Assembly (NCBI GenBank): GCA_027068975.1
Contig: JALXFN010000034.1
Location: 1-64,000, forward strand
Direction: 5' to 3'
DNA: 64,000 bases
Source: Campylobacteraceae bacterium
GTDB lineage: Bacteria > Campylobacterota > Campylobacteria > Campylobacterales > Sulfurovaceae
Shown here: positions 1 to 64,000 of the stretch, one piece after another
How the letters are laid out: every line of letters starts with the position of its first letter
Position numbering within the stretch: position 1 is the stretch's first letter
Notes under the pieces: generated by a model
What the model was told of the DNA's origin: nothing
Database searches by the model: none
Seen by the model: the letters and a program-made list of their open reading frames with translations, nothing else
Program-made: the position numbers and the translations under genes

Positions 1-3
1 ATT

Positions 4-774
4 CTACCAAGGATTTTTATCATTGCGTTCCCCTTTATTCTCTTTACCCTGATACATCATCGTAGGCATCTTCCTTTTACTTAACTGTTTAATCAAATGA
101 CTTAACTCTTTTTTTCTCATCTTCTCTTTTGGGTTCATCTGTTTTTCTGTCTCTTGCTTCTTGCTAGCATTTTCATCTTTTTGAGACTTTGAGTTCTTTT
201 TATCGGACTCTTTTTTCTTATCATTTTTTTTCTTATCTTCTTGCTTTTTCTTTTTTTGCTCTTTTTTCTTTTTGGGTTCCTCTTTTTTCTTATCTTTTTT
301 CTTTTTTTCTTTATTCTTCTCTTTTCGCTTCTCTCTTGCTAGTTTTAAGTTATGCATAACATCCTCATCACTTTTTAACCTTAGCGAAGCTGTATACTGT
401 TTTATGGCAGATTTAAAATCACCCTTTTTAAAATAACAATTTCCCATATTGTACAGACGTGTTGCCTCATCAACCCCTTTAGATTTAGCATAATGCTTTA
501 AAGCATCATCATACATTCCAGCTTTATACTCAGCATTGGCTTGGTTATAAAGTACCGTAGCATCTTCTATTTTTAATGACTGAAAAAGCATACTACTCTT
601 ACGAAACTCTCCTTTTTCATAAGCTTCATTGGCTTCTTTTATGGTTTGAAAAGGGAGTATATCTTGGGGAATAAGTTCAGTCAATGAGGGCTTAACTACA
701 TCAGCAAAAAGCATAGGAGAGAGAAAAAAAACAAGTAGTAACTTATGGTATTCTATTTTTATCTGCAAATTCAT
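4..774 (-). CDS. BatC-like TPR protein with lysine-rich tail
   Basis: A 256-residue exported protein. Residues 1-24 are a hydrophobic signal peptide ending LFA. About three TPR-like helical repeats follow (residues 45-145, with NxGNxYxKGDFxxAIxxY-type spacing), then an extremely Lys/Glu-rich stretch (about 145-215) and a short tail ending NPW. TPR plus a charged tail is the layout of BatC-type proteins, which work with vWA proteins and a MoxR ATPase. The gene points the same way as the moxR-vWA operon at 13.5-17.6 kb and may be its displaced last partner (inference). The stop codon lies at the window edge, so the next gene is not visible. The family call is fairly sure; the role is not. Confidence 0.7.
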   Translation of the reverse strand: MNLQIKIEYHKLLLVFFLSPMLFADVVKPSLTELIPQDILPFQTIKEANEAYEKGEFRKSSMLFQSLKIEDATVLYNQANAEYKAGMYDDALKHYAKSKGVDEATRLYNMGNCYFKKGDFKSAIKQYTASLRLKSDEDVMHNLKLAREKRKEKNKEKKKKDKKKEEPKKKKEQKKKKQEDKKKNDKKKESDKKNSKSQKDENASKKQETEKQMNPKEKMRKKELSHLIKQLSKRKMPTMMYQGKENKGERNDKNPW

Positions 775-888
775 GTTCTCTTTTTAGTTTGCATTTTAGC
801 ATAATTTAAAAAGAACTCTATGAACTCATTATAAAAAAGTTTACCAAAAAGCTTTAGAGATAGCTCCTACTACTTATCCAACATACAA

Positions 889-1980
889 TTAATCAGATTT
901 CAACCACTTATTTTTTAACTGTTCATGGAAACTCTTTTCCAATCCATTGGCTTCACGAAGCTTAAGTAAGGCTCTATCTGTTTGCTCTTTTAGTGTACTC
1001 TTTGATGGAAATACAATTCCATAATTTTGAGGGTTAAAGGTAAATGGTGCTACGGCTAAGACCTTCTTTTTCTCTTTTTTATTGATTTGATTTGCAAGGT
1101 AAACCAATCTTGGACCATCATGCACCAACGCCTCTGCTTTTCCACTTCTAACCAAGGCAATTCCCTCGGCTAACGTTTTAACTGGAATAACATTTGCACC
1201 TATTTTCTCTATATATTTACGTGGAGCATCAGTAGCAACAGCTGCCACAAATTTACCTGCTAAATCTTTTTCTGAATGAATAGAGCCACCAATAGCCTGT
1301 GCTGTTAGAGCTGATGTAACAATAGCCGTCAAAATACTAACTGCCAAAATCCCCACTATATGCCACATCAAATCAATCACTCTAGCAATGCCTTTACTCG
1401 GTGGAGTCTCCCAAGTGATAAGCATGGTAATCCCCCACCAAAAAGCATCAATAATTCCAGAAAAATAATTTTTTGAAAAGAGGTCTGATTTTTCATTACG
1501 TCTATCAACAAACCAACGTAAATGAATGGTTACTAAAAGAAAAAGAAGAAATATCATAATCGTCTCTAAACTCATCATTTTCTTAATCTCTTTAGCCATC
1601 AACTCCAAAACAGAAGCCGAAGATTTAGAAGCATCCACCATCACTTGAAGACCAAGCTCATACATGGAGGAGGAAAAATCTATATCTTTTTCACGAGCAG
1701 AGGTAATGGTTACAGCAGAGATACCTGCATCAATCTCTTTATTTTTAGCACCTTCAATAAGTGCAGAAGTTGAATCATAATAGACCCACTGAGTATCAAC
1801 ATTCAGTTCAGATGCTATTTTACGCCAAAGGTCTATGGAGAAGCCAATAGGTTTTCGCTTCTCTTCACTAACATTTTTATCGTACATGACCCATGGTTCA
1901 GAGGGTTTGATTCCAATTTTTAAAGTTTCACTCTGTGCATAGAGTGAAAGAAGTAGCATAAAAGCCAGTAATCGTTTCAT
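889..1980 (-). CDS. Ionotropic glutamate receptor-like channel with SBP_bac_3 ligand domain
   Basis: Starts at ATG 1978-1980, which has a GAAGG ribosome site; a longer reading from 2028 has no such support. A signal peptide is followed by lobe 1 of a periplasmic amino-acid-binding (SBP_bac_3) domain, a membrane helix (IMIFLLFLLVTIHLRWFV), a re-entrant pore segment, a second helix (VGILAVSILTAIVTSALT), and lobe 2. This split-lobe layout is that of prokaryotic iGluR channels such as GluR0. The K+ filter TVGYGD of that family is absent; the pore reads ITMLITWETPPSKG. It may be an ion channel of other selectivity or a ligand sensor. It stands alone, with no partner gene. Confidence 0.78.
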   Translation of the reverse strand: MKRLLAFMLLLSLYAQSETLKIGIKPSEPWVMYDKNVSEEKRKPIGFSIDLWRKIASELNVDTQWVYYDSTSALIEGAKNKEIDAGISAVTITSAREKDIDFSSSMYELGLQVMVDASKSSASVLELMAKEIKKMMSLETIMIFLLFLLVTIHLRWFVDRRNEKSDLFSKNYFSGIIDAFWWGITMLITWETPPSKGIARVIDLMWHIVGILAVSILTAIVTSALTAQAIGGSIHSEKDLAGKFVAAVATDAPRKYIEKIGANVIPVKTLAEGIALVRSGKAEALVHDGPRLVYLANQINKKEKKKVLAVAPFTFNPQNYGIVFPSKSTLKEQTDRALLKLREANGLEKSFHEQLKNKWLKSD

Positions 1981-2094
1981 TGTTTTACCTTCGGTTGATA
2001 TAAAAATGGGAGTATACTTACTTCTCATTCAATATATAGAATAATAGAGTAAAAAATCCTATTTTTAACGAAATAGACCCTACTTTTTACATCT

Positions 2095-2604
2095 TTACTC
2101 ATTTTCAAACTCTCTCCTAGCCAAAGAGTCAACCTCTTTTAACAAAGTAGGAAAGCGATATTTCCCATGCATAGAGCCAATAGCCTTTTTTGCTTCTTCT
2201 AAATCCATATCTTTAGAGGTAATATACAAAGGCTTAACACTCTCACCTCGCAACAGTTCACAATCTTTTGGGGTATTGCCAAACTTTGCCTTTGCTACTC
2301 CGATTATGGGTACTTTTTTCTCTAATGCCTCATAAAGGTGCAAACCTAACCCCTTATGTGTCGGCTCATCTAACCACACATAGCCATCGACTACAATGCA
2401 CTCAATATCGGTTAAATCTTTTAGAGCTTCAAGCAGACAAGGTAACTCACGCTGATAAAACTCACCTGAGACATAAGGTCGTATCTCTTCTATAAAGTGC
2501 TGTTGTGCATAGAGTGCTTTTTCATCTTCCCAATTTTCAAAACCCAAACAAGCAACTACAGCGTTTTTATTGCCGTTGTATTGTACATCTAAAACATATT
2601 TCAT
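2095..2604 (-). CDS. nfi: Endonuclease V-like DNA repair protein
   Basis: A 169-residue protein with the endonuclease V motifs in order: LDVQY near the start (first metal Asp), PYVSGEF followed by RELPCLLEAL (wedge and Glu region), VVDGYVWLDE (second metal Asp), GVAKAKF, and RGESVKPLYIT. The family cuts DNA or RNA next to deoxyinosine. It is shorter than the E. coli enzyme (223 residues) and the usual HPR following the DG motif is altered. Its ATG overlaps the TGA of the upstream hydrolase gene (ATGA), so the two are translationally coupled. The family call is good; full enzymatic activity is inferred. Confidence 0.75.
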   Translation of the reverse strand: MKYVLDVQYNGNKNAVVACLGFENWEDEKALYAQQHFIEEIRPYVSGEFYQRELPCLLEALKDLTDIECIVVDGYVWLDEPTHKGLGLHLYEALEKKVPIIGVAKAKFGNTPKDCELLRGESVKPLYITSKDMDLEEAKKAIGSMHGKYRFPTLLKEVDSLARREFENE

Positions 2605-3569
2605 TTTATCTCTCCTAACAAAAATAATCCACTCTCTTTATAGAACTCATGCCCCGTCACCAAAATATTATGATGGTCACCCTCAACGTCAAGATAAAAT
2701 TCTTTCTCTTTAGAAGCAAAAGCCTCAAAAAGCTTTTTACCTTGTTGATAAGAGATGAGTTTATCTTTTTTTCCATGTACCATATATAAGGGTATGGTTA
2801 TGGTTTCTGCAATTTTAACAGAGTTTGCATGGCTTGGGTGAAAGTCGTAAAAGAGTGCCAAACTTTTTTCTAAACCATGGTAGAGAAGCTCACCAAACAA
2901 GCCACCAAATATGCTCACCGATTTTCTTTTTAAGACAACATCTAGTCTATCAAAAGTAGCAACCAAAACCATCGCTTTAAATCTGTGTTTAGAGTGAGCT
3001 ACATTAGTAATGGCAAAAGCCCCACCCAAAGACATTCCCCACATATACAAAGGCTCATCTATGGAGATGTATTTAGAAACATCATCCAACACCTCATCAA
3101 CATAGTGTTGCTCATACTTTTTGGTTCCATAATAGACGCTCTTAACCTTACTCTCTCCATGATGAGGCAAATCGATAAGTATACAGCTGAACCCCAAAGA
3201 GACATAACGTTCAGCTACAGGCAACAAGTCCTCTTTTCGTCCATTTTTTCCATGAAGTAAAACTAAAACTCCTTTATGTGCTTTAGGCTTCAAATCACCC
3301 AACTGTTTGGCTAAAAGTCTTTGTCGTTTTGAGAGACCTTTACTTTTGTTTTGACTCACTAGCAAATAGGGTGTTTCATTTTTAGAGAGACACTTTTTAA
3401 TGTTCATACCATGCTCCAAAGGATGCTCCAACCAATCATAATGATAATCTTGAAGAAGACGTGTTGTAGGCTTCATAATATTTTCTTGATTGAAGATAAT
3501 AGTACTTATAAAAAGCAGGAACAAAAGTAAAAAGGCAAAGAGTAGTTTTTTCATAGAGAGATTATACAC
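2601..3569 (-). CDS. Exported alpha/beta hydrolase
   Basis: A 322-residue alpha/beta-hydrolase of the lysophospholipase/esterase type. It has an N-terminal membrane helix, an oxyanion segment LLHGKNGR, the nucleophile elbow GMSLGGAFA, and a late region with VHGKKDKLIS and GDHHNIL supplying Asp and His. The start taken is GTG 3567-3569, because AAAAGAGAG lies 5 bases upstream; the ATG at 3552-3554 sits too far from that site. Its end overlaps the endonuclease V-like start by 4 bases. The substrate is unknown; the active site would face the periplasm. Confidence 0.75.
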   Translation of the reverse strand: MYNLSMKKLLFAFLLLFLLFISTIIFNQENIMKPTTRLLQDYHYDWLEHPLEHGMNIKKCLSKNETPYLLVSQNKSKGLSKRQRLLAKQLGDLKPKAHKGVLVLLHGKNGRKEDLLPVAERYVSLGFSCILIDLPHHGESKVKSVYYGTKKYEQHYVDEVLDDVSKYISIDEPLYMWGMSLGGAFAITNVAHSKHRFKAMVLVATFDRLDVVLKRKSVSIFGGLFGELLYHGLEKSLALFYDFHPSHANSVKIAETITIPLYMVHGKKDKLISYQQGKKLFEAFASKEKEFYLDVEGDHHNILVTGHEFYKESGLFLLGEIK

Positions 3570-3621
3570 TATTCTCTCTTTTTAAGATTAGACTTCTTGC
3601 ATACCCCTATAAATGAGTCTA

Positions 3622-4614
3622 TTAATCCACCATCCTAAACACACCCTCCACAACCTTTGCCAAACGCTCATAATCAAGCGTTTCTGGTCTATCTTTTGGG
3701 GTATGATAGTTATCTGAACGGTAAAAAGCTGTGTCACTTACCAAAATAGCAGGATAGTCAAATTTCCAGTAGTTATGATGGTCTGAAAAGTCAATACCAG
3801 GAATAAAAGAAAACGCATTCATAGAGTAGACAGGTAAGTTACTACTCTCTTTAAATACCCCTTTAGTCTCTCGTGTTAATACAATATTTTTCCATGATAG
3901 ATTACTCACAATAGAGATAAAATTCGCTTTTTTAGGATAATAGATATCCATAAAAGGAAAAGGATAGCTTTGAGAGTTTTTTTCATCAGAAAAGTACCCT
4001 ATCATATCTAGTACAATCACTTTAGAGACTTTTATGTTATGGTCATGCAGATACTTTGCATGTTGGAAGCTTCCCATATTGGGCGTTCTAAAAAATGGTG
4101 GCTCTTCTAAAGTATAGGCTACAACTTGCACATCACAAATAGGTGGATGCTTTTTTAATAAACGTACCAACTCTAAGAGTCCTGCTACTGCTGAAGTGTT
4201 ATCATTAGCTCCTGCATGTCCACCAAAGGTATCGTAATGCCCTCCGACAACAGTTAAGCCCTCATCACAACTTTTTGAGCCTTTAAAGTTTGCTATTACA
4301 TTTCGGTAAGCTCGTGTGGGGTCATCTAAAAAACCTTCAACCTCAAAAGTCTGATAACTTACATCATCACTGTATTTTTGAAATTCATTGTAAATATAAG
4401 TAGCTGTTTTATCGAGCATTTCAGTATTGGTATAGATACGGTCATCAAACTTCTCTACAATTGTATAGACATGCTCTTTTAAATTTTCTGCTTCTACTTC
4501 TAACTTTTTTTCTGTACTTAACTGAGTTGTAAATATGGGTTGAGCTAATGTAAACCAAACTATTAATACAAATAAAACTAAGGCTACTAATGTGATGTAT
4601 AGATTTTCTTTCAT
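3622..4614 (-). CDS. M28-family zinc metallopeptidase, membrane-anchored
   Basis: A 330-residue peptidase. Residues 7-25 form an N-terminal membrane anchor. The catalytic domain shows M28 zinc ligands in order: H126/D128 in GGHYDTF, D138 in GANDNTSAVAG, E170-E171 in the TLEEPP segment, D203 in VLDMIGY, and H304 in DNYHTPKD. Members act as aminopeptidases or similar exopeptidases; here the domain would sit in the periplasm. It follows the hydrolase/endonuclease V pair by about 50 bases on the same strand, so co-transcription is possible. Confidence 0.82.
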   Translation of the reverse strand: MKENLYITLVALVLFVLIVWFTLAQPIFTTQLSTEKKLEVEAENLKEHVYTIVEKFDDRIYTNTEMLDKTATYIYNEFQKYSDDVSYQTFEVEGFLDDPTRAYRNVIANFKGSKSCDEGLTVVGGHYDTFGGHAGANDNTSAVAGLLELVRLLKKHPPICDVQVVAYTLEEPPFFRTPNMGSFQHAKYLHDHNIKVSKVIVLDMIGYFSDEKNSQSYPFPFMDIYYPKKANFISIVSNLSWKNIVLTRETKGVFKESSNLPVYSMNAFSFIPGIDFSDHHNYWKFDYPAILVSDTAFYRSDNYHTPKDRPETLDYERLAKVVEGVFRMVD

Positions 4615-4677
4615 CTTCAGATTATATCTAAATAATATAATTTGGAGAAAACTTTATACAAAAGATATTCAAGAGGA

Positions 4678-5442
4678 TTAGTGGTTGAATGAGTCCTCAA
4701 TTCCCCTACCAACCCCCAAAGCCCCAACAATCCCACAAAGCGACCCTACAAAAACAATAGCATACCCAGTAGGTAAATCGAGCCAATAGGAGAAAAGCAT
4801 AGCTGAAATTACAATGGTTGAGCCAATACTCCAAGCAAAAAGTAGAGGCTTAAAGCGTGACTGTAGTAGAGCTAAAAAAGCAGGAACTATAAGAAGTACA
4901 AAGACCACTAAAACCCCTGCTAGTTGTACCGATGAAGTGACCGTTAGAGCCAAAAGCCCAAAAAATAGTACCTCTTTTGCTAATCCACTTAAACGGTGAT
5001 AAAAACTAAAAAAGAGTATGGCTACAAAGCTATAAAGTAGCACAGGTTCGGTTAAATCCTCTAAGGTAGTAAAGAGTATATCGGTCGCTTGAAGTTTGTT
5101 AAAAAGCTCTGTCCCTTGGGTAGTGTTTGAGAGAATAATAATAATTGCACTAGCCCCCAAAGCATATAACATTCCAATAAACGCCTCAATATGCTTGACC
5201 CTATAGGTTGCAATAGCAATAAGCAATGCCCCAAAAAGTGCAAAAGCAAAAGTAAGCAAAAAGGCGTAATGCCCCTCAAAAAAGAGCAGACTTATAGCCA
5301 CTCCAATGGATGCAAACTGCCCAATGGCAAGGTCGGTAAATATAACCCCTCGTTTGATGATTTCTAAACCAAAAATAGTATGGATAAAGACTAACAAAAT
5401 CGCTAAAATAAACGCAGGATAGAAGAGTTCGACTATTGACAT
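4678..5442 (-). CDS. Zn/Mn-type ABC transporter permease (ZnuB-like)
   Basis: A 254-residue very hydrophobic ABC-3 family permease with about eight membrane helices. The conserved cytoplasmic loop around IKRGVIFTDLAIGQFASIGVA matches the ATPase-contact region of ZnuB/MntB. The start codon lies inside the last codons of the binding-protein gene (10-base overlap), so the two are one operon. No ATP-binding subunit (ZnuC) is next to it, so the ATPase must be encoded elsewhere. Zinc is the most likely metal by context, but manganese cannot be excluded. Confidence 0.85.
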   Translation of the reverse strand: MSIVELFYPAFILAILLVFIHTIFGLEIIKRGVIFTDLAIGQFASIGVAISLLFFEGHYAFLLTFAFALFGALLIAIATYRVKHIEAFIGMLYALGASAIIIILSNTTQGTELFNKLQATDILFTTLEDLTEPVLLYSFVAILFFSFYHRLSGLAKEVLFFGLLALTVTSSVQLAGVLVVFVLLIVPAFLALLQSRFKPLLFAWSIGSTIVISAMLFSYWLDLPTGYAIVFVGSLCGIVGALGVGRGIEDSFNH

Positions 5443-6314
5443 AGCTCTTTACCAATAGTGGTGTAGAAATCTTCTAACGTATCAGTTCCATCAACAGCCC
5501 CTACATCATGAGGAACAACTTTTACCTCTGCTCCTGTTTTACTTGCTATAAAATTAGCTGTCTTCTTCTCATGATAGACATCTTGAAGAATGGTCTTAAT
5601 CTTCTGCTCATTCATAGTGTTAATGAGTTCTAACGTATGTTTAGAGCTTGGGCTTATACCAGGGAGAGGTTCAATGTTGCCTACCTTTTGTATGCCATAA
5701 AAATCCATAGCATAATTAAATAGTTCATGATACTGTACTACCTTTTTACCCTCACATGAAGCGTACTCTTTTTTAAGTTTACTACTAAGCTCTTCCATTT
5801 TAGTTTTGAACTGCTCAAAGTTTTTATTGTAGGTAGCTTGATTACTTGGGTCAAGTTGTGAAAGCTTCATGCTAATAAGCTCAGCGATTGGAATAATATT
5901 ATCAATATTTAGAGCAAAGTGAGGATTTCCATCAGGGTGAACATCGCCCATGCTTCTTGATACATTGACAGGTATATCTATAAGTGTCACTGCTCCACTC
6001 ACATCTAAAAATCCACTCCCTCCATTTTGAATTTTACTATTGTTTGCACTTCTTAAAAGAGGTGGAATCCAACCAATTTCAAGTTGAGCACCATTTATAA
6101 TAAGTAAATCTTCTCGTCTAAGTTTACTAATAAGTGATGGTTTTGGGGTAATAAAGTGTGGGTCAAGTTTAGGAGAGGCTAAAACGTCTACTTTGACTAA
6201 ATCGCCTCCTACTCTTTTGGTTACTTCTCCTAAATAGTTGTAAGTTGTTGCTACATTTAGTTGTGCAAACATTGCTGTTGTTAAAACTGTTGTTAATGTT
6301 AATATCTTTTTCAT
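5433..6314 (-). CDS. Zn/Mn-type ABC transporter periplasmic binding protein (ZnuA-like)
   Basis: Starts at ATG 6312-6314, with GAGGA 9 bases upstream, giving 293 residues with a signal peptide ending MFA. Cluster A-I metal-binding protein: likely ligands are H53 (DPHFITP), H132 (GNPHFALN), H196 (YHEL) and D270 (VPHDVGA). The His-rich loop of many ZnuA proteins is absent. It delivers metal to the overlapping permease. The ribosome site abuts the end of a palindromic element that fills the gap to the upstream barrel gene. Confidence 0.85.
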   Translation of the reverse strand: MKKILTLTTVLTTAMFAQLNVATTYNYLGEVTKRVGGDLVKVDVLASPKLDPHFITPKPSLISKLRREDLLIINGAQLEIGWIPPLLRSANNSKIQNGGSGFLDVSGAVTLIDIPVNVSRSMGDVHPDGNPHFALNIDNIIPIAELISMKLSQLDPSNQATYNKNFEQFKTKMEELSSKLKKEYASCEGKKVVQYHELFNYAMDFYGIQKVGNIEPLPGISPSSKHTLELINTMNEQKIKTILQDVYHEKKTANFIASKTGAEVKVVPHDVGAVDGTDTLEDFYTTIGKELCQ

Positions 6315-6326
6315 TTTTTTGTTCCT

Positions 6327-6414
6327 CGTAGGGTGCGATTGCCATCGCACCATTTTTTTAATATTATTTTTATTTTCATGCCATTTTTTGGTGCGATAGC
6401 AATCGCACCCTACG
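6327..6414. repeat. Two-armed palindromic element (REPIN-like) in the zinc uptake operon
   Basis: Left arm 6327-6351 and right arm 6390-6414 are inverted copies differing at one position, and each arm is itself a hairpin (stem GGTGCGAT/ATCGCACC). The outer ends read CGTAGG and CCTACG. A T-rich spacer separates them. The element occupies nearly all of the space between the barrel stop codon and the binding-protein ribosome site. Single arms or relatives occur at 7629-7737, 49087-49110 and 52023-52048. Confidence 0.85.
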
Positions 6415-6416
6415 CA

Positions 6417-7574
6417 TTAAAACGCATGAGCCCCATGAGCTCCAGTCTCAACCAAAAACTCCAAAAGCACTTGATTTTCAGTCTCTCTTACACCACCAAA
6501 TGATTTTGATTTATCTTTTGTTGCTTGAAGTCTAATTTTAGAAAACTCAAACGGTGAATAGCTAACAATGGCTGAATACTTTTTAAGGTCATCTGGCTGA
6601 TTTTTAGCATTTTTATTGAGTGCCTCATATCGTGTTCCAAACTCCCAGTTGCTATCTTTTTTGTAAAGAAGTTGAGTGTAGTAACCACCCTGCTTTTCAT
6701 CATCTCTGTCTCGATATAGATACTCACTCTGCCAAGTTAAATTGCTATAACTGTCAATAGTATGTTTAAGAGTTAATTCACCACCATAAAGCTTACTATC
6801 TTGGTTCTCTTCGGTTTTTCCTGTGGCAACACTTGCCCCTGTTAACACAGAAGTACTATCATCTAAGTCAAACCCACTCTTTAAGTAACCTACATATAGG
6901 TTGTTTTCACTACTCTTTCCAAAACTAAGCTCATTTGTCCCTTGCATCGCTTCAACCCCTGCCATAAAATAGGTATCAGTAGGTGCAACCCAGTGCAGAG
7001 CGACCCCTGCATCGTTAAGCCCCTCTACTCCTAACATCGCTTCATATACTAAAGGCTGTTCAGAGAAGTGTTGAGCGTGTTGGTGAATGGCATTAATACG
7101 ACCAAACCCACTTCTAAACTTCCCCATCTTCATGTCTAAATTGGCAGGAAGTTTTTTAGTAGTTAAGTACGCCTCTTCTATCTCAAATCCTTCAGGGTGT
7201 AGGTGAAAAATCGCATCACTTGTAAAGTAAGGACCAACCTCTGAGTGCATTCCAAGTTCGGCGTAATTAAAATTAAAGCCTCTATTTTTATGAAAAGGTA
7301 TCTCATCAGCCTCTTCAAGAAAACCATCAATACCATACCCCTCATAATCATCATTACTAATGTTTCTTGAAACGGCTGAACCATCTAAGATTAGTGAAAT
7401 ATCAGGAATAAAGCTCTTTTGGTTAAAGCTATTGCCACCGTTAAGTGCCTCTTGTAGTTTTGATTTCTTTTGTGCTTGTAGGGCTTTTTCAAGCTTCTCT
7501 ACTCGTTGTTCTAGCTCTGTTGCTTGTAATAAATATGTACTTAGTAGCGTACACAGTAGTAGTTTTTTTTGCAT
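6417..7574 (-). CDS. Outer-membrane beta-barrel protein linked to metal uptake
   Basis: Start placed at ATG 7572-7574 (protein MQKKLLL), 7 bases after AAGAGGA; the ATG two codons earlier is too close to that site. The 386-residue product has a signal peptide, a short coiled coil (LEQRVEKLEKALQAQ) as in trimeric porins, then alternating beta-strand sequence and a His-containing end (GAHGAHAF). It lies upstream of the ZnuA/ZnuB-like genes on the same strand, which suggests a metal-specific outer-membrane channel (inference). No TonB box or plug domain is evident. Confidence 0.7.
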   Translation of the reverse strand: MQKKLLLCTLLSTYLLQATELEQRVEKLEKALQAQKKSKLQEALNGGNSFNQKSFIPDISLILDGSAVSRNISNDDYEGYGIDGFLEEADEIPFHKNRGFNFNYAELGMHSEVGPYFTSDAIFHLHPEGFEIEEAYLTTKKLPANLDMKMGKFRSGFGRINAIHQHAQHFSEQPLVYEAMLGVEGLNDAGVALHWVAPTDTYFMAGVEAMQGTNELSFGKSSENNLYVGYLKSGFDLDDSTSVLTGASVATGKTEENQDSKLYGGELTLKHTIDSYSNLTWQSEYLYRDRDDEKQGGYYTQLLYKKDSNWEFGTRYEALNKNAKNQPDDLKKYSAIVSYSPFEFSKIRLQATKDKSKSFGGVRETENQVLLEFLVETGAHGAHAF

Positions 7575-7628
7575 GGGCATATCCTCTTAATAAATATAAT
7601 GTATCTTTGTCCTCAATAATGCAAAAAC

Positions 7629-7737
7629 CGTAGGTGTGACCATGTCACACGCCAAATCTCGGTTTAAATTATATGGAAATTACAAATTTCAATTTACGCC
7701 ATATTTGGTTTTGTCGTGTGACACGGTCACACCTACG
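7629..7737. repeat. Two-armed palindromic element (REPIN-like) upstream of the barrel gene
   Basis: Arms 7629-7651 and 7715-7737 are inverted copies with one mismatch. Each arm folds on itself (GTGTGAC/GTCACAC). Complementarity continues weakly inward (CCAAAT / ATTTGG). The outer ends are CGTAGG and CCTACG, as in the 6327-6414 element, but the stem sequence is entirely different. The non-coding stretch 7575-7795 holds nothing else I can recognise. Confidence 0.85.
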
Positions 7738-7795
7738 TATTACATAGAAATAATAAGAACAAATAAGCTGTTAATGGTAATAAAATATGATGGTA

Positions 7796-8068
7796 TTAAG
7801 AGAAAAAAGGAGGAGCGTGACTAAAAAAGCCTTTGCTAACGACCGTAGAGGGTACTTGTTTAGGTCTAAGTATAATCTGCTCAGACAACAATACCACAAA
7901 GTCCAATGTTTCAAAAGATGGAATATCACCACTATTGAGATTTTTAACGACAATACAGACTTTACAGTCATCATGAACCGTTAAATGGTCTTTGTGAATA
8001 TGAGTTGCCGAGAGAAAAGAGGAGCTTATGTAAAACAACAATAGAAAGCGTATTATTATTGGTTTCAC
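7796..8068 (-). CDS. Small exported Cys/His protein
   Basis: A 90-residue protein starting at GTG 8066-8068 with AAGGAGA 5 bases upstream. It has a signal peptide (LLLFYISSSFLSA) followed by HIHKDHLTVHDDCKVC and a hydrophobic segment; the end is Pro/Phe rich. The His and CxxC-type residues suggest metal or redox binding in the periplasm (inference). It resembles in plan the small protein at 51642-51959 ahead of the metal efflux operon. It stands between radC and the zinc uptake genes. Confidence 0.6.
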   Translation of the reverse strand: MKPIIIRFLLLFYISSSFLSATHIHKDHLTVHDDCKVCIVVKNLNSGDIPSFETLDFVVLLSEQIILRPKQVPSTVVSKGFFSHAPPFFS

Positions 8069-8148
8069 TCTCTTCTCCTTTTTGGAAATTTACATGAAAG
8101 TATAGTACAGGGTCTGTTAATTTCTGGTTACACCTGATGGAATAGATA

Positions 8149-8808
8149 TCACAACAACCCCTCATCAGAAAAACTATAATATCCATCTTTAGCCAAGATT
8201 ACATGGTCAAGCAACTCAATCCCTACCAGTTTAGAGACCTCTTCAAGCCTTTGTGTCACAGCCATATCTGCCCTACTTGCACTTAGTGTTCCAGAAGGAT
8301 GATTATGGGCGATGATGATTCCTGCTGCACGGTCGGCAATGGCATCTGCAAAGACCTCTCTTGGGTGAACCAAACTTTGGTTGAGTGTACCTATAAAAAC
8401 TGTTCGTGTGTTGATAATGTGTGATGCACCATCAAGGGTAATGACTAAAAAGTACTCTTGTTGTTTAGTGCTAAACTCTTTTAATTCATCGTAGACATCT
8501 TGGGCTGAGGTTATTTTTTTGTTAGACTGTGAGGTGTAGCGTTTTGCCAACTCAATGGCTGAGATAATCTGTGATGCTTTAGCCACACCCAAGCCATGGA
8601 TATTGAGCAGTTTATCTAAGGATAAATCTGCAAAAGAGTTATCTAACAGAGCTACAATTTCACGTGAAAGTTTACGGACATCTTTACCTTTTATGCCTGA
8701 ACCTATAAGCACAGAGAGAAGCTCATCATTTTTAAGGGCTTGAACACCTTTTTTTACTAACTTCTCTCTTGGTTTGTCATCTTTGTGGAGTTCTTTTATA
8801 GTTTTCAT
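8149..8808 (-). CDS. radC: RadC family protein (JAB/MPN domain)
   Basis: Start taken at ATG 8806-8808; a TTG start at 8826 is possible. The 219-residue protein has an N-terminal helix-hairpin-helix segment (NIHGLGVAKASQI) and a C-terminal JAB domain with the metal motif AHNHPSGTLSASRAD (HxH plus downstream Asp). The full-length RadC layout is intact. The family's role in repair is disputed. It sits at the boundary of the accessory stretch and is transcribed alone. Confidence 0.9.
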   Translation of the reverse strand: MKTIKELHKDDKPREKLVKKGVQALKNDELLSVLIGSGIKGKDVRKLSREIVALLDNSFADLSLDKLLNIHGLGVAKASQIISAIELAKRYTSQSNKKITSAQDVYDELKEFSTKQQEYFLVITLDGASHIINTRTVFIGTLNQSLVHPREVFADAIADRAAGIIIAHNHPSGTLSASRADMAVTQRLEEVSKLVGIELLDHVILAKDGYYSFSDEGLL

Positions 8809-8915
8809 CTTAACATTATAAAACAATTTTTGAAAATAAGCTAGAAATATGTCAAATTGTCATGTTTTAAACAAAGCTATTATTTTAAGAAGAGTTGTTT
8901 GAGGTTTTAATCTTA

Positions 8916-10232
8916 CTAAAACCCCTCAATATCTTCAACAGACAACAAGCGATATTCAACCTCATATCCCTCATACTTTCTAAGTAAATTAACCGATTTT
9001 AAGACCAATGCATCATGGCTAAGTCGTTTAGCAGACAACTTTACTTCACAAAGTAGTAGTTTTTTCTCTATTTCATCAACAGCTACAATGTCTATTTCAT
9101 TTTTATTACCACGCTCCCAGTAGTTTCCTATGCTGGTATATATTTGCTTCTCTTTCAAAAGTTCTATAAAAAGTTTCTCTAAAAATCGACCTTTAAATGT
9201 TGAAAAATCTCGTTCAATAATTCTCTTTAAACGCTCATACCCCTCTGCTTCTACTATAGATTTATATTTGTAGATAAAACGAAACCAAAAAGCTAAAAAG
9301 TTGTCTACTATTTCATACTTTTGTACTTTAGCATTCTCTTTTGCTCCCATGGGTTTGATGCTTTTTATAATATTATAGTCTCTCTCCAAACGACTCAAAT
9401 GCCCAGATATATTTTTTTCTAAAATTGACTCTATTTCAGTTTTAGAGGTTTTTGAAGAGGCGATTAAACTCAAAATAGAAAAATATGTACCATACTCTTT
9501 TCCAAACTCCTCTATGAGTCTGTTTTTCCCCTCTTCCAAAAAAAGTGAATGAGGGGCAATAATTTCATCTATCATACTCTTTGCATCAAAACTCTCATAT
9601 AGAACAAAAAGCTCAATATATTTAGCAATACCACCTGTTAAAACATAAAAGTCCAATAAATTCTCAGGGCTATAGTTGTTGTGGTCTTTCAATATCTCTT
9701 TTAATACAGATACTTTCAGAGGCTTTAGGTCAATTTTAAAATCAATTCGTCCAAAGAGTGGCTCTTTTTTGTCTTCATATATTTTTTTCATCAAGGAGTA
9801 GACCGAACCACAAGCAATCAAGTGGATTTTACTCTCATCTTTATGCAAGTCCCAAAGTTTCTGTATAGTAGAGTATATGGTGCTATTTACTCTATAAAAC
9901 TCTTGAAACTCATCTATTACAAGGGTAAATGGTTCTTTTTTCCCTAACTCCAATAGATACTCAAAAAGCTGTTCAAACTTTCGTATCTCTCCAAAAAGCT
10001 TAACTCCAAGTTTTGACTCTATCTCTTCTGAAAACTCTTCACACAAAAGAGCTTCATTTTTTTTAGAGACAAAGAAATAAAGAGTTTTATCAGAAGAAAA
10101 GTCTTGCAGTGCCAAAGTAGTTTTACCCACCCGTCTACGCCCAATAATCATGGTCATAATGGCATGATTATTTTTTAATTTATCAGCTCGTTTTAAAATA
10201 TTAAGTTCATCATCTCGATTGTAAAATTTCAT
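8916..10232 (-). CDS. AAA-type ATPase with DUF234/DEXX C-terminal domain
   Basis: A 438-residue ATPase of the archaeal-type ATPase group. Walker A is GRRRVGKTT (about residue 31) and Walker B is LVIDEFQEF (about 105). A winged-helix-like middle follows (SKTEIESILEKNISGHLSRLERDYNIIKSI). The C-terminal part has WERGNKNEIDIVAVDEIEKKLLLCEVKLSAK, a PD-(D/E)XK-like nuclease signature (E-ID-E-K). Such genes are scattered accessory genes of unknown function, sometimes linked with defence or mobile DNA. A symmetrical AT-rich site lies immediately upstream. It has no operon partner. Confidence 0.75.
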   Translation of the reverse strand: MKFYNRDDELNILKRADKLKNNHAIMTMIIGRRRVGKTTLALQDFSSDKTLYFFVSKKNEALLCEEFSEEIESKLGVKLFGEIRKFEQLFEYLLELGKKEPFTLVIDEFQEFYRVNSTIYSTIQKLWDLHKDESKIHLIACGSVYSLMKKIYEDKKEPLFGRIDFKIDLKPLKVSVLKEILKDHNNYSPENLLDFYVLTGGIAKYIELFVLYESFDAKSMIDEIIAPHSLFLEEGKNRLIEEFGKEYGTYFSILSLIASSKTSKTEIESILEKNISGHLSRLERDYNIIKSIKPMGAKENAKVQKYEIVDNFLAFWFRFIYKYKSIVEAEGYERLKRIIERDFSTFKGRFLEKLFIELLKEKQIYTSIGNYWERGNKNEIDIVAVDEIEKKLLLCEVKLSAKRLSHDALVLKSVNLLRKYEGYEVEYRLLSVEDIEGF

Positions 10233-10270
10233 ATAATAACCTTTGTTATGATAACATGGGTTATTATAAC
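10233..10270. promoter_or_regulatory. Nested palindrome upstream of the DUF234 ATPase gene
   Basis: Directly before the ATPase start, ATAATAACC (10233-10241) pairs with GGTTATTAT (10259-10267). Between them lies a smaller palindrome GTTATGATAAC (10245-10255), and GTTATTATAAC (10260-10270) is itself symmetrical. The arrangement of several GTTAT half-sites looks like a multi-site operator, possibly for autoregulation (inference). It covers the ribosome site region. Confidence 0.5.
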
Positions 10271-10317
10271 ATAAATATTATTTTTTTAAATTAAGGGTTG
10301 TCGTCAAGGGTCTCGTT

Positions 10318-11181
10318 AAGGGTCAGACGTTGAATATTCACCTACATCATCCCCTTAACCACCTTAGAAACCAAAGAACGAGAAACATTCAAATACTTAG
10401 CCAAAGCAATCTGTGTATATCCATCTTCCAAAGCTTGAACCATTGCTTCATTTCGTTCTTGAATGCTGTTTACCTCTTCAAAATGTTCCTCTAAAGTTTT
10501 TGAAAAAGCAATTGTATTTACACTGTTTTTTACAACAACTTTTTGATTTTTGATTTTTTCAAGTAGCTCTAAATCTTCCTCATTGAGGCTAACACCAATT
10601 ATATCTTGCACATTTTCATAATCAAGCTCTTCTATAAGTTTAGAGTGCAAAGCACAAGGAACAGGAGTAACCCCATTGGCAATAACTGAACCTAAAGTGT
10701 AAGGATACTCTTCTACCTTTTTGACTATTCCTGCTTCTATAGGGTTTTGTTCTATGTAGCGAATGAGAGTATAGTAGTACTCATCACTATTGATATACCT
10801 AGAGTAGTATCTACCCTGCCAAAAGTGACCTGAACGTTTCTGTTTTTTATTAGCATAGATGGCGTAGTTTCCATTTATCTGTTTCATAAAAGAGGAGAGG
10901 TTTTCTCTTTGTGTCTCTACTAAAAGATGAAAATGGTTACTCATGAGACAATAATCATGCAAAACTACACTATATGCTCTACACGCTTTACAGACTATTT
11001 TTAAAAACATCTCATAATCGTCACTATCTACAAACACCTCCGAACAGTTCACTCCACGGTTAATAACATGATGATACCCTGCTAAGTCTATTCTTGGTTT
11101 TCTTGGCATTTTTTGTCTCGTTTATTATTTTATTTTTTGTATTGTAGCGTGTTTTTAGTGGATATTCAACGTCTGACCCTT
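10318..11181 (-). mobile_element. RAYT transposase gene bounded by inverted REP-like ends
   Basis: Left end 10318-10344 and right end 11157-11181 are inverted copies of about 25 bases, with one mismatch in the core GGGTCAGACGTTGAATAT. The stop codon of the transposase gene (10342-10344) is inside the left copy. AAGGGT also recurs at about 13-base spacing just left of the unit (10293-10324). A third, solo copy in the same orientation as the left end lies at 13313-13339 with two mismatches. This is the expected arrangement of a REP-associated tyrosine transposase with its own repeat ends. Confidence 0.8.
10342..11109 (-). CDS. REP-associated tyrosine transposase (Y1_Tnp, RAYT)
   Basis: A 255-residue protein of the IS200-like Y1 transposase superfamily. 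The N-terminal MPRKPRIDLAGYHHVINRG is typical of RAYTs. The metal-binding HxH (HUH) motif is MSNHFHLLVE (about residues 56-65). The candidate catalytic Tyr lies in the YTLIRYIEQNPIEAG helix. The C-terminal helix-turn-helix (YTQIALAKYLNVSRSLVSKVVKG) is likely for DNA recognition. These enzymes act on short palindromic REP sequences. The gene looks intact. Confidence 0.9.
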   Translation of the reverse strand: MPRKPRIDLAGYHHVINRGVNCSEVFVDSDDYEMFLKIVCKACRAYSVVLHDYCLMSNHFHLLVETQRENLSSFMKQINGNYAIYANKKQKRSGHFWQGRYYSRYINSDEYYYTLIRYIEQNPIEAGIVKKVEEYPYTLGSVIANGVTPVPCALHSKLIEELDYENVQDIIGVSLNEEDLELLEKIKNQKVVVKNSVNTIAFSKTLEEHFEEVNSIQERNEAMVQALEDGYTQIALAKYLNVSRSLVSKVVKGMM

Positions 11182-11240
11182 TAGGAACAATACACTACTT
11201 CCATCAGACCCAATTCCAATCAACAAAAACAAAATCAAAC

Positions 11241-12047
11241 CTATCCAAACTTCATCTCTAAAATAGCCACAAAATTTCGCCGTCGTTTATATTCACTCTT
11301 TAAGCGTTCAACTCTTAAATGAAACTCATCTTCATCTATCAATGACTTTAACTGAAACAGAGCATCTGCAATAGCTCTATAGTAATTATCTCCTGTAGTT
11401 CTTAAATTCTCTTCAATTTGAGCATTAAAAAACTCCATCGCCTCTTTTGGATAGGCTTCTTTGTTTTGCTTAAAGAAACTCTCTTTTTTCTCTGGTAATT
11501 TTTTTAACAACGCAAACATCTCATCTATGCGTTTTTCTCTCTCTAAATATTTATAGTATGCATACAGGTCTCTCTTTTTCCAAAGTGCTTCTAGCTCTTT
11601 TTTATTGTCAACTCTTTTAAGTCCATCAGCAATAAAATCAAAACTTCTATAGCCTCTCTCCTCAATAGCTTTACGAACAAAACCTCTAAATCGTTCATCT
11701 GAAATATCACTAAGTTTTGCAAGTTGTTCCACATACTCTACATCAAATCTCTCTTTGAGTAAATCTTCAACAATCTTTATGGCTAACTCTTTTTTATCAT
11801 TCTCCAAATAGATATAAATTAGCTTTTTATAAACACCCTCTAAATCTTGAGCCAACAAAAAACTCTCTTTCTCTTCAAATGTTAACAACTCTTCAATAAA
11901 ATAATAAAAGCTCAAAGGGCTATCGTTATCAAAATATTGCAAAACTTCTCTTTTATCTTCTATATCTAAATTCTCATAAGAGAAATGTAAATAGTTAGAC
12001 TCCTCCAAAGCCCATAAACAATCGAAGCTGTACCTCTTTGTTTTCAA
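11241..12047 (-). pseudogene. Hypothetical helical protein, C-terminal part of a frameshifted gene
   Basis: A 268-codon reading frame that can begin only at TTG 12045-12047 inside the end of the next frame. It has no ATG near its start and no separate ribosome site. The content is charged and helical, resembling TPR/HEAT-like repeats (LYAYYKYLEREKRIDEMFALLKKLPEKKESF). The 119-residue frame upstream ends in LRLFMGFGGV, and sense resumes here at about NYLHFSYENLDIEDK in the +1 frame. The two probably form one protein of about 370 residues broken by a one-base change. I do not recognise a function. Confidence 0.55.
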
Positions 12048-12354
12048 TTTTATTAATCAGAGCCATTATCTCATTAGAAAAAATATCAAAATCAAAATAC
12101 TCCTCTCCTCTATAGTCATAATGGTCAATCCAAAGATACCCCTCATCTTGTTTTGCTTCAATCGCTACTGCCATCTCAAAAACCATATCCATAACCTCAT
12201 CAGGGTTTTGATTGACAAATATTTTTAGATTTTCCATATATTCAGATATTTTTTCTTGAAACTCATCAGGACTATAGAGTAACTCTTCATCAGCCATATC
12301 ATACTTAATACTTGTAGAAGCAATCTCATTAATTTTTAACTTGTTTTCTAACAT
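11995..12354 (-). pseudogene. Hypothetical protein, N-terminal part of a frameshifted gene
   Basis: A 119-residue acidic protein (EELLYSPDEFQEKISEYMENLKIFV, then DEGYLWIDHYDYRGEEYFDFDIFSNEI). It overlaps the 268-codon frame by 53 bases in a different register. The overlap and the lack of a proper start in the downstream frame suggest a frameshift near 12000 rather than two genes. If translated as it stands it would be an isolated acidic domain. No family is recognised. Confidence 0.5.
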
Positions 12355-12422
12355 TTTTTATTCTTTTTAGTTTTTTATTATTTCACTGTAAAGATTTTTA
12401 AATTGTCGATAAGAGGTTACGA

Positions 12423-12659
12423 CTACTCCCCTTCTTCCTCTTCAATTATCTTAATCACTTGTTTCACATAAACTACCTTCACAGGTTTTTTATATGGAAT
12501 GGTAAGTGCTATTGAATCCTCTTTAGTAAAAACATAATGACTACCACCATTATTAATAGCTGTATATCCTATGTTCTCTAAGATTTTTTTCAAATCTTCA
12601 AATCTTACATTTTTGGGATTATTTTTGATAGCTTCGATTAATTTTTCTTTTTTACTCAT
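12423..12659 (-). CDS. hicA: HicA-type mRNA interferase toxin
   Basis: A 78-residue double-stranded-RNA-binding-fold toxin. HicA features are visible: FEDLKKILENIGYTAINNGGSHYVF with the catalytic His in GGSH, then IALTIPYKKPVKVVYVKQVIKIIEE. HicA cleaves mRNA and is neutralised by HicB. Here the HicB gene is on the opposite strand, 143 bases away and divergent, which is not the usual same-strand hicAB arrangement. The length is usual for the family. Confidence 0.8.
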   Translation of the reverse strand: MSKKEKLIEAIKNNPKNVRFEDLKKILENIGYTAINNGGSHYVFTKEDSIALTIPYKKPVKVVYVKQVIKIIEEEEGE

Positions 12660-12802
12660 TGTTAAAATCTCCTAAAAAATTGTGATTTATTTTATAAATA
12701 TTTTCCTTAGTGAGAAAACTTTTTTGCTATTTTTTCATAAAGACTTCTATTATTTAAAGAACAGTGTGTATAATATTATATACATACCAAAAGGAACTAT
12801 TT
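12660..12802. promoter_or_regulatory. Shared hicA/hicB divergent promoter region with near-palindrome
   Basis: The 143-base gap between the divergent toxin and antitoxin genes. A near-perfect palindrome around TGTATAATATTATATACA (about 12770-12787) contains a TATAAT-like -10 for the hicB side. The RHH end of HicB could bind it (inference). The ribosome sites are AAAGGA for hicB and AGGAG for hicA. Confidence 0.5.
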
Positions 12803-13159
12803 ATGAAAAGCATAGATTATTATTTAAATTTAGATTATGAAATTATTATTAGAAAAGTACCCCAAGAAGATGGAGGTGGTTATTTTGCTTATTATAAAGA
12901 TTTTAAAGGTGTAATGGGTGATGGTGAAACTGCTGATGAAGCTATAGAAGATGTAAAATCTGCATTCAAGTCTTATTTGGAAGTAGCTTTAGAAAATAAA
13001 GAGAAGATAAATGAGCCTTCTCATCTTATGAAAACTAAACGAATTAATATCACTGTACCAATTTATGCACTTGAAAAGATAGATAATTATGCTAAAAGCT
13101 TAAATATGAATCGTAGTACTTTTTTGGTAGAGAGTGCTTTAAAGCAAGTCTCTTTATAG
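12803..13159 (+). CDS. hicB: HicB-type antitoxin with C-terminal RHH domain
   Basis: Starts at ATG 12803-12805 after AAAGGA. The 118-residue product has the partially degraded RNase H fold of HicB (DYEIIIRKVPQEDGGGYFAYYKDFKGVMGDGETADEAIEDVKSAFKSYLEVALE), then a ribbon-helix-helix DNA-binding part (KRINITVPIYALEKIDNYAKSLNMNRSTFLVESAL). It should bind HicA and repress the shared promoter. Divergence from its toxin gene means it could autoregulate both directions from one site. Confidence 0.85.
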   Translation: MKSIDYYLNLDYEIIIRKVPQEDGGGYFAYYKDFKGVMGDGETADEAIEDVKSAFKSYLEVALENKEKINEPSHLMKTKRINITVPIYALEKIDNYAKSLNMNRSTFLVESALKQVSL

Positions 13160-13198
13160 AAAAAATCTATTCTAAAAGAAGAAGCCTAAACCTCTTCT

Positions 13199-13306
13199 TT
13201 ATCTCCTATAAACCACCAAATACCCAACAGGCAAAACCAAAAGTGTCAACAGCGTAGAGCTAATAATCCCCCCAACAATCACCACAGATAACGGATACTG
13301 AATCTC
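13199..13306 (-). pseudogene. 3' fragment of a CusA/CzcA-type RND transporter gene
   Basis: Read on the minus strand, the last 35 or so codons (EIQYPLSVVIVGG...YLVVYRR and stop) reproduce the end of the intact RND gene at 46011-49058. The DNA match is nearly exact, with only about four differences over roughly 100 bases, silent sites included. It breaks off abruptly a few bases before a solo REP copy. This is the remnant of a second RND copy or a recent duplication, cut at its 5' side. Confidence 0.85.
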
Positions 13307-13312
13307 GTTTCT

Positions 13313-13339
13313 AGGGGTCAGTCGTTGAATATCCACCTA
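13313..13339. repeat. Solo REP copy related to the RAYT ends
   Basis: The core GGGTCAGTCGTTGAATAT matches the RAYT left end (10318-10344) with two mismatches over 25 bases and the same orientation. It sits 7 bases from the break of the RND gene fragment. It may mark the point of the rearrangement or be a mobilised single REP. Confidence 0.8.
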
Positions 13340-13398
13340 TATGTTCCAAAAAACTCTCTTTACCAATATCATTTATTACTATTAGTTTCGACAAAATT

Positions 13399-13551
13399 TT
13401 ATCCCCATTGTAATTTACGCTCAACCCTTTTAGTTGCACAATCTGTCAAATAAGAGTTAATCAAATTTTGATAAGGAATCCCTACTTTTTTAGCCAATGC
13501 TTTAAAGTAACTAATGGTATCAGGGTCAAAAAGCATATCAACAAAAATCAT
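13399..13551 (-). CDS. Orphan CopG/BrnA-like antitoxin fragment
   Basis: A 50-residue frame on the minus strand whose ATG (13549-13551) overlaps the TGA of the vWA gene (ATGA), with GAGGAGGAG upstream. Its sequence (LFDPDTISYFKALAKKVGIPYQNLINSYLTDCATKR) matches the C-terminal half of CopG-type antitoxins of the IPYQTLIN group. The usual N-terminal part is missing and no toxin is adjacent. It is either a very short coupled gene or a truncated one left by the same rearrangement as the nearby RND fragment. Confidence 0.55.
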   Translation of the reverse strand: MIFVDMLFDPDTISYFKALAKKVGIPYQNLINSYLTDCATKRVERKLQWG

Positions 13552-14510
13552 CTCCTCCTCGGCAAAGACCCAAACCCAATCAACAAAAACAACAACCCAA
13601 GCACAAGAGGATAGTAAAAAAGCTCTTCTCTGTCATGAATGACCACTTCACCCTTATCTTTACTTTGGTGTTGGGACTTTATGGTGCTTACTAGCTCTTC
13701 TATGTCGCTTTCACCTGAGTTGGCTAATATGAATGCTCCATTGTTTTTAACTGCTATCTCTCCTAGTTCATCGTTTCTTTGACTTATGATTAGCTTTCCA
13801 TCTTTCATAATGGTTTTTCCAGTTTTTCTTAAAACAGGAGCCCCCTCTTTGGTTCCTACTAAGACTACATATAGAGCGATATTATTGGCGTTTGTTATCT
13901 TTTCAAATTTGGCTAATTGCTCTTTGTCTCCACCATCTGAAAAAACGACCAATATCTTTGGCTTTTTCTTCTCTAGTAACTCAACTGTAAACTCAGCCAA
14001 AGCTGTAAAGTCTGTGGAACCCATGTTTATGTATTGGTCATTTACACCATTAACCAAGAGTTTTAAGGTCTCTTTATCGGAAGTAAAAGGAGCCAATATA
14101 AAAGAGGAGTAAGCAAAAGCTACGAGGCTTATGTCATCATTTGGCATGTTGTTTAGTAGTTGGTTTATCTTCTTTTTGGCAAACTCTAAACGGTTTGGAT
14201 ACATATCTTTAGAACGCATGGAACCAGAGATATCTAAGGCAACTACTACCGAAAGCCCCTCTAAATGGACAACTTTGTCTCCATGGTCTATAACAGGACG
14301 GGCTAATGCCACCACCATAAAAAAGAGTGCAACGACCAAGATAAGATGACGAATAACCAAAGGCAAAGAGTCATCACCAGCTGTTAAACGTGCCAGTACC
14401 TTTTTGTCAAAAATCTGTAAAAAATTATCTTTATGGGTCAAAATAAAATAGGTAAATATCGCTAAAGGAATCCCCATCATCCATAAAACTTGAGGTGTTA
14501 CAAAACTCAT
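13548..14510 (-). CDS. vWA-domain membrane protein (BatA/BatB family)
   Basis: A 320-residue protein with N-terminal helices (MMGIPLAIFTYFIL and LVVALFFMVVALARPV), a von Willebrand A domain with MIDAS motif VALDISGSM, and a C-terminal helix before LPRRR. It belongs to the Bat set, which a MoxR-type ATPase is thought to act on. Its ATG overlaps the stop of the other vWA gene (ATGA). In related genomes a TPR protein follows; here the orphan antitoxin frame does. Confidence 0.85.
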   Translation of the reverse strand: MSFVTPQVLWMMGIPLAIFTYFILTHKDNFLQIFDKKVLARLTAGDDSLPLVIRHLILVVALFFMVVALARPVIDHGDKVVHLEGLSVVVALDISGSMRSKDMYPNRLEFAKKKINQLLNNMPNDDISLVAFAYSSFILAPFTSDKETLKLLVNGVNDQYINMGSTDFTALAEFTVELLEKKKPKILVVFSDGGDKEQLAKFEKITNANNIALYVVLVGTKEGAPVLRKTGKTIMKDGKLIISQRNDELGEIAVKNNGAFILANSGESDIEELVSTIKSQHQSKDKGEVVIHDREELFYYPLVLGLLFLLIGFGSLPRRR

Positions 14511-15427
14511 TTTCCCCTCCCCATCACTCTAAGATAGATAAAAAACACTAACGATAAAATAGCTATAAAAAGAGGGTAAGCATAGAGATAAATATGCTGA
14601 ATTATCTTTTTATCATCTATTTTTGTTAGCTCTAAGGCATCTATTTTTTCATAAATTTCATGAAGCATCTTTGAGTTTGTCGCTGCAAAGGCTTCACCCT
14701 CACCTGCTTTGGCAAAGGCTTCTAGTGAGCGACCATCATAATCACGAGTTGCCCCTATGCCGATGGTGTAGAGTTTTATGTCACTTATGGCTATGAGGTT
14801 ACTCACCTCTTCTACTGAAACTTTACTCATGTTATCTACACCATCGGTAAGGAGTATGACTATTTTTGATTTGGACTGTGAACGGTCAAGCATGGCATAG
14901 GCTTGAACCAAAGCATCATTTATCGCTGTTTTTTGACCTGCTATACCAAGACGTTGCATCTTAATAATTTTGGCTAGAAACTTCTTCTCAAAGGTTAAAG
15001 GAGATGAGACAAAGGCGACATCAGCAAAGGTTATAAGCCCTATACGGTCATCTTTTCTACGCAGAACAAAGTCACTTGCCACCTCTTTAACTACATCGAA
15101 CTTATTTTTAGAGAGATTTTTCATGTCAAAACGTCCCTGTTGCATGGAGCCTGAAGTATCTATGACCAGTACAATATCTCGACCATTTTTCTTGGAATTA
15201 CTGTACTCTTTGGTTAAAATAGGAGAAGCCAAAGCAACCAGTGCCATAACTATAGTAAGCCATTTTAAAAATGCCAAAATTTTATTATGTTTAACATTTG
15301 AAGTAAACAGAGCATCTAAGTGAGGAAAATAGATGCTTCTCCCCTTAATCTTACAAAACTTTGCACAAAGTAAAAAAATCAGAATAAAAAGTAGTACCCA
15401 AGGGTACTCAAAACTAAACTGTCTCAT
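14507..15427 (-). CDS. vWA-domain membrane protein (BatA family)
   Basis: Start taken at ATG 15425-15427, one codon inside a TTG. About 306 residues: an N-terminal helix (YPWVLLFILIFLLC), a second helix near residue 60, a vWA domain with MIDAS VLVIDTSGSM and a later DG (LLTDGVDN), and a C-terminal helix (IYLYAYPLFIAILSLVFFIYLRVMG). It overlaps both neighbours, indicating a tightly coupled operon. Probably forms a membrane complex with the next vWA protein. Confidence 0.85.
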   Translation of the reverse strand: MRQFSFEYPWVLLFILIFLLCAKFCKIKGRSIYFPHLDALFTSNVKHNKILAFLKWLTIVMALVALASPILTKEYSNSKKNGRDIVLVIDTSGSMQQGRFDMKNLSKNKFDVVKEVASDFVLRRKDDRIGLITFADVAFVSSPLTFEKKFLAKIIKMQRLGIAGQKTAINDALVQAYAMLDRSQSKSKIVILLTDGVDNMSKVSVEEVSNLIAISDIKLYTIGIGATRDYDGRSLEAFAKAGEGEAFAATNSKMLHEIYEKIDALELTKIDDKKIIQHIYLYAYPLFIAILSLVFFIYLRVMGRGK

Positions 15428-15809
15428 CAATTATATGCACCAAAAGGTCATACTGACGCAGAGTTACCTCATCGACCACTAAAGGAACCTCTTTTTTATA
15501 TTTATAAGCCTCTAACATCGGGAGAATCTGACTGTAAATCTCTGCTACTCTTGGCTCATCAGAGAACATTCTTCCCAAATAAGTCACCTCATAGGCTGCC
15601 TGTTTAGGATGTTTCCAATTAATATTTTTTATACGTTTCAGGTAAACTTTTTTCATGTTTTGTTTACGATTTAAAAAAATTTTTTTGAAAAACATAAAAA
15701 GAAGGGCTAAGATAACAACTCCCATAAAAAGAGCCAACACTATAAAAATAGTGTAACTATCATCAGGTATCTCCAAAAGGGGTTTTATGTCTCGTAGTTC
15801 ACCATTCAT
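15414..15809 (-). CDS. DUF4381-like single-span membrane protein of the Bat operon
   Basis: About 131 residues, with start ATG 15807-15809 overlapping the upstream TGA by one base. One strong membrane helix (YTIFIVLALFMGVVILALLFMFF) is followed by a basic stretch and a helical cytoplasmic tail (ELRDIKPLLEIP at the front, HPKQAAYEVTYLGRMF behind). Position and plan match the small protein between DUF58 and vWA genes in other Bat operons. No catalytic motif is seen. Confidence 0.6.
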   Translation of the reverse strand: MNGELRDIKPLLEIPDDSYTIFIVLALFMGVVILALLFMFFKKIFLNRKQNMKKVYLKRIKNINWKHPKQAAYEVTYLGRMFSDEPRVAEIYSQILPMLEAYKYKKEVPLVVDEVTLRQYDLLVHIIDETV

Positions 15810-16636
15810 CACTTTGCTCCTAACAGCTTAGCCAACTTCAAATACGGCTCTTCATGCGTATAGATTTTAGTAAAACGGATAGCATTTTTCTTTAAATGAG
15901 CATAAAGTTTTTTATCATTCTCCATCAATGCCTCTTTGTATGATTGTATCTCAACATGACCGATATTACCTTCAAAACTTTTATCACCCTCCATATCTAA
16001 AATACGTAAGTAACCCAGCTCATCAGGCTCCTCTTCAAATTTGTCACGAACGATGAGTGCTACCACATCATGTTTTTTACTTAGCAGAGCAAAATCAACC
16101 TCTCCTACAAAATCTGAAATAATAAAGAGCAGTGATTTCCGTCGTATACGCTTGTAGAGTGTGTCCGAAAACTCTTTATAAGCACTCTTTTTTCCCAACA
16201 TATCAAACTTCTCTACTTCTCTAACGATACTTTCTATTCCAAAAAACTTCTTATTGGGTCTGCTCATGCTGTAGAGTTTGTCAGCAAAGATGATGTTTGA
16301 GAAGAGGTCTCCATTTTTAACAGCTGAAAAACCAAGCAATGCTGTAAGTTCTGCCATAAGTTCAGACTTTTGTTTAACAGTTCCAAAATAGGTTGACCCA
16401 CCCATCATAAGAGCTGTTACTACATTTAACTCTCGCTCTTCACGATAGATTTTAATAAATGGTTTACCCAATTTGGCTGTAGTTTTCCAGTCAATTTTAC
16501 GAACATCATCTCCATGCACATACTCTCTAAGCTCTGTAAATTCAAAACCCTCTCCTTGAAAGAGCGATGCGTTATTTCCTAGCATCTCTCCAAAGACTTG
16601 TTTTCTTGCTTTGAGTAAAACCTTTTTTATATTCAT
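15809..16636 (-). CDS. DUF58 family protein
   Basis: A 275-residue protein with the DUF58 signature GEGFEFTELREYVHGDDVRKIDWKTTAKLGKPFIKIYREER. The C-terminal half has the alpha/beta look of a vWA-like fold (SLLFIISDFVGEVDF, VVALIVRDKFEEEP). DUF58 proteins accompany MoxR ATPases in nearly all such operons and may be adaptors. Unlike many DUF58 proteins it lacks N-terminal membrane helices. Nine bases separate it from moxR. Confidence 0.88.
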   Translation of the reverse strand: MNIKKVLLKARKQVFGEMLGNNASLFQGEGFEFTELREYVHGDDVRKIDWKTTAKLGKPFIKIYREERELNVVTALMMGGSTYFGTVKQKSELMAELTALLGFSAVKNGDLFSNIIFADKLYSMSRPNKKFFGIESIVREVEKFDMLGKKSAYKEFSDTLYKRIRRKSLLFIISDFVGEVDFALLSKKHDVVALIVRDKFEEEPDELGYLRILDMEGDKSFEGNIGHVEIQSYKEALMENDKKLYAHLKKNAIRFTKIYTHEEPYLKLAKLLGAK

Positions 16637-16645
16637 CTACTAAAC

Positions 16646-17593
16646 CTAAGGAATCGGCACGGTTGCTAAGACTTTGTCTATAATCATATCTTGTGTAACA
16701 CCCTCTGCTTGTGCCTCATAGGAGAGTACAATACGATGACGCAACACCCCTTTAGCTATATAAGCAACCTCTAAAGGAGAAACAAAGTTACGACCCTTGA
16801 GGTAAGCTACTGCACGAGCTGCTTTATACATGTCAATACTTGCTCTTGGACTCGCACCATACTCTATATATGGGGCAATATCTTCAAGTAGATACTTCTC
16901 AGGTTCTCTAGTAGCAAAAACCAACTCTATTAGATAGCGTTCCACTTCAAAGTCCATATGAACAGCCATTGCCTCTTCTCGGATGAACTCTAAATCAGCT
17001 ACTGTTGCTACTTGCCGAATGGTTCCAAAACTGTTGTTTGCTACACGTCGTGATATCTCTAACTCTTCTGCTCGTGTGTTATACCCTACTATCACTTTCA
17101 TAAGAAACCTGTCTAGCTGTGCTTCAGGTAGCTCATAAGCTCCCTCTTGTTCTACAGGATTTTGTGTTGCCATTACCAAAAAAGGTGTCTCTATTTTAAA
17201 AGTATGGTCACCTATGGTCACTTGTCGCTCTTGCATAACCTCAAGAAGTGCAGACTGTACTTTTGCAGGGGCTCTGTTGATTTCATCAGCTAAGAGCAAG
17301 TTGGTAAAAACAGGACCTTGTTTTATTTTAAAAATATTGGTAGAAGGGTCATAAATCTCTGTACCAATAATATCAGAAGGAAGTAAGTCAGGGGTAAACT
17401 GAACCCGTTTAAAGTCTAAACCCAAAGAGGCAGAGAGGGCATTGACGGCTGTAGTTTTCGCCAAACCAGGAACCCCCTCTAACAAGATATGCCCTCGGGT
17501 TAAAAGTCCTATCAAAAGACTCTCTATCATCTTATCTTGCCCTACCATTACTTTGGCAATTTCTTTTTTAATATTTTCTATTATTGGGTTCAA
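16646..17593 (-). CDS. moxR: MoxR-family AAA+ ATPase
   Basis: A 315-residue AAA+ ATPase starting at TTG 17591-17593, with AGGAG about 6 bases upstream. Walker A is LLEGVPGLAKTTAVNALS, Walker B is LLLADEINRAPAKVQSALLEVMQE, sensor 1 is FLVMATQNPVEQEG, and a C-terminal lid follows. MoxR proteins are chaperone-like ATPases acting with vWA proteins in metal insertion or envelope maturation. First gene of the five-gene Bat operon. Confidence 0.92.
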   Translation of the reverse strand: MNPIIENIKKEIAKVMVGQDKMIESLLIGLLTRGHILLEGVPGLAKTTAVNALSASLGLDFKRVQFTPDLLPSDIIGTEIYDPSTNIFKIKQGPVFTNLLLADEINRAPAKVQSALLEVMQERQVTIGDHTFKIETPFLVMATQNPVEQEGAYELPEAQLDRFLMKVIVGYNTRAEELEISRRVANNSFGTIRQVATVADLEFIREEAMAVHMDFEVERYLIELVFATREPEKYLLEDIAPYIEYGASPRASIDMYKAARAVAYLKGRNFVSPLEVAYIAKGVLRHRIVLSYEAQAEGVTQDMIIDKVLATVPIP

Positions 17594-17674
17594 TCCAAAC
17601 TCCTACAGTTCACGCATGTTAATTATTATGCTTATTTTACTCTTTTGTGGTTAATGAGAGGTTAATAATTTAGT

Positions 17675-18691
17675 TTAGGATATCTCAAAAGAAAAAGTAG
17701 AGCCTCTATCCTCTTCACTCTCTATCTCTAATGTTGTATTGTGAAGCTTCAATATCTGCTTAACTATTGCCAAACCAAGTCCCATGGAGTTGTCCCATGA
17801 GTGTTCATCGGTACGGAAGAATTTTTTGGTTACTTTATCTATATTTTTAGAAGATATACCTACACCTTTGTCTATAACCAAGACTCTCTTACCTACTATT
17901 TGTACATCTACTATATCTTTAGAGTATTTTAACGCATTCTCTATTAGGTTTTTTACGACTATCTCCATCAAAGCTTTGTCTGCACGAACTACCAATGAAC
18001 CCTCTGCTACTTGAATCTTTCTTCCTTTATATCTATCTTCCAAGTTTATAGCTATCTCTCTTATAAGAGGTCTCATATCAAATTTACTAATTTGCAACTT
18101 CTGTTTCCCACTCTCAAAACTGTTCCAAAGAAGCAAACGACTTAAGAGTTCTTCTATTTTATCACCATTATTATAGATTTTATGTAAAAATTTCGTACGA
18201 AGCTTAGGGGGGATATCTTCATCGTCGGTAAGGGTTTGAGCATAGCCCATTATGGCTGCTATAGGATTACGAAACTCATGGGCTATGGCTGAGAGCATGT
18301 CGGAGCGTTGACGATTTTTCAGTTTTATTTTGGCAGTATATTTTCGTTTTTCCTTCTCTTTTTTTTGCATTTTTCGTAAAGTCAAAATCAGTTTTTCATT
18401 AATACGTTCAAACTCACGAGTAAAAAAATGAGCTGAGGGTTCAGGATTGGTACTTGCACCAGAGAGATACTTTTCTACATTTTTCAGCTCTTTAGAGACA
18501 CGTTTAGTACCATGATAAACAGAGATTAGAAGTAGTATTTGAGAGGCAATAAAAAGAGTAATATAGAAGTAATTGTTTTTAAACTCTTCAGGGGTAATAA
18601 AGAGAATAATCGAAAAAAGTAAAGTAACAAAAATAACAATAGTAATTAGCCGTGCTATGACATACTGGCTCAGTGAAGGTCGTCTGTACAT
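17675..18691 (-). CDS. Sensor histidine kinase
   Basis: Start placed at ATG 18689-18691; GTG 18695-18697 is an alternative and neither has a clear ribosome site. Two N-terminal membrane helices with almost no periplasmic loop, then a basic coiled linker, a HisKA domain with phospho-acceptor His in SAIAHEFRNPIAAIMGYAQ, and an ATPase domain (NLIENALKYS, VIDKGVGIS, SMGLGLAIVKQILKLH). The short loop suggests it senses membrane or cytoplasmic signals. No response regulator is adjacent. Confidence 0.88.
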   Translation of the reverse strand: MYRRPSLSQYVIARLITIVIFVTLLFSIILFITPEEFKNNYFYITLFIASQILLLISVYHGTKRVSKELKNVEKYLSGASTNPEPSAHFFTREFERINEKLILTLRKMQKKEKEKRKYTAKIKLKNRQRSDMLSAIAHEFRNPIAAIMGYAQTLTDDEDIPPKLRTKFLHKIYNNGDKIEELLSRLLLWNSFESGKQKLQISKFDMRPLIREIAINLEDRYKGRKIQVAEGSLVVRADKALMEIVVKNLIENALKYSKDIVDVQIVGKRVLVIDKGVGISSKNIDKVTKKFFRTDEHSWDNSMGLGLAIVKQILKLHNTTLEIESEEDRGSTFSFEIS

Positions 18692-18703
18692 AGCCACGCT
18701 AAA

Positions 18704-18904
18704 CTATTTTTTTTCAAGCTCACGAACTTGTTTTTTTAGTTTGTTAATCTCTTTTGTGTATTGGTCTAAAGACTCCTGAATCTCACCAATATCCCACTCC
18801 TCTTCTGCCAACTCTAACTCATCACGTTTCTCTCGATACATCGCTAGGAGTTTTTCAAGTTTTACTTTTAACTCTTCTACTGTTTCATTTATTACTTCTG
18901 ACAT
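18704..18904 (-). CDS. Small coiled-coil protein
   Basis: A 66-residue, strongly charged, almost wholly helical protein (EELKVKLEKLLAMYREKRDEL ... KEINKLKKQVRELEKK). Heptad-like spacing indicates a coiled coil. It lies between dapE and the kinase, with short gaps on both sides, so it is likely co-transcribed. No function is recognised. Confidence 0.65.
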   Translation of the reverse strand: MSEVINETVEELKVKLEKLLAMYREKRDELELAEEEWDIGEIQESLDQYTKEINKLKKQVRELEKK

Positions 18905-18934
18905 GGTTTATCCTTTTCCAATTCTAAATAGTTT

Positions 18935-20044
18935 TTAGAATCGCTCTATCATATTAACAAATATATTATAAAGACTCTCCACTTCTTTGATGCTTGTTCT
19001 CTCATTTAAGCCATGTATTCGGTCATTTATGACACCAAACTCTACAACTTCTATACCATAAGGGGCGATGTGTCGTCCATCACTGGTTCCTCCTGCTGTA
19101 GAGAGTTTGGTTTTTATACCTATCTCTTCTTCTATGGCAGCTGTTAATTCATTTACAATATATGAGTTACGATTGGTAATAAATGGGTAAGAGCCTTGCT
19201 GTAACTCTAGCTCATAATCTAATCCAAAGAGTTTCTCTTCCATAAAGGATTTTAGACTCTCTTGCGTAGTCTTCGTAGAGTTACGAACATTGAACATCAT
19301 CTTTAAAGAGTTTGGAGTTACATTGGTCACTTCCATTCCAGAACGAATATCAGTAATAACCAGTTTAGATGGAGCAAAATTTTCATCTCCATCATCTAGG
19401 TTATGCCCTGCTATTTGAGACAATACAGTAGCAATATCATGAATAGGATTAATCGCTTTTTCAGGGTAAGCAGCATGTCCCTGCTTTCCTTTTAGAGTCA
19501 AATAACCATTTATAGAACCTCGTCGTCCTATCTTAATGGCATCACCCATCTCTACTTCACAAGTAGGCTCTGCGATAATACAGTAGTCAGGTAATAAGTT
19601 TATCTCTTTAAGATGTTTTAAAACTATCTGTGTTCCATAGGTGCCATCGCCCTCCTCGTCAGAAGTCAACAAAAGTGAAAGACGACCTGAAAAGTCATCA
19701 TCCATATCACGTACAGCTTGAACAAATGCAGCCACCCCAGACTTCATGTCTTGTGTTCCACGAGCATAAATATAGCCATCTTTTATAACAGGTACAAAAG
19801 GGTTGGTATCCCACCCCTCTCCTGCTGGAACCACATCTACATGTCCAGCAAAACAGAGGTGTTTCCCCTCTCCAAACTTTTTAGTAAGCCAAAGATTCTT
19901 AACCCCACCCTCATTTATCCATGTTGCTTCAAAATCTTCTAAGTAGTTTTCGATGTAACTCAATAACCCACCATCATCAGGGGTTACTGATTTGGTAGCG
20001 AGTAGTTTTAAAAACAAATCTATAACATCTAATCTTTTTTCCAT
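18935..20044 (-). CDS. dapE: Succinyl-diaminopimelate desuccinylase
   Basis: A 369-residue M20-family zinc hydrolase that removes succinate from N-succinyl-LL-diaminopimelate in lysine and peptidoglycan synthesis. Metal and catalytic residues are in place: H68 and D70 in CFAGHVDVVPAG, D99 in GTQDMKSG, E130-E131 in TSDEEGDG, and the C-terminal GGTSDGRH. The length is usual. lysA, the last gene of the same pathway, is at 60981-62201. Confidence 0.93.
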   Translation of the reverse strand: MEKRLDVIDLFLKLLATKSVTPDDGGLLSYIENYLEDFEATWINEGGVKNLWLTKKFGEGKHLCFAGHVDVVPAGEGWDTNPFVPVIKDGYIYARGTQDMKSGVAAFVQAVRDMDDDFSGRLSLLLTSDEEGDGTYGTQIVLKHLKEINLLPDYCIIAEPTCEVEMGDAIKIGRRGSINGYLTLKGKQGHAAYPEKAINPIHDIATVLSQIAGHNLDDGDENFAPSKLVITDIRSGMEVTNVTPNSLKMMFNVRNSTKTTQESLKSFMEEKLFGLDYELELQQGSYPFITNRNSYIVNELTAAIEEEIGIKTKLSTAGGTSDGRHIAPYGIEVVEFGVINDRIHGLNERTSIKEVESLYNIFVNMIERF

Positions 20045-20107
20045 AATAATATACCTTCTGCTAATTTACGGAACAATAGCAGATAATATATTAAAAATGA
20101 ACCCTAC

Positions 20108-21433
20108 TTATTTAAATTGACTACAAAGAGTATCTTCATCTGAATCACAGATTAACTCTTTAACCCAACCAGCTACAACCTTAGCACCTTCTGCATTAAA
20201 ATGTGTTCTACCAGAATATGCAAAGAAATCTACTAAAGCTTGATTATTAGGATATTTATTATATTCTACAAAACTTTTATACTCTAAATCAAGCAACAAT
20301 ACATTTTCATCTTCTGCTAAATCTTTCATCGTTTGAGGATACTCACCATGCGTTCTTTTATTTTTATATAGACGATTAACAGGGGTAATCAAGACAGGGG
20401 TAATTCCTAAATCTCTAGCTGTATCAATATAGGTTTTTAAATGTGTATAATAAGTATTATCTCTTCCTGGTTCGGTATGTCTGTATCCCTGTTTTTCATC
20501 ATTATGACCAAACTGAATAAAAAGATAAGCTGGATTTAATAAATTGGCATTTCGCATTATGTTTTTCATTGTTGACCAGTCATGATGACTTGCAGAATCA
20601 ATCATGAATGATTTAGAACTTGCACCTTCTCTTGCACGATTATAAACATTACTTGAATTTTTCATGTACGTATTTAATTTGCTTCCCCAACCAACATTTC
20701 CTGGAGTTTCATTATAGACTGTTGAATCCCCTATTATAAAGATTTTTGAACCTGAATTTTGCTGTTGATTTAAAGTAGCCTTCACTTCATAATTGGTTGA
20801 TTGATATCCATATACACCTATATAAACATCTTGGTTTTTATCTACAGTAATAGAACAACTATCATCATTCTTTCTACTATTTACTGACCTACAATCATAT
20901 ACTGACTCTGTTGGTTTTTGACCAACACGTACATACAAATCAGCATCGGCACTTAAATTAGTTATAAGAGAATCAAGTGTTGCTCCACGTACTCCAGCTA
21001 TCTTATAAAACTTGGTTTCATTCTGTTTCACTGAATCTGATAGAGCCACACCTGAGGTAAGTGCTCTAATATTATTAACAGTTTCTACAGCCTTTAAATT
21101 AAAGTTACTGGCTTTACGACCATGAACCCGTATATAAACCTCGGCTCTTTTAGGTAAGGTAACCGAGCAACTCTCACTCTTTGTTCCACTCTTTTGTGAT
21201 TTACAATCATATTTTTTACCTTGTACTTTATGACCTATTCGTACAGAAATATCTGCATCATCACTTAATCCATCTAATAAAACAGTAACTTCACTTCCAG
21301 CTGATGCAAGTATTTTATAGTCACTTACGGCACCCTGTGCAATATGAGAAGAGACAACTTCCCCTGATGTAATTGATACAACTTTTGCAAAGAGAATATT
21401 TACAAATAGCATAAAAAAGATAACTTTTTTCAT
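20108..21433 (-). CDS. Secreted SGNH esterase with two PPC domains
   Basis: A 441-residue exported protein with signal peptide 1-16. Two bacterial pre-peptidase C-terminal (PPC) domains follow, about 20-115 and 125-220, each with a Cys pair (YDCKSQ...SCS; YDCRSV...SCS). Then comes an SGNH hydrolase like rhamnogalacturonan acetylesterase: IGDSTV (Ser237), REGAS (Gly270), FGHND (Asn311), RTHFN (His411). The Asp expected three residues before His411 is a Gly. It probably removes acyl groups from an extracellular polysaccharide (inference). Confidence 0.78.
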   Translation of the reverse strand: MKKVIFFMLFVNILFAKVVSITSGEVVSSHIAQGAVSDYKILASAGSEVTVLLDGLSDDADISVRIGHKVQGKKYDCKSQKSGTKSESCSVTLPKRAEVYIRVHGRKASNFNLKAVETVNNIRALTSGVALSDSVKQNETKFYKIAGVRGATLDSLITNLSADADLYVRVGQKPTESVYDCRSVNSRKNDDSCSITVDKNQDVYIGVYGYQSTNYEVKATLNQQQNSGSKIFIIGDSTVYNETPGNVGWGSKLNTYMKNSSNVYNRAREGASSKSFMIDSASHHDWSTMKNIMRNANLLNPAYLFIQFGHNDEKQGYRHTEPGRDNTYYTHLKTYIDTARDLGITPVLITPVNRLYKNKRTHGEYPQTMKDLAEDENVLLLDLEYKSFVEYNKYPNNQALVDFFAYSGRTHFNAEGAKVVAGWVKELICDSDEDTLCSQFK

Positions 21434-21537
21434 TCTTTCATTCCTTATTTAAAATAAGGATAATTGTAACATATTAAAACATTTATTGTTCTTAGATATT
21501 AAATTATTTGAAATAGTATAGAAGAATTTTAGAGAAA

Positions 21538-21885
21538 TTATCCTTTGACAATCTCTCCACGGTAAGTAACAATACCCCCTGCATGATTAATAACATTGTT
21601 CATACCATTTTGACGAAAAACTTGTTGGACTTGACCTGAACGGTTGTCAGTTCTACAAGTAAAGATGACGGTTTTATCTTTGTTCTCATTAAAAAAATCT
21701 TCTGCCCATGATTGAAATGTAGATGTAGGCTTTAATAAGTCTACACCTTTAATATGACCATGCTCATATTCATACTGCTCTCTAACATCAACTAAGATAA
21801 ACTCAACATTTCCTGCTTCACGCTCTTTCAATAAAACTTCTAACTCTTCTGATTGCACTTGGCTTTTGGATAACAATTCACTCAT
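21538..21885 (-). CDS. Cytoplasmic rhodanese-domain protein
   Basis: A 115-residue single-domain rhodanese with the usual VDVREQYEYEHGHIKGV and the active Cys77 in FTCRTDNRSGQ. It has no signal peptide, so it acts in the cytoplasm, moving sulfane sulfur. It lies 9 bases after the FTR-like gene, so the two likely form an operon joining sulfur transfer with thiol/Fe-S redox chemistry. Confidence 0.85.
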   Translation of the reverse strand: MSELLSKSQVQSEELEVLLKEREAGNVEFILVDVREQYEYEHGHIKGVDLLKPTSTFQSWAEDFFNENKDKTVIFTCRTDNRSGQVQQVFRQNGMNNVINHAGGIVTYRGEIVKG

Positions 21886-21894
21886 AGCTTAATT

Positions 21895-22248
21895 CTACTC
21901 CTTTACTGCATTTTCTTTTACATACTCTGGGGTACAAAATATACCACAGTGACATTTACCTTCATTAGGTATCTCTTCATTTAAAGCTTGAGGACAAGGA
22001 CAAACACGGTCATCTACACTTTTAAACTTTCCTGGTTTTTTCTCATCAGGTTCCACCATAAAACATGGACAAAATCTTTTACCATAAAGAATTTTATGTC
22101 TAGCAAGTCCCATAATGACACCCTCATTTACATCTTCCATTGGGTGATATTCAAATCCAAACTGATTACATACTTTGTCAGTAAACTTTTTTGTCTTTTC
22201 TAACTCTTCTAAGAACTCTGGTGAGCTCATATCTAATTGTGGCATCAT
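21895..22248 (-). CDS. Ferredoxin-thioredoxin reductase catalytic-subunit-like protein
   Basis: A 117-residue protein with the FTR beta pattern: CPC (60-62), CPC (83-85), CHC (99-101) and Cys105, which hold a [4Fe-4S] cluster and an active disulfide. FTR passes electrons from ferredoxin to thioredoxin. No variable (alpha) subunit is near, as is common outside phototrophs. It shares a divergent intergenic region of about 95 bases with gatC. Confidence 0.85.
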   Translation of the reverse strand: MMPQLDMSSPEFLEELEKTKKFTDKVCNQFGFEYHPMEDVNEGVIMGLARHKILYGKRFCPCFMVEPDEKKPGKFKSVDDRVCPCPQALNEEIPNEGKCHCGIFCTPEYVKENAVKE

Positions 22249-22343
22249 AATGATTTCCTTTGGTTATAATTGAATATATATTACCTTAAACTCTTTTAAT
22301 ATATAATGCGACCATTAAAATGTTTCTAACAAAAAGGACAATT

Positions 22344-22634
22344 GTGACTATAGACAACACTGTATTGGAAAAACTAGAGAAGCTTTCAATGTTAAAAATA
22401 GAAGATGATAAAAAAGATGCGTTGGCAACACAATTAACAGAGATACTTGCTTATATTGAAAATCTTAATGAACTAGACACAGATACTCTTGATGCTTCAT
22501 TTTCTACGCTTTCAGGTGGTACACCTCTTCGAGAAGACATACCAAAAACCAACACAGAGGTTTCACAAAACATCTTTAGACATGCACCCCATGCAGAGGA
22601 TGATTTTTTTATTGTTCCTAAAATTATAGAATAA
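22344..22634 (+). CDS. gatC: Asp/Glu-tRNA amidotransferase subunit C
   Basis: Start placed at GTG 22344-22346 (MTIDNTVLEKL), with AAAAAGGA 5 bases upstream, rather than the upstream ATG at 22320. The 96-residue product has GatC features: LEKLSMLKI near the start, LTEILAYIENLNELDT, and the C-terminal PLREDIP...NAPH-like segment (FRHAPHAEDDFFIVPKI). It stabilises GatAB, which makes Gln-tRNA and Asn-tRNA; gatA and gatB are not in this window. Confidence 0.9.
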   Translation: MTIDNTVLEKLEKLSMLKIEDDKKDALATQLTEILAYIENLNELDTDTLDASFSTLSGGTPLREDIPKTNTEVSQNIFRHAPHAEDDFFIVPKIIE

Positions 22635-22711
22635 CAAAATTATAAATACTTAAGAAAACATAAAGAATATTTTATATATTATTATCTTAAAATTAATACA
22701 AAGATAATAAT

Positions 22712-23776
22712 ATGGCTATAGATATAAAAAAACTACTTCAAAGTGTTGTCTCTCATGGGGCATCTGACCTTCACTTGGTTGCTCGTTCTGAACCTCAAAT
22801 TCGTATAGATGGTACGCTTAAAGCTGTAAACCTACCTGTACTTACAGGTGAAGATATAGAAGAGATGTGTTATGCACTCCTTACAGAAAAACAGAAAAAA
22901 TCATTTGAAGAGCATCTTGAGCTTGACTTTGCCTTGCTTCTTCCTGGAATTGGACGATTTAGAGCAAACTACTATAGAACACTTGGTGATATTGCTGCTG
23001 CTTTTCGTATTATTCCTACAGAGATTCCAGCACTTGATGACCTTAATGCTCCTGCTATTTATAAAAAACTTATTAAAAGAGAAAAAGGTCTTATTTTAGT
23101 AACTGGTCCTACAGGTTCTGGTAAATCAACTACCTTAGCAGCTATGCTAAATGAGATAAATCTTACTGAGCATAAACACATAGTTACCGTTGAAGATCCA
23201 GTGGAGTTTATTCACCAAAATAAAAAGTCCGTCTTCTCTCATAGAGAAACAGGTAGTGATACAAAGGGCTTTGCTGTAGCTCTTAAGTATGCAATGAGAC
23301 AAGACCCAGATATCATACTTATCGGGGAGATGAGAGATAAAGAGACCATCGAAGCAGCCCTTACAGCAGCTGAAACTGGTCACTTAGTCTTTGGAACCCT
23401 ACACACCAACTCTGCACCTGGTACCATTAACCGTATTATTGATGTCTTTTCAGGTGAAGAGCAAGGTCAAATTAGAACCATGATTTCTACATCATTGGTT
23501 GCTGTTATTGCCCAAATGCTTCTTCCTAAAAAAGGTGGTGGAAGGGTTGCTGTCCCTGAGATAATGACAAGTAACCATGCTATAGCAAACCTTATTAGAG
23601 AAAATAAAGTCCATCAAATCGAATCACAAATGCAACTAGGACAAGGTGAGAGTGGAATGCAAACGCAAACTCAAGTTTTAGTAAAATTACTCAAACAGAA
23701 TCTTATTACAAAGGAAGATGCTATCCAATACGCAACCAAACCTGATGAAGTAAAGAGACAAATCAACTTTAAATAA
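22712..23776 (+). CDS. pilT: Type IV pilus retraction ATPase
   Basis: A 354-residue PilT with an N-terminal PAS-like domain (GASDLHLVARSEPQIRIDG), Walker A GPTGSGKSTT (132-141), an Asp box, Walker B IILIGEMRD, and the PilT-type AIRENKVHQIESQMQ-like region. It powers pilus retraction and twitching. It lies between gatC and cvpA, whereas in the C. jejuni order I recall those two are neighbours. No other pilus gene is visible here. Confidence 0.93.
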   Translation: MAIDIKKLLQSVVSHGASDLHLVARSEPQIRIDGTLKAVNLPVLTGEDIEEMCYALLTEKQKKSFEEHLELDFALLLPGIGRFRANYYRTLGDIAAAFRIIPTEIPALDDLNAPAIYKKLIKREKGLILVTGPTGSGKSTTLAAMLNEINLTEHKHIVTVEDPVEFIHQNKKSVFSHRETGSDTKGFAVALKYAMRQDPDIILIGEMRDKETIEAALTAAETGHLVFGTLHTNSAPGTINRIIDVFSGEEQGQIRTMISTSLVAVIAQMLLPKKGGGRVAVPEIMTSNHAIANLIRENKVHQIESQMQLGQGESGMQTQTQVLVKLLKQNLITKEDAIQYATKPDEVKRQINFK

Positions 23777-23824
23777 TTTTTGATATAATATTGGCTAATT
23801 TTTAAAAACAAGGGTTGGTATATT

Positions 23825-24424
23825 ATGGAGTTAATGGGCTTTCATGTAGTAGATATGATAATCGTTGGGCTTATCCTCTTTTTAGCGATAAGAGGGCTTG
23901 TCAATGGTTTCAGTAAAGAGTTGTTTAACTTCTTAGCCCTTATAGGTGGTATTGCTGTTGCAGCAAGAACCAATGAAACTGTTGGTAAATTTATAGCTGA
24001 ACAAAACATTCTACCTGAACTAAGTTCTGATTTTCAAAACCTTATAGGTTTTGCAACCGTTCTTATATTCATCTTAATTATTTTCAATATTATCTCCTCA
24101 TTTAGAACAAACTTTCGAACAGAAGCTCCTGGTCTTATTAGTAGGGTTTTAGGTTACCTTATTAGTATTGCACGTTATATTTTCATTTTTTCACTTATTA
24201 TTTTTGGTATTAGCAATGCTGATTTTCTTAGAGAAAAGCTTTCAAAACATTATGAAAATAGTCAACTTTTTCACCCAATGGTTAAACTTGGTGGAGAACT
24301 ACTCAATGCAAATAGTACTCCAGAAGAAAATACAACAAAAGAAAATAATCATACCAATAGAAGCGATAATAATATCACTATGAATTTAAATGTTAAACTA
24401 ACTGAGCATAACAAATCTAATTGA
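23825..24424 (+). CDS. CvpA family membrane protein
   Basis: A 199-residue protein with about four membrane helices and the CvpA signature VDMIIVGLILFLAIRGLVNGFSKELFNFLALIGGIAVA. The hydrophilic Asn/Thr-rich C-terminal tail (ENTTKENNHTNRSDNN) is family-variable. CvpA affects colicin V export and envelope stress tolerance in other bacteria. It belongs to the conserved gatC-cvpA-fur-lysS run. Confidence 0.85.
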   Translation: MELMGFHVVDMIIVGLILFLAIRGLVNGFSKELFNFLALIGGIAVAARTNETVGKFIAEQNILPELSSDFQNLIGFATVLIFILIIFNIISSFRTNFRTEAPGLISRVLGYLISIARYIFIFSLIIFGISNADFLREKLSKHYENSQLFHPMVKLGGELLNANSTPEENTTKENNHTNRSDNNITMNLNVKLTEHNKSN

Positions 24425-24445
24425 AATTAAAAGGGCAATATCAAT

Positions 24446-24901
24446 ATGCAAAATACAATATCATATGATGATGTTTTGGAAAATTTTAAAAAATTATTAA
24501 AATCAAATAATTTAAAGTACACCATGCAAAGAGAGTTGATACTTAAAGTTATTTATGATAACGATGGGCACTTTACACCTGAAGACATATATAATCTTAT
24601 TAAAGAAAATCATCCAACTGTAAAACTTGGTATTGCAACTGTTTATCGTACACTAACGCTACTTGAAGATGCCCATATAGTTAGTTCTATATCTTTTGGG
24701 ACACAAGGAAAAAAATATGAATTTGGACTTACAGAACATCATGACCATTTAGTTTGTATTTCTTGTGGTGGGATTGAAGAGTTCTTTGATGAAGTTATAG
24801 AAGAGCAACAAAAGAAAATAGCCAAAAAGTTTAATTTTAAAATGACCAATCACATTATGAAGATATTGGGTACTTGTTCTGCTTGTCAAAACAAAGAGTA
24901 A
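24446..24901 (+). CDS. fur: Ferric uptake regulator Fur
   Basis: A 151-residue Fur-family repressor: winged helix ([30 protein letters not shown] ... [18 protein letters not shown]), then the metal site [16 protein letters not shown] and a second Cys pair CSACQNK. It aligns along its length with the C. jejuni Fur I recall, rather than PerR. It binds Fe2+ and represses iron uptake genes. lysS and glyA follow, as in the fur-lysS-glyA order described in C. jejuni. Confidence 0.9.
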
Positions 24902-24972
24902 GTACCCCACCAAACATCATAACCATCTATTCAGATTTAAAATTAAAACATACATACAAAATAGGAGAAACC

Positions 24973-26625
24973 TTGATATTTGATAATCAATATATTCAAG
25001 AACGAATTAAAAAAACCCAAACATTAAGAGAAAAAGGGATTAACCCTTACCCAAACCAAGTAAAAAAAGGAACATCATCAGCACAATTTTTAAAGGAATG
25101 TGCGTATGTTCATGACATCGATACCGATGAGATGAAAAAAGATGAGACAAAAAGTTATAGATTAACTGGTCGTCTAAAATTCATTAGAATCATGGGAAAA
25201 GCAGCCTTTGCAAAGATAGAAGATGAAGATGGTCTTGTACAAATTTACTTTAACCGTGATGACCTTCCAGAGGGATACTACAATGAAGTAGTAAAAAGAC
25301 TCTATGAAGTTGGTGATATCATCGAAGTTAAAGGGTACCCATTTGTGACAGGAACAGGTGAACTTACATTGCACTGTTTAGAGGTAAATTTGGTAACAAA
25401 ATCTATCTCTCCACTTCCTGAAAAATTTCATGGTATCCAAGACCAAGAGATAAAATACCGTCAGCGTTACCTAGATATGATTATGGATGCAGAGGTTAGA
25501 AAACGTTTCAAACTACGTTCTAAAATTGTATCTGGTATTAGACATTTCTTTGAAAAGAAAGGCTTCTTAGAAGTAGAAACACCAATGATGCACCCTATTT
25601 TGGGTGGAGCAAATGCCAAACCATTTACTACTCACCACAATGCGTTGGGAGTAGATAGATTTTTAAGAATTGCTCCAGAGCTTTACCTTAAACAACTTAT
25701 TACTGGTGGTATGGAAGCTGTATTTGAGATAGGTAAAAACTTTAGAAATGAAGGGATTGATGCAACACACAATCCTGAGTTTACGGTTATTGAATTTTAC
25801 TGGGCATATAAAACCTATATAGAACTCATGGAAGTAACTGAAGAGCTGTTTGATTATCTTTTTGATACTTTAGAGCTTAGTAGAAAACTTCCTTATGGTG
25901 ATAAAGAGGTAAACTTTGCCACTCCATTTGCACGTGTAAAATGGATTGATTCAATTGTAGAGATTGGTGGTGTTCCACGAGAGATAGCAGAAGATAGAGA
26001 CAAAGGTTTAGCATTTTTAAAAGAGAACAATCTAAAATATGATGAAAACTGGACTATTGGTTATGTTCAAGCTGAACTCTTTGATGAGTATGTTGAAGCA
26101 AAACTGATTGACCCAACCTTTATTATTGATTACCCTGTAGATATCTCTCCTTTGGCAAGAAGAAGCGATGCTAACCCTGAAATTGCTGAACGCTTTGAGT
26201 TCTTTGTGGCAGGTGCAGAGTTGGCGAATGGCTTCTCGGAGCTTAATGACCCTATTGATCAGTACAAAAGATTTCAAGCTCAAGTTGAGGCAAAAGAGTT
26301 AACAGGTGATGATGAAGCGATGCACATGGATACAAACTTTGTAAAAGCTCTTAGCTACGGTATGACTCCAACTGCTGGTGAAGGAATAGGAATTGACAGA
26401 CTCGTTATGATGTTGACCAATCAACAGACCATTCGTGATGTTATCCTTTTCCCAGCCATGAGACCAGAAGCACCTGTAGCAGAGGCTCCAAAAGTTGACC
26501 CATCTACCCAATGTAAAAAGTGTGGAAACAATGTAGCTGAAGAGTTAAAACCTGCCAAAAAAGGAAAAGGAATGTTCTGCATAGATGGAAATGCCTGTAA
26601 AGTACGAGCTTCTGAAAGAACTTAG
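24973..26625 (+). CDS. lysS: Lysyl-tRNA synthetase, class II, with C-terminal zinc-ribbon-like tail
   Basis: Start set at TTG 24973-24975 ([12 protein letters not shown]), with AGGAG 7 bases upstream; this removes an overlap with fur. The 550-residue protein has the OB-fold anticodon domain ([22 protein letters not shown]) and class II motifs ([58 protein letters not shown]). About 50 residues extend past the normal end, with CKKCGNN and CIDGNACK, a possible zinc ribbon. It charges tRNA-Lys. Confidence 0.93.
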
Positions 26626-26635
26626 ACTTAATATA

Positions 26636-26703
26636 ATGGTGCGTTGGAAAATGCACCATGAAAATATAATTTAAAAACATCAAGGTGTTCTTAAATTATA
26701 TTT
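26636..26703. promoter_or_regulatory. Tandem stem-loops between lysS and glyA
   Basis: The first stem-loop (26636-26659) pairs ATGGTGC with GCACCAT. The second (26662-26703) is a perfect 13-base inverted repeat, AAATATAATTTAA with TTAAATTATATTT, around a 16-base loop. The first could end or stabilise lysS mRNA; the second overlaps TATAAT-like sequence and could be an operator or mRNA structure for glyA. The function is not known. Confidence 0.55.
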
Positions 26704-26740
26704 GATATAAATACACCATTATTAAACCCAAAGGAACCAC

Positions 26741-27991
26741 ATGAGTTACGCTATGGAAACATTTGATCCCGAAATTTTTGAAGCCATTAACCAAGAGTTA
26801 GAGCGACAAACCAACCATTTAGAGATGATTGCCTCTGAAAACTTTACCATTCCAGCTGTTATGGAAGCGATGGGTTCAGTTTTTACCAACAAATATGCAG
26901 AAGGTTACCCATATAAACGTTACTACGGTGGATGTGAACATGCCGATAGGGTAGAACAATTAGCAATTGATAGAGCTTGTGAGTTGTTTCATTGTAAATT
27001 TGCAAATGTACAACCACACTCAGGAAGCCAAGCCAACGGTGCTGTTTACGCTGCTCTTCTAAAACCTTATGATAAGATTTTAGGAATGGATTTAAGCCAT
27101 GGTGGTCACTTAACACATGGTTCAAAGCCGAGTTTTTCAGGTAAAAACTACCAATCATTCACTTATGGTGTAGAGCTTGATGGGTACATCAACTATGACA
27201 AGGTAATGGAGATTGCAAAGACAGTTCAACCTAAAATTATCGTTTGTGGTGCGTCTGCTTATGCTAGAGAGATTGACTTTAAGAAGTTTAGAGAGATTGC
27301 TGATGAAGTAGGAGCTATTTTATTTGCTGACATTGCACACATTGCTGGTTTGGTTTGTGCTGATGAGCATATGAGTCCTTTCCCATATGCTGATGTTGTT
27401 ACAACAACTACCCACAAAACATTAGCTGGACCTCGTGGTGGTATGATTATGACCAATGACGAGGACATTGCAAAGAAAATTAACTCTGCTATCTTCCCAG
27501 GTCTTCAAGGTGGTCCACTGGTTCATGTTATCGCTGCAAAAGCTGTAGGGTTTAAATACAACCTTTCAGATGAGTGGAAAGCCTACGCTAAGCAAGTTAA
27601 AGCAAACACAAAAGTATTAGCTGATGTGCTTATTAAAAGAGGTTTTGACCTTGTCAGTAATGGTACAGATAACCACTTAGTACTGGTTTCATTTGTAGGC
27701 AAAGAGTTCTCAGGTAAAGATGCTGATGCTGCTTTAGGGGCTGCAGGTATTACTGTTAATAAAAATACTGTTCCTGGTGAGACCAGAAGTCCCTTTGTAA
27801 CTTCAGGTATTCGTGTGGGTGCGGCTGCCCTTACAAGTCGTGGAATGAAAGAAGCTGAATTTGAGATTATTGCCAATAAAATGGCTGATGTTCTTGAAAA
27901 TATTGAAGATAGTGAACTTCACGCTAAAATCAAAGATGAGATGAAAGAACTTGCTTCTGGATTTGTTATCTACGATAAAGCCATCTATTAA
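26741..27991 (+). CDS. glyA: Serine hydroxymethyltransferase
   Basis: A 416-residue fold-type I PLP enzyme converting serine and tetrahydrofolate to glycine and 5,10-methylene-tetrahydrofolate. Markers: [42 protein letters not shown], the PLP lysine in [14 protein letters not shown], and the C-terminal [14 protein letters not shown]. Full family length. AAAGGAA precedes the ATG. Confidence 0.96.
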
Positions 27992-28009
27992 TCTGGACTA
28001 TTTACAATT

Positions 28010-28510
28010 TTGAAAATTCAAATAGATGACTTAGAGTTTAACTCCGATTATTTTTATATTCAAAGCAATACGATTGTTGAAAAAATCATTTTCAACAATC
28101 GCACTTTTTATAGTAAGTATGAAAAGGTTAACACTCCCATAAATAAAGAAATCATTGAACAATATAAGCGAGATGAGCTAACTCTTGCCTTACCTCTTAT
28201 TGAAGATGATATAGTAAACTATTTGGTTATAGAGTATTATCAGGAAGATTGGCAAAGTTTTTATTCATTAATCAAACACTTATTTAAAACTTTAAATATA
28301 ACGGATTATGTTACCTACAAAAGTCCAAATAGAGAACCACTTCAAATATTTATAAAGAGTAAAAACACCCCCCTAGATATAGCTTATGAAAGAGTTGATA
28401 AAATAAAACAAACACTAGAACTTAAGCCAACAAAAAGCTATAGAATATTTCCTAACAAAAATTCACCAAAAAACTATAATATCATTAAATTCCCACTAAA
28501 TATCTTATAA
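28010..28510 (+). CDS. DUF1882 protein
   Basis: A 166-residue protein starting at TTG 28010-28012, 18 bases after glyA, with a weak ribosome site. Its sequence (FNSDYFYIQSNTIVEKIIFNNRTFYSKYEKVNTP) and its position after glyA match the DUF1882 protein found at this place in Campylobacterota. Soluble, no catalytic motif seen. Function unknown; synteny suggests co-expression with glyA. Confidence 0.7.
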   Translation: MKIQIDDLEFNSDYFYIQSNTIVEKIIFNNRTFYSKYEKVNTPINKEIIEQYKRDELTLALPLIEDDIVNYLVIEYYQEDWQSFYSLIKHLFKTLNITDYVTYKSPNREPLQIFIKSKNTPLDIAYERVDKIKQTLELKPTKSYRIFPNKNSPKNYNIIKFPLNIL

Positions 28511-28571
28511 ATATCTATTATTTATCATTTTTTTTATGTTATACTTTGTTCAAAAAAATGGAGACCAGACA

Positions 28572-29570
28572 ATGGCAGACAAAAACTTACATGACATCAA
28601 GATTGGTGATTTAGAGAGTAGTAAAAAAACTCCTCTAAAAAACATACTTACTCTCTTAGCTTTATTATTTATAATTTTAGTAATTTCAGTAGTTATTACA
28701 AAATTAATTCTAAATACAGACAGTGATACGGATATCGATAGTAATATCAGTGCAAGTGAAATGAATAGTAGCGATACTAATGGTAATGCATTAGCTACAG
28801 GTGCTGCTGCAATTGCTGGTGCAACAGGTGCAGTTATTGCAGGTACGCAAAATGCTGCTGCAGATGGTGTAGATGCTGTAAAAAATACAGCTAAAGATGC
28901 AAAAGATACAGCAAAAGATGCAGCATCAGCGCTTAAAGACAGAGGTGCAGACGCAAAAGAGAATCTACAAGAAGCTACAAAAGATGCAGCATCAGCAACT
29001 ACATTAAAAGAGAGAAATGTTAGTGGTTCAAAAACCAAAGTAACACTAAGAGACCATAGACCTTTATCTTCTGTTAAAGAATTAGACACTCCAAAAGAGA
29101 CTGCTAAAAAAGATTCTTCTTCAAGTAAAAAATCAACTTCTAGTCACACAGGTGCAGGAAGTAAAAAAAGTGCTTCATCAAGTCATAAAAACTCAACTTC
29201 AACACACAAGAAGTCTACATCAACTCATAAAAGCTCAACTTCTCACAAGAAGTCTTCATCTTCTAAAACAAAAAGTGATAGAGTTGTTGCTAAAAAATCA
29301 ACTTCAAGCAAACATAGTTCATCCTCTAGAAGTATCGCTGGTTATAAACTAACTCCTGGATACTACATTAAAATAGGTACATTTAAAAATCCAGCTGCTG
29401 CTGTTGCACAAATTAAAAAGACTGGTTTAAATTATAAACTTATTAAGGTAAAAGATGATAAAACTTTAACTCGTGTTTTCATAGGTACATTTAAATCTAA
29501 AGCAAACGCACAAAGTAACCTAAACAAAGCTAAAAAGATTTCTAAAGGTGCTTATATCATTAAAAAATAA
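28572..29570 (+). CDS. SPOR-domain membrane protein
   Basis: Start at ATG 28572-28574, after GGAG. About 332 residues: a short cytoplasmic front, one membrane helix (ILTLLALLFIILVISVVITKLIL), an Ala-rich amphipathic stretch with repeated KDTAKDAAS-like units, a Ser/Lys/His/Thr low-complexity stretch (STSTHKKSTSTHKSS type), and a C-terminal SPOR domain (GYYIKIGTFKNPAAA ... TRVFIGTFKSKANAQ). SPOR binds denuded septal peptidoglycan, so a role at division is likely. Confidence 0.82.
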   Translation: MADKNLHDIKIGDLESSKKTPLKNILTLLALLFIILVISVVITKLILNTDSDTDIDSNISASEMNSSDTNGNALATGAAAIAGATGAVIAGTQNAAADGVDAVKNTAKDAKDTAKDAASALKDRGADAKENLQEATKDAASATTLKERNVSGSKTKVTLRDHRPLSSVKELDTPKETAKKDSSSSKKSTSSHTGAGSKKSASSSHKNSTSTHKKSTSTHKSSTSHKKSSSSKTKSDRVVAKKSTSSKHSSSSRSIAGYKLTPGYYIKIGTFKNPAAAVAQIKKTGLNYKLIKVKDDKTLTRVFIGTFKSKANAQSNLNKAKKISKGAYIIKK

Positions 29571-29579
29571 GGTATATAA

Positions 29580-30986
29580 ATGATAAAACAACTTCTCTTT
29601 GATCAAATAACCCCTGTCTCCATGTACGGGAAGATAAAGGAGCTTTTCAAAGATGAAGTGACCATGCTCTTTGAATCGGTTGTAACCACAACAGAAGGTA
29701 ACTACAGTTTTATTACTGTGGGTGCTATGGAGCGAATTGTTTATAAAAACAATCAAACACTCTACACAAACAAAGAGGGTATTGTTCAAGAACTGGACAA
29801 TGACCCTTTTAACTTCTTGCAAAAATATTATCAAGAGCTTGACCAAGAACACTATAAAAAAATCTCAAATGAAGTTGGATTTTCCTTTGTTGATGGATTT
29901 ATAGGTTTCATAGGTTATGACATGGTAAAGGTCTTTGAACCAACTCTAAAAGAGAGTATGGACAACCTTTATGACCCACTACAAACTCCTGATTTAGATT
30001 TGGTTCGCCCCTCTATTATCTTGGCTTATTCTCATAAAAATTCCATCTTAACCATTATTCAAAATGATGAAGAGTACAATGTTAAATTAGATGAGCTAGA
30101 AGAGTTATTACAGTCATCTAATACCCCTCAACAACTTCTACCTGCAAAACTTAATGGAGAGGGAACATTCTCTATAGATGAAGAGCGATACAAAAAGCTT
30201 GTTACAGAGTCTAAAGAGATGATTCGCTCAGGAGATGTTTTTCAAATTTTATTGGCAAATCGTTATACCCAAAAAGGAGAGATAGACCCACTAAGTTTCT
30301 ACAGACTTTTACGTTCTAAAAACCCCTCTCCTTACCTCTTTTTACTTGACTATGAAGATTTTTCAATAGCTGGTTCATCACCTGAAGTTATGGTTCGACT
30401 CTCTAATAATGAAATACTACTTCGCCCTATTGCAGGGACAAGAAAACGTGGAAAAAACCAAGCACGAGATAAAGAGCTAGAACTTGAAATGTTAAATGAC
30501 CCAAAAGAGTGTGCAGAACACCTTATGCTCATAGACTTAGGGCGTAATGATGTAGGACGGGTTGCAAAAACAGGAACAGTAAAAGTAACCGATATGATGA
30601 GAGTAGAACGCTACTCTCACGTTATGCACATGGTTTCAGATGTAGAAGCCACTATAGATGAGAACAAAGATATGTTTGACCTATTTCGTGCCACCTTTAC
30701 AGCAGGAACAATGACAGGGGCTCCTAAAATACGTGCGATGGAACTTATAGCTCAGTATGAGGGTCTAAAACGAGGCTTCTATTCTGGCTCAGTTGGATAC
30801 TTTGCCTTTACTGGTGAAATGGACTCCTCTATTGCTATACGAACAGCCCTCATAAAACCTGATGCCATTACCCTACAAGCAGGGGGTGGTGTAGTGGCTG
30901 ACTCTATTCCAGAGTTGGAGTACCTTGAGGTACAAAACAAACTAGGAGCTTTATTGGCTACTATTAAAGATATGGAGAAGCTGTAA
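29580..30986 (+). CDS. trpE: Anthranilate synthase component I
   Basis: A 468-residue chorismate-utilising enzyme. The N-terminal LFESVVTTTEGNYSFI corresponds to the TrpE feedback (LLES) region, and the catalytic part has LLRPIAGTRKRGKN, ECAEHLMLIDLGRNDVGRV, FRATFTAGTMTGAPKIRAMELI and GGGVVADSIPELEY. This favours TrpE over PabB. The glutaminase partner trpG is not adjacent. Ten bases after the SPOR gene; its last base is shared with aroE. Confidence 0.88.
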   Translation: MIKQLLFDQITPVSMYGKIKELFKDEVTMLFESVVTTTEGNYSFITVGAMERIVYKNNQTLYTNKEGIVQELDNDPFNFLQKYYQELDQEHYKKISNEVGFSFVDGFIGFIGYDMVKVFEPTLKESMDNLYDPLQTPDLDLVRPSIILAYSHKNSILTIIQNDEEYNVKLDELEELLQSSNTPQQLLPAKLNGEGTFSIDEERYKKLVTESKEMIRSGDVFQILLANRYTQKGEIDPLSFYRLLRSKNPSPYLFLLDYEDFSIAGSSPEVMVRLSNNEILLRPIAGTRKRGKNQARDKELELEMLNDPKECAEHLMLIDLGRNDVGRVAKTGTVKVTDMMRVERYSHVMHMVSDVEATIDENKDMFDLFRATFTAGTMTGAPKIRAMELIAQYEGLKRGFYSGSVGYFAFTGEMDSSIAIRTALIKPDAITLQAGGGVVADSIPELEYLEVQNKLGALLATIKDMEKL

Positions 30987-31777
30987 TGCAACTCTTCACC
31001 ATCTTTGGAAACCCCGTCTCACATTCAAAATCCCCACTCATGCATAACTTTGCCTTTAATGGCTTAGAGTATGATGGAATCTATACCCGTTATCAACTTG
31101 AAGATGGTTCACAACTACGTCAGAAATTTTTTGATTTAGATATTCAAGGTGCAAACATAACCGTACCTCATAAAGAAGAAGCATTTAAAGCATGTGATAT
31201 ACTTGATGAGTTTGCTCAAAAAGTGGGGGCTGTCAATACTATTGTGAAAAAAGAGGGAAAGCTTTATGGATACAATACCGATGCCCCTGGTTTTTTAAAA
31301 GCCATAGAAGAGTTCAAAGATGCTAAAAATGTACTCTTTTTAGGAGCTGGAGGAACAGCTCAATCTACCTCTGTTGTTTTACGTGATACAGGTTATAACG
31401 TTACCTTACTTAACCGAAGCAAAGCCCGTTTGGAACGTTTTAAGGAAGATGGTTTTGAAACCTATACTTTTGAGACATTTGATACAGATTTAAAATTTGA
31501 CTTAATTGTTAATATGACCTCAGCAGGGCTTGAAGATGAAACTCTCCCCTGCCCTAAAGAGATACTAGAGAGTGTTGTGCCAAGTTCTTTAGCCTGTATT
31601 GATGTTATTTATGGAAAAGAGACAGCTTTTTTAAAATTTGCAAGAGCTTATAAGAGACCAACCAAAGATGGATCAGATATGCTACTATATCAGGGGGTTA
31701 TTGCCTTTGAGTATTTCACCAATCATCAATTTTCTTTTAATAAGATAAAACCTCACATGATAAAAGCATTCAAATAA
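30986..31777 (+). CDS. aroE: Shikimate dehydrogenase
   Basis: A 263-residue NADP-dependent enzyme reducing 3-dehydroshikimate. Substrate domain: GNPVSHSKSPLMHNFAF, the catalytic Lys in NITVPHKEEAF, and VGAVNTIV with YGYNTD. Nucleotide domain: FLGAGGTAQST and LLNRSKARLERF. The start overlaps the trpE stop (TAATG), giving coupling within the aromatic pathway. Last gene of the plus-strand run, followed by a stem-loop. Confidence 0.94.
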   Translation: MQLFTIFGNPVSHSKSPLMHNFAFNGLEYDGIYTRYQLEDGSQLRQKFFDLDIQGANITVPHKEEAFKACDILDEFAQKVGAVNTIVKKEGKLYGYNTDAPGFLKAIEEFKDAKNVLFLGAGGTAQSTSVVLRDTGYNVTLLNRSKARLERFKEDGFETYTFETFDTDLKFDLIVNMTSAGLEDETLPCPKEILESVVPSSLACIDVIYGKETAFLKFARAYKRPTKDGSDMLLYQGVIAFEYFTNHQFSFNKIKPHMIKAFK

Positions 31778-31812
31778 CAAGGACTATTCATTTCTAATCT
31801 GAAAAGTCCTTG
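31778..31812. terminator. Stem-loop between convergent aroE and rhodanese genes
   Basis: CAAGGACT (31778-31785) pairs with AGTCCTTG (31805-31812) around a 19-base loop. It lies between two converging genes and could serve both. No clear U-tract follows on either strand, so termination strength is uncertain. Confidence 0.5.
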
Positions 31813-31818
31813 ATTCAA

Positions 31819-32238
31819 CTATTTCTTAATATTTGTATTTTCTCCAGCATAAAATTCTGGTTTAAAGCCCTCCTTTAAAAGTTTCATCATTCCACCCATT
31901 AAGTTTACAACTTTATAGTCTAGCTTTTTACCTAAAAAATTAGATACCAGTTTTGTTCGACTACCTGTATTACAAATAATAGCAAACTCTTCATCTTTCT
32001 CTATAATTTTGTTAAGCTTTTCAAGAAACAAATCTATATCTACTCTACCTTGTTCATCAAAAAATGTAAGAAGTATAGAATTTTTAATAACACCCATCTG
32101 TACCCATTCACCTTCTGTACGGATATCTATAATTTTCATTTTTCCACTATTTACAAACTCTATACTTGCTGGTCTATCAGTCACCTCTGCAAAAAGTGTT
32201 GAGCCTAAAAGTAGTAATCCAAATAATATTTTTTTCAT
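31819..32238 (-). CDS. Periplasmic rhodanese-domain protein
   Basis: A 139-residue protein with a signal peptide (KKILFGLLLLGSTLFA) and one rhodanese domain: EFVNSGKMKIIDIRTEGEWVQMGVI, and the active-loop Cys in FAIICNTGSRTKLVSNFLG. Export places it in the periplasm, where it could handle sulfane sulfur or thiosulfate. It is separate from the cytoplasmic rhodanese at 21538-21885. Confidence 0.82.
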   Translation of the reverse strand: MKKILFGLLLLGSTLFAEVTDRPASIEFVNSGKMKIIDIRTEGEWVQMGVIKNSILLTFFDEQGRVDIDLFLEKLNKIIEKDEEFAIICNTGSRTKLVSNFLGKKLDYKVVNLMGGMMKLLKEGFKPEFYAGENTNIKK

Positions 32239-32303
32239 TGTTATTAGTCGTCCTTATTATACATGAATATTCAGAGCTAATAGTAGCGACTAATCGTGAG
32301 TAA

Positions 32304-32351
32304 TTTGTAAATTTTAAGAAATTTACAAAGAAAAAAGACCAAATAATGGTC
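32304..32351 (-). terminator. purH terminator and adjacent strong hairpin
   Basis: Just past the purH stop, GACC (32337-32340) pairs with GGTC (32348-32351) and, read on the minus strand, runs into a T-tract: a classic intrinsic terminator. Further on is a perfect 11-base hairpin with a TAAG loop (32304-32329, arms TTTGTAAATTT and AAATTTACAAA). Confidence 0.75.
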
Positions 32352-32361
32352 TCTTTTTCTT

Positions 32362-33894
32362 TTAATGTAAGAAGTGTCTAACAGTAGTAAAATAGAGTGA
32401 TATTCCATGCTCATTCGCAGCTGCTATAACCTCATCATCACGAATCGACCCACCTGGTTCTATAATGGCTTTAACACCAGCTGCTGCTGCTGCGTCTATA
32501 CTGTCACGGAATGGGAAAAATGCTTCAGATGCCATCGCTGCACCACTAATATCTAAGTCCATCTCTTTGGCTTTTTTTAAGGCACACTGAGCAGCATCAA
32601 CACGGCTGGTCATACCCATACCTACAGCTACCATGGCAGAGTCTTTTACATAAACAACACAGTTCGACTTTGTAAGCCCTGCTACTTTCCATGCTATCTC
32701 TAAATCTTTCATCTCTTGCTCGCTAGCTGTTAGTTCAGATTTTTTATGAGCGTTATGTACTTCGTTGTCACAAATACAGTCAGAGTTTTGATAAACAAAC
32801 CCACCATCTACATGTTTAAAGTCATGGCTATCTTTGCTCATTACAAGTTTAGTGCCACCTTGAGAGAAGAGTTTAAGACGTTTTTTCTTTTCAAATACTT
32901 CGAGTGCTTCTGGAGTAAAGTCAGCAGCCATCACTACTTCCAAGAAAATCTCATTCATCTTTTCGGCTAAATCTTTGTCTACCACACCATTTACAGCAAC
33001 CACACCACCAAAGGCAGAAACTGGGTCACACTTAAGTGCTTCAGTGTACGACTCTAAAAGTGTATCTTTAAGAGCAAATCCACAAGGGTTACCATGTTTT
33101 ACAATACACACGGCATTTTCATCACCAAAGCTTGAAGCGATTTTTAACGCACCATTTACATCGTTAATATTGTTAAATGATGCCTCACCCTTAACCTGTT
33201 GGAAGTTTTTAGTGAAATGGTTGTCAAACTCGTACAATGCACCATCTTGATGAGGGTTTTCACCGTAACGTGTTTGAAAAGATTTCTTACCTGTAATGAA
33301 CTGATACTCACCAAAACCATTGTTGAAACGTTTGTTCATATAGTTGGCTATCATAGAGTCATAAGCAGCTGTATGCTCAAAGGCTTTTATCATAAGGTTA
33401 CGTCTAAACTCTAAATCGTCAGATTTATTTTCAAGAGCCTCTATAACCGAAGCGTAGTCAGAAGCATCGGTAACAATAAGCACATCGTTAAAGTTCTTAG
33501 CAGCTGAACGTACCATGGTTGGTCCACCGATGTCGATGTTTTCTATAATCTCATCAAAATCTTCAGTACGCTCAATGGTCTCTTTAAATGGGTAGAGGTT
33601 TACACATACCAAGTCAATTCCTTCAACACCAAGCTCTTTAGCCTGTGCCACGTGTGCATCGTCTCCACGTTTATGTAAAATTCCACCATGAACATAAGGG
33701 TTAAGTGTTTTAACACGCCCTTCAAAACACTCTGGAAACTTGGTTACTTCATCTATCTCTATAACCTTAACACCTGCAACACTCAGCTTTTTGTAGGTAC
33801 CACCAGTTGAGATAATCTCCCAACCCATTTTCTCTAAACCTTGTGCGAATTCTACTACGCCATTTTTGTCACTAACACTAAGTAATGCTCTCAT
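32362..33894 (-). CDS. purH: Bifunctional AICAR formyltransferase / IMP cyclohydrolase
   Basis: A 510-residue enzyme for the last two steps of IMP synthesis. The N-terminal IMP cyclohydrolase domain ([39 protein letters not shown]) is followed by the AICAR transformylase domain ([43 protein letters not shown]). Usual length, own promoter region and terminator; transcribed alone. Confidence 0.96.
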
Positions 33895-33977
33895 ATATTA
33901 CCTTTAAAAGATTTTTTGAAAGTATAGCGAAATGTGATAAATAGGGAGGTTTTTAAAAAGAAGAAATGGGGAGAAAA

Positions 33978-34007
33978 GTACATCAAAGCAGTATTACTCT
34001 GATGTAC
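33978..34007 (-). terminator. Terminator of the SGNH lipoprotein gene
   Basis: GTACATCA (33978-33985) pairs with TGATGTAC (34000-34007). On the minus strand the stem is followed by TTTTCT. It begins 11 bases past the stop codon, so it fits an intrinsic terminator. Confidence 0.7.
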
Positions 34008-34017
34008 AAAAATTTAT

Positions 34018-35235
34018 TTAAAGGTTGTCATTTTCTATTTGTTCAAAAATATAATTAACCAATTTTTTTGAAGCTTCTTCATTAGGATGCAATTTATCAC
34101 CAATAGTAGCAGTTATAGGATTATTAGAATAAGCACCATCTAATATGTCATATCCACTTACAAAAGGTATATCTAATTCATCTTTTAAACTCTCATAAAT
34201 ATTATTGAGTGTATATGAATTCTCGTTATACTTATAATATGGTACAGGACTTACTAAAAGTACCTTTGCACCTGTTGCTTGTAATACATCTATTGAATCA
34301 TTGATCTCTTTTTTTATATCTTTTCCAGTAGGTCGAAGTTCATCATTGATTCCCATTGAAAATTCAACAATACAATGACTTGGATTATGTCTACGAATTT
34401 GAGATAGTGTTTCATTACGTGTAAAAGATTGTCCTCCTCTTCTACTAACTGAATTATTATTAAACCACTCATCTATACGTTGCCCCTCTATAGAAGAGTT
34501 AATAAAAGTAATATGCTTAGGGCTTAACAAATCGTTATAATATCCTTTACCAGAATCACGGTCATTAATAAGTACATCATTTTGCGTTTCATAATATCTT
34601 GTAGAATCACCAACAACAATGTACGTTACATCATCTATTTCACCACTTGCAGCTTTTTCAAATAGTTCAGTAATTGTTAAAGGTACTACTGTTACAGTTT
34701 GTATCTTTATCGCCTTATTACCAGCTTTATCAGTAGCAGAATAAGTAACATCATAAGTACCAATAACTGATGTATTAACCTTACTTGTATCTATCGCAAC
34801 CGTTACCTTTCCATCTTTATCATCTTCTGCTGTTGCTGTTGCATTAAATGACTCTCCCTCTTTAACCGTAGCAGGAGTAGTGATTGTAATAACAGGTTTC
34901 GTTCTATCTTTATCAACAACTATTACTGTTCTTACAACAGTCCTACTATTATTTGATGTATCCTTAGCTGTATATTTAACTGTATAACTTCCTATCTTTC
35001 CTGTATTTAAATTACCTTTATCTATTAATACCTTTATTGGTCCATCTTTATCATCATTAGCTATTGCACCCTTTTCAGTATACTCTTCACCTAGAGTAAT
35101 CTCCATTGGAGATGCACCTTTTAAGGTAATAACAGGAGCTGTAGTGTCTCCTTTGGTTTCACTTTCTACACAAGCAGTAAAAACAAATACTAGAGCCATA
35201 AACAGCAATATCTTTTTAAAGTTAAACATCATCAA
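34018..35235 (-). CDS. SGNH-hydrolase lipoprotein with two Ig-like (DUF5011) domains
   Basis: A 405-residue lipoprotein: signal peptide with lipobox VFTAC (Cys22). Two DUF5011-type Ig-like domains follow (about 32-107 and 113-183; TAPVITLKGASPMEITLGEEYTE). Then an SGNH domain: VVGDSTR (Ser211), SSIEGQR (Gly251), SMGINDE (Asn297) and DKLHPN (Asp380, His383). The catalytic set is complete, unlike the relative at 20108-21433. Probably an envelope or exopolysaccharide esterase. Confidence 0.8.
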   Translation of the reverse strand: MMMFNFKKILLFMALVFVFTACVESETKGDTTAPVITLKGASPMEITLGEEYTEKGAIANDDKDGPIKVLIDKGNLNTGKIGSYTVKYTAKDTSNNSRTVVRTVIVVDKDRTKPVITITTPATVKEGESFNATATAEDDKDGKVTVAIDTSKVNTSVIGTYDVTYSATDKAGNKAIKIQTVTVVPLTITELFEKAASGEIDDVTYIVVGDSTRYYETQNDVLINDRDSGKGYYNDLLSPKHITFINSSIEGQRIDEWFNNNSVSRRGGQSFTRNETLSQIRRHNPSHCIVEFSMGINDELRPTGKDIKKEINDSIDVLQATGAKVLLVSPVPYYKYNENSYTLNNIYESLKDELDIPFVSGYDILDGAYSNNPITATIGDKLHPNEEASKKLVNYIFEQIENDNL

Positions 35236-35406
35236 TCCTCTCCTTCATGTTAAATATAATTTTTTTCTATTAACTTATATATTTTAAAATATTATTATAT
35301 TATATTTTACAAAATCATCTACTTAAATTTACAATAAAGATTTATTATTGTATGATTAAATAATAAGTTTTTAATTGTTATTTTTTATTTAATAAGGAGA
35401 AACAAA

Positions 35407-36147
35407 ATGATTTTAATTAGAAATACTCTACTAAGTGTCCTATTATTGCAACTCTTAGCTTTTTCATATATAAAGTTTTTTTATAAAAAAGAGGTACCTA
35501 ACTTAACGCATCTAGTAAAGATAGATTCCATACCAGTAAAAGTGGTAACAAATACTATTAAAAAAAACCATATGATGGACAATAAGCCTACAGTGACAAA
35601 AGAGATACACGTAGCACAAAAAAAAGTTTCTCCTCCAAATATAAAAAAAATAATAAATATAGCTAGAAAACAAGTATCAATAAAGAAGAAATCATTAAAA
35701 AAAATATCTAATATAAGTACTAAAGTAGAAAAATATGCTAAAAAATTTTTAGGATATAAATATGTATGGGGGGCAACAGGTCCTAAGACATTTGACTGTT
35801 CAGGGTTTACTCAAAAAGTATATAAACAGTCTGCTGGTATTGTGATTCCACGTGTTTCAAGAAATCAAGCAAAAGTAGGGAAATATATTAAGTATTCAGA
35901 CTTAAAAAAGGGAGACATGGTCTTTTTTGACACGACAAAAAAACATTTAGGAAAGGTAAACCATGTAGGCATATACTTAAGCAATGGAAATTTTATTCAT
36001 GCCAGTTCTGGAGGGAAAAAAGTGATAATTACTAACTTTAATAAAAAAAGATTTTATAAAAATCGTTTCTTATGGGGAAGACGAATCATACAAGAGCATA
36101 CTGCAGTTGTAAGCGTCATAAAAAAGAGAAACAAAGAAGAGAGTTAA
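35407..36147 (+). CDS. NlpC/P60 peptidoglycan endopeptidase
   Basis: A 246-residue exported protein with an N-terminal hydrophobic helix and a Lys-rich linker (about 30-105). The C-terminal NlpC/P60 domain has the catalytic Cys131 (FDCSGFTQKVY), His186 (VNHVGIYL) and His198 (NFIHASS). The family cuts cell-wall stem peptides. AAGGAGAAAC precedes the ATG. The 171 bases upstream are very AT-rich and contain its promoter; nothing else was seen there. Confidence 0.88.
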   Translation: MILIRNTLLSVLLLQLLAFSYIKFFYKKEVPNLTHLVKIDSIPVKVVTNTIKKNHMMDNKPTVTKEIHVAQKKVSPPNIKKIINIARKQVSIKKKSLKKISNISTKVEKYAKKFLGYKYVWGATGPKTFDCSGFTQKVYKQSAGIVIPRVSRNQAKVGKYIKYSDLKKGDMVFFDTTKKHLGKVNHVGIYLSNGNFIHASSGGKKVIITNFNKKRFYKNRFLWGRRIIQEHTAVVSVIKKRNKEES

Positions 36148-36617
36148 ACCTCTTCTCCATCATAATAGAACTCATCAAGTCCATCTAAAAATGCCATAAG
36201 CAGTTCATCAGAACAAGCTTTGAAGTTTTTACTCCCCTCTTTACGAAAAAGTGAGCCTATTTGTCGTTTTGTCAATGTCACTTCTGCTAAGGCAAAAAGA
36301 ATAAGCAACTCTGCTTCTTTTAGCTCCATGGCTACTCTAATCTTTTTAAGTATTAAATTATTGGTCAATTCTACAACCGCATCATCTTTTTGAACTTTAT
36401 CAGAAGGTCCTCTTTTTAAAATAACCAAGCCATCTAAAAAAACTCCTAACTCCTCATAAGTTGCCTCTTCATAGCCTTTGTCTTGTCGTCTTTTTAAAAT
36501 ATTAGAGAGTCGTTCACTACTCATTTCATAATTTGCTAAAGCATAGGCATCTTGCATACTCTTTTCATCTAAAGATAGTGCCTTTTTTATCTTAAAAAGA
36601 ATATCGTTAATTTGCAT
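36144..36617 (-). CDS. DUF1456 (YehS-like) protein
   Basis: A 157-residue protein with two copies of the DUF1456 unit: NDILFKIKKALSLDEKSMQDAYALANYEMSSERLSNILKRR with FLDGLVILKRGPS, then a second unit (LILKKIRVAMELKEAELLILFALAEVTLTKRQIGSLFRKEG, FLDGL). The family is of unknown function. It adjoins the molybdoenzyme accessory genes and overlaps the NlpC/P60 end convergently by 4 bases. Confidence 0.8.
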   Translation of the reverse strand: MQINDILFKIKKALSLDEKSMQDAYALANYEMSSERLSNILKRRQDKGYEEATYEELGVFLDGLVILKRGPSDKVQKDDAVVELTNNLILKKIRVAMELKEAELLILFALAEVTLTKRQIGSLFRKEGSKNFKACSDELLMAFLDGLDEFYYDGEEV

Positions 36618-37084
36618 TAAAAATACTCTTTCATAATCTGAGGGAAGAGTGAAATAGTCTTTTCTGCTTTGGCTATTTTTTCATTAAAAATTTCTGCTGA
36701 GTGAGGAAAGGTCTCTGCCAACTCTGCATAGATTTCCATTTTAGCTAACATATGATTTTCTAATGCATCTAAAACCAACTGCATACGCTCTTGACTTACG
36801 GCAAATTTCATTAACAGCTCAAACATACGTTTTCTTGGGTGAATAGACATAGAGTCACCTGCTGCATCAGCAATCTCTTTAATATCCCAACGTGAAAGGT
36901 AAATACCTGAAACATGTGGAGCAAGCAATTTTGCATAGAGTGCTTCTGTATAAGAGGGGTAATCTCTTAAATCTACCTCTTCATCACTGGCACAAGAGCC
37001 ATCAGAACAAAATGCATCACTATTTTGTATCGCCTCAAATTCAGCTCTTAACTCTTCTATATCACTCATACTCATCTTATCCAT
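36617..37084 (-). CDS. Hypothetical protein of the molybdoenzyme operon
   Basis: Start placed at ATG 37082-37084 (MDKMSMSD), with GGGAG 5 bases upstream, giving 155 residues. Acidic, mostly helical (PRKRMFELLMKFAVSQERMQLVLDALENHMLAKMEIYAELAETFP), with a Cys pair (FCSDGSCASDEE). The helical content recalls chaperones of the TorD type but no family is certain. It overlaps the DUF1456 start by one base. Confidence 0.6.
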   Translation of the reverse strand: MDKMSMSDIEELRAEFEAIQNSDAFCSDGSCASDEEVDLRDYPSYTEALYAKLLAPHVSGIYLSRWDIKEIADAAGDSMSIHPRKRMFELLMKFAVSQERMQLVLDALENHMLAKMEIYAELAETFPHSAEIFNEKIAKAEKTISLFPQIMKEYF

Positions 37085-37095
37085 TACAACTCCCT

Positions 37096-37560
37096 TTATA
37101 TAATTGTTGGAATTAAATCCATATCTATTTTTGTACCATACCACTTATTGGCTAAAAGCATCATCTTTATTGCCAATTCCATATCACTATCTACATACTT
37201 TGGATTTTCCACCATACTAGCCAACTCTTCATCTAAACAGTAACCATAAATGGTCTCATCTTTAATCTCAATATAGTCAACAGCATGACTAGCAATAGCA
37301 CTTTTATTCATTACATCACAAAAAGATACAGCATTCTCTCTAAACTCATTTTCAAATATCATCTTCTTCACTTTTGAAAAAGCAACACTCTCTAAAGTAG
37401 TATCGAGATGCTCATCTTTAATATTTAATGCAATGGCTGTTGCATTAACACCATTTTCTTTTAATATTTTATTAAAATATTTTCTACACTTTCCTGTCTG
37501 TGCGTTATATCCAAGTATGGTACATAACTTTGTGTCTGGTTTTATCTCTTCTGGGTTCAT
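37096..37560 (-). CDS. Degenerate shikimate-dehydrogenase N-domain-like protein
   Basis: A 154-residue protein. It can be lined up with the substrate-binding half of AroE: TKLCTILGYNAQTGKCRKYFN (AroE GNPVSHSKSPLMHN), GVNATAIALNIKDEHL, and AVDYIEIKDETIYGYCLDEE (AroE GAVNTIV...YGYNTD). The catalytic Lys of AroE and the whole nucleotide-binding half are missing, so enzyme activity is unlikely. Its place among molybdoenzyme genes suggests a binding or accessory role. The resemblance is by eye and weak. Confidence 0.5.
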   Translation of the reverse strand: MNPEEIKPDTKLCTILGYNAQTGKCRKYFNKILKENGVNATAIALNIKDEHLDTTLESVAFSKVKKMIFENEFRENAVSFCDVMNKSAIASHAVDYIEIKDETIYGYCLDEELASMVENPKYVDSDMELAIKMMLLANKWYGTKIDMDLIPTII

Positions 37561-37642
37561 ATAATGGTTCTCCTTTCATTTGAGCAAAGCTCTCATGAAA
37601 TTCCTCTCACTAAAGCTTCACCTATCGGTTCAGTAATTTTAT

Positions 37643-38746
37643 TTAAAAATCAAAGTTCTTTTTTCTTGCATTTTCATGAAGCTCCATCGCCTCTTCCTCT
37701 TCAACTTTACATCGAAGACATTCTTTTACTCCACCTGTATAGGTAAAGTAGTTTCCACACTCATTACAACGTTGTATATCAAACTTTGCCAAGGTTCTCT
37801 GTGTCGGTTCAAAAAACTCTTTTATCTCAAACCCTGGTTGTAACTGTATGGCGTTTGGTTCACAAACATCATGACAAAGATGACACTTCACACACATCAT
37901 CGCATCAAAATTTATAAGTGAAAACTTACTGTTAGAGCTCAATGCACCTGTAGGACAGATTCTGTAACATATTTGACAATTCGTACAGCTCTCCTCGACA
38001 AATTTTTGAGAAGTGAAGCTGATGTCCTCTTGGGCTAACACTTCATACTCATCTTTTTTCTCTTCACGTTTTAAGAGCGAGAAAAGAAGTTTACGTTTAT
38101 CTGGAATCTTTTTATCTTTAATTCTCGAAATAACATCAGCATCCAATTCAAACGCTTTTAACTCATCTGACTCTACTGCTTCATCAAACTCCATTTTACT
38201 TTTAACAGCACCCTTAAGAGAGAGAAATGAACGTCTATCTCGTACCTCTTGCTCTTTTTCACTTAACTCTTTTTCATCACTCAAAGAGTCAAGCAAAATT
38301 TGCTTGTTGGAAAAAGTAGAAAGTATAAAGTTCGCCTCTTCTATGTTGGCTTCTATCTGATTGTTTAAAAGTTTTGATTCTCCACCACAGTTACAAGCCT
38401 TTGCATCTAAAATAATCTGTTCATCAGAACCCAATACTAAAGAGATTAAATGTTCAACACTTAAAACACTTAAACATGGTAACTCTTTTTTACAAGCAAA
38501 CTTATGCTCTTTTTTCTCCAATGCACCAAAAAAGAAGTTAATGGCTGAAAAATCACTCAATGAGAATGACTCCGTAGGACAGACACCCACACAACCTCCA
38601 CACTCTATACAAGCCGATGGAGTAAATGCAGGAATATTATCAATAAACTCTATGGTTGAAACAGGACAAATATCTACACATTTGGTACACTCAGAAAACT
38701 TACTAGTAGCCCTTACACAAGAGCCAACATCAAACTGTAAACTCAT
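37643..38746 (-). CDS. Polyferredoxin-type 4Fe-4S protein
   Basis: A 367-residue soluble protein with several [4Fe-4S] motifs: an N-terminal CTKCVDICP and CIECGGCVGVCP pair, a middle part without clusters, then CTNCQICYRICP and CVKCHLCHDVCEP. The end holds CNECGNYF...CLRCK, possibly a zinc or rubredoxin-like site. Probably passes electrons to or from the molybdoenzyme or helps assemble it. It starts 3 bases after torD, and a short hairpin (37575-37601) lies in the gap downstream. Confidence 0.75.
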   Translation of the reverse strand: MSLQFDVGSCVRATSKFSECTKCVDICPVSTIEFIDNIPAFTPSACIECGGCVGVCPTESFSLSDFSAINFFFGALEKKEHKFACKKELPCLSVLSVEHLISLVLGSDEQIILDAKACNCGGESKLLNNQIEANIEEANFILSTFSNKQILLDSLSDEKELSEKEQEVRDRRSFLSLKGAVKSKMEFDEAVESDELKAFELDADVISRIKDKKIPDKRKLLFSLLKREEKKDEYEVLAQEDISFTSQKFVEESCTNCQICYRICPTGALSSNSKFSLINFDAMMCVKCHLCHDVCEPNAIQLQPGFEIKEFFEPTQRTLAKFDIQRCNECGNYFTYTGGVKECLRCKVEEEEAMELHENARKKNFDF

Positions 38747-38748
38747 GC

Positions 38749-39384
38749 TTATGCCAATGCTTCCAACTGTTCACAAACATACTCATAATCACTCAACATA
38801 AACTCTAAAGCCAACTCTGCACCATCATGGTAAAGTGCTGTTCTTGACTCTTTTTTCATGTTAATCAAAAACATTGGAGCCCAATTTAAGAGGTGGTCAC
38901 GTAAAAAACCTTGTTGAACAAGTAGTAGCTCTTCTACTCCACCTTCATCATTGGCTTCAAACGCTTTTTTTAGTGCATCACAAAGCATATACATAAACTC
39001 TAACTCTACCCCAATATGGTCAGGGCTAATCACTCTTGCTTTACTCAACTCTACACGAAAATCTAAAGCATCATAGAGGTTCATGAGTGGATTCTCTCCC
39101 CCACTCTCTATCATCTGGTCATCACGTGTATAGAAAGTCTCATAAGGAACAAGGTGAAGTAAAAAAAGATTCGTAAAATCTACATCTAAATATCGCTCTT
39201 TTAGTATGCTACTATTAAACTCTTTTCTTTTCCCCCACTCTTTATAATTAGGAAAGAGGTTTAAAACTTCTTCATTTGACTCTATTGACTTTAAAAACTC
39301 TGCATCTACTTCGGTCATCATCAATCTTGAAATCAACGCATAAAGTGCTATACGGTTTTCTATCTCTTCTTTTGTTATATTCAT
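38749..39384 (-). CDS. TorD-family molybdoenzyme chaperone
   Basis: A 211-residue all-helical protein with TorD/DmsD features: an N-terminal RIALYALISRLMMTEVDAEFL, a central NLYDALDFRVELSKARVISPDHIGVELEFMYMLCDALKKA, and a conserved late HLLNWAPMFLINM. Such chaperones bind the twin-arginine leader and the apo-catalytic subunit until the cofactor is inserted. It immediately follows the catalytic gene, which carries a TAT leader. Confidence 0.85.
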   Translation of the reverse strand: MNITKEEIENRIALYALISRLMMTEVDAEFLKSIESNEEVLNLFPNYKEWGKRKEFNSSILKERYLDVDFTNLFLLHLVPYETFYTRDDQMIESGGENPLMNLYDALDFRVELSKARVISPDHIGVELEFMYMLCDALKKAFEANDEGGVEELLLVQQGFLRDHLLNWAPMFLINMKKESRTALYHDGAELALEFMLSDYEYVCEQLEALA

Positions 39385-39473
39385 GTTTTTCCATTTTTTT
39401 CTTTATGGCATAATAATACCACTTTCAAAATAAATATAGCTAAAAAATATTGATTGTGAAAATAGTAGTAAAG

Positions 39474-39493
39474 ACAGAGAAAAGCCTCTGCCC
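39474..39493. repeat. Short palindrome related to 54277-54294
   Basis: ACAGAG pairs with CTCTG, followed by CCC, in the gap between torD and the catalytic gene. The same ACAGAGA...CTCTGCCC frame recurs at 54276-54297 with a longer stem. It may be a decayed copy of a second small palindrome family, or a stem-loop between operon genes. Confidence 0.4.
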
Positions 39494-39506
39494 TTATTTG
39501 TAAAGA

Positions 39507-42500
39507 TTAGTCTGTAATCTTTACAGAGTACCCAATATCAGAGATAGCAGGTCCTGTTCGTTTCATGTGTTTTGGTCTTCTTAATGTATCGCTACTATTA
39601 AGAGGACGAGTTAATTTATCTCTCCACTCTTGGTAGACTTTCATGTTATTTTCATAGTTAACATAAATGTCACCAATTTGGTCTTCTTCACCTGCAGGCT
39701 CAATAGTTACCTTTTGATGCCAAGCGTGGTTACCAGCAATTGGGTCTGGGTGTGAAGGAGCAACAGCATTTTGCCATGAACCACTTAAACCATCCCACCA
39801 AATGTTGTCAAGGTCTTTGTTAAACTCTTTAAACTGCCAAGTATCACGACGTTCCATCATACCAGCATCAAGTCCTTGTTTTGGTTTTAAAGTACCAATT
39901 TTACCATCCATAGTCATATCATAGAGTGGAGCTCCCAGTCCCATCACACCCAACTTATGACTAAATCCTGGAATCTCAACAGCATTTTTAAGTTTCCATC
40001 GACCAGCATGGTGTGAGTTAGCAAGTACACCAGGCATAGTAGCTTCGGTTGGAACAGCCATAGCAATAAAGTAACCAGACTCTAAACCTGAAAGAGTATC
40101 GGTAATAGTAACTTTAATCGCATCACCTTGTTTAATGTTCAGTCGTTTTGCATCATCTGTGTTAATCCACACTGGGTTATGGTTTTGACTTATCTCCATA
40201 AGGTGTTTAGAGTTTACTGAACGCGTATGAATATTGTACGGCAATCTAAATACTGTATTTAATGCAAACTCATTACCTTTCTCCATAAAGTCATGGTGAA
40301 CCTGAGTAACAAGGTGTATCATTTTTTTTCTATCTTCTTTATTAGTTGGGTAAATTGGCACAGCATACTCTGGCCATTTCCACTCAGCAAACCACTCAGA
40401 GAAGAACTCTAATTTTCTACTTAAGGTGTGGAACCCTTCTACAATCTCACCATCTACTTCTATACCAATAGCCTTTTTCTCACCATGATGCTCAACCATT
40501 AATGTACCGAACTGATCTTTTTCTACTTCACTCACCTCATACTTATGCCCATGAGCAATATAACTGTCACCCTCTTTTTTCAATGGACGCTCTTGTGGTT
40601 TATAGATGTTGTCTTCTTCTAACCATGTACCTAAATCTCTTAACATCTCATAGTTAGGATATTTAGAATTTTTATACTTAGGGTTTGCAGCAGCTGCAGC
40701 TTTTAAGTTTGGTAAGTTATCAAAAGCAGCTTGATACCACTCAGCAATTGATACTGCTCTACTTGGATCCTCTTTTGAAGCCCAGTATTTTCTAACACCT
40801 AGTTTTCCATCAGGGTCAACATAGTCTGTCATTAAGTTCGCCCAGAACTCAACCTCTTCCCAAACTTCACCTAACCCAGCAGCCATATGAGCTTCAAGTG
40901 TACCTCTTGCTGGGTGTTTAGGCTTCCATCCCATTTTCTCTAATGCAACTCTAAGTGCTGGTTGTCTAAATGATAACCATCTACTTGGTTGTGTTGCCTC
41001 TGAGTGTTGGTCATGTCTCTCACCAGCTAAACCTACAGGAAGAATATAATCACAATACCAGTTTGTCTCAGACCATGTTGGAGAGAGGTTAAATGAAAGT
41101 TCAATTTTGTCTTCACGTTTCATTGCCTCTATCCATCTAAATCCATCTGGGTTAATCCAAACAGGGTTATACATTCTTGGTACATACACGGATAGCTTAT
41201 CAGCTATGTTCAAGCCTTTTTTCTTCCATTTTGCTCTCCACTCATCATCAAGAAGCATGTGTGGTAACAAGTGACTCATCTCATAAGTACTTAACGGGTA
41301 CTCAGGTGGCCATGCCAACTCACTCCATGCATCAACTTTTGGAGGGTTTTCACCTGAAACGGTTGCTGCTTGACCTTTACCATTGACTGAAATAACATGC
41401 CAGTGGTGTAAACTAACCCCACCTTTATCTCCTGCCATTGCTCCACGAAGAACAAATGGTAAGAATCCAGCACGAGCAATCATCCAACCACCACGGTGAG
41501 CAATTGGTCCTGCTCTCCAAATATAGGTTGCTACTCTTGCACCAGCATCAATAAACATCTCATAAAGTTTTTCAACGATTCTAGCTTCTACACGACACTC
41601 TTTAACAACAAAGTCAAGTGTATAAGGTGTATACATTTCAGAAATCATTTTAATAAAATCTTCATAGCTTTCACCTTGAGGAACAGCTTTAATATACTTT
41701 TTCTCAACCAATAGAGCTAAATACTCTTTGTTGGTCATCAGTTGTTCCCAGTTCACCCAATTTTTTACAAAATTGTGATTAACCAAGTCTTCACCATTGA
41801 TACCTTTTTCATTTAAAATTCGGTTTGCTAAATAGAGATATAACGCTGTCTCAGTACCTGGCCAACATGGAACCCAAAGGTCAGCCATACCAGCTGAGTT
41901 AGAAAGACGAGGATCCATAACAACAAGTTTAGCACCTTTTTTACGTGCATCAGCAATTCTACCTGCTGCTTGTTGGAAGTAGTGACCAGCATCAGCTGCA
42001 TGAGACGATTGTAAGAAAATCAATTTGGCATTTGACCAATCTGGTGAGTTTCTATCATCATTTGTCCACTGAATAGTTCCTTCTCTTGCACCTGCAGAAC
42101 AGATGTTTGTATGAGAGTTCCAACCATCAACACCCAATGACTGAGGCACTCTTGGTCCAAATCCATTTTCGTTTGGTCGCCCTACTTGGTACATGATGGT
42201 CTTTTTCGAGAACTCATCACCCGATTTAAGGGTATCATGGATTTTTGTTCCAATCTCTTTCATCGCATCATCCCAAGAACTTCTTACCCATTTACCTTCA
42301 CCACGTTTAGAACCTGGAGCTCTTCTAAGAGGGAAAGGTATTCTATCTGGATCATACATTTGAGATTGTGCGGCATAACCTTTCGCACAGTTACGTCCAC
42401 GTGAACCTGCATGAAGTGGGTTCCCCATGTATTTTCTAACCATTAAGTCTTTAGGATTTTTAGTCTCTTTATATTTACCAATATCAACCCATGCAGTTAG

Positions 42501-42857
42501 ACCACATGATGCTTCACAGTTTGAACATGCTGTTGGCACTAACATATACTCAGTGGCTTTTATTCCATCAGGGTTATCTTCTGTTTTAATACCATCATTT
42601 CTACCTGTACCACCACGTTTCCAATCTTGACCATCAAGCTCTTTAAAACTGTCCCACTCACTATGTGGTGGATAAAATAATAGATTTTCTGGAGTTGAAG
42701 TAAACTTTGTCTCCTCTGCCATTAAAGGGGTATCTACGATTGTAGAAAATACACCCTTAGCTACAACAGCACCTGCTACTGTATATGTTGTCCCTTTTAA
42801 AAAACTTCGTCTACTTTCAAAGAAAGAAGAGTTTTCGTTATTCATTTTCTTAACCAT
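39507..42857 (-). CDS. Molybdopterin oxidoreductase catalytic subunit (Psr/Phs/Ttr-like)
   Basis: A 1116-residue DMSO-reductase-family catalytic subunit. The twin-arginine leader SRRSFLKG (15-22) sends it to the periplasm folded. An Fe-S site is formed by Cys111, 114, 118 and 157. A likely molybdenum ligand is Cys253 in THTNICSAGAREGT. Later landmarks: VVMDPRLSNSAGMADLWVPCWPGTE and the C-terminal NPVWINTDDAKRLNIKQGDAI. Longer than PsrA/PhsA (about 750) and near TtrA in size. The gene order Fe-S, NrfD, catalytic resembles ttrBCA. The substrate is undecided. Confidence 0.82.
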   Translation of the reverse strand: MVKKMNNENSSFFESRRSFLKGTTYTVAGAVVAKGVFSTIVDTPLMAEETKFTSTPENLLFYPPHSEWDSFKELDGQDWKRGGTGRNDGIKTEDNPDGIKATEYMLVPTACSNCEASCGLTAWVDIGKYKETKNPKDLMVRKYMGNPLHAGSRGRNCAKGYAAQSQMYDPDRIPFPLRRAPGSKRGEGKWVRSSWDDAMKEIGTKIHDTLKSGDEFSKKTIMYQVGRPNENGFGPRVPQSLGVDGWNSHTNICSAGAREGTIQWTNDDRNSPDWSNAKLIFLQSSHAADAGHYFQQAAGRIADARKKGAKLVVMDPRLSNSAGMADLWVPCWPGTETALYLYLANRILNEKGINGEDLVNHNFVKNWVNWEQLMTNKEYLALLVEKKYIKAVPQGESYEDFIKMISEMYTPYTLDFVVKECRVEARIVEKLYEMFIDAGARVATYIWRAGPIAHRGGWMIARAGFLPFVLRGAMAGDKGGVSLHHWHVISVNGKGQAATVSGENPPKVDAWSELAWPPEYPLSTYEMSHLLPHMLLDDEWRAKWKKKGLNIADKLSVYVPRMYNPVWINPDGFRWIEAMKREDKIELSFNLSPTWSETNWYCDYILPVGLAGERHDQHSEATQPSRWLSFRQPALRVALEKMGWKPKHPARGTLEAHMAAGLGEVWEEVEFWANLMTDYVDPDGKLGVRKYWASKEDPSRAVSIAEWYQAAFDNLPNLKAAAAANPKYKNSKYPNYEMLRDLGTWLEEDNIYKPQERPLKKEGDSYIAHGHKYEVSEVEKDQFGTLMVEHHGEKKAIGIEVDGEIVEGFHTLSRKLEFFSEWFAEWKWPEYAVPIYPTNKEDRKKMIHLVTQVHHDFMEKGNEFALNTVFRLPYNIHTRSVNSKHLMEISQNHNPVWINTDDAKRLNIKQGDAIKVTITDTLSGLESGYFIAMAVPTEATMPGVLANSHHAGRWKLKNAVEIPGFSHKLGVMGLGAPLYDMTMDGKIGTLKPKQGLDAGMMERRDTWQFKEFNKDLDNIWWDGLSGSWQNAVAPSHPDPIAGNHAWHQKVTIEPAGEEDQIGDIYVNYENNMKVYQEWRDKLTRPLNSSDTLRRPKHMKRTGPAISDIGYSVKITD

Positions 42858-42867
42858 ATGTATCTCC

Positions 42868-43818
42868 TTAACTTAACGGTATCATTTGTGGAATTTCTAG
42901 CCACGTACTTTTTGCAAGGTAAAGACCAATAAATGTCGTTACGGCTGCAAATTTCATCATTGTTCTGTTCTCTTCTTTTAAAGAACCCATTGCTATAAAG
43001 AATGGAATAATATATCCAAGAACCATTGCTGCCCAGAACTGTGTAAAGTACTCACCACCTGAATGAACATATGCCAATGTTGCTTCTACTTCTGCTGCTT
43101 TAAATGAGAAGAAATACTCTCCCATGTACATTATAAATGATAAAGCAACTGAAATTGCTAAGATTAAAGTTAAATCTCTTCTAGCTTCTGCAGACCATTT
43201 TTCTGAAATAAGAATTAATGAAGCAGAACCTACCATAAATGCTGCAAATAACATCTGTACTAACTCTGCAGGAGCTGCCCATAACTCTCTAGCACTCGCT
43301 TCTGCCATAATAATAGCTGTATACATAGTCACTGGTAAGGCTAAAACTACTACAAATGGGAAAACTTTTTCATACAATGCAGATTTTTCTCTAAGAGTTT
43401 TAACTATTCCAATATGACGACCAAAATCAGGGAAAGCATCTAAAGCTCCTATTGCTAACATTAATGTTACAAGTCCTGTAAAAATTGAAGCCATCCATGC
43501 TCCAACTGTAATTGCTGAAGTCCAGTGTGGGTGTAAGAAAATATTCACCATTCTTAACGGCTGGTGTAAATCTACTAAAGTAAAGAGTAAAAATACATTT
43601 AAAGCGATAAAAGAGATAAGAGGCATCATCCATCTAAGGTTAGGCATCTCCTCTTTTTTGTGTCTATAAAGTAAAAAAGCACCTACAAGTATAACACCTG
43701 TACCAATACTTTTCGCCCACATGTTAAGTGTAATCATCCAACCCCAGATTATTCCAGGAAGTGCAACATCAAGCGTTACAACTGCTTTGGTTGCTTCTAT
43801 AACTGTACCGTGATCCAT
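42868..43818 (-). CDS. NrfD/PsrC-type membrane anchor subunit
   Basis: A 316-residue integral membrane protein with about eight helices, of the NrfD/PolSulfR family. It binds menaquinone and exchanges electrons with the Fe-S subunit. DLHQPLRMVNIFLHPHWTSAITVGAWMAS is typical of the quinone-side region. Its ATG overlaps the Fe-S gene stop by one base (TAATG), and it is 10 bases ahead of the catalytic gene. Confidence 0.88.
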   Translation of the reverse strand: MDHGTVIEATKAVVTLDVALPGIIWGWMITLNMWAKSIGTGVILVGAFLLYRHKKEEMPNLRWMMPLISFIALNVFLLFTLVDLHQPLRMVNIFLHPHWTSAITVGAWMASIFTGLVTLMLAIGALDAFPDFGRHIGIVKTLREKSALYEKVFPFVVVLALPVTMYTAIIMAEASARELWAAPAELVQMLFAAFMVGSASLILISEKWSAEARRDLTLILAISVALSFIMYMGEYFFSFKAAEVEATLAYVHSGGEYFTQFWAAMVLGYIIPFFIAMGSLKEENRTMMKFAAVTTFIGLYLAKSTWLEIPQMIPLS

Positions 43819-44591
43819 TAGTGGTGTCCTCCTTCTTCATGAGATTCATGACTTTCGTCTGCATCATTTGGCATATCTATAAAACTTTCATTTTTCAAAT
43901 GGTCATTGTGTCCACCAAAAATTGGTGTTGTAAATCTATCTAAAATAGAGTGATGAGGGTCACCTATTGTATCTAAGTGTGTTATGTTATTAAACAATCC
44001 ATAACCTTCAATTCGCTCATGAGCTAAAGGATTAAGTGTCTGATTACCACCACCAACATAGTAATGTTTAGGATTGGTATGTTTTTCAGGTTTTCTTACT
44101 TGTACATCACCTTGATGCTCTGTAATGTATCTTGAGATATAAGATTTTTCATCCTCAACATCACCAAATATATTTGCTTCAACAGGACAAGCAACCACAC
44201 AAGCTGGCATCATACCACTCTCGATTCTATGAGCACAATAGGTACATTTATCAGCAGTATTTGACTCTGGATCCATATAGATTGCTCCATAAGGACATGC
44301 CATCATACACCCAGCACAACCAATACATCTTGAACTGTCAACATTTACGATTCCATTATCTAAATAATGTAATGCCGATACCGGACAAATTCGCTCACAT
44401 GGAGCATTTTCACAGTGATTACATCTTAATGGTGTAAACGAACGCGAGGTATCAGGGAATGTCCCTATATCTATGTATTTTACACGCAAACGCCAAGAGC
44501 TTAATGGCACTTCATTTTCAACTTTACAGGCAATCTCACACCCTTTACAACCCATGCAAAGGTTAAGATCGACTAAAAAACCTAATTTCAT
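43818..44591 (-). CDS. Four-cluster Fe-S electron transfer subunit
   Basis: A 257-residue PsrB/DmsB/TtrB-type subunit with four [4Fe-4S] clusters: CMGCKGCEIACK, CNHCENAPCERICP, CIGCAGCMMACP and CTYCAHR...CVVACP. It links the quinone-side anchor to the catalytic subunit. The His-rich C-terminal tail (DESHESHEEGGHH) is unusual. It lacks its own leader and probably travels with the catalytic subunit. First gene of the operon. Confidence 0.9.
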   Translation of the reverse strand: MKLGFLVDLNLCMGCKGCEIACKVENEVPLSSWRLRVKYIDIGTFPDTSRSFTPLRCNHCENAPCERICPVSALHYLDNGIVNVDSSRCIGCAGCMMACPYGAIYMDPESNTADKCTYCAHRIESGMMPACVVACPVEANIFGDVEDEKSYISRYITEHQGDVQVRKPEKHTNPKHYYVGGGNQTLNPLAHERIEGYGLFNNITHLDTIGDPHHSILDRFTTPIFGGHNDHLKNESFIDMPNDADESHESHEEGGHH

Positions 44592-44872
44592 GTTTCCTCC
44601 TCATTTTTATAATTATCATAAGTTATGATTATTTTAGTTAATAACCTAATTTATTAGAACAATAGTCTATAAAGTTTTTGGTTAATTGTTAATGATAATG
44701 TCAATAAAATCACATTTATGGACTTTAAGCCGTAACGGTGTGTAGTTTTTTCTACTGATGATTAGGAAAATTTTATTCTTTAATTACTTTTATTGATGAT
44801 TAAAACCAGATAGTTTTACTCCTATTTATAAAAGTTAGCTATACTTCTCAATATTTGATAAAGGATTAAACA
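44592..44872. promoter_or_regulatory. Divergent regulatory region of the molybdoenzyme operon
   Basis: A 281-base AT-rich gap between the divergent Fe-S subunit and DUF309 genes. A near-perfect palindrome ATCATAA-G-TTATGAT (44615-44629) lies about 25 bases ahead of the Fe-S gene start and could be an operator for a dimeric regulator. A TTAATGATAATG motif lies at about 44691-44702. The rest is AT-rich sequence without recognisable features. Confidence 0.45.
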
Positions 44873-45256
44873 ATGCTCAAAGAAAATCATGACTTAAAAG
44901 GAGCGTTAAAGAGTTATTTAACACTTCTAAAATCAGAAGATTATTTTGATGCTCATGAAGCCCTAGAGGAGGCATGGCATCCCCTACGAAAAACCAATCA
45001 CCCTCTTAAAAACTTAGTAAAAGGTCTTATTAACGGAGCTATTGCCTTTGAGCATATTAAACGAAATAGAGAAAATGCCTATGAAAAAGCATCTAAAGTT
45101 ATCAACTCTTTTGAACGACATAAACATTTACTTATAGAGGGGATTGAATATTTTGAGCTTTTTGAAGAGGCTTGTTTTGAAGTAGAGAAGTTGAAACAAA
45201 ATCTACTTCTTACAAAAATTCACCCAATGAAACCACCCGATATTCATCGCTCTTAA
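44873..45256 (+). CDS. DUF309 protein
   Basis: A 127-residue helical protein with the DUF309 signature DYFDAHEALEEAWHPLRKTNHPLKNLVKGLINGAIAFEHIKRNRENAY. The His and Glu of HExxE look like a metal site, but no activity is established for the family. Its last 47 bases overlap the 3' end of the convergent PIN gene. Confidence 0.8.
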   Translation: MLKENHDLKGALKSYLTLLKSEDYFDAHEALEEAWHPLRKTNHPLKNLVKGLINGAIAFEHIKRNRENAYEKASKVINSFERHKHLLIEGIEYFELFEEACFEVEKLKQNLLLTKIHPMKPPDIHRS

Positions 45257-45596
45257 ATCGGCTCAACCTATCATCATTAGTAACAAATAAATCAGCCTTA
45301 GCATATACAGACGAAGCCAACTGTACAGCATCAGGAGTTTTAATGTGATAATCAGCTCTAACTTTAGCAAAAAGAGAGGCTATTTCACTATTAAGTTCTA
45401 GCAATTCTATCTCTGAAAAAAAATCTTTATAAGTCTCAACCAAATCAAGGCGATTATCTTTATATGGTTTGGTTAAAATCTCTCCAAGTGTTAAGGTAGA
45501 GGTGATAACTTCATATCCATTCTCTTCTAAAAATTGCAACAGATTATGGACTTTGTTCAGATGTAGTTCATTCTCTTCAATGAGGTAGATAAACAA
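45210..45596 (-). CDS. PIN-domain toxin (VapC-like), probably start-broken
   Basis: The only in-frame start is TTG 45594-45596, which gives a protein lacking the first catalytic Asp. Just upstream in the same frame, ahead of the TTG, are codons for AFLDTNL, the normal PIN beginning, but they follow a stop. An ATG at 45626-45628, overlapping the antitoxin end, would read MSGKKAFLDTN if the run of five A (45615-45619 on the complement) had six. The rest is normal (STLTLGEILTKPY; TPDAVQLASSVYAKADLFVTNDDR). Either inactivated or slippage-dependent. Confidence 0.7.
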   Translation of the reverse strand: MFIYLIEENELHLNKVHNLLQFLEENGYEVITSTLTLGEILTKPYKDNRLDLVETYKDFFSEIELLELNSEIASLFAKVRADYHIKTPDAVQLASSVYAKADLFVTNDDRLSRFKSDEYRVVSLGEFL

Positions 45597-45617
45597 ATTG
45601 GTATCTAAAAATGCTTT

Positions 45618-45866
45618 TTACCACTCATCTCTTAACTCTTTTATATACGCATCAGAGTCTATACCTTGATATAGCTCTTTACCAATACCTTGTAAGCTTT
45701 TTATTTTGGCAATAGAATTTTTTTGATAAATTTCATCTCGTGGAGCAATGTTTTTATAGCCTTCTACTTCTTGTTTGATATTAAGCAAATTTTTTGGAAG
45801 ATTTTCAAGAAAAAACATAATATGAGAATAGATTGAACTATTTATTTCAAGAGTTACTTTATACAT
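45618..45866 (-). CDS. Antitoxin of the PIN pair
   Basis: An 82-residue protein just upstream of the PIN gene. The end DAYIKELRDEW is typical of antitoxins that thread into PIN toxins, and the front is short beta/helical (MYKVTLEINSSIYSHIMFFLENLP). No clear DNA-binding motif is seen. Its stop is immediately followed by the first PIN codons. The call rests mainly on position and size. Confidence 0.6.
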   Translation of the reverse strand: MYKVTLEINSSIYSHIMFFLENLPKNLLNIKQEVEGYKNIAPRDEIYQKNSIAKIKSLQGIGKELYQGIDSDAYIKELRDEW

Positions 45867-45983
45867 AATTGAAACTCCTTCTTTTTTGTCTTAGTATATC
45901 AAAAAAGGTTTAAATCTTATAAACCTGAGTTCAACGGAATACCATATCCACAATTTTACGAGGTTTTTCATAGGCAACAAATC

Positions 45984-46002
45984 CCCACTTTTATCAAGTG
46001 GG
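45984..46002 (-). terminator. Hairpin downstream of the RND gene
   Basis: CCCACTT (45984-45990) pairs with AAGTGGG (45996-46002) with a 5-base loop. It lies 9 bases past the RND stop codon in the efflux operon direction. Only a weak T-rich tail follows. Confidence 0.55.
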
Positions 46003-46010
46003 AACTCAAA

Positions 46011-49000
46011 CTACCTCCGATAAACCACCAAATACCCAACAGGCAAAACCAAAAGTGTCAACAGCGTAGAGCTAATAATTCCCCCAACAATCACCACAGA
46101 CAACGGATATTGAATTTCAGCCCCAACACCCGTAGCATAAAGCAGAGGTAAAATCCCAAACAGCGTGGTAAATGCCGTCATTAAAACAGGTCGTAAACGA
46201 AGAAGTGTTGCTTCTATAATCACCTCTTTTAGTGCTTTTTCAGGGTACTTCTCTCGCAATTCATCAATAAAAGATACTAAAACAATTCCATTGAGTATGG
46301 CAATAGCAAAGATGGCTAAAAAGCCAATAATAGCTGAAACAGAGAGGTAGATTTCTGAAATAATAAGAGCTACAATCCCACCCATTAACCCAAATGGTAC
46401 ATTCATAAGCACCAAAAGAGCCTTTTTCATGGAGTTAAAAGCTGTGTAGAGTAGAAGTAAAATCAGCATAATCGTCACAGGAATAATTATCATTAGTTTC
46501 TGCGTTGCCTCTTGCATATTTTTAAAATCTCCTGCCCACTCGATGTAGTAGCCTGATGGCATTTTGACTTTTTCTTTTATGCGTTCGTTGGCTTCGGCTA
46601 CAAGTGAGGCAACATCTCGCCCTTCGGTTTCAATTCCTAAGACCATATAACGGTTAAGATTTTGTCGTTTGATAAATGAAGCACCTTGTCGCACTTCGAT
46701 ATTACAGACATCTCTAAGCCTGACGATAGAGCCTTTTTCGGTGCGTAAGTTAATGTTTTTAAGCTCTTCAATCTCTTCTCTTGCATCTTTTAGTTTTGCT
46801 ACAATCCCAAACCGTTTAACCCCCTCTATCTTTTGGGTTATTGACTCCTCTCCAATCCCATTTCTAATAAACTGCATAATCTCCGAGACCTTTACACCAT
46901 ACCGTGCTAAGGCTTGATAGTTTGGACGGATAATAATATTGGCTTGACCCAATTGTGGTTCTACTTCGACCTCTTCAAGCCCCTCTAACCCCTCTAGTGC
47001 CTCTTGGATTTGTTTGGAGATTTTAGCCATAACCTTTTGCTCTTCTCCATAAATCTTAATGGCAAGTTCAGACTGAACCCCCTCTAAAAGCTCCTCTATT
47101 CTCATAGCAATGGGTTGTGTTGGTACAAAACGGACATGTTCAAAGGTGTGCGTAACATCTTTGGTAATCCTCTTGGTTAAGGCAGGTAAATCCTCAATAT
47201 TTGGCTTTAAGGTTAGAAGTACCTCCATGTAATTTGGCTGTGCTGTCTCTCCCTTTTCGCTTCGTCCTATCATACTTAAAACTGATTCTACATTAGAGGA
47301 GTAGTTTTTTAAGATATGTTTTTCTAGGTTTTGAGCTGTCTCAACCGATTGAGAAAGGGCAGTTCCAGGAGGAGCAATAACACGGAACATGATACTCTCT
47401 TCGTTAAGCGTTGGCATAAACTCTCGCCCTTGCAGGGTTAACTGATAGGCTAAAAAAGCAAATGCAATCATGACCGTCAGAAGTACAATTTTTGGAAGAT
47501 ACAATGCCCCTTTTAAAAAGGGAAGATAGACCCACTTAATCGCTCTCATTACTATATTTTCTTGAGATTTTTTAGGTTGTAAAAGAGCCAAAGCAAGAAC
47601 AGGTACAAGCACCAATGCCACCAACAACGAACCCAACATAACAAAGACAATATTCAGAGCCATTGGGCTATAGAGTTTTCCTGCCAAACCATCAAGACTA
47701 AGCAGAGGAATAAAGACAGCAACAATAATCAAAATAGCAAAAGTAGTTGGTGTCGCCACCTCTTTAGCTGAGTTTAAAATAAGCGTTGTTCGGTTTGCCG
47801 TTGGGTTTTCATTGAGGTGTCGATAGGCATTCTCTACCATTACAATCGTCCCATCAACTATCATACCTACAGCAATGGCTAAACCACTTAAACTCATAAG
47901 GTTTGCAGAGAGTCCAAAATATTCCATTAACCCAAATGCAATCAACAACGAAAGGGGTAGAGAGACAATGACAATAAACGCTGAACGAAGCTCAAAAAGA
48001 AATAGAAACAGCACAATAGCCACTAAAACAATCCCACTTTGCAGAGCAGAAGAGATGGTATTAACAGCCTTCTTGGTCATGGTGGTTCTGTCGTAAATAA
48101 GTTTTATCTCTACCCCACTTGGAAGTGAAGCGTTAACCTGCTCCATCTTCTTTTTTAAGCCCTCAACAACTCTGTTTGCATCGGTTCCTGTTCGTTGAAG
48201 CACCATACCCATAACCGACTCGTTACCATCAATGCTAATCGCTCCAAAACGAGGTGCTACTCCTTGTTTCACCGTTGCCACATCACCAATAAGAATGGCA
48301 CGACCTCCAAAAGATTTAACCACCGTTGAGCGAATATCATCAAGTGTTTGATAGAATCCAACCCCACGAATTTGGTACTGTTCACGGTTAAACTCTAGGT
48401 ATTGTCCACCTGCACTAATGTTTGAACTCTCTAGTGCGTCAACAATGTCACTATAGGTTACCCCTTTAGCTTGAAGTTTACGAGGCTCAATCACCACCTC
48501 ATACTGCTTCTCATAACCACCCCAAGAGATAACCTCTTCAACCCCAGAGACTGATTTAAACATCGGTTTTACAAAAAACTCTTGAAGCTCTCGTATCTCT
48601 TGAAGTGATTTTTTACCTGTAGTATCTTTAAGTTCATACCAAAAGACCTGCCCTAATCCTGTAGTATTTGGTCCAAGAGTTGGTTTGCCCCAACCGTTAG
48701 GAATATCTACCGATAAAATTCGCTCACTCACCTGCTGACGCAAAAAGTAGATGTCATAACTGTCTTCAAAAAAGACTGAAACATAAGAGAGTCCAAAAAT
48801 AGAGTTACTCATAATACTCTTAACCCCTGCCATACCTGAAAGAGCTGACTCGATAGGATAGGTAATGAGTTTTTCAATATCTTCAGCCGAATTTCCTGCA
48901 CTCTCTGTGTAGATGACTACCTGTTTAGGAGTAATATCGGGGAAAGCATCAATAGGTACATTTTGATAGGAGCGATAACCTAGAAAAGAGAGTACTATAA

Positions 49001-49058
49001 AAAGTACGATAACCAAGAGTTTGTACCTCAGAGAGAGGTCTATAATTTTATTTAACAT
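46011..49058 (-). CDS. Heavy-metal efflux RND transporter (CusA/CzcA family)
   Basis: A 1015-residue inner-membrane proton antiporter with the usual 12 helices and two large periplasmic loops. HME-RND signs: N-terminal PIDAFPDITPKQVVIYTESAG, RPNYQALARYGV, and helix 4 GMIVDGTIVMVENAYRHL with Asp and Glu. It pumps metal ions such as Cu+, Ag+, Zn2+ or Co2+ with the adaptor and outer-membrane genes just upstream. A near-identical fragment of its 3' end lies at 13199-13306. Confidence 0.93.
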   Translation of the reverse strand: MLNKIIDLSLRYKLLVIVLFIVLSFLGYRSYQNVPIDAFPDITPKQVVIYTESAGNSAEDIEKLITYPIESALSGMAGVKSIMSNSIFGLSYVSVFFEDSYDIYFLRQQVSERILSVDIPNGWGKPTLGPNTTGLGQVFWYELKDTTGKKSLQEIRELQEFFVKPMFKSVSGVEEVISWGGYEKQYEVVIEPRKLQAKGVTYSDIVDALESSNISAGGQYLEFNREQYQIRGVGFYQTLDDIRSTVVKSFGGRAILIGDVATVKQGVAPRFGAISIDGNESVMGMVLQRTGTDANRVVEGLKKKMEQVNASLPSGVEIKLIYDRTTMTKKAVNTISSALQSGIVLVAIVLFLFLFELRSAFIVIVSLPLSLLIAFGLMEYFGLSANLMSLSGLAIAVGMIVDGTIVMVENAYRHLNENPTANRTTLILNSAKEVATPTTFAILIIVAVFIPLLSLDGLAGKLYSPMALNIVFVMLGSLLVALVLVPVLALALLQPKKSQENIVMRAIKWVYLPFLKGALYLPKIVLLTVMIAFAFLAYQLTLQGREFMPTLNEESIMFRVIAPPGTALSQSVETAQNLEKHILKNYSSNVESVLSMIGRSEKGETAQPNYMEVLLTLKPNIEDLPALTKRITKDVTHTFEHVRFVPTQPIAMRIEELLEGVQSELAIKIYGEEQKVMAKISKQIQEALEGLEGLEEVEVEPQLGQANIIIRPNYQALARYGVKVSEIMQFIRNGIGEESITQKIEGVKRFGIVAKLKDAREEIEELKNINLRTEKGSIVRLRDVCNIEVRQGASFIKRQNLNRYMVLGIETEGRDVASLVAEANERIKEKVKMPSGYYIEWAGDFKNMQEATQKLMIIIPVTIMLILLLLYTAFNSMKKALLVLMNVPFGLMGGIVALIISEIYLSVSAIIGFLAIFAIAILNGIVLVSFIDELREKYPEKALKEVIIEATLLRLRPVLMTAFTTLFGILPLLYATGVGAEIQYPLSVVIVGGIISSTLLTLLVLPVGYLVVYRR

Positions 49059-49086
49059 TTTTTATTTCCTTGCACAAAACACAATT

Positions 49087-49110
49087 GGTGCGATAGCAAT
49101 CGCACCCTAC
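49087..49110. repeat. Single arm of the GGTGCGAT palindrome family
   Basis: The stem GGTGCGAT/ATCGCACC followed by CCTAC is identical to the right arm at 6390-6414 over 24 bases. It lies in the 202-base gap between the RND gene and the adaptor gene. The other arm is absent. Confidence 0.85.
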
Positions 49111-49190
49111 AAATGGCTATTAATTAACCAAAAAAACATCTAAAAAAAGAAAGCTCAATTAACAGCGACAACCATTCGCACTTTCTTTTT

Positions 49191-49255
49191 TTTGGTTACT
49201 TTTCTTTCTTTAGTTGCGAAACAAAGAAAAAAAAGTGACAGAAAGAGCAACAAAA
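49191..49255. repeat. T/A-rich palindromic element
   Basis: A T-rich half (ACTTTCTTTTTTTTGGTTAC and on to CTTTAGTTGCG) faces an A-rich half (GCGAAACAAAGAAAAAAAAG, then TGACAGAAAG) in inverted symmetry around GTTGCGAA. It resembles a palindromic intergenic element seen in many bacteria. Located in the RND-adaptor gap, where it could form a long mRNA hairpin. Confidence 0.6.
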
Positions 49256-49260
49256 ACAAA

Positions 49261-50439
49261 TCAATGCCCATGTCCCCCAAGAGAAGACTTCAACAAAAGA
49301 GACTTAATATAATAACTCTTATCAGAAACATAATCCGTATGCTCATCAAGCCCCTCAATCGCGACAAACTCATCATTTTGTTTCAAAATCTTCACCACAT
49401 TTAAATTATAAGGTATCTCTTCTTCCTCATGCTCATGTTCTCCATGATGCCCATGAGACTCTTTCTCTGCATGATGTTCTTTTTCATGAGCTTTATGATT
49501 TTCATGCTCCTCATGCTTTTCGTGATGTTCTTCATGTTCACCCTCTTCATCCTCATGATGTTTAGAGGTAAAAACAACCCACTCATTTTTAAAAAATGAG
49601 AGAGCCGATTTTTTCACAGCCAAATATGATTTTGGCTCACCTATAGAAAGCTTAGAATCAACATAAGCATTGACAAAAAGATTCTTTACAGGCTCATCTA
49701 AAGAAGAGAGAACCTGCATCTGTTGTGTCTGTTCATCTAGCTGGGGTAAAATCTGTGAAATATGCATTTTATAGTGTTTTCCACCATAAAAGAGTTGCCC
49801 CTTGTTCCCTACTTTTACCTCATTGACATAGTTCAAAGGGACATAAGACTTCACTAAAAAACTTGACCCACCTTTCACAATAGAAATCAATGCTCTGTTT
49901 GCATCTACAACTGAGTTAAGAGGTACTAAAATCTCTGCTACCTTACCTGAACCCTGTGCATAAATGGTATAGTTATTTTTAATATCACCTTTAGTTGAGA
50001 CACCTAAAAGCTTTAATTGAGTTTTGATGCTCTCAATTTGAGATAATACCTCATCTCGCTCTCTCTGCTCTCTGTTGACTCGCTCTAAAGACTCTAACCC
50101 TTGATTGTAGAGATTTTTTAAAATCTTATAGTTCTTATTGTGAATGGCTAACTGTTTTCTAAGAAGTTTTAGTTCTGAAGAGAGTTTAGAAAGCTCTAAA
50201 GACTCTATAATGGCAATGGCTTGACCTCGCTTGATGCTTTGCCCCTGCTTTACCAAATATTTAGTAACTCTTCCCCCAACTCTAGCCATCACTGACTCTT
50301 TGGCTGAACGGAGTTGAACAATTTTACTATTAACGGTAATACTATCTTCAAAAAGTTGTCTTTCCACCTCATCAATAGGAACCTCTAGCCCCCAAAGGCT
50401 CTGTGCTAAAAGTAATACTCCTGCTATTTTTCTACTCAT
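49261..50439 (-). CDS. Efflux adaptor (membrane fusion) protein with His-rich loop
   Basis: A 392-residue periplasmic adaptor (CusB/CzcB type): signal peptide, lipoyl-like halves around a helical hairpin (KLSSELKLLRKQLAIHNKNYKIL ... REQRERDEVLSQIESIKT), and a beta-barrel part. Residues 294-341 are almost all His, Glu, Lys and Asp, and the protein ends GHGH; both probably bind metal. It bridges the RND pump and the TolC-like channel. Its start overlaps the upstream gene by 8 bases. Confidence 0.88.
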   Translation of the reverse strand: MSRKIAGVLLLAQSLWGLEVPIDEVERQLFEDSITVNSKIVQLRSAKESVMARVGGRVTKYLVKQGQSIKRGQAIAIIESLELSKLSSELKLLRKQLAIHNKNYKILKNLYNQGLESLERVNREQRERDEVLSQIESIKTQLKLLGVSTKGDIKNNYTIYAQGSGKVAEILVPLNSVVDANRALISIVKGGSSFLVKSYVPLNYVNEVKVGNKGQLFYGGKHYKMHISQILPQLDEQTQQMQVLSSLDEPVKNLFVNAYVDSKLSIGEPKSYLAVKKSALSFFKNEWVVFTSKHHEDEEGEHEEHHEKHEEHENHKAHEKEHHAEKESHGHHGEHEHEEEEIPYNLNVVKILKQNDEFVAIEGLDEHTDYVSDKSYYIKSLLLKSSLGGHGH

Positions 50440-51598
50440 TATATGCTCCTTGAAGATAGTTGATTTTTACAATATTTTTCTCTATAGAGAGTCTGGTTGC
50501 CAAAAGCTCCTCCTTAGTCAAAAGCAGAGACTTTTTAAGATTGCTTAGTTTTAAAATATTAACCTTAGCGATAGAGTAGCCCTTTTGATAGAGTTCTAAA
50601 AGTCTCTTTTGCTCCTCTTCTAAAGCTTCATATTGAGCTTTTAAATGCTCTGCTCTCTCCATCTCTTTATGCAACTGCTCTAACTCTAAGTTTAAAGCTC
50701 TCTCTTCACTCTCTCGTGCTATTTTTTGGTTATTGAGTTCAATCTTTTCGAGTTGTTTCTCTTCTAATTTTTTATTAAAAATAGGCATAGGAAGAGAGAC
50801 ACCTATACGAAAAACGTCTTGGTCGGGTTCAGCCTCTATCTCTGAAAATAGCTCTATGCTATCTATTGTGTTAGATACAACAGCCAACTTAGCTTTAGCA
50901 ACCTCCTCTTTTTTCTCTCTAAGTTCTAAGAGTGGGTGAGTTGAACTGCTAGAGGTTTCAAAAAACTGATGCTCTGCCTCTATTTCAATAGAGTTCTCAA
51001 CATTAGCTAAACGCAAAAGCTCATTTTTTCGCTTTAAAACCTCTAACTCCAACGCTTTAAGCTCACTTAAAATCTCTTGCTCTTCAATTTGGGCTTGATA
51101 TAGTTCACTTTTTGCTACTGTTCCACCCTCAAAACGACCTCTAGCTATAGATACGATTTTTTGAGAAATTTCTAATGCCTCTTGTTGTAAATCTCTCTTT
51201 TTAACTGCCTCTTTATAAGAGAGATATAGGCTGTTGAACCTATAGATAAACTCAGCCTTTGAGAGCTTGAAGTTTTGCTCTTGCTCCTCTATTTGAGTTT
51301 GAGTAACTCTTTTCTTATCCTCTTTGACCCAAGGAAGCAGAAGCGATTGACTCGCCCCTACTCTAGCTCCTATTTGGTTCTCTCTTAAAAGTCTTCTATT
51401 TGAGAAATCTGAGAGTTCAAACTCTACATTTGGATTCTCTAATCTTGTAGTTATTTGCCCTTGGAGTCTAGTTTGCTCCTCTTGGCTCTTTGCTATCTGG
51501 AGTTGTGCGTTGTTGTTTATGGCAAGTTCGAGTAGTGCATCATAATTTTCGGCATGAAGCATAGCTACACAGAACAGACCGATGATATTTTTTTTCAT
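50432..51598 (-). CDS. TolC-like outer-membrane efflux channel
   Basis: A 388-residue outer-membrane factor of the CusC/CzcC kind: signal peptide, then two helical repeats rich in Glu/Lys/Leu (YDALLELAINNNAQLQIAKSQEEQ; IARGRFEGGTVAKSELYQAQIEEQEI) and a conserved PMPIFNKKLEE in the second repeat. It forms the exit duct of the tripartite metal pump. First large gene of the efflux operon. Confidence 0.88.
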   Translation of the reverse strand: MKKNIIGLFCVAMLHAENYDALLELAINNNAQLQIAKSQEEQTRLQGQITTRLENPNVEFELSDFSNRRLLRENQIGARVGASQSLLLPWVKEDKKRVTQTQIEEQEQNFKLSKAEFIYRFNSLYLSYKEAVKKRDLQQEALEISQKIVSIARGRFEGGTVAKSELYQAQIEEQEILSELKALELEVLKRKNELLRLANVENSIEIEAEHQFFETSSSSTHPLLELREKKEEVAKAKLAVVSNTIDSIELFSEIEAEPDQDVFRIGVSLPMPIFNKKLEEKQLEKIELNNQKIARESEERALNLELEQLHKEMERAEHLKAQYEALEEEQKRLLELYQKGYSIAKVNILKLSNLKKSLLLTKEELLATRLSIEKNIVKINYLQGAYNE

Positions 51599-51641
51599 AA
51601 GTGTTCCTAAATATAATAATTTTTTGAGATTAAAAAACTAT

Positions 51642-51959
51642 TTAGGCGATAGGAGGTCGAAAGGTGTTATTAAAGTAAAAAGTGTCGTTAAGATGTAAAT
51701 TGTACTCTATGGTTGTATCAAGAGTAATCTGTTCAAAAAAAGAGAGGGTATCTGGTAGTAAAAAAGAGAGATGAAACATAAAGTGCGTCTCACAACAGTT
51801 ATCTTCATGCACGTCATGATGTTCAGAAATGGCATGGTCAAATTCACTAACGTACTCTTTTACTGAACAGTGATTCGCAGAATCACTCTCTAAAACTACT
51901 CCATGTGCTATGGAAAAGAACATAACAATGAGAAGGAGTAAGTTTATTAGCTTTTTCAT
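51642..51959 (-). CDS. Small exported Cys/His-rich protein ahead of the efflux operon
   Basis: A 105-residue protein with a signal peptide (INLLLLIVMFFSIAHG), then HCSVKEYVSEFDHAISEHHDVHEDNCCETHFMFHLSF and an end YFNNTFRPPIA. The His/Cys content suggests metal binding in the periplasm. It lies 43 bases upstream of the channel gene on the same strand, so it may be a metal-sensing or buffering partner of the pump (inference). Confidence 0.65.
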   Translation of the reverse strand: MKKLINLLLLIVMFFSIAHGVVLESDSANHCSVKEYVSEFDHAISEHHDVHEDNCCETHFMFHLSFLLPDTLSFFEQITLDTTIEYNLHLNDTFYFNNTFRPPIA

Positions 51960-52022
51960 AAGGGTATTATATCTATGAAATATAAGTTTTGGCTAAGTAA
52001 GTTAACGAAGTTTCAATTTGAC

Positions 52023-52048
52023 GGTGTAGTTGAGGACTACACCCTACG
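52023..52048. repeat. Palindrome of the CGTAGG family at the end of fabH
   Basis: The stem GGTGTAGT/ACTACACC is followed by CCTACG. The fabH stop codon (52044-52046) is part of the repeat. Flank and geometry are shared with 6327-6414 and 7629-7737, but the stem sequence differs. On the minus strand the hairpin follows the stop, so it may also end or protect the transcript. Confidence 0.75.
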
Positions 52049-53042
52049 CATTTTCTCCTGCAAAAGGAAGTAACGCACTTGCCCATGTTAATCCACCACC
52101 GAAGGTATCGAGCAACATTAACTCACCTTTTTTAAGACGACCCGACTCCCAAATATCATTGATTGCCATAGGAATAGAAGCTGCTGAGGTATTTCCATAC
52201 TTACCAACAGTTAAAACAACCTGCTCCTCTTTCATTTTAAGAGAGTCACCAACAGCTTTTATAATTCTATAGTTGGCTTGATGAGGAATAAAATGGGGGA
52301 TATCTTCAGAGTTAATCTCATTTTTTGCCAAAATATCTTTTACATCTTTTGTTAATGTTTTTACAGCCAATTTAAAAGTTTCATTTCCCTTCATATGAAC
52401 AAAGTTTAAACCTTGTTCTATAACTTGCTGAGAAACAGGATTAACACACCCAGGAGCTGGAGTTACTAAAAAATCTGCATATGAACCATCTGCAGAGGCA
52501 TGAACATCTATAAATGCTTCAGATTTATCTTCTGTTACAGAGATGACTGCGGCCCCTGCTCCATCTCCAAAGAGTATACAAGTTGTTCTATCTGTATAGT
52601 CTACAATAGATGAAAATTTTTCAGCACCAACAATAAGTACATGTTTTTTCATTCCAGACTCTATAAATGCTTTAGCAACACTCATAGCATAAACAAAACC
52701 TGAACAAGCTGCAGATATATCGAATGCTTGAACATTTTTAATACCCAGTTTATCAGAAATAATACATGAAGTTGCTGGCATGTTAAAATAATCAGGAGTT
52801 ACAGTTGCACAGACAACTAAGTCAATATCAGATGTCTCCAATCCTGCTCTTTCTATAGCAATTTTAGAAGCTTTTGCAGCCATGTCACTGGTATACTCAT
52901 CATCTGTAGCAATACGCCGTTCAGATATCCCTGTACGCTTTAAAATCCACTCATCACTTGTGTCAACCATCTTCTCAAGATCGGCATTACTTAATACTTT
53001 AGAGGGGACATAAGCCCCAATAGAATGAAATTTTGCGTACAT
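52044..53042 (-). CDS. fabH: Beta-ketoacyl-ACP synthase III
   Basis: A 332-residue condensing enzyme that starts fatty acid synthesis from acetyl-CoA and malonyl-ACP. Catalytic Cys113 is in DISAACSGFVYAM, His in FIPHQANYRII, and Asn in GKYGNTSAASIP. It follows plsX by 8 bases in the usual rpmF-plsX-fabH group. Usual length. Confidence 0.95.
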   Translation of the reverse strand: MYAKFHSIGAYVPSKVLSNADLEKMVDTSDEWILKRTGISERRIATDDEYTSDMAAKASKIAIERAGLETSDIDLVVCATVTPDYFNMPATSCIISDKLGIKNVQAFDISAACSGFVYAMSVAKAFIESGMKKHVLIVGAEKFSSIVDYTDRTTCILFGDGAGAAVISVTEDKSEAFIDVHASADGSYADFLVTPAPGCVNPVSQQVIEQGLNFVHMKGNETFKLAVKTLTKDVKDILAKNEINSEDIPHFIPHQANYRIIKAVGDSLKMKEEQVVLTVGKYGNTSAASIPMAINDIWESGRLKKGELMLLDTFGGGLTWASALLPFAGENA

Positions 53043-53050
53043 TATTTACC

Positions 53051-54046
53051 TTATTTGTTTTGTTCTGTTAGCAGTTTCTCTATGGCACTATTTACATTAG
53101 AATCACTATATCTAATTGCTTGAAAAATAGCATTTTTTATCGCCTTAGAGTTACTTTTTCCGTGCGATATAATAGCACAACCATTCACTCCAAGTAAAGG
53201 GGCACCACCATATTCTGCATAATCTACTTTCTTTTTTAGCTTAGAGAATACTTTTTTTCTCATAAGCAAAGCACCAAACTTAGCAGGAATAGATTTTCTT
53301 ATCTGTTCTTTCATTAAAGTAAAAATGGTTTTAACAACACCTTCACTTGCTTTAAGAACAATATTACCTGTATATCCATCACAAACGACTACATCTACTG
53401 AACCATCAAAAATATCAGACCCTTCAACATTACCTTTGAATCCAGGAACATCTTGAAGTAGTTTAAATGCCTCTTTAGTTAAAGCATTACCTTTACTCTC
53501 TTCTTCTCCATTAGATAATAATCCAACGGAAGGATTCCTAAGTCCTAAAACTTTTTGGGCATAAACCTCACCCATAATGGCAAACTCATATAAGTTTTTA
53601 GCTGTACAATCAGTAACAGCTCCCACATCCAAGAGTAATGTTTTTCCATTACGGGAAAGACTTGGCATAAGTGTTGCTAAAGCAGGTTTAGAGATATGAG
53701 GCAATCTTCCTATGCGTAGTGTAGCCAAAGCCATGGTTGCACCAGAGTGCCCAGCAGAAACAACAGCATCAGCATGTTTACCACGAACTAATTCAACAGC
53801 TTTATAAATAGAAGACTCTTTTCTCTTAAGTGCTTTAGTAGCTGATTCACTCATAGCAATAATATCTGTAGACTCTACAATTTCAACTTGTTCAAGATAG
53901 TATTGTGGGAGGTGTTGTAGTATCTGTTCTCTATCACCTACAAGTATAGGTAAGAATATTTTTTCATCTAAGGCTTGAGTTACGCCTTCTATAATAGGTT
54001 CGGGACCAAAGTCCCCACCCATTGCATCAATAGCAATTCTTATCAT
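53051..54046 (-). CDS. plsX: Phosphate acyltransferase
   Basis: A 331-residue PlsX making acyl-phosphate from acyl-ACP for phospholipid synthesis. Landmarks: [12 protein letters not shown] at the N-terminus, [35 protein letters not shown] and [17 protein letters not shown]. It lies between rpmF and fabH on the same strand. Confidence 0.95.
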
Positions 54047-54059
54047 CAGAACTGCTTAC

Positions 54060-54221
54060 TTACGCTTTTGTTGTGTTGTATTCACCAGTTGTCATGTTCA
54101 TGTGGTGAGGCATTCTCCATGTACCATCTGCATCTTTTACAGGTCTTGGTAATGTCAATTTGTAATGCGTTCTTCTTTTTGCTGCTCTTGTTTTTGAGAC
54201 ACGTCTCTTAGGTACTGCCAT
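54060..54221 (-). CDS. rpmF: 50S ribosomal protein L32
   Basis: A 53-residue gene read from ATG 54219-54221 to TAA 54060-54062. The product begins [17 protein letters not shown] and continues [22 protein letters not shown], diagnostic of L32. The zinc-binding Cys residues of some L32 proteins are absent, as in the C-minus type. It precedes plsX by 13 bases. Confidence 0.95.
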
Positions 54222-54253
54222 AATATTTTCCTTTGTATTGTTGTATATAGGAA

Positions 54254-54294
54254 CATGGACTTCTGTCCATGAAATACAGAGACTAAAGTCTCTG
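54254..54294. repeat. Pair of short palindromes between DUF177 and rpmF
   Basis: CATGGAC/GTCCATG (54254-54271) and CAGAGACT/AGTCTCTG (54277-54294) form two adjacent hairpins in the 77-base gap. Both sit in what is probably one transcript and could regulate processing between the genes. The second resembles 39474-39493. Confidence 0.65.
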
Positions 54295-54298
54295 CCCC

Positions 54299-54673
54299 TT
54301 AAAATTCTTTTTCGAACTCTTCTTCATCATTCTCACACTTATTACAATAATGATATGAGTTTTTAACTGATGCAATTTCACTTTGAACTATAAATTCAAG
54401 GTCTATCATTCCATCAATAAATTCGATTATATCTAAATCATCTTTAGTCTCTACAACTTCATCACTTAATGTTAAATGAAGAGGATAGTTCATCTCTTGC
54501 TGATATATTTTTCCACATCTATCACAAGAGAGTTCTACTTGACCTTCAAAGTTTCCCTCTAGTCTAAGACGATGATAACCACTTTTTGCCAGTGTACCTT
54601 CTAGCTTAACACCCGAGACGCTAAGCTCAAAAGTTTTTTTTGTCTGACCTACTTTATCATAAACTATTTTCAT
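54299..54673 (-). CDS. DUF177 (YceD) protein
   Basis: A 124-residue protein with the YceD pattern: [32 protein letters not shown] with a CxxC pair, an acidic [24 protein letters not shown], and a final [15 protein letters not shown]177 proteins are encoded next to rpmF in most bacteria and are linked to 23S rRNA maturation. The two CxxC pairs may bind zinc. Confidence 0.88.
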
Positions 54674-54685
54674 AGTTTTTTATAC

Positions 54686-55099
54686 TTATACAATCTCTCT
54701 CTGTGCAAAGAAGAAGTTAATTTCATTAACTGCATTCTCAACTGAATCAGAACCGTGAACAGCATTAGCATCAATACTCTGGGCAAAGTCAGCTCTTATT
54801 GTACCAGCTTCTGCCTCTTCAGGATTTGTAGCACCCATTAGGTCTCTGTTTTTTTGCATTGCATTCTCACCTTCAAGTACAGTAACAACAACTGGACCAG
54901 AAATCATAAACTCTACAAGGTCTTTAAAGAAAGGACGCTCAGCATGAATAGCATAAAATGCTTCTGCATCTGCTTGAGTTAACTGAATCTTTTTTGTTGC
55001 TGCTATTCTAAGGTTAGCTGCTTCAAATCTTGCAAGAATCTGTCCTACAACGTTTTTTGCTACTGCATCTGGTTTGATGATTGATAATGTTTGTTCCAC
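54686..55099 (-). CDS. ndk: Nucleoside diphosphate kinase
   Basis: A 137-residue enzyme that balances nucleoside triphosphates. [38 protein letters not shown], and the phospho-His115 in [12 protein letters not shown] are all present. Usual length. It leads the ndk-DUF177-rpmF-plsX-fabH group. Confidence 0.96.
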
Positions 55100-55228
55100 G
55101 TTTTTGCTCCATTAAGCTTAGCGATTCTATAAAGTTAAATCACTACTAAAGTATTTTGAGCTGGAATTATATCAGAAAGTTATTAAAGATAAGATTTTTT
55201 TTTAGAAAAAAAGAGAGAATAAATAGAA

Positions 55229-55262
55229 TTGAGAAGTATGATAAAATAAGCACCCTTCTCAA
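55229..55262. terminator. Stem-loop downstream of the ferredoxin gene
   Basis: TTGAGAAG (55229-55236) pairs with CTTCTCAA (55255-55262) across an 18-base loop, just past the ferredoxin stop. There is no strong T-tract, so this is a possible terminator or mRNA end structure only. Confidence 0.4.
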
Positions 55263-55276
55263 TAAAAAACTAGAAC

Positions 55277-55552
55277 TTAGTCTTCAACTACGTCTGTACC
55301 TGGTTCGCCTCTATCTGGGTGTAGAGTTAAACCCTCTTTTGGTTCACCCCAAACGATACACTCTTCAGTTGGACAAGCTTCAGCACACGCTGGAGTATCA
55401 AAGTGACCTACACACTCAACACATTTGTCTTCATACACATAGTAAATCTCTTCACCTGTTGGGTTATCATCCTCATCTACGATTGCTTCTGTAGGACATT
55501 CGTCAATACAAGCTGCACAGTTGATACAAGTATCTAAAATTTTTACTGCCAT
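55277..55552 (-). CDS. 2[4Fe-4S] ferredoxin (YfhL-like)
   Basis: A 91-residue ferredoxin with CINCAACIDECP for one cluster and CVECVGHFDTPACAEACP for the other; the second has the inserted spacing and extra Cys (TEECIVW) of YfhL/Alvin-type ferredoxins, which have low potentials. A general electron carrier. It has its own AT-rich upstream region (55553-55722), with no other feature except an imperfect stem-loop. Confidence 0.9.
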   Translation of the reverse strand: MAVKILDTCINCAACIDECPTEAIVDEDDNPTGEEIYYVYEDKCVECVGHFDTPACAEACPTEECIVWGEPKEGLTLHPDRGEPGTDVVED

Positions 55553-55722
55553 TTTTATTCCTTTTATTATAATTGGGTATACAAACTATAGCCAAAGAAA
55601 ATTAAGAAATTCTTTAATAAGGAATTTTTAACCCAACTTTTTAGCCTAATTTGTACTATTTAATCACTTTTTTCACATTAAATATTAATAAACATTATCA
55701 ATATCAAAAGTAAATATAGATG

Positions 55723-56877
55723 CTATTTGAAAAATGATTTTATATCTTCTTTACGATTTGTCATCTCCCATGTAAAGCCCTCACCTTCACGACCAAAATG
55801 TCCATAAGCTGCAGTTTTTTTATAGATAGGTCTTAAGAGGTCTAGCTCTTTTATAATACCTGCTGGAGAGAGGTCAAAAAGTTCTTTGACACAAGCTTCT
55901 ATTTGACTTTCATCAAAATTACCTGTACCATGCGTATCTACCATTATAGAAACTGGTTGTACTACACCAATAGCATAAGCAATTTGAATAGTGACTTTGT
56001 CTGCTACCTCTGCTGCTACCAAGTTTTTAGCTACGTATCGTGCTGCATAGGCTGCTGAACGGTCAACTTTCGTAGGATCTTTACCAGAAAAAGCTCCACC
56101 ACCATGAGGGCATGAACCACCATAGGTATCAACAATAATCTTACGACCTGTTAAACCAGCATCACCTTGAGGCCCACCAATAACAAAACGACCTGTAGGG
56201 TTAATATGATAAGTAATGTCATCAGATAAGAGTTCAGAGGGAATTACCTCTTTAATAACTTCAGTCATAACAGCTTCTGTAAGTACTTCTTGAGTAATCT
56301 CATCATCATGTTGTGTTGAAACGACAATAGTATCAATAGCAACTGGTTTATCATCAACATATTTTACACTTACCTGTGCTTTACCATCTGGTCTTAAAAA
56401 AGGAACTGTACCATTTTTTCTTACCTCTGCTAATTTAGCAGTAATTTTATGAGCCAATAAAATAGGTAAAGGCATAAGTTCAGGTGTCTCTCGACAAGCA
56501 TAACCAAACATTAAACCTTGGTCACCTGCTCCTATCTCTCCTGAAGATTGATCAACACCTTGGTTAATGTCAGGACTCTGCTCACCTATTCCATTTAGAA
56601 CACCAGCTGAGCGATAATCAAAACCAAATGCTGCATTGGTATAACCTATCTCTCTAATCACTTCACGTGCAATCTCTTGCATTGGAGCATAGGCACCTGT
56701 CTTTAATTCACCAGCAATAACACAAAAACCATTACTTACTAAAGTTTCACAAGCAACTCTTGAATGAGGGTCTCTCTCAATAATATAGTCTAATATTGCA
56801 TCAGATATTTGGTCTGCCATCTTATCAGGGTGACCTTCTGTTACCGATTCACTGGTAAAAATATACTCTTTTGACAT
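55723..56877 (-). CDS. metK: S-adenosylmethionine synthetase
   Basis: A 384-residue enzyme making SAM from methionine and ATP. Signatures: [61 protein letters not shown] and [22 protein letters not shown]. Full length. No SAM riboswitch is recognisable in the short leader. Confidence 0.96.
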
Positions 56878-56938
56878 TCTTTTTTTCCTTAACTTCTTAT
56901 TTTATTATGATTTTATCACAGAGAATAATATTTTCTGT

Positions 56939-58768
56939 TTAATTTGTTACTATTTCAACCAATTGCTCAGGTAAAATACCTAAAGATTCTTCAACCAACT
57001 TTGTATTACCATGAGTAATAAACTCATCATTATACTCAAACGTAGTCAACACTATATCTTGAACCTTCTCTTGGCTTAACATCTCTAAAATAGCTGAACC
57101 TACTCCACCCATTTTTACTGAATCTGAAAAGATAAACCATTTTTTATGAGTTTGTGCTAACTCTAGTAGCCTCTCTTTATCCAATGGCTTTACAAAACGT
57201 AAATCTAATACTGTAGGAGTTGCATCTACTAATTCTGCTACCTGCTCTGCTCTGCCCACACCATTACCATAACCAATCAGCAGTATATCTTTACCCTCTT
57301 TTATAATTCGTGATTTACCCAATACAAATGGGGTTGCATCATTATTTTGAGAGATAAAAGCTCCTCTTGGATATCTAAAAGCACAAGGAGTTGGAAAATC
57401 TTTTGCATACTCCATTGCCAATCTCATAGTTGTATCACTTGATGGAGCAAATATAGTCATGTTTGGTATGGTACGTAAAAATGATATATCAAATACACCT
57501 TGATGAGTCTCTCCATCTTCACCTACAATCCCTGCTCTATCTATAGCAAAAGCTACACCTAAATTCATGAGACAAATATCATGAATAACTTGGTCATATC
57601 CTCTTTGTAAAAAGGTAGAATACAAGGCACAAAATGGTTTAAAGCCCTCTTTAGCTAAAGGTCCCATAGAGGTAACTGCATGTTGCTCTGCAATGGCAAC
57701 ATCCCAAAAGCGTTCGGGATACTTTGCTATAGCAGCAGACATACCTGTTCCACTTGGCATGGCAGCAGTGACCCCCACTACCTTTTCATCTTTATCTGCC
57801 AACGCTACTAACGTTTCTGAAAAAATAGCTGTTGAAGCTTTAGGTGCAGTTTTTTTTGCTGACTCTCCTGTACCTAAATCAAAAGCACCTACACCATGCC
57901 AATGCTCTTTGTCTGAACCAGCACCCTCAGCTACTTCATACCCTTTACCTTTTGTAGTCTGGACATGAATAAGAACTGGACGTTTCATTTCTCTTGCTAA
58001 AACCAGTGTCTCTTTTATAGAAGCAATATTATGACCATCGATAGGACCAATATACTCTAACCCTAACTCTTCAAATAAAATCCCAGGGGTAATCAGGTGA
58101 AAAGACTCCTCAAATCGTTTTGCCAAATAGGTTGCACCATCAGGAAGTGTCTCCAACATCTCTTTAGTTTTAGCTTTAAACTTCTGATAAAAAGGAGAAG
58201 CCATCGTTTGAGATAAAATACGACTTAAAGCACCTATAGGGGAAGCTATGCTCATCTCATTATCATTTAAAATGATAATTGCTGGGTACTTTCTATCTCC
58301 TAACTCATTCATAGCTTCATAGACCATACCTGCTGACATAGAACCATCACCTATAAAAGCTATAGGAAGTCGTTCATCTTGTTCATCATTTAAAGCAATA
58401 GCTTTTGCTGCACCTACAGCCAAAGATATAGAAGTTGAAGAGTGACCTGCCATGTAGTAGTCACTATCTGACTCTTTTGGTTTTGTATAACCAGAGAGTC
58501 CACCAAACTGACGTAAAGTATCAAACTTATCCCATCTATCTGTTACCAATTTATGAGCATACGCTTGATGGGAAACATCAAAAATAAAAGGGTTCTTCTT
58601 TGCATCAAAAACAGAATGCATGGCTACGATAATATCCGTAGCACCCAAAGTTGAGCTTAGATGTCCACCATTTTTACTTACAGTATCAAGTATTTTTTGA
58701 CGTACCTGCTGGGCAATAGATTCTAACTCCTCTATACTCTTCTCTCTTAAATCTCCAAATTTACTCAT
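56939..58768 (-). CDS. dxs: 1-deoxy-D-xylulose-5-phosphate synthase
   Basis: A 609-residue thiamine-diphosphate enzyme, first step of the MEP isoprenoid pathway. GHLSSTLGATDIIVAMH, the ThDP motif GDGSMSAGMVYEAMN...DNEMSIA, AEQHAVTSMGPLA and DRAGIVGEDGETHQGVFD are present. Its start overlaps the hisC stop by one base, with no fli genes between. Confidence 0.96.
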   Translation of the reverse strand: MSKFGDLREKSIEELESIAQQVRQKILDTVSKNGGHLSSTLGATDIIVAMHSVFDAKKNPFIFDVSHQAYAHKLVTDRWDKFDTLRQFGGLSGYTKPKESDSDYYMAGHSSTSISLAVGAAKAIALNDEQDERLPIAFIGDGSMSAGMVYEAMNELGDRKYPAIIILNDNEMSIASPIGALSRILSQTMASPFYQKFKAKTKEMLETLPDGATYLAKRFEESFHLITPGILFEELGLEYIGPIDGHNIASIKETLVLAREMKRPVLIHVQTTKGKGYEVAEGAGSDKEHWHGVGAFDLGTGESAKKTAPKASTAIFSETLVALADKDEKVVGVTAAMPSGTGMSAAIAKYPERFWDVAIAEQHAVTSMGPLAKEGFKPFCALYSTFLQRGYDQVIHDICLMNLGVAFAIDRAGIVGEDGETHQGVFDISFLRTIPNMTIFAPSSDTTMRLAMEYAKDFPTPCAFRYPRGAFISQNNDATPFVLGKSRIIKEGKDILLIGYGNGVGRAEQVAELVDATPTVLDLRFVKPLDKERLLELAQTHKKWFIFSDSVKMGGVGSAILEMLSQEKVQDIVLTTFEYNDEFITHGNTKLVEESLGILPEQLVEIVTN

Positions 58769-59859
58769 TATACTACCTTAGACAAAACTTCAAAGAGTCT
58801 ATCATTTTGTTCTTTAGTTCCGATGGTAATACGAACAGCATTCATACCATATGAGGCTAAGTTACGAATAATCACACCCTGCTTAAGTAAGGCATCAGAA
58901 ATTTCTGTTGAGTCCATATTGTCAGAAAAAAGATAGGTAATAAAGTTGGTATAACTATCTATATATTCAAAACCATTCTCTTTTGCAAAGGTTTCATAAC
59001 GTGTTATCTCTTTAGTATGTAAAGCAATAGACTCTTCTACAAATAGCTCATCTTTACATGCTTCTATGGCTGCTGCTAACGAAAGTGTGGTAATGTTAAA
59101 TGGTGGTCGCATCTTATACAACTCATTAATAAGTTTTTTATCTCCTATACCATAACCCACACGCATACCCCCTAAACCATAAGCTTTAGAGAATGTTCCC
59201 AAGTAAATAACATTAGAAAATTTTATAACATCATTAGGTTCAATACGATACTTCTCATCTTTTGCAGCTGCATACTCCATATAGGCACCATCTACAACAA
59301 CTAAAGTATCTTCATCTACTGCCTCAATAATCTTTAAAACATCCTCTCTACTCGTGGCGTCACCTGTAGGATTATTTGGTGTACAAATATAGACTATCTT
59401 AGGGTTATGTTCTCTATAGGCTTCTATAAACTCATCTACTTTATGTTCATAACTAGGTGTTCTTACTATCTTCGCTCCCATCTGTTTTGCATAAATCTCA
59501 TACATCGCAAAAGTTACTTGTGACATAAGAACACTATCACCTTCACTTAATAAAGCCCGAGAGAGAAACTCTAAAACTTGGTCTGAACCTGCTCCAATAA
59601 TAATATTTTCGGATAGAACATTAAACTTTTTAGAGAGTGCATCTTTAAGTTCAAACATAGAGTCATCAGGATACAAAAAAGCTTTATAAGCATTATCTGC
59701 AATTACTTGTGATACTCTAATACTACAACCTTTTGGATTTTCATTTGATGCCAACTTGACAACATCTTTAGGGTCAATGCCAAACTCTCTAACTACTAAC
59801 TCTATAGGCTTACCTGCTTCATAAATTTTTATATCTTTTAAAGCATCATTAAATTTCAT
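58768..59859 (-). CDS. hisC: Histidinol-phosphate aminotransferase
   Basis: A 363-residue fold-type I PLP aminotransferase. [10 protein letters not shown] near the start, [22 protein letters not shown], and the PLP Lys in [19 protein letters not shown]. In histidine synthesis; in this gene set it may also serve aromatic amino acids, since it lies beside pheA. Nine bases separate it from pheA. Confidence 0.93.
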
Positions 59860-59868
59860 AAAATTCCT

Positions 59869-60927
59869 TTATATATCATCATTCTCTTTAACATAAGAAC
59901 CCAGTACTTTTATAAGTCCTTTATGCTTTTCGATAATTTGAGCTACCTCTTTATCATCTTTATGTCCACTAAACTCTATAAAGAAGACAGAAATACCCTC
60001 AACAATATGTGATTTAATCTTCGTCAAATTAATATTGAACTTCTCAAAATCATTTAAAAAAGAGACCAATGCACCGGGTGTATTTGGTAGACGTACCAAC
60101 ATCGATGTTTTATCATCACCAGAGGGTAGATTATCAAAATTACTAACTATAAAAAATCTCGTTTTATTATCAGCACAATCTTCTATGTTTTCATAAAGTA
60201 TTGGTAGATTATAAAGTTTTGCAGCCACATCAGCACAAATAGCAGCAGAACCCTCTTCGCTCATGGCAAGTTTTGCAGCTTTTGCTGTTGACTCTACAGG
60301 TATAAGTTCTACTTCATCTAATCCTACATCTTGTAAAAAATTATGACACTGGTCAAAAGCGATATCTTTAGAGTAGATACGCTTAATCTCTTTAATCTCA
60401 TTGCAAGTGGTTGCTAAAGTATGATGTATCTCAACAAATACCTCTGCAATAATTTTTAAATTATAATCATTTAAACAGTTAATCGTATCACTAACAATAC
60501 CATTTGAAGAGTTCTCTATAGGGACTACTCCAAACTTTGCTGTTCCACGACTCACTTCTCTAAATACACCCTTTATCGAACCTATAGGTAAGTAAGCGCT
60601 CATGGCACCAAACTTACTCTCTGCAGCTTGATGTGTAAAACTGGCTTCCGGTCCGAGATAGGCAACTCCCTCTGGACGCTCAAGATTTCTAGCTACGGCA
60701 AACAACTCTAAAAAAAGTGCATCAATAGCACTGTCTGTCAACTTCCCTCTATTTTTAGCTTTTAATCGGTTTAAGATTGATTGTTCTCGCTCTGGTCTAT
60801 AGATAGGAGCACCTGTTGTATTTTTAAGTTCACCAACTTGATGAACATACTCCATTCTTTTATTATAAAGTTCAAGTAGTGTATCGTCTATTGTGTCAAT
60901 TTGAACACGTAGTTCATCAAGTGTCAT
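59869..60927 (-). CDS. pheA: Chorismate mutase / prephenate dehydratase
   Basis: A 352-residue bifunctional enzyme: N-terminal AroQ mutase (DELRVQIDTIDDTLLELYNKRMEYVHQVGELK), prephenate dehydratase (VAYLGPEASFTHQAAE, VPIENSSNGIVSDT, NKTRFFIVS), and C-terminal ACT domain for Phe feedback (KTSMLVRLPNTPGALVSFLNDFEKFNINLTKIKS). Leads chorismate to phenylpyruvate. Confidence 0.95.
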   Translation of the reverse strand: MTLDELRVQIDTIDDTLLELYNKRMEYVHQVGELKNTTGAPIYRPEREQSILNRLKAKNRGKLTDSAIDALFLELFAVARNLERPEGVAYLGPEASFTHQAAESKFGAMSAYLPIGSIKGVFREVSRGTAKFGVVPIENSSNGIVSDTINCLNDYNLKIIAEVFVEIHHTLATTCNEIKEIKRIYSKDIAFDQCHNFLQDVGLDEVELIPVESTAKAAKLAMSEEGSAAICADVAAKLYNLPILYENIEDCADNKTRFFIVSNFDNLPSGDDKTSMLVRLPNTPGALVSFLNDFEKFNINLTKIKSHIVEGISVFFIEFSGHKDDKEVAQIIEKHKGLIKVLGSYVKENDDI

Positions 60928-60980
60928 AATTTTCCCTCTTTCATTATTTAGGTAGAGATACTAATTTACCTCTACAGTTT

Positions 60981-62201
60981 TTATACCTGCCAACTTGTAT
61001 CGCAACTCTCTTCTAATCTTACTTGGTCTTCAAAGGTTTCACGCGCTCTAATAAGATAATCTTTTCCATCTAAAATAGCTACCTCGGCTGCCCGTCCTCT
61101 TGTATTGTAGTTACTTGACATAGTAAAACCATATGCACCTGCAGAGTGTACTACCAAGATATCATGATGGTCTAAAGGTGGAAGCTCTACATTTTTTCCT
61201 AAAAAGTCTCCACTTTCACAAACAGGGCCTACTACATCTGCAGGAGTTTTTTGCCCCTCTTTTTGAACAGCTTCTATCTTATGATAGGCATTATAAAGAC
61301 TTGGACGAAGCAAATCATTCATCGCACCATCAACAATAACAAAACGCTTATCACCATTTTGCTTTTCATACAGTACAGAGGTAAGAAAAATACCTGAATT
61401 AGCCATCATATAGCGTCCTGGTTCTGAAACTATAGTAATATCTAAACCTTTTATTTGGCTTATAATTGCTTTTGCATAATCAGCAGGTACGATGGTTTTC
61501 TCATCATCATAAATGACTCCTAGTCCACCACCTATATCAAAAAATTTAATCTCTATACCAATGGCATCTAAAGAGCGTACTAAGTCAGCTACAATCCCAC
61601 AAGCTTCTGTAATGGGTGACAACTCAGTTAGTTGAGACCCAATATGAAAGTGAATCCCTACAGGGTTTAAGTGGTCAGATTTTTTAGCATAAATGTACAT
61701 ACGCTTTGCTGTATCTATACTGACACCAAATTTATTTTCATGTAGTCCAGTAGAGATATAAGGGTGTGTTTTCGGGTCAACATTTGGATTAACACGAATA
61801 GATATACGTGCCTCTTTTCCAAGTTCTGCTGCAATCATCTCAACCCGTTTCATCTCAGCTTCACTCTCAAGATTAATCAGTAAAATATCCTCTTTCAGTG
61901 CTTCACGAATTTCAGAGTCTCTTTTACCTACACCTGAGAAGATAATATGATATTTTTTAACTCCAGCTTTTAAAGCTCGACGAACTTCACCAATACTTAC
62001 ACAATCAGCTCCAGCACCTAAATTTGCTAAGTGACGAATAACAGCTAAATTAGAGTTAGACTTTACGGCATAAGCTACTAAAGATTTTTTTCCAGAAAAA
62101 GCATCTTTTAGCTCCTCATATCTCTTAGTAATATTGTTAAAATCATACAGATAAAGGGGGGTGTCGTATTTTTTTACCAAAGAAGTTATATCTAAACTCA
62201 T
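60981..62201 (-). CDS. lysA: Diaminopimelate decarboxylase
   Basis: A 406-residue fold-type III PLP enzyme, last step of lysine synthesis. PLP Lys in LVAYAVKSNSNLAV, HFHIGSQLTE, FDIGGGLGVIYDDE, EPGRYMMANSG, and the C-terminal CESGDFLGKNVELP with SAGAYGFTMSSNYNTRGRAAEV. Followed closely by pheA and hisC. Confidence 0.95.
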   Translation of the reverse strand: MSLDITSLVKKYDTPLYLYDFNNITKRYEELKDAFSGKKSLVAYAVKSNSNLAVIRHLANLGAGADCVSIGEVRRALKAGVKKYHIIFSGVGKRDSEIREALKEDILLINLESEAEMKRVEMIAAELGKEARISIRVNPNVDPKTHPYISTGLHENKFGVSIDTAKRMYIYAKKSDHLNPVGIHFHIGSQLTELSPITEACGIVADLVRSLDAIGIEIKFFDIGGGLGVIYDDEKTIVPADYAKAIISQIKGLDITIVSEPGRYMMANSGIFLTSVLYEKQNGDKRFVIVDGAMNDLLRPSLYNAYHKIEAVQKEGQKTPADVVGPVCESGDFLGKNVELPPLDHHDILVVHSAGAYGFTMSSNYNTRGRAAEVAILDGKDYLIRARETFEDQVRLEESCDTSWQV

Positions 62202-62266
62202 AATAAATCGTTCCTAATTGTTATAATGGTCGCGATTTTATCTAAATTTTGGTTATAGGTTGGTGA

Positions 62267-63322
62267 TTAAATCTGTCGTCCTGATTTACTAAAAACATAT
62301 CCTGCATAAACAAAGAGAAGAACTATGGGTAAAACTATTGCCAACTCTGGCACAATCGTCCCATTTTCCCCTATACGTTGAAGTGCAAAAAGAATACCCC
62401 ATGTAAAGAGTGTCCCTCCCAATGCTTTTAGACTCGTCGCAGAAATATTCATATAACGTGCATGAAAAGGAAAAGATAAAATAAGTATAATTATTAATGC
62501 TATTGAAAAGAGAGGAAGAGCTATCTTACTATATATATCTGCACGTAATTCTTCTGTAGAGAGACCTTGATTTGTTAATAATCTTTTAGCTGTAATTGCT
62601 GCATCAAGTGTTAACTCTTTACCATCATAGATAGATTTTAAAATTTTTGGTTGATAATCTTTCAATGTGTGTAATCGAACTATTTTTTCAACTTTCAAAT
62701 ACTGATTACCTTTTTCATCAAGCACTTTTGTCTTTTTTAAAACATTAAATGCCACCCACTCATAAATGTTATACCATGCCTCTTTAGCTGTAAATGTTTC
62801 TATAACTTTATTGTCTTTCATTTTAAAAATTGTTAAATTCTCTATTTTATAACGCTCAGGTATTAATGCTCCTATATAGACAAAACTATCATCATACTTA
62901 AAAAACAGATCTTCAGTTTTACTTACTCCATATTGATTTTTATAAACCCTATTTGCTGTATCATGTGCAGTTGCAAAAGAGGTAAAGTTTAGAGATAAAA
63001 AAAGTAAATATGTAGATATAGACACTACAAGGAAGGGGGTTAAAAGCTCTTTTCGAGTGAAACCTAAAGCATAAAAAGAGGAGAGTGTATGATTTTTTAC
63101 AAAAGAGATATAGGTCCAAATAGCACCAAAAATAATAGCTAAAGGATAGAGAAGGTTTAATGCTTCTTGCCATTTAGAGAAAGCATATAAAATTTTAATA
63201 TTAAAAGAGGTTAAAGCAGAACCATTCATAAGATAATCAAGCCCTGCAAAAAGTCCTGTTAGACCCATAAGGATAATAAGCATATTTTTTACATAATGTA
63301 AAGCAACATACTTAAAAAACAT
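62267..63322 (-). CDS. LptF/LptG-family LPS export permease
   Basis: A 351-residue YjgP/YjgQ protein with about six membrane helices (three at each end) and a periplasmic jellyroll-like middle. It is one half of the LptBFG extractor of lipopolysaccharide. The front is MFFKYVALHYVKNMLIILMGLTGLFAGLDYL; the end is ALGGTLFTWGILFALQRIGENG. LptG or LptF cannot be separated by eye. It is 4 bases after pth. Confidence 0.85.
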   Translation of the reverse strand: MFFKYVALHYVKNMLIILMGLTGLFAGLDYLMNGSALTSFNIKILYAFSKWQEALNLLYPLAIIFGAIWTYISFVKNHTLSSFYALGFTRKELLTPFLVVSISTYLLFLSLNFTSFATAHDTANRVYKNQYGVSKTEDLFFKYDDSFVYIGALIPERYKIENLTIFKMKDNKVIETFTAKEAWYNIYEWVAFNVLKKTKVLDEKGNQYLKVEKIVRLHTLKDYQPKILKSIYDGKELTLDAAITAKRLLTNQGLSTEELRADIYSKIALPLFSIALIIILILSFPFHARYMNISATSLKALGGTLFTWGILFALQRIGENGTIVPELAIVLPIVLLFVYAGYVFSKSGRQI

Positions 63323-63326
63323 CTAA

Positions 63327-63890
63327 CTAACCCTCAAATTTTTTTAACGAATATTTAGATTTCACTTCATTAAGTGGTTTTGACTGTAACTCTTTAATTG
63401 CAGAAGCTGTATGCTCTATCCATTGAGGCAAAATTTCATCTTCTTCTACTGAAAAGTCATGTAAAACATAATCTGCTACTTGACTTTTATGTTCAGGTTT
63501 TCCAACTCCCATACGTACTCTAGTATACTCTTTACCTATCATAGAATCAATAGAGCGTAAGCCATTATGACCACCATGTCCACCTCCATTTTTAAAACGA
63601 AGTGCAGAGAAAGGTAAATCTATATCATCATGAATAACAACAATATCTTCCAATTTAATTTTATAAAAATTTTTAACAGCTTGAACACTCTTTCCAGAAA
63701 TATTCATAAAAGTTGTGGGTTTTAAAAGTAAAAAATTAGGGGATTTAAAAAGTTCACCATAAAAAGTATTTTTGGAGACATCTCTAGCTCCAAGGTCAGA
63801 GACAAGCTTGTCAATGACCTTAAAACCAATATTGTGTCGTGTATTTTCGTATTGTATTCCTGGATTACCAAGTCCTACGATTAATAACAT
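63327..63890 (-). CDS. pth: Peptidyl-tRNA hydrolase
   Basis: A 187-residue enzyme recycling peptidyl-tRNA. LLIVGLGNPGIQYENTRHNIGF carries the catalytic His, KPTTFMNISGKSV binds substrate, VIHDDIDLPF holds the Asp, and GGGHGGHNGLRSI follows. It lies between rplY and lptF/G, a common order in the phylum. Confidence 0.95.
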   Translation of the reverse strand: MLLIVGLGNPGIQYENTRHNIGFKVIDKLVSDLGARDVSKNTFYGELFKSPNFLLLKPTTFMNISGKSVQAVKNFYKIKLEDIVVIHDDIDLPFSALRFKNGGGHGGHNGLRSIDSMIGKEYTRVRMGVGKPEHKSQVADYVLHDFSVEEDEILPQWIEHTASAIKELQSKPLNEVKSKYSLKKFEG

Positions 63891-63909
63891 AACTAATAAA
63901 AAAGCTTTA

Positions 63910-64000
63910 TTATTTAGCTTTAATTACACCAACAACAGCAACATCAGCTCTGTCCATTAGTCTACAGTTAGCAGGTGCTTCCATATCTCTAATAAGAATT
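63910..64000 (-). CDS. rplY: 50S ribosomal protein L25 (Ctc), partial
   Basis: Only the last 29 or so codons are present, ending at TAA 63910-63912. The protein end reads ILIRDMEAPANCRLMDRADV and closes with VVGVIKAK, matching the C-terminus of Ctc-type L25 in Campylobacterota. The 5' part lies outside the window. Gene order rplY-pth supports the call. Confidence 0.85.
   Translation of the reverse strand, partial: ILIRDMEAPANCRLMDRADVAVVGVIKAK

Follow-up and report, generated by a model that had tools for sequence, protein, structure and literature searches.

What are the short palindromes that recur in this Sulfurovaceae genome with a common outer end but different stems, and how might they have come to stand where they do? 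In the window, i.e. the whole stretch of 64,000 nucleotides that was analyzed, an earlier note had pointed to four such elements, two of them double-armed in the manner of REPINs; all four are present with perfectly paired stems, and two are indeed inverted doublets. We regard them as almost certainly GTAG-tagged REPs and REPINs of three stem families, spread in trans by cognate RAYTs (TnpA_REP).

Anatomy of the four elements and their common end

The two doublets each consist of an inverted REP pair and a spacer conserved as one unit, as defines a REPIN. The first (6327-6414, no strand assigned) belongs to the GGTGCGAT family and lies 2 bp past the stop codon of an ORF at 6417-7580 on the minus strand. 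Its two inverted GTAG-headed REPs face outward with GTAG around an AT-rich spacer, forming 26-nt arms that are 96% complementary; both REP arms, GTAG[GGTGCGAT]tgcc[ATCGCACC] at 6328-6351 (plus strand) and GTAG[GGTGCGAT]tgct[ATCGCACC] at 6390-6413 (minus strand), match the GGTGCGAT pattern with 0 mismatches. The second (7629-7737, likewise unstranded) is of the GTGTGAC family, and the whole unit of ~107 bp recurs in its own and in related genomes. Its 28-nt arms are 93% complementary and contain GTAG[GTGTGAC]cat[GTCACAC] at 7630-7650 (plus) and GTAG[GTGTGAC]cgt[GTCACAC] at 7716-7736 (minus). The other two elements are single REPs on the minus strand: GTAG[GGTGCGAT]tgcY[ATCGCACC] at 49087-49110, in which T rather than C stands before GTAG, and GTAG[GGTGTAGT]cctca[ACTACACC] at 52023-52047, a member of the GGTGTAGT, or GGTGTAG(T/A)C, family. 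The TAG within the GTAG head of this last REP is also the stop codon of a 332-aa ORF at 52044-53042 (minus strand).

A shared CGTAGG outer end had been proposed for the four, and this proves one base too long on the outer side. What all of them share is GTAG and, behind it, the initial G of the stem; because the copy at 49087 reads TGTAGG, and because C precedes GTAG in only 52 of 86 genome copies (T in 27, another base in 7), the conserved head is GTAG and not CGTAGG. The hexamer itself is found at 11 places in the window, where 5.5 would be expected, and five of the 11 are element ends. The position of the head directly 5' of a perfect short palindrome is that of GTAG-tagged REPs (GTAG or GTRG). 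Assignment to the CGTC-tagged REPs, which have a CGTC head and a CCA-type tail, was rejected because the heads of the window elements are GTAG.

Copy number, placement and compensated stems

The elements could in principle be unrelated chance hairpins that happen to have CGTAGG in common, the outcome named beforehand as fatal to the proposal, and CGTAGG by itself is merely twofold enriched in the window. However, six perfect hairpins (stem of at least 7, loop of 2-6) directly abut GTAG in the window, whereas 100 dinucleotide shuffles gave 0.07 on average and never more than 1; other four-base heads have at most 4 such hairpins each. Pattern searches of the draft genome (2.78 Mb, 146 contigs, 96% complete) with up to 2 mismatches, which miss diverged copies, located 40 sites of the GGTGCGAT family, 29 of the GTGTGAC family and 42 of the GGTGTAG(T/A)C family, and reversed-pattern controls for all three stems in the same draft gave zero matches. 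With tens of copies per stem against none in the controls, coincidence is refuted and retains practically no probability. A scan of the window against Rfam at gathering thresholds returned no match.

These copy numbers, together with a chiefly extragenic location, are those of GTAG-tagged REPs, which occur in tens to hundreds of copies. Of the 89 copies examined, just 8 are fully contained in an ORF of at least 100 aa (a figure that may truly be lower, since some ORF calls over-extend), compared with 86% of positions chosen at random in these loci. Most copies are found between tandem genes or at overlapping ORF ends.

Within each family the stems vary and stay paired. The GGTGCGAT/ATCGCACC stem has the compensated variants GGTGTGAT/ATCACACC, GGTGCAAT/ATTGCACC and GGTGCGTT/AACGCACC, amounting to three compensated positions (C-G to T-A, G-C to A-T and A-T to T-A), and there are three such positions in the GGTGTAG family and two in the GTGTGAC family; the variants were read off the results of the pattern searches, and because some of them are related by descent, these counts are not independent events. 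Covariation scores lie above 500 of 500 shuffles for the GGTGCGAT and GGTGTAG families and above all but 6 for GTGTGAC, and they also exceed those of slid structures. Because variants inside a family are compensated on both sides, the hairpin structure is under constraint, which would be expected if a transposase reads the folded single strand. The earlier note had argued from the changing stems that simple copying does not explain them. For the four elements this argument fails, since each stem represents its own, separately copied family, three in all; in the narrower sense of compensated variants inside each family it stands.

Structural constraint could also arise if the hairpins were selected as RNA elements, either terminators or mRNA stabilizers at gene ends, in which case structure rather than mobility would be what is maintained. 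The placement described above suits such a role, as do the copy that supplies a stop codon and the covarying stems with some G-U pairs. This account nevertheless fails to explain why an unpaired GTAG is conserved at the head, why there are doublets whose outer ends are conserved, why every stem is matched to a RAYT of its own, and why sites in relatives are empty or occupied by another family. We therefore consider it unlikely as an explanation of the elements; some copies may serve an RNA role secondarily.

Transposase partners of the stem families

RAYT/TnpA_REP proteins are HUH/Y1 nucleases and relatives of IS200/IS605. Six Y1 transposase genes were identified in the window's genome, two of which are short RAYTs, here L005 (contig C137) and L006 (contig C6). 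Both belong to the RAYT protein family, which is defined by HUH and a catalytic tyrosine, and score 153.5 and 152.6 bits, respectively, with the NCBIfam model REP_Tyr_transpos (NF047646; cut-off 80). The sole PDB match of L006 is TnpA_REP (4ER8, E=2.7e-21), in an alignment that spans the PDHFHMI and YMQNNPVKHG regions, and the nearest relatives of the RAYTs are found in Sulfurovum and other epsilonproteobacterial MAGs. The REPs on either side of L005 are of the GGTGCGAT family and those on either side of L006 of the GGTGTAG(T/A)C family; one of the latter extends over the 3' end of the L006 gene. Each is thus a REPtron, i.e. a RAYT flanked by REPs of one family, and the search for a linked transposase that had been suggested succeeds for these two stems. 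In matching the family model and being flanked by cognate REPs, the two genes resemble described RAYT/TnpA_REP systems (Nunvar et al. 2010, PMC2817692; PMC8266576; 4ER8); the L005 gene differs from these in containing a GGTGCGAT-family REP in frame (G000:C137:36196-36219), which adds a stop-free stretch.

A RAYT accompanied by GTGTGAC REPs was not found in the window's genome (146-contig draft, 96% complete), the gene having been either lost from this genome or missed by the draft. The association was seen only in two loci of relatives (L165 and L166). In the same-genus genome G001, GTGTGAC REPs at 2277 and 2827 flank a RAYT at C25:2364-2804, and in G010, also of this genus, REPs at 1258 and 1322 lie beside a RAYT at C137:1365-1805. 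In pseudomonads, REP classes persist in genomes that have lost the corresponding RAYT, which relatives retain (Nunvar et al. 2013, PMC3686654), and GTGTGAC REPs without a RAYT here and with one in relatives follow the same pattern.

The window contains a RAYT-like gene of its own (10342-11109, minus strand), and this Y1/RAYT relative, ~3 kb off and scoring 79.6 bits against the REP_Tyr_transpos cut-off of 80, might be thought to mobilize the four elements. It is bounded, within 10313-11186, not by GTAG hairpins but by an unrelated 29-nt terminal inverted repeat that is 90% complementary and contains AAGGGTCAGACG, whereas the matching stems sit at the short RAYTs elsewhere in the genome. We rejected it as the cognate transposase on account of the unrelated terminal repeats, and its involvement is highly improbable. 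The gene resembles the TIR-flanked 'TIRYT' genes with GGGGWSAS motifs (PMC3733652); further copies of one of its terminal repeats stand at 13313-13336 and on C48.

RAYTs and GTAG hairpins are coupled across genomes. Protein similarity yielded a set of 36 RAYT loci, of which 28 have GTAG hairpins no farther than 300 bp from the gene and 19 have them on both sides, compared with 11 of 293 background bins; automated flank detection overlooked REPs near L161 and L166 (an imperfect stem; a wrong ORF picked) that are visible otherwise. RAYT distance correlates with stem distance (Mantel r=0.41, a value reached in 0 of 5000 permutations). The close RAYT pair L006 and L105 both have GGTGTAG stems, and the stems of another close pair, L005 and L164, are GGTGCGAT and GGGGCGAT. 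This shows that changes of stem accompany transposase lineages, with the co-divergence stemming partly from shared ancestry.

Other palindromes accompany further Y1 genes. In same-genus genomes, the RAYTs of a second clade have CTCG-headed rather than GTAG-headed palindromes at their flanks, e.g. CTCG[TCCCAAAGCT]cc[AGCTTTGGGA] (L168 1401-2062; L170 1401-2035; L171 1238-2220; also L190 and L169). Another Y1 gene (L004 1330-2203, G000:C101) has at least 8 palindromes CATGGACT/AGTCCATG (or CGTGGACT), with GGAG- or GGGG-like heads, distributed over both sides, and at L001 951-1091 (G000:C123) a GTAG[GTTCGGT] REPIN lies immediately past the 3' end of a longer Y1 gene.

We know of no assay of any Campylobacterota RAYT, and the mechanism that we propose draws for single-strand recognition, cleavage and mobilization on assayed systems such as that of E. 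coli. REPs and REPINs would be short non-autonomous elements disseminated in trans by a RAYT, which would recognize, in single-stranded DNA, the GTAG head together with a hairpin particular to the REP family, cut the strand and rejoin it at the GTAG hairpin, and move the REP doublet into new intergenic sites. GTAG and the palindrome both contribute, to a degree that differs among groups (Corneloup et al. 2021, PMC8266576). Each of the three stems marks a REP family with a different cognate RAYT, and recognition of the folded strand by the transposase would account for pairing that persists while stems drift.

Corresponding sites in relatives and known systems

Comparison of the same sites in relatives supports mobility, visible there as differences in state rather than as events. 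At the 6327 site, G011 and G045 have a REPIN of the same GGTGCGAT family, G003 has another REPIN, GTAG[GTTCGAT], and G021 has other palindromes, one of them CTCG-headed; in G014, G015 and G017 the element is absent, with 0-3 bp beyond the bare flanks. Neither G011 nor G044 has the 7629 REPIN, and in G003 its place is taken by a GTTCGAT element. Two relatives have the same REP as at 52023 in the corresponding position. Eight doublets of the GTGTGAC family, 106-108 bp long, have common ends and variable interiors, and BLAST locates the complete GTGTGAC unit at many unlinked positions in genomes of relatives. A recurring unit with constant ends and sites that are empty, filled or swapped is what a mobile doublet predicts. 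The intergenic spots might also serve as docking sites open to exchange, with one REP family supplanted by another of different stem or by a CTCG-headed palindrome served by another RAYT clade. This idea is doubtful; if true, it would imply RAYT-mediated replacement at existing palindromes instead of independent insertions.

The GTAG superfamily has been described in all divisions of the Proteobacteria, epsilon included, with Sulfurovum named as a host and with repeat-specific RAYT loci ('REPtrons') in species that have several families (Di Nocera et al. 2013, PMC3733652); the elements therefore belong to a known class. They share with it the unpaired GTAG at one end, the perfect 7-9 bp stem with a short loop, complementary changes among stem variants, arrangement in doublets, intergenic location and several families per genome; the comparison covered this architecture rather than the exact stems GGTGCGAT, GTGTGAC and GGTGTAGT. 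As in REPINs, an inverted REP doublet with conserved ends and a variable spacer is the replicating unit, and Pseudomonas fluorescens SBW25 likewise has, in a single genome, three families and a matching transposase for each (Bertels and Rainey 2011, PMC3116915); here the bacterial group is different, the spacers are AT-rich and copies number in the tens, not hundreds.

The picture of REPs is unchanged by these elements. What they provide is a natural data set of several stem families and cognate RAYTs in one Campylobacterota genus, including an orphaned family and sites that are empty, filled or swapped among relatives, through which transposase-hairpin specificity and RAYT loss become testable in a group where such systems have been little studied.

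Follow-up and report, generated by a model that had tools for sequence, protein, structure and literature searches.

The window, by which we mean the whole stretch of 64,000 nucleotides analysed here, carries a VapBC-like type II toxin-antitoxin islet, and its PIN toxin appears to have been inactivated recently, when a single base was lost from the A-run behind the antitoxin stop, a reading to which we give a probability of about 0.85. The window is contig C34 of a draft genome of 2.78 Mb in 146 contigs, and the nearest named records to this genome are Campylobacterota MAGs. The features of the region are given in Table 1.

Table 1. Features of the toxin-antitoxin region and its flanks (positions in the window).
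Feature	Position	Strand	Remarks
DUF309 gene; last 14 codons supplied, since the insertion, by the antisense of the toxin 3' end	44873..45256	+	
Toxin coding frame, GCA (Ala6 of the intact form) to stop; no usable in-frame start	45210..45614	-	PIN domain
Mechanical TTG ORF, 128 aa, without the first strand and Asp9	45210..45596	-	Strand E4-8 of the intact model missing
Putative acquired islet with the antitoxin-toxin pair	45215..46010	.	Absent at the same place in sister genome G024
First catalytic Asp codon (Asp9 in intact copies), not part of any ORF with a plausible start	45603..45605	-	Invariant in eight homologues
ATG of the ancestral toxin start (45628-45626), which overlaps the antitoxin end	45605..45628	-	Same overlapping ATG in L010, L011, L012 and L013
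Five-A run, one base shorter than the relatives' form	45615..45619	-	Comparison with relatives
Antitoxin gene, 82 aa, intact	45618..45866	-	ATG 45866, TAA 45620-45618
RND efflux gene (CusA/CzcA-like, family by reading the sequence), other islet flank	46011..49058	-	

The antitoxin ATG is preceded by the ribosome-binding site AAGGAG at 45880-45875, and the antitoxin frame closes on the minus strand as ...RDEW-TAA. Around this end the minus strand reads GAG TTA AGA GAT GAG TGG TAA AAA GCA TTT TTA GAT ACC AAT TTG; the toxin frame is the same as the antitoxin frame and resumes right behind the stop as AAA GCA TTT TTA GAT ACC AAT (K A F L D T N). In the register of the overlapping ATG, the same strand from 45630 down to 45597 reads AG ATG AGT GGT AAA AAG CAT TTT TAG AT ACC AAT, and the ATG at 45628 opens seven codons, MSGKKHF, before the TAG. 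The original prediction, that the LDTN codons of the toxin are present and severed by the antitoxin stop, was confirmed on the minus strand, and the span to which it was attached, 45210-45866, covers both genes, antitoxin and toxin, not the toxin only. The AFLDTN codons have no in-frame start before the TTG at 45596, which is the only later start and lies after LDTN. It is unlikely that this TTG is a real gene start. A functional shorter protein beginning there was considered and rejected, as it would be without the first strand and the catalytic Asp and no homologue begins at that position. Homologues starting at the TTG with no upstream Asp, the case which the prediction had set against itself, were not found, and all eight aligned homologues keep the N-terminal Asp. 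For annotators, the 128-aa TTG ORF is a warning, being not a working toxin.

Copies of the pair were looked for by a genus search, in species-representative genomes and then in 175 family and 399 order genomes, and four close relatives were obtained (L010, L011, L012 and L013). The nearest copy, L010 of the genome of Campylobacteraceae bacterium JALVXD (G023), is about 90-91% identical to the window copy, and the toxin proteins of the other three are 77-89% identical to that of G023. All four have one base more than the window, and in each the toxin begins with MSGK(K/L)AFLDTN at the corresponding ATG, which lies across the antitoxin end; this agreed with the expectation that one added A would join LDTN to an antitoxin-overlapping ATG in the normal arrangement. 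The toxin of G023 reads MSGKKAFLDTN, overlapping its antitoxin, because the run there is six As. Six As are found in three of the four (L010, L011 and L013), and L012, a locus of the same-family genome G154 (a Sulfurovum sp. MAG), is without an A-run at the overlap: its sequence is GGTAAACTGG, read as GGTAAACTGGCT with no long run. In the 175 family and 399 order genomes, the copies from three of the relatives' genomes were recovered a second time, along with one distant protein of 36% identity, and the shortened state was not found in them besides the window copy. In this comparison of sequences, the window copy is the outlier with one base deleted, and the A-run itself is not conserved. The last codon of the antitoxin and its TAA stop are unaltered by the deletion, since the remaining As preserve the stop. 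No relative was found in the viral contigs and phage records searched, and plasmid records gave only PIN proteins of 30-34% identity, from cyanobacteria.

The toxin frame matched the Pfam PIN domain PF01850 above the cut-off (E=1.4e-15). Across the eight aligned homologues, D9, E50, D100 and D119 of the intact forms are invariant; in the window, these conserved catalytic acids are not all in a translatable toxin, Asp9 being excluded, and the frameshift removes the first strand (residues 4-8) along with it. The AlphaFold model of an intact relative had a pLDDT of 92.5, and the structures that matched it best were VapC toxins of VapBC complexes, among them the D7A and D7N mutants of Shigella VapC (Foldseek E down to 3e-7). 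The active site of Haemophilus VapC1 holds D6 together with E43 and D99, and the mutants examined at these three residues and at T7 were defective in toxicity (PMC4229260). From the fold position and motif, D9 would correspond to D6 of Haemophilus VapC1 and D7 of Shigella VapC. The missing Asp9 matches the first catalytic acid of the VapC/PIN nucleases.

The toxin fold and the Pfam PIN domain are shared with the VapBC type II systems of Rickettsia felis (VapBC2, 3zvk), Klebsiella (7by2/7by3) and Shigella (3tnd), and in the intact relatives the likeness extends to the catalytic acids at the expected places and to the order of the genes, in which the antitoxin precedes a toxin whose start overlaps the antitoxin end. 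This overlapping two-gene operon is seen in the four close relatives and in several paralogous loci, and the window retains the order with the ATG out of frame. The window differs from VapBC in that its toxin cannot be started in frame and is without the first Asp, and in that no catalogued antitoxin family, VapB or other, matches its antitoxin. The antitoxin is 68-82% identical to its counterparts at the same position in the four relatives, and it gave no significant match in Pfam, NCBIfam, PADLOC or PDB. Its structure model was of low confidence and too uncertain for use.

Between the toxin frames of the window and L010, dN was 0.040 and dS 0.448, giving a dN/dS of about 0.09. The window branch carries 19 silent and 9 amino-acid changes, and the L010 branch 5 silent and 4 amino-acid changes (one of the four being a codon with two changes). 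By the low ratio and the otherwise whole frame, purifying selection acted on the toxin during most of the period after the two copies diverged, and the deletion is late; an old pseudogene was rejected on the same low dN/dS. The orthologues are intact, the lesion is unique to the window copy and the remaining frame is conserved, as in a pseudogene made by a recent frameshift. On the other side, the low dN/dS gives no hint that selection was relaxed, apart from a cluster of five amino-acid changes at the toxin C-terminus, which is a counterpoint to decay.

This undecayed frame would also be seen if the missing base were an error of sequencing or assembly and the toxin were intact in the living population. 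The site would be a homopolymer, and the data consist of one assembly without reads, in which a base-call error or a mixture within the population is conceivable. We therefore scanned the window genes for frameshifts against the loci of G024, G023 and G009, with the window only as the baseline; the scan is blind to indels in the first and last few codons of genes, and in its control all 8 simulated one-base deletions were picked up. In 135 ORF comparisons covering 50,678 unique bases, with 467 A/T runs of at least five, no other frameshift was found in the window. Among the sampled contig ends, exactly 127 bases were shared in two pairs, one of which joins the end of the window contig with the start of C65, and the other matches in this comparison were masked N stretches. 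Such sharing is characteristic of a short-read assembly with k=127, made with a de Bruijn assembler, and a five-A run is rarely miscounted in short-read assembly. The lack of another frameshift and this short-read mark make an assembly error improbable, and a systematic homopolymer error was rejected on both grounds; we consider that the deletion is probably not an artefact.

The original prediction left a choice between inactivation by a single deletion and slippage at the run that tunes toxin output. The former is favoured by the four intact relatives, with the window alone one base short, and the latter is not supported. In the tuning reading, a minus-one ribosomal shift on A-AAG or transcriptional slippage would yield a little full-length toxin; a minus-one shift at the AAG would restore MSGKKAFLDTN exactly, and the one lysine tRNA detected (most, not all, tRNAs being covered) has the anticodon TTT, which can slip on AAG. 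However, all four relatives are in direct frame and none is in the shortened state, and, as the intact L012 has no A-run, the family does not share a run at which to slip. The T-AAA-AAG context is an incomplete slippery heptamer, the downstream RNA structure is not marked (-5.9 kcal/mol over 60 nt), Rfam gave no match, and five As are short for polymerase slippage. Programmed minus-one frameshift genes, such as dnaX and those of IS elements, resemble the window in an A-rich run with AAG at which a shift would restore the product, but the window is without their conserved shifted arrangement, full heptamer or marked stimulatory structure. Programmed frameshifting is recognised by a conserved shift site and a stimulatory downstream RNA structure, and neither was observed here. 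A literature search on homopolymer slippage in toxin-antitoxin genes found nothing fitting. We thus regard it as very unlikely that slippage tunes this toxin, and it is just as doubtful that the shortened form gives trace full-length toxin by a minus-one shift on A-AAG just behind the start, leaving a constitutively damped toxin beside a full-strength antitoxin. It is still harder to believe that the run is a DNA-level phase-variable switch by which the toxin is turned on and off within the population. The one-base difference in run length between the window and three of the relatives would favour it, but L012 has no run, the 467 other A/T runs of at least five in the conserved genes of the window are without a frameshift, and five or six As make too short a run for hypermutability.

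The locus L025 of the sister genome G024 aligns to 43378-45214 and 46011-47233 of the window, with 23 bp between these parts compared with 796 bp in the window, and in G024 the DUF309 gene adjoins the RND efflux gene. From this alignment, the pair was most likely acquired as an islet; alternatively, G024 would have lost it cleanly. The islet junction lies at the toxin 3' end, and the DUF309 ORF overlaps the toxin by 47 bp (45210-45256). The DUF309 stop now lies within toxin codons, and the same antisense register would run 22 codons in L010 and 38 in L011. Five of the nine amino-acid changes of the window-branch toxin fall in the last 14 codons, the DUF309 overlap (binomial p about 0.001).

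In the inactivation that we favour, the pair would have been acquired between the DUF309 gene and the RND efflux gene, and one base would then have been lost from the A-run just behind the antitoxin stop. Ribosomes starting at the overlapping ATG would now stop after MSGKKHF, no full-length toxin with the first catalytic Asp would be made save for possible trace errors, and the antitoxin would persist as an orphan. Losing the toxin and keeping the antitoxin would be the harmless direction, as loss of the antitoxin first is expected to be lethal. A second, independent case supports this course of decay: G031 (L243 1501-2091) has an intact antitoxin that belongs to the same N-terminal family, and its PIN toxin is split into two frames, the frameshift coming after about 28 codons in comparison with L245 and L247. 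It was reported that Shigella YacB carries a frameshift with an intact antitoxin and that Caulobacter parE is a pseudogene (PMC7354431), and many orphan antitoxins were documented in Klebsiella (PMC7192599). In these degenerate loci the toxin was likewise lost by frameshift or pseudogenization and the antitoxin kept; the toxin family and the organism differ from ours, and the lesion of the window lies at the gene overlap with the antitoxin sequence untouched. The window case is ordinary recent gene decay, not a new way of controlling toxin output. With its known empty site, its one-base toxin loss at the overlap and its untouched antitoxin, it offers a clean example of the decay of a toxin-antitoxin islet.

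Other damaged relatives of the toxin were also encountered. An in-frame stop is present in L015 4953-5399 (Methanocalculus chunghsingensis) and an apparent frameshift in L018 4953-5398 (a Methanospirillaceae MAG), and L019 2680-2754 (a Campylobacteraceae MAG) is a short C-terminal remnant. The N-terminal half of the antitoxin (IYxHIMFFLENLPKNLLNI), which appears to be an uncatalogued module, recurs in 28 of the 175 family genomes, joined to unrelated C-terminal halves. In L249 1492-1719, an antitoxin of the same family is followed immediately, without an intervening toxin, by a gene that looks like DNA polymerase III alpha. The genes that follow this N-terminal half (L233-L251) include various PIN toxins, and that in L237 is, by eye, a RelE-like ORF.
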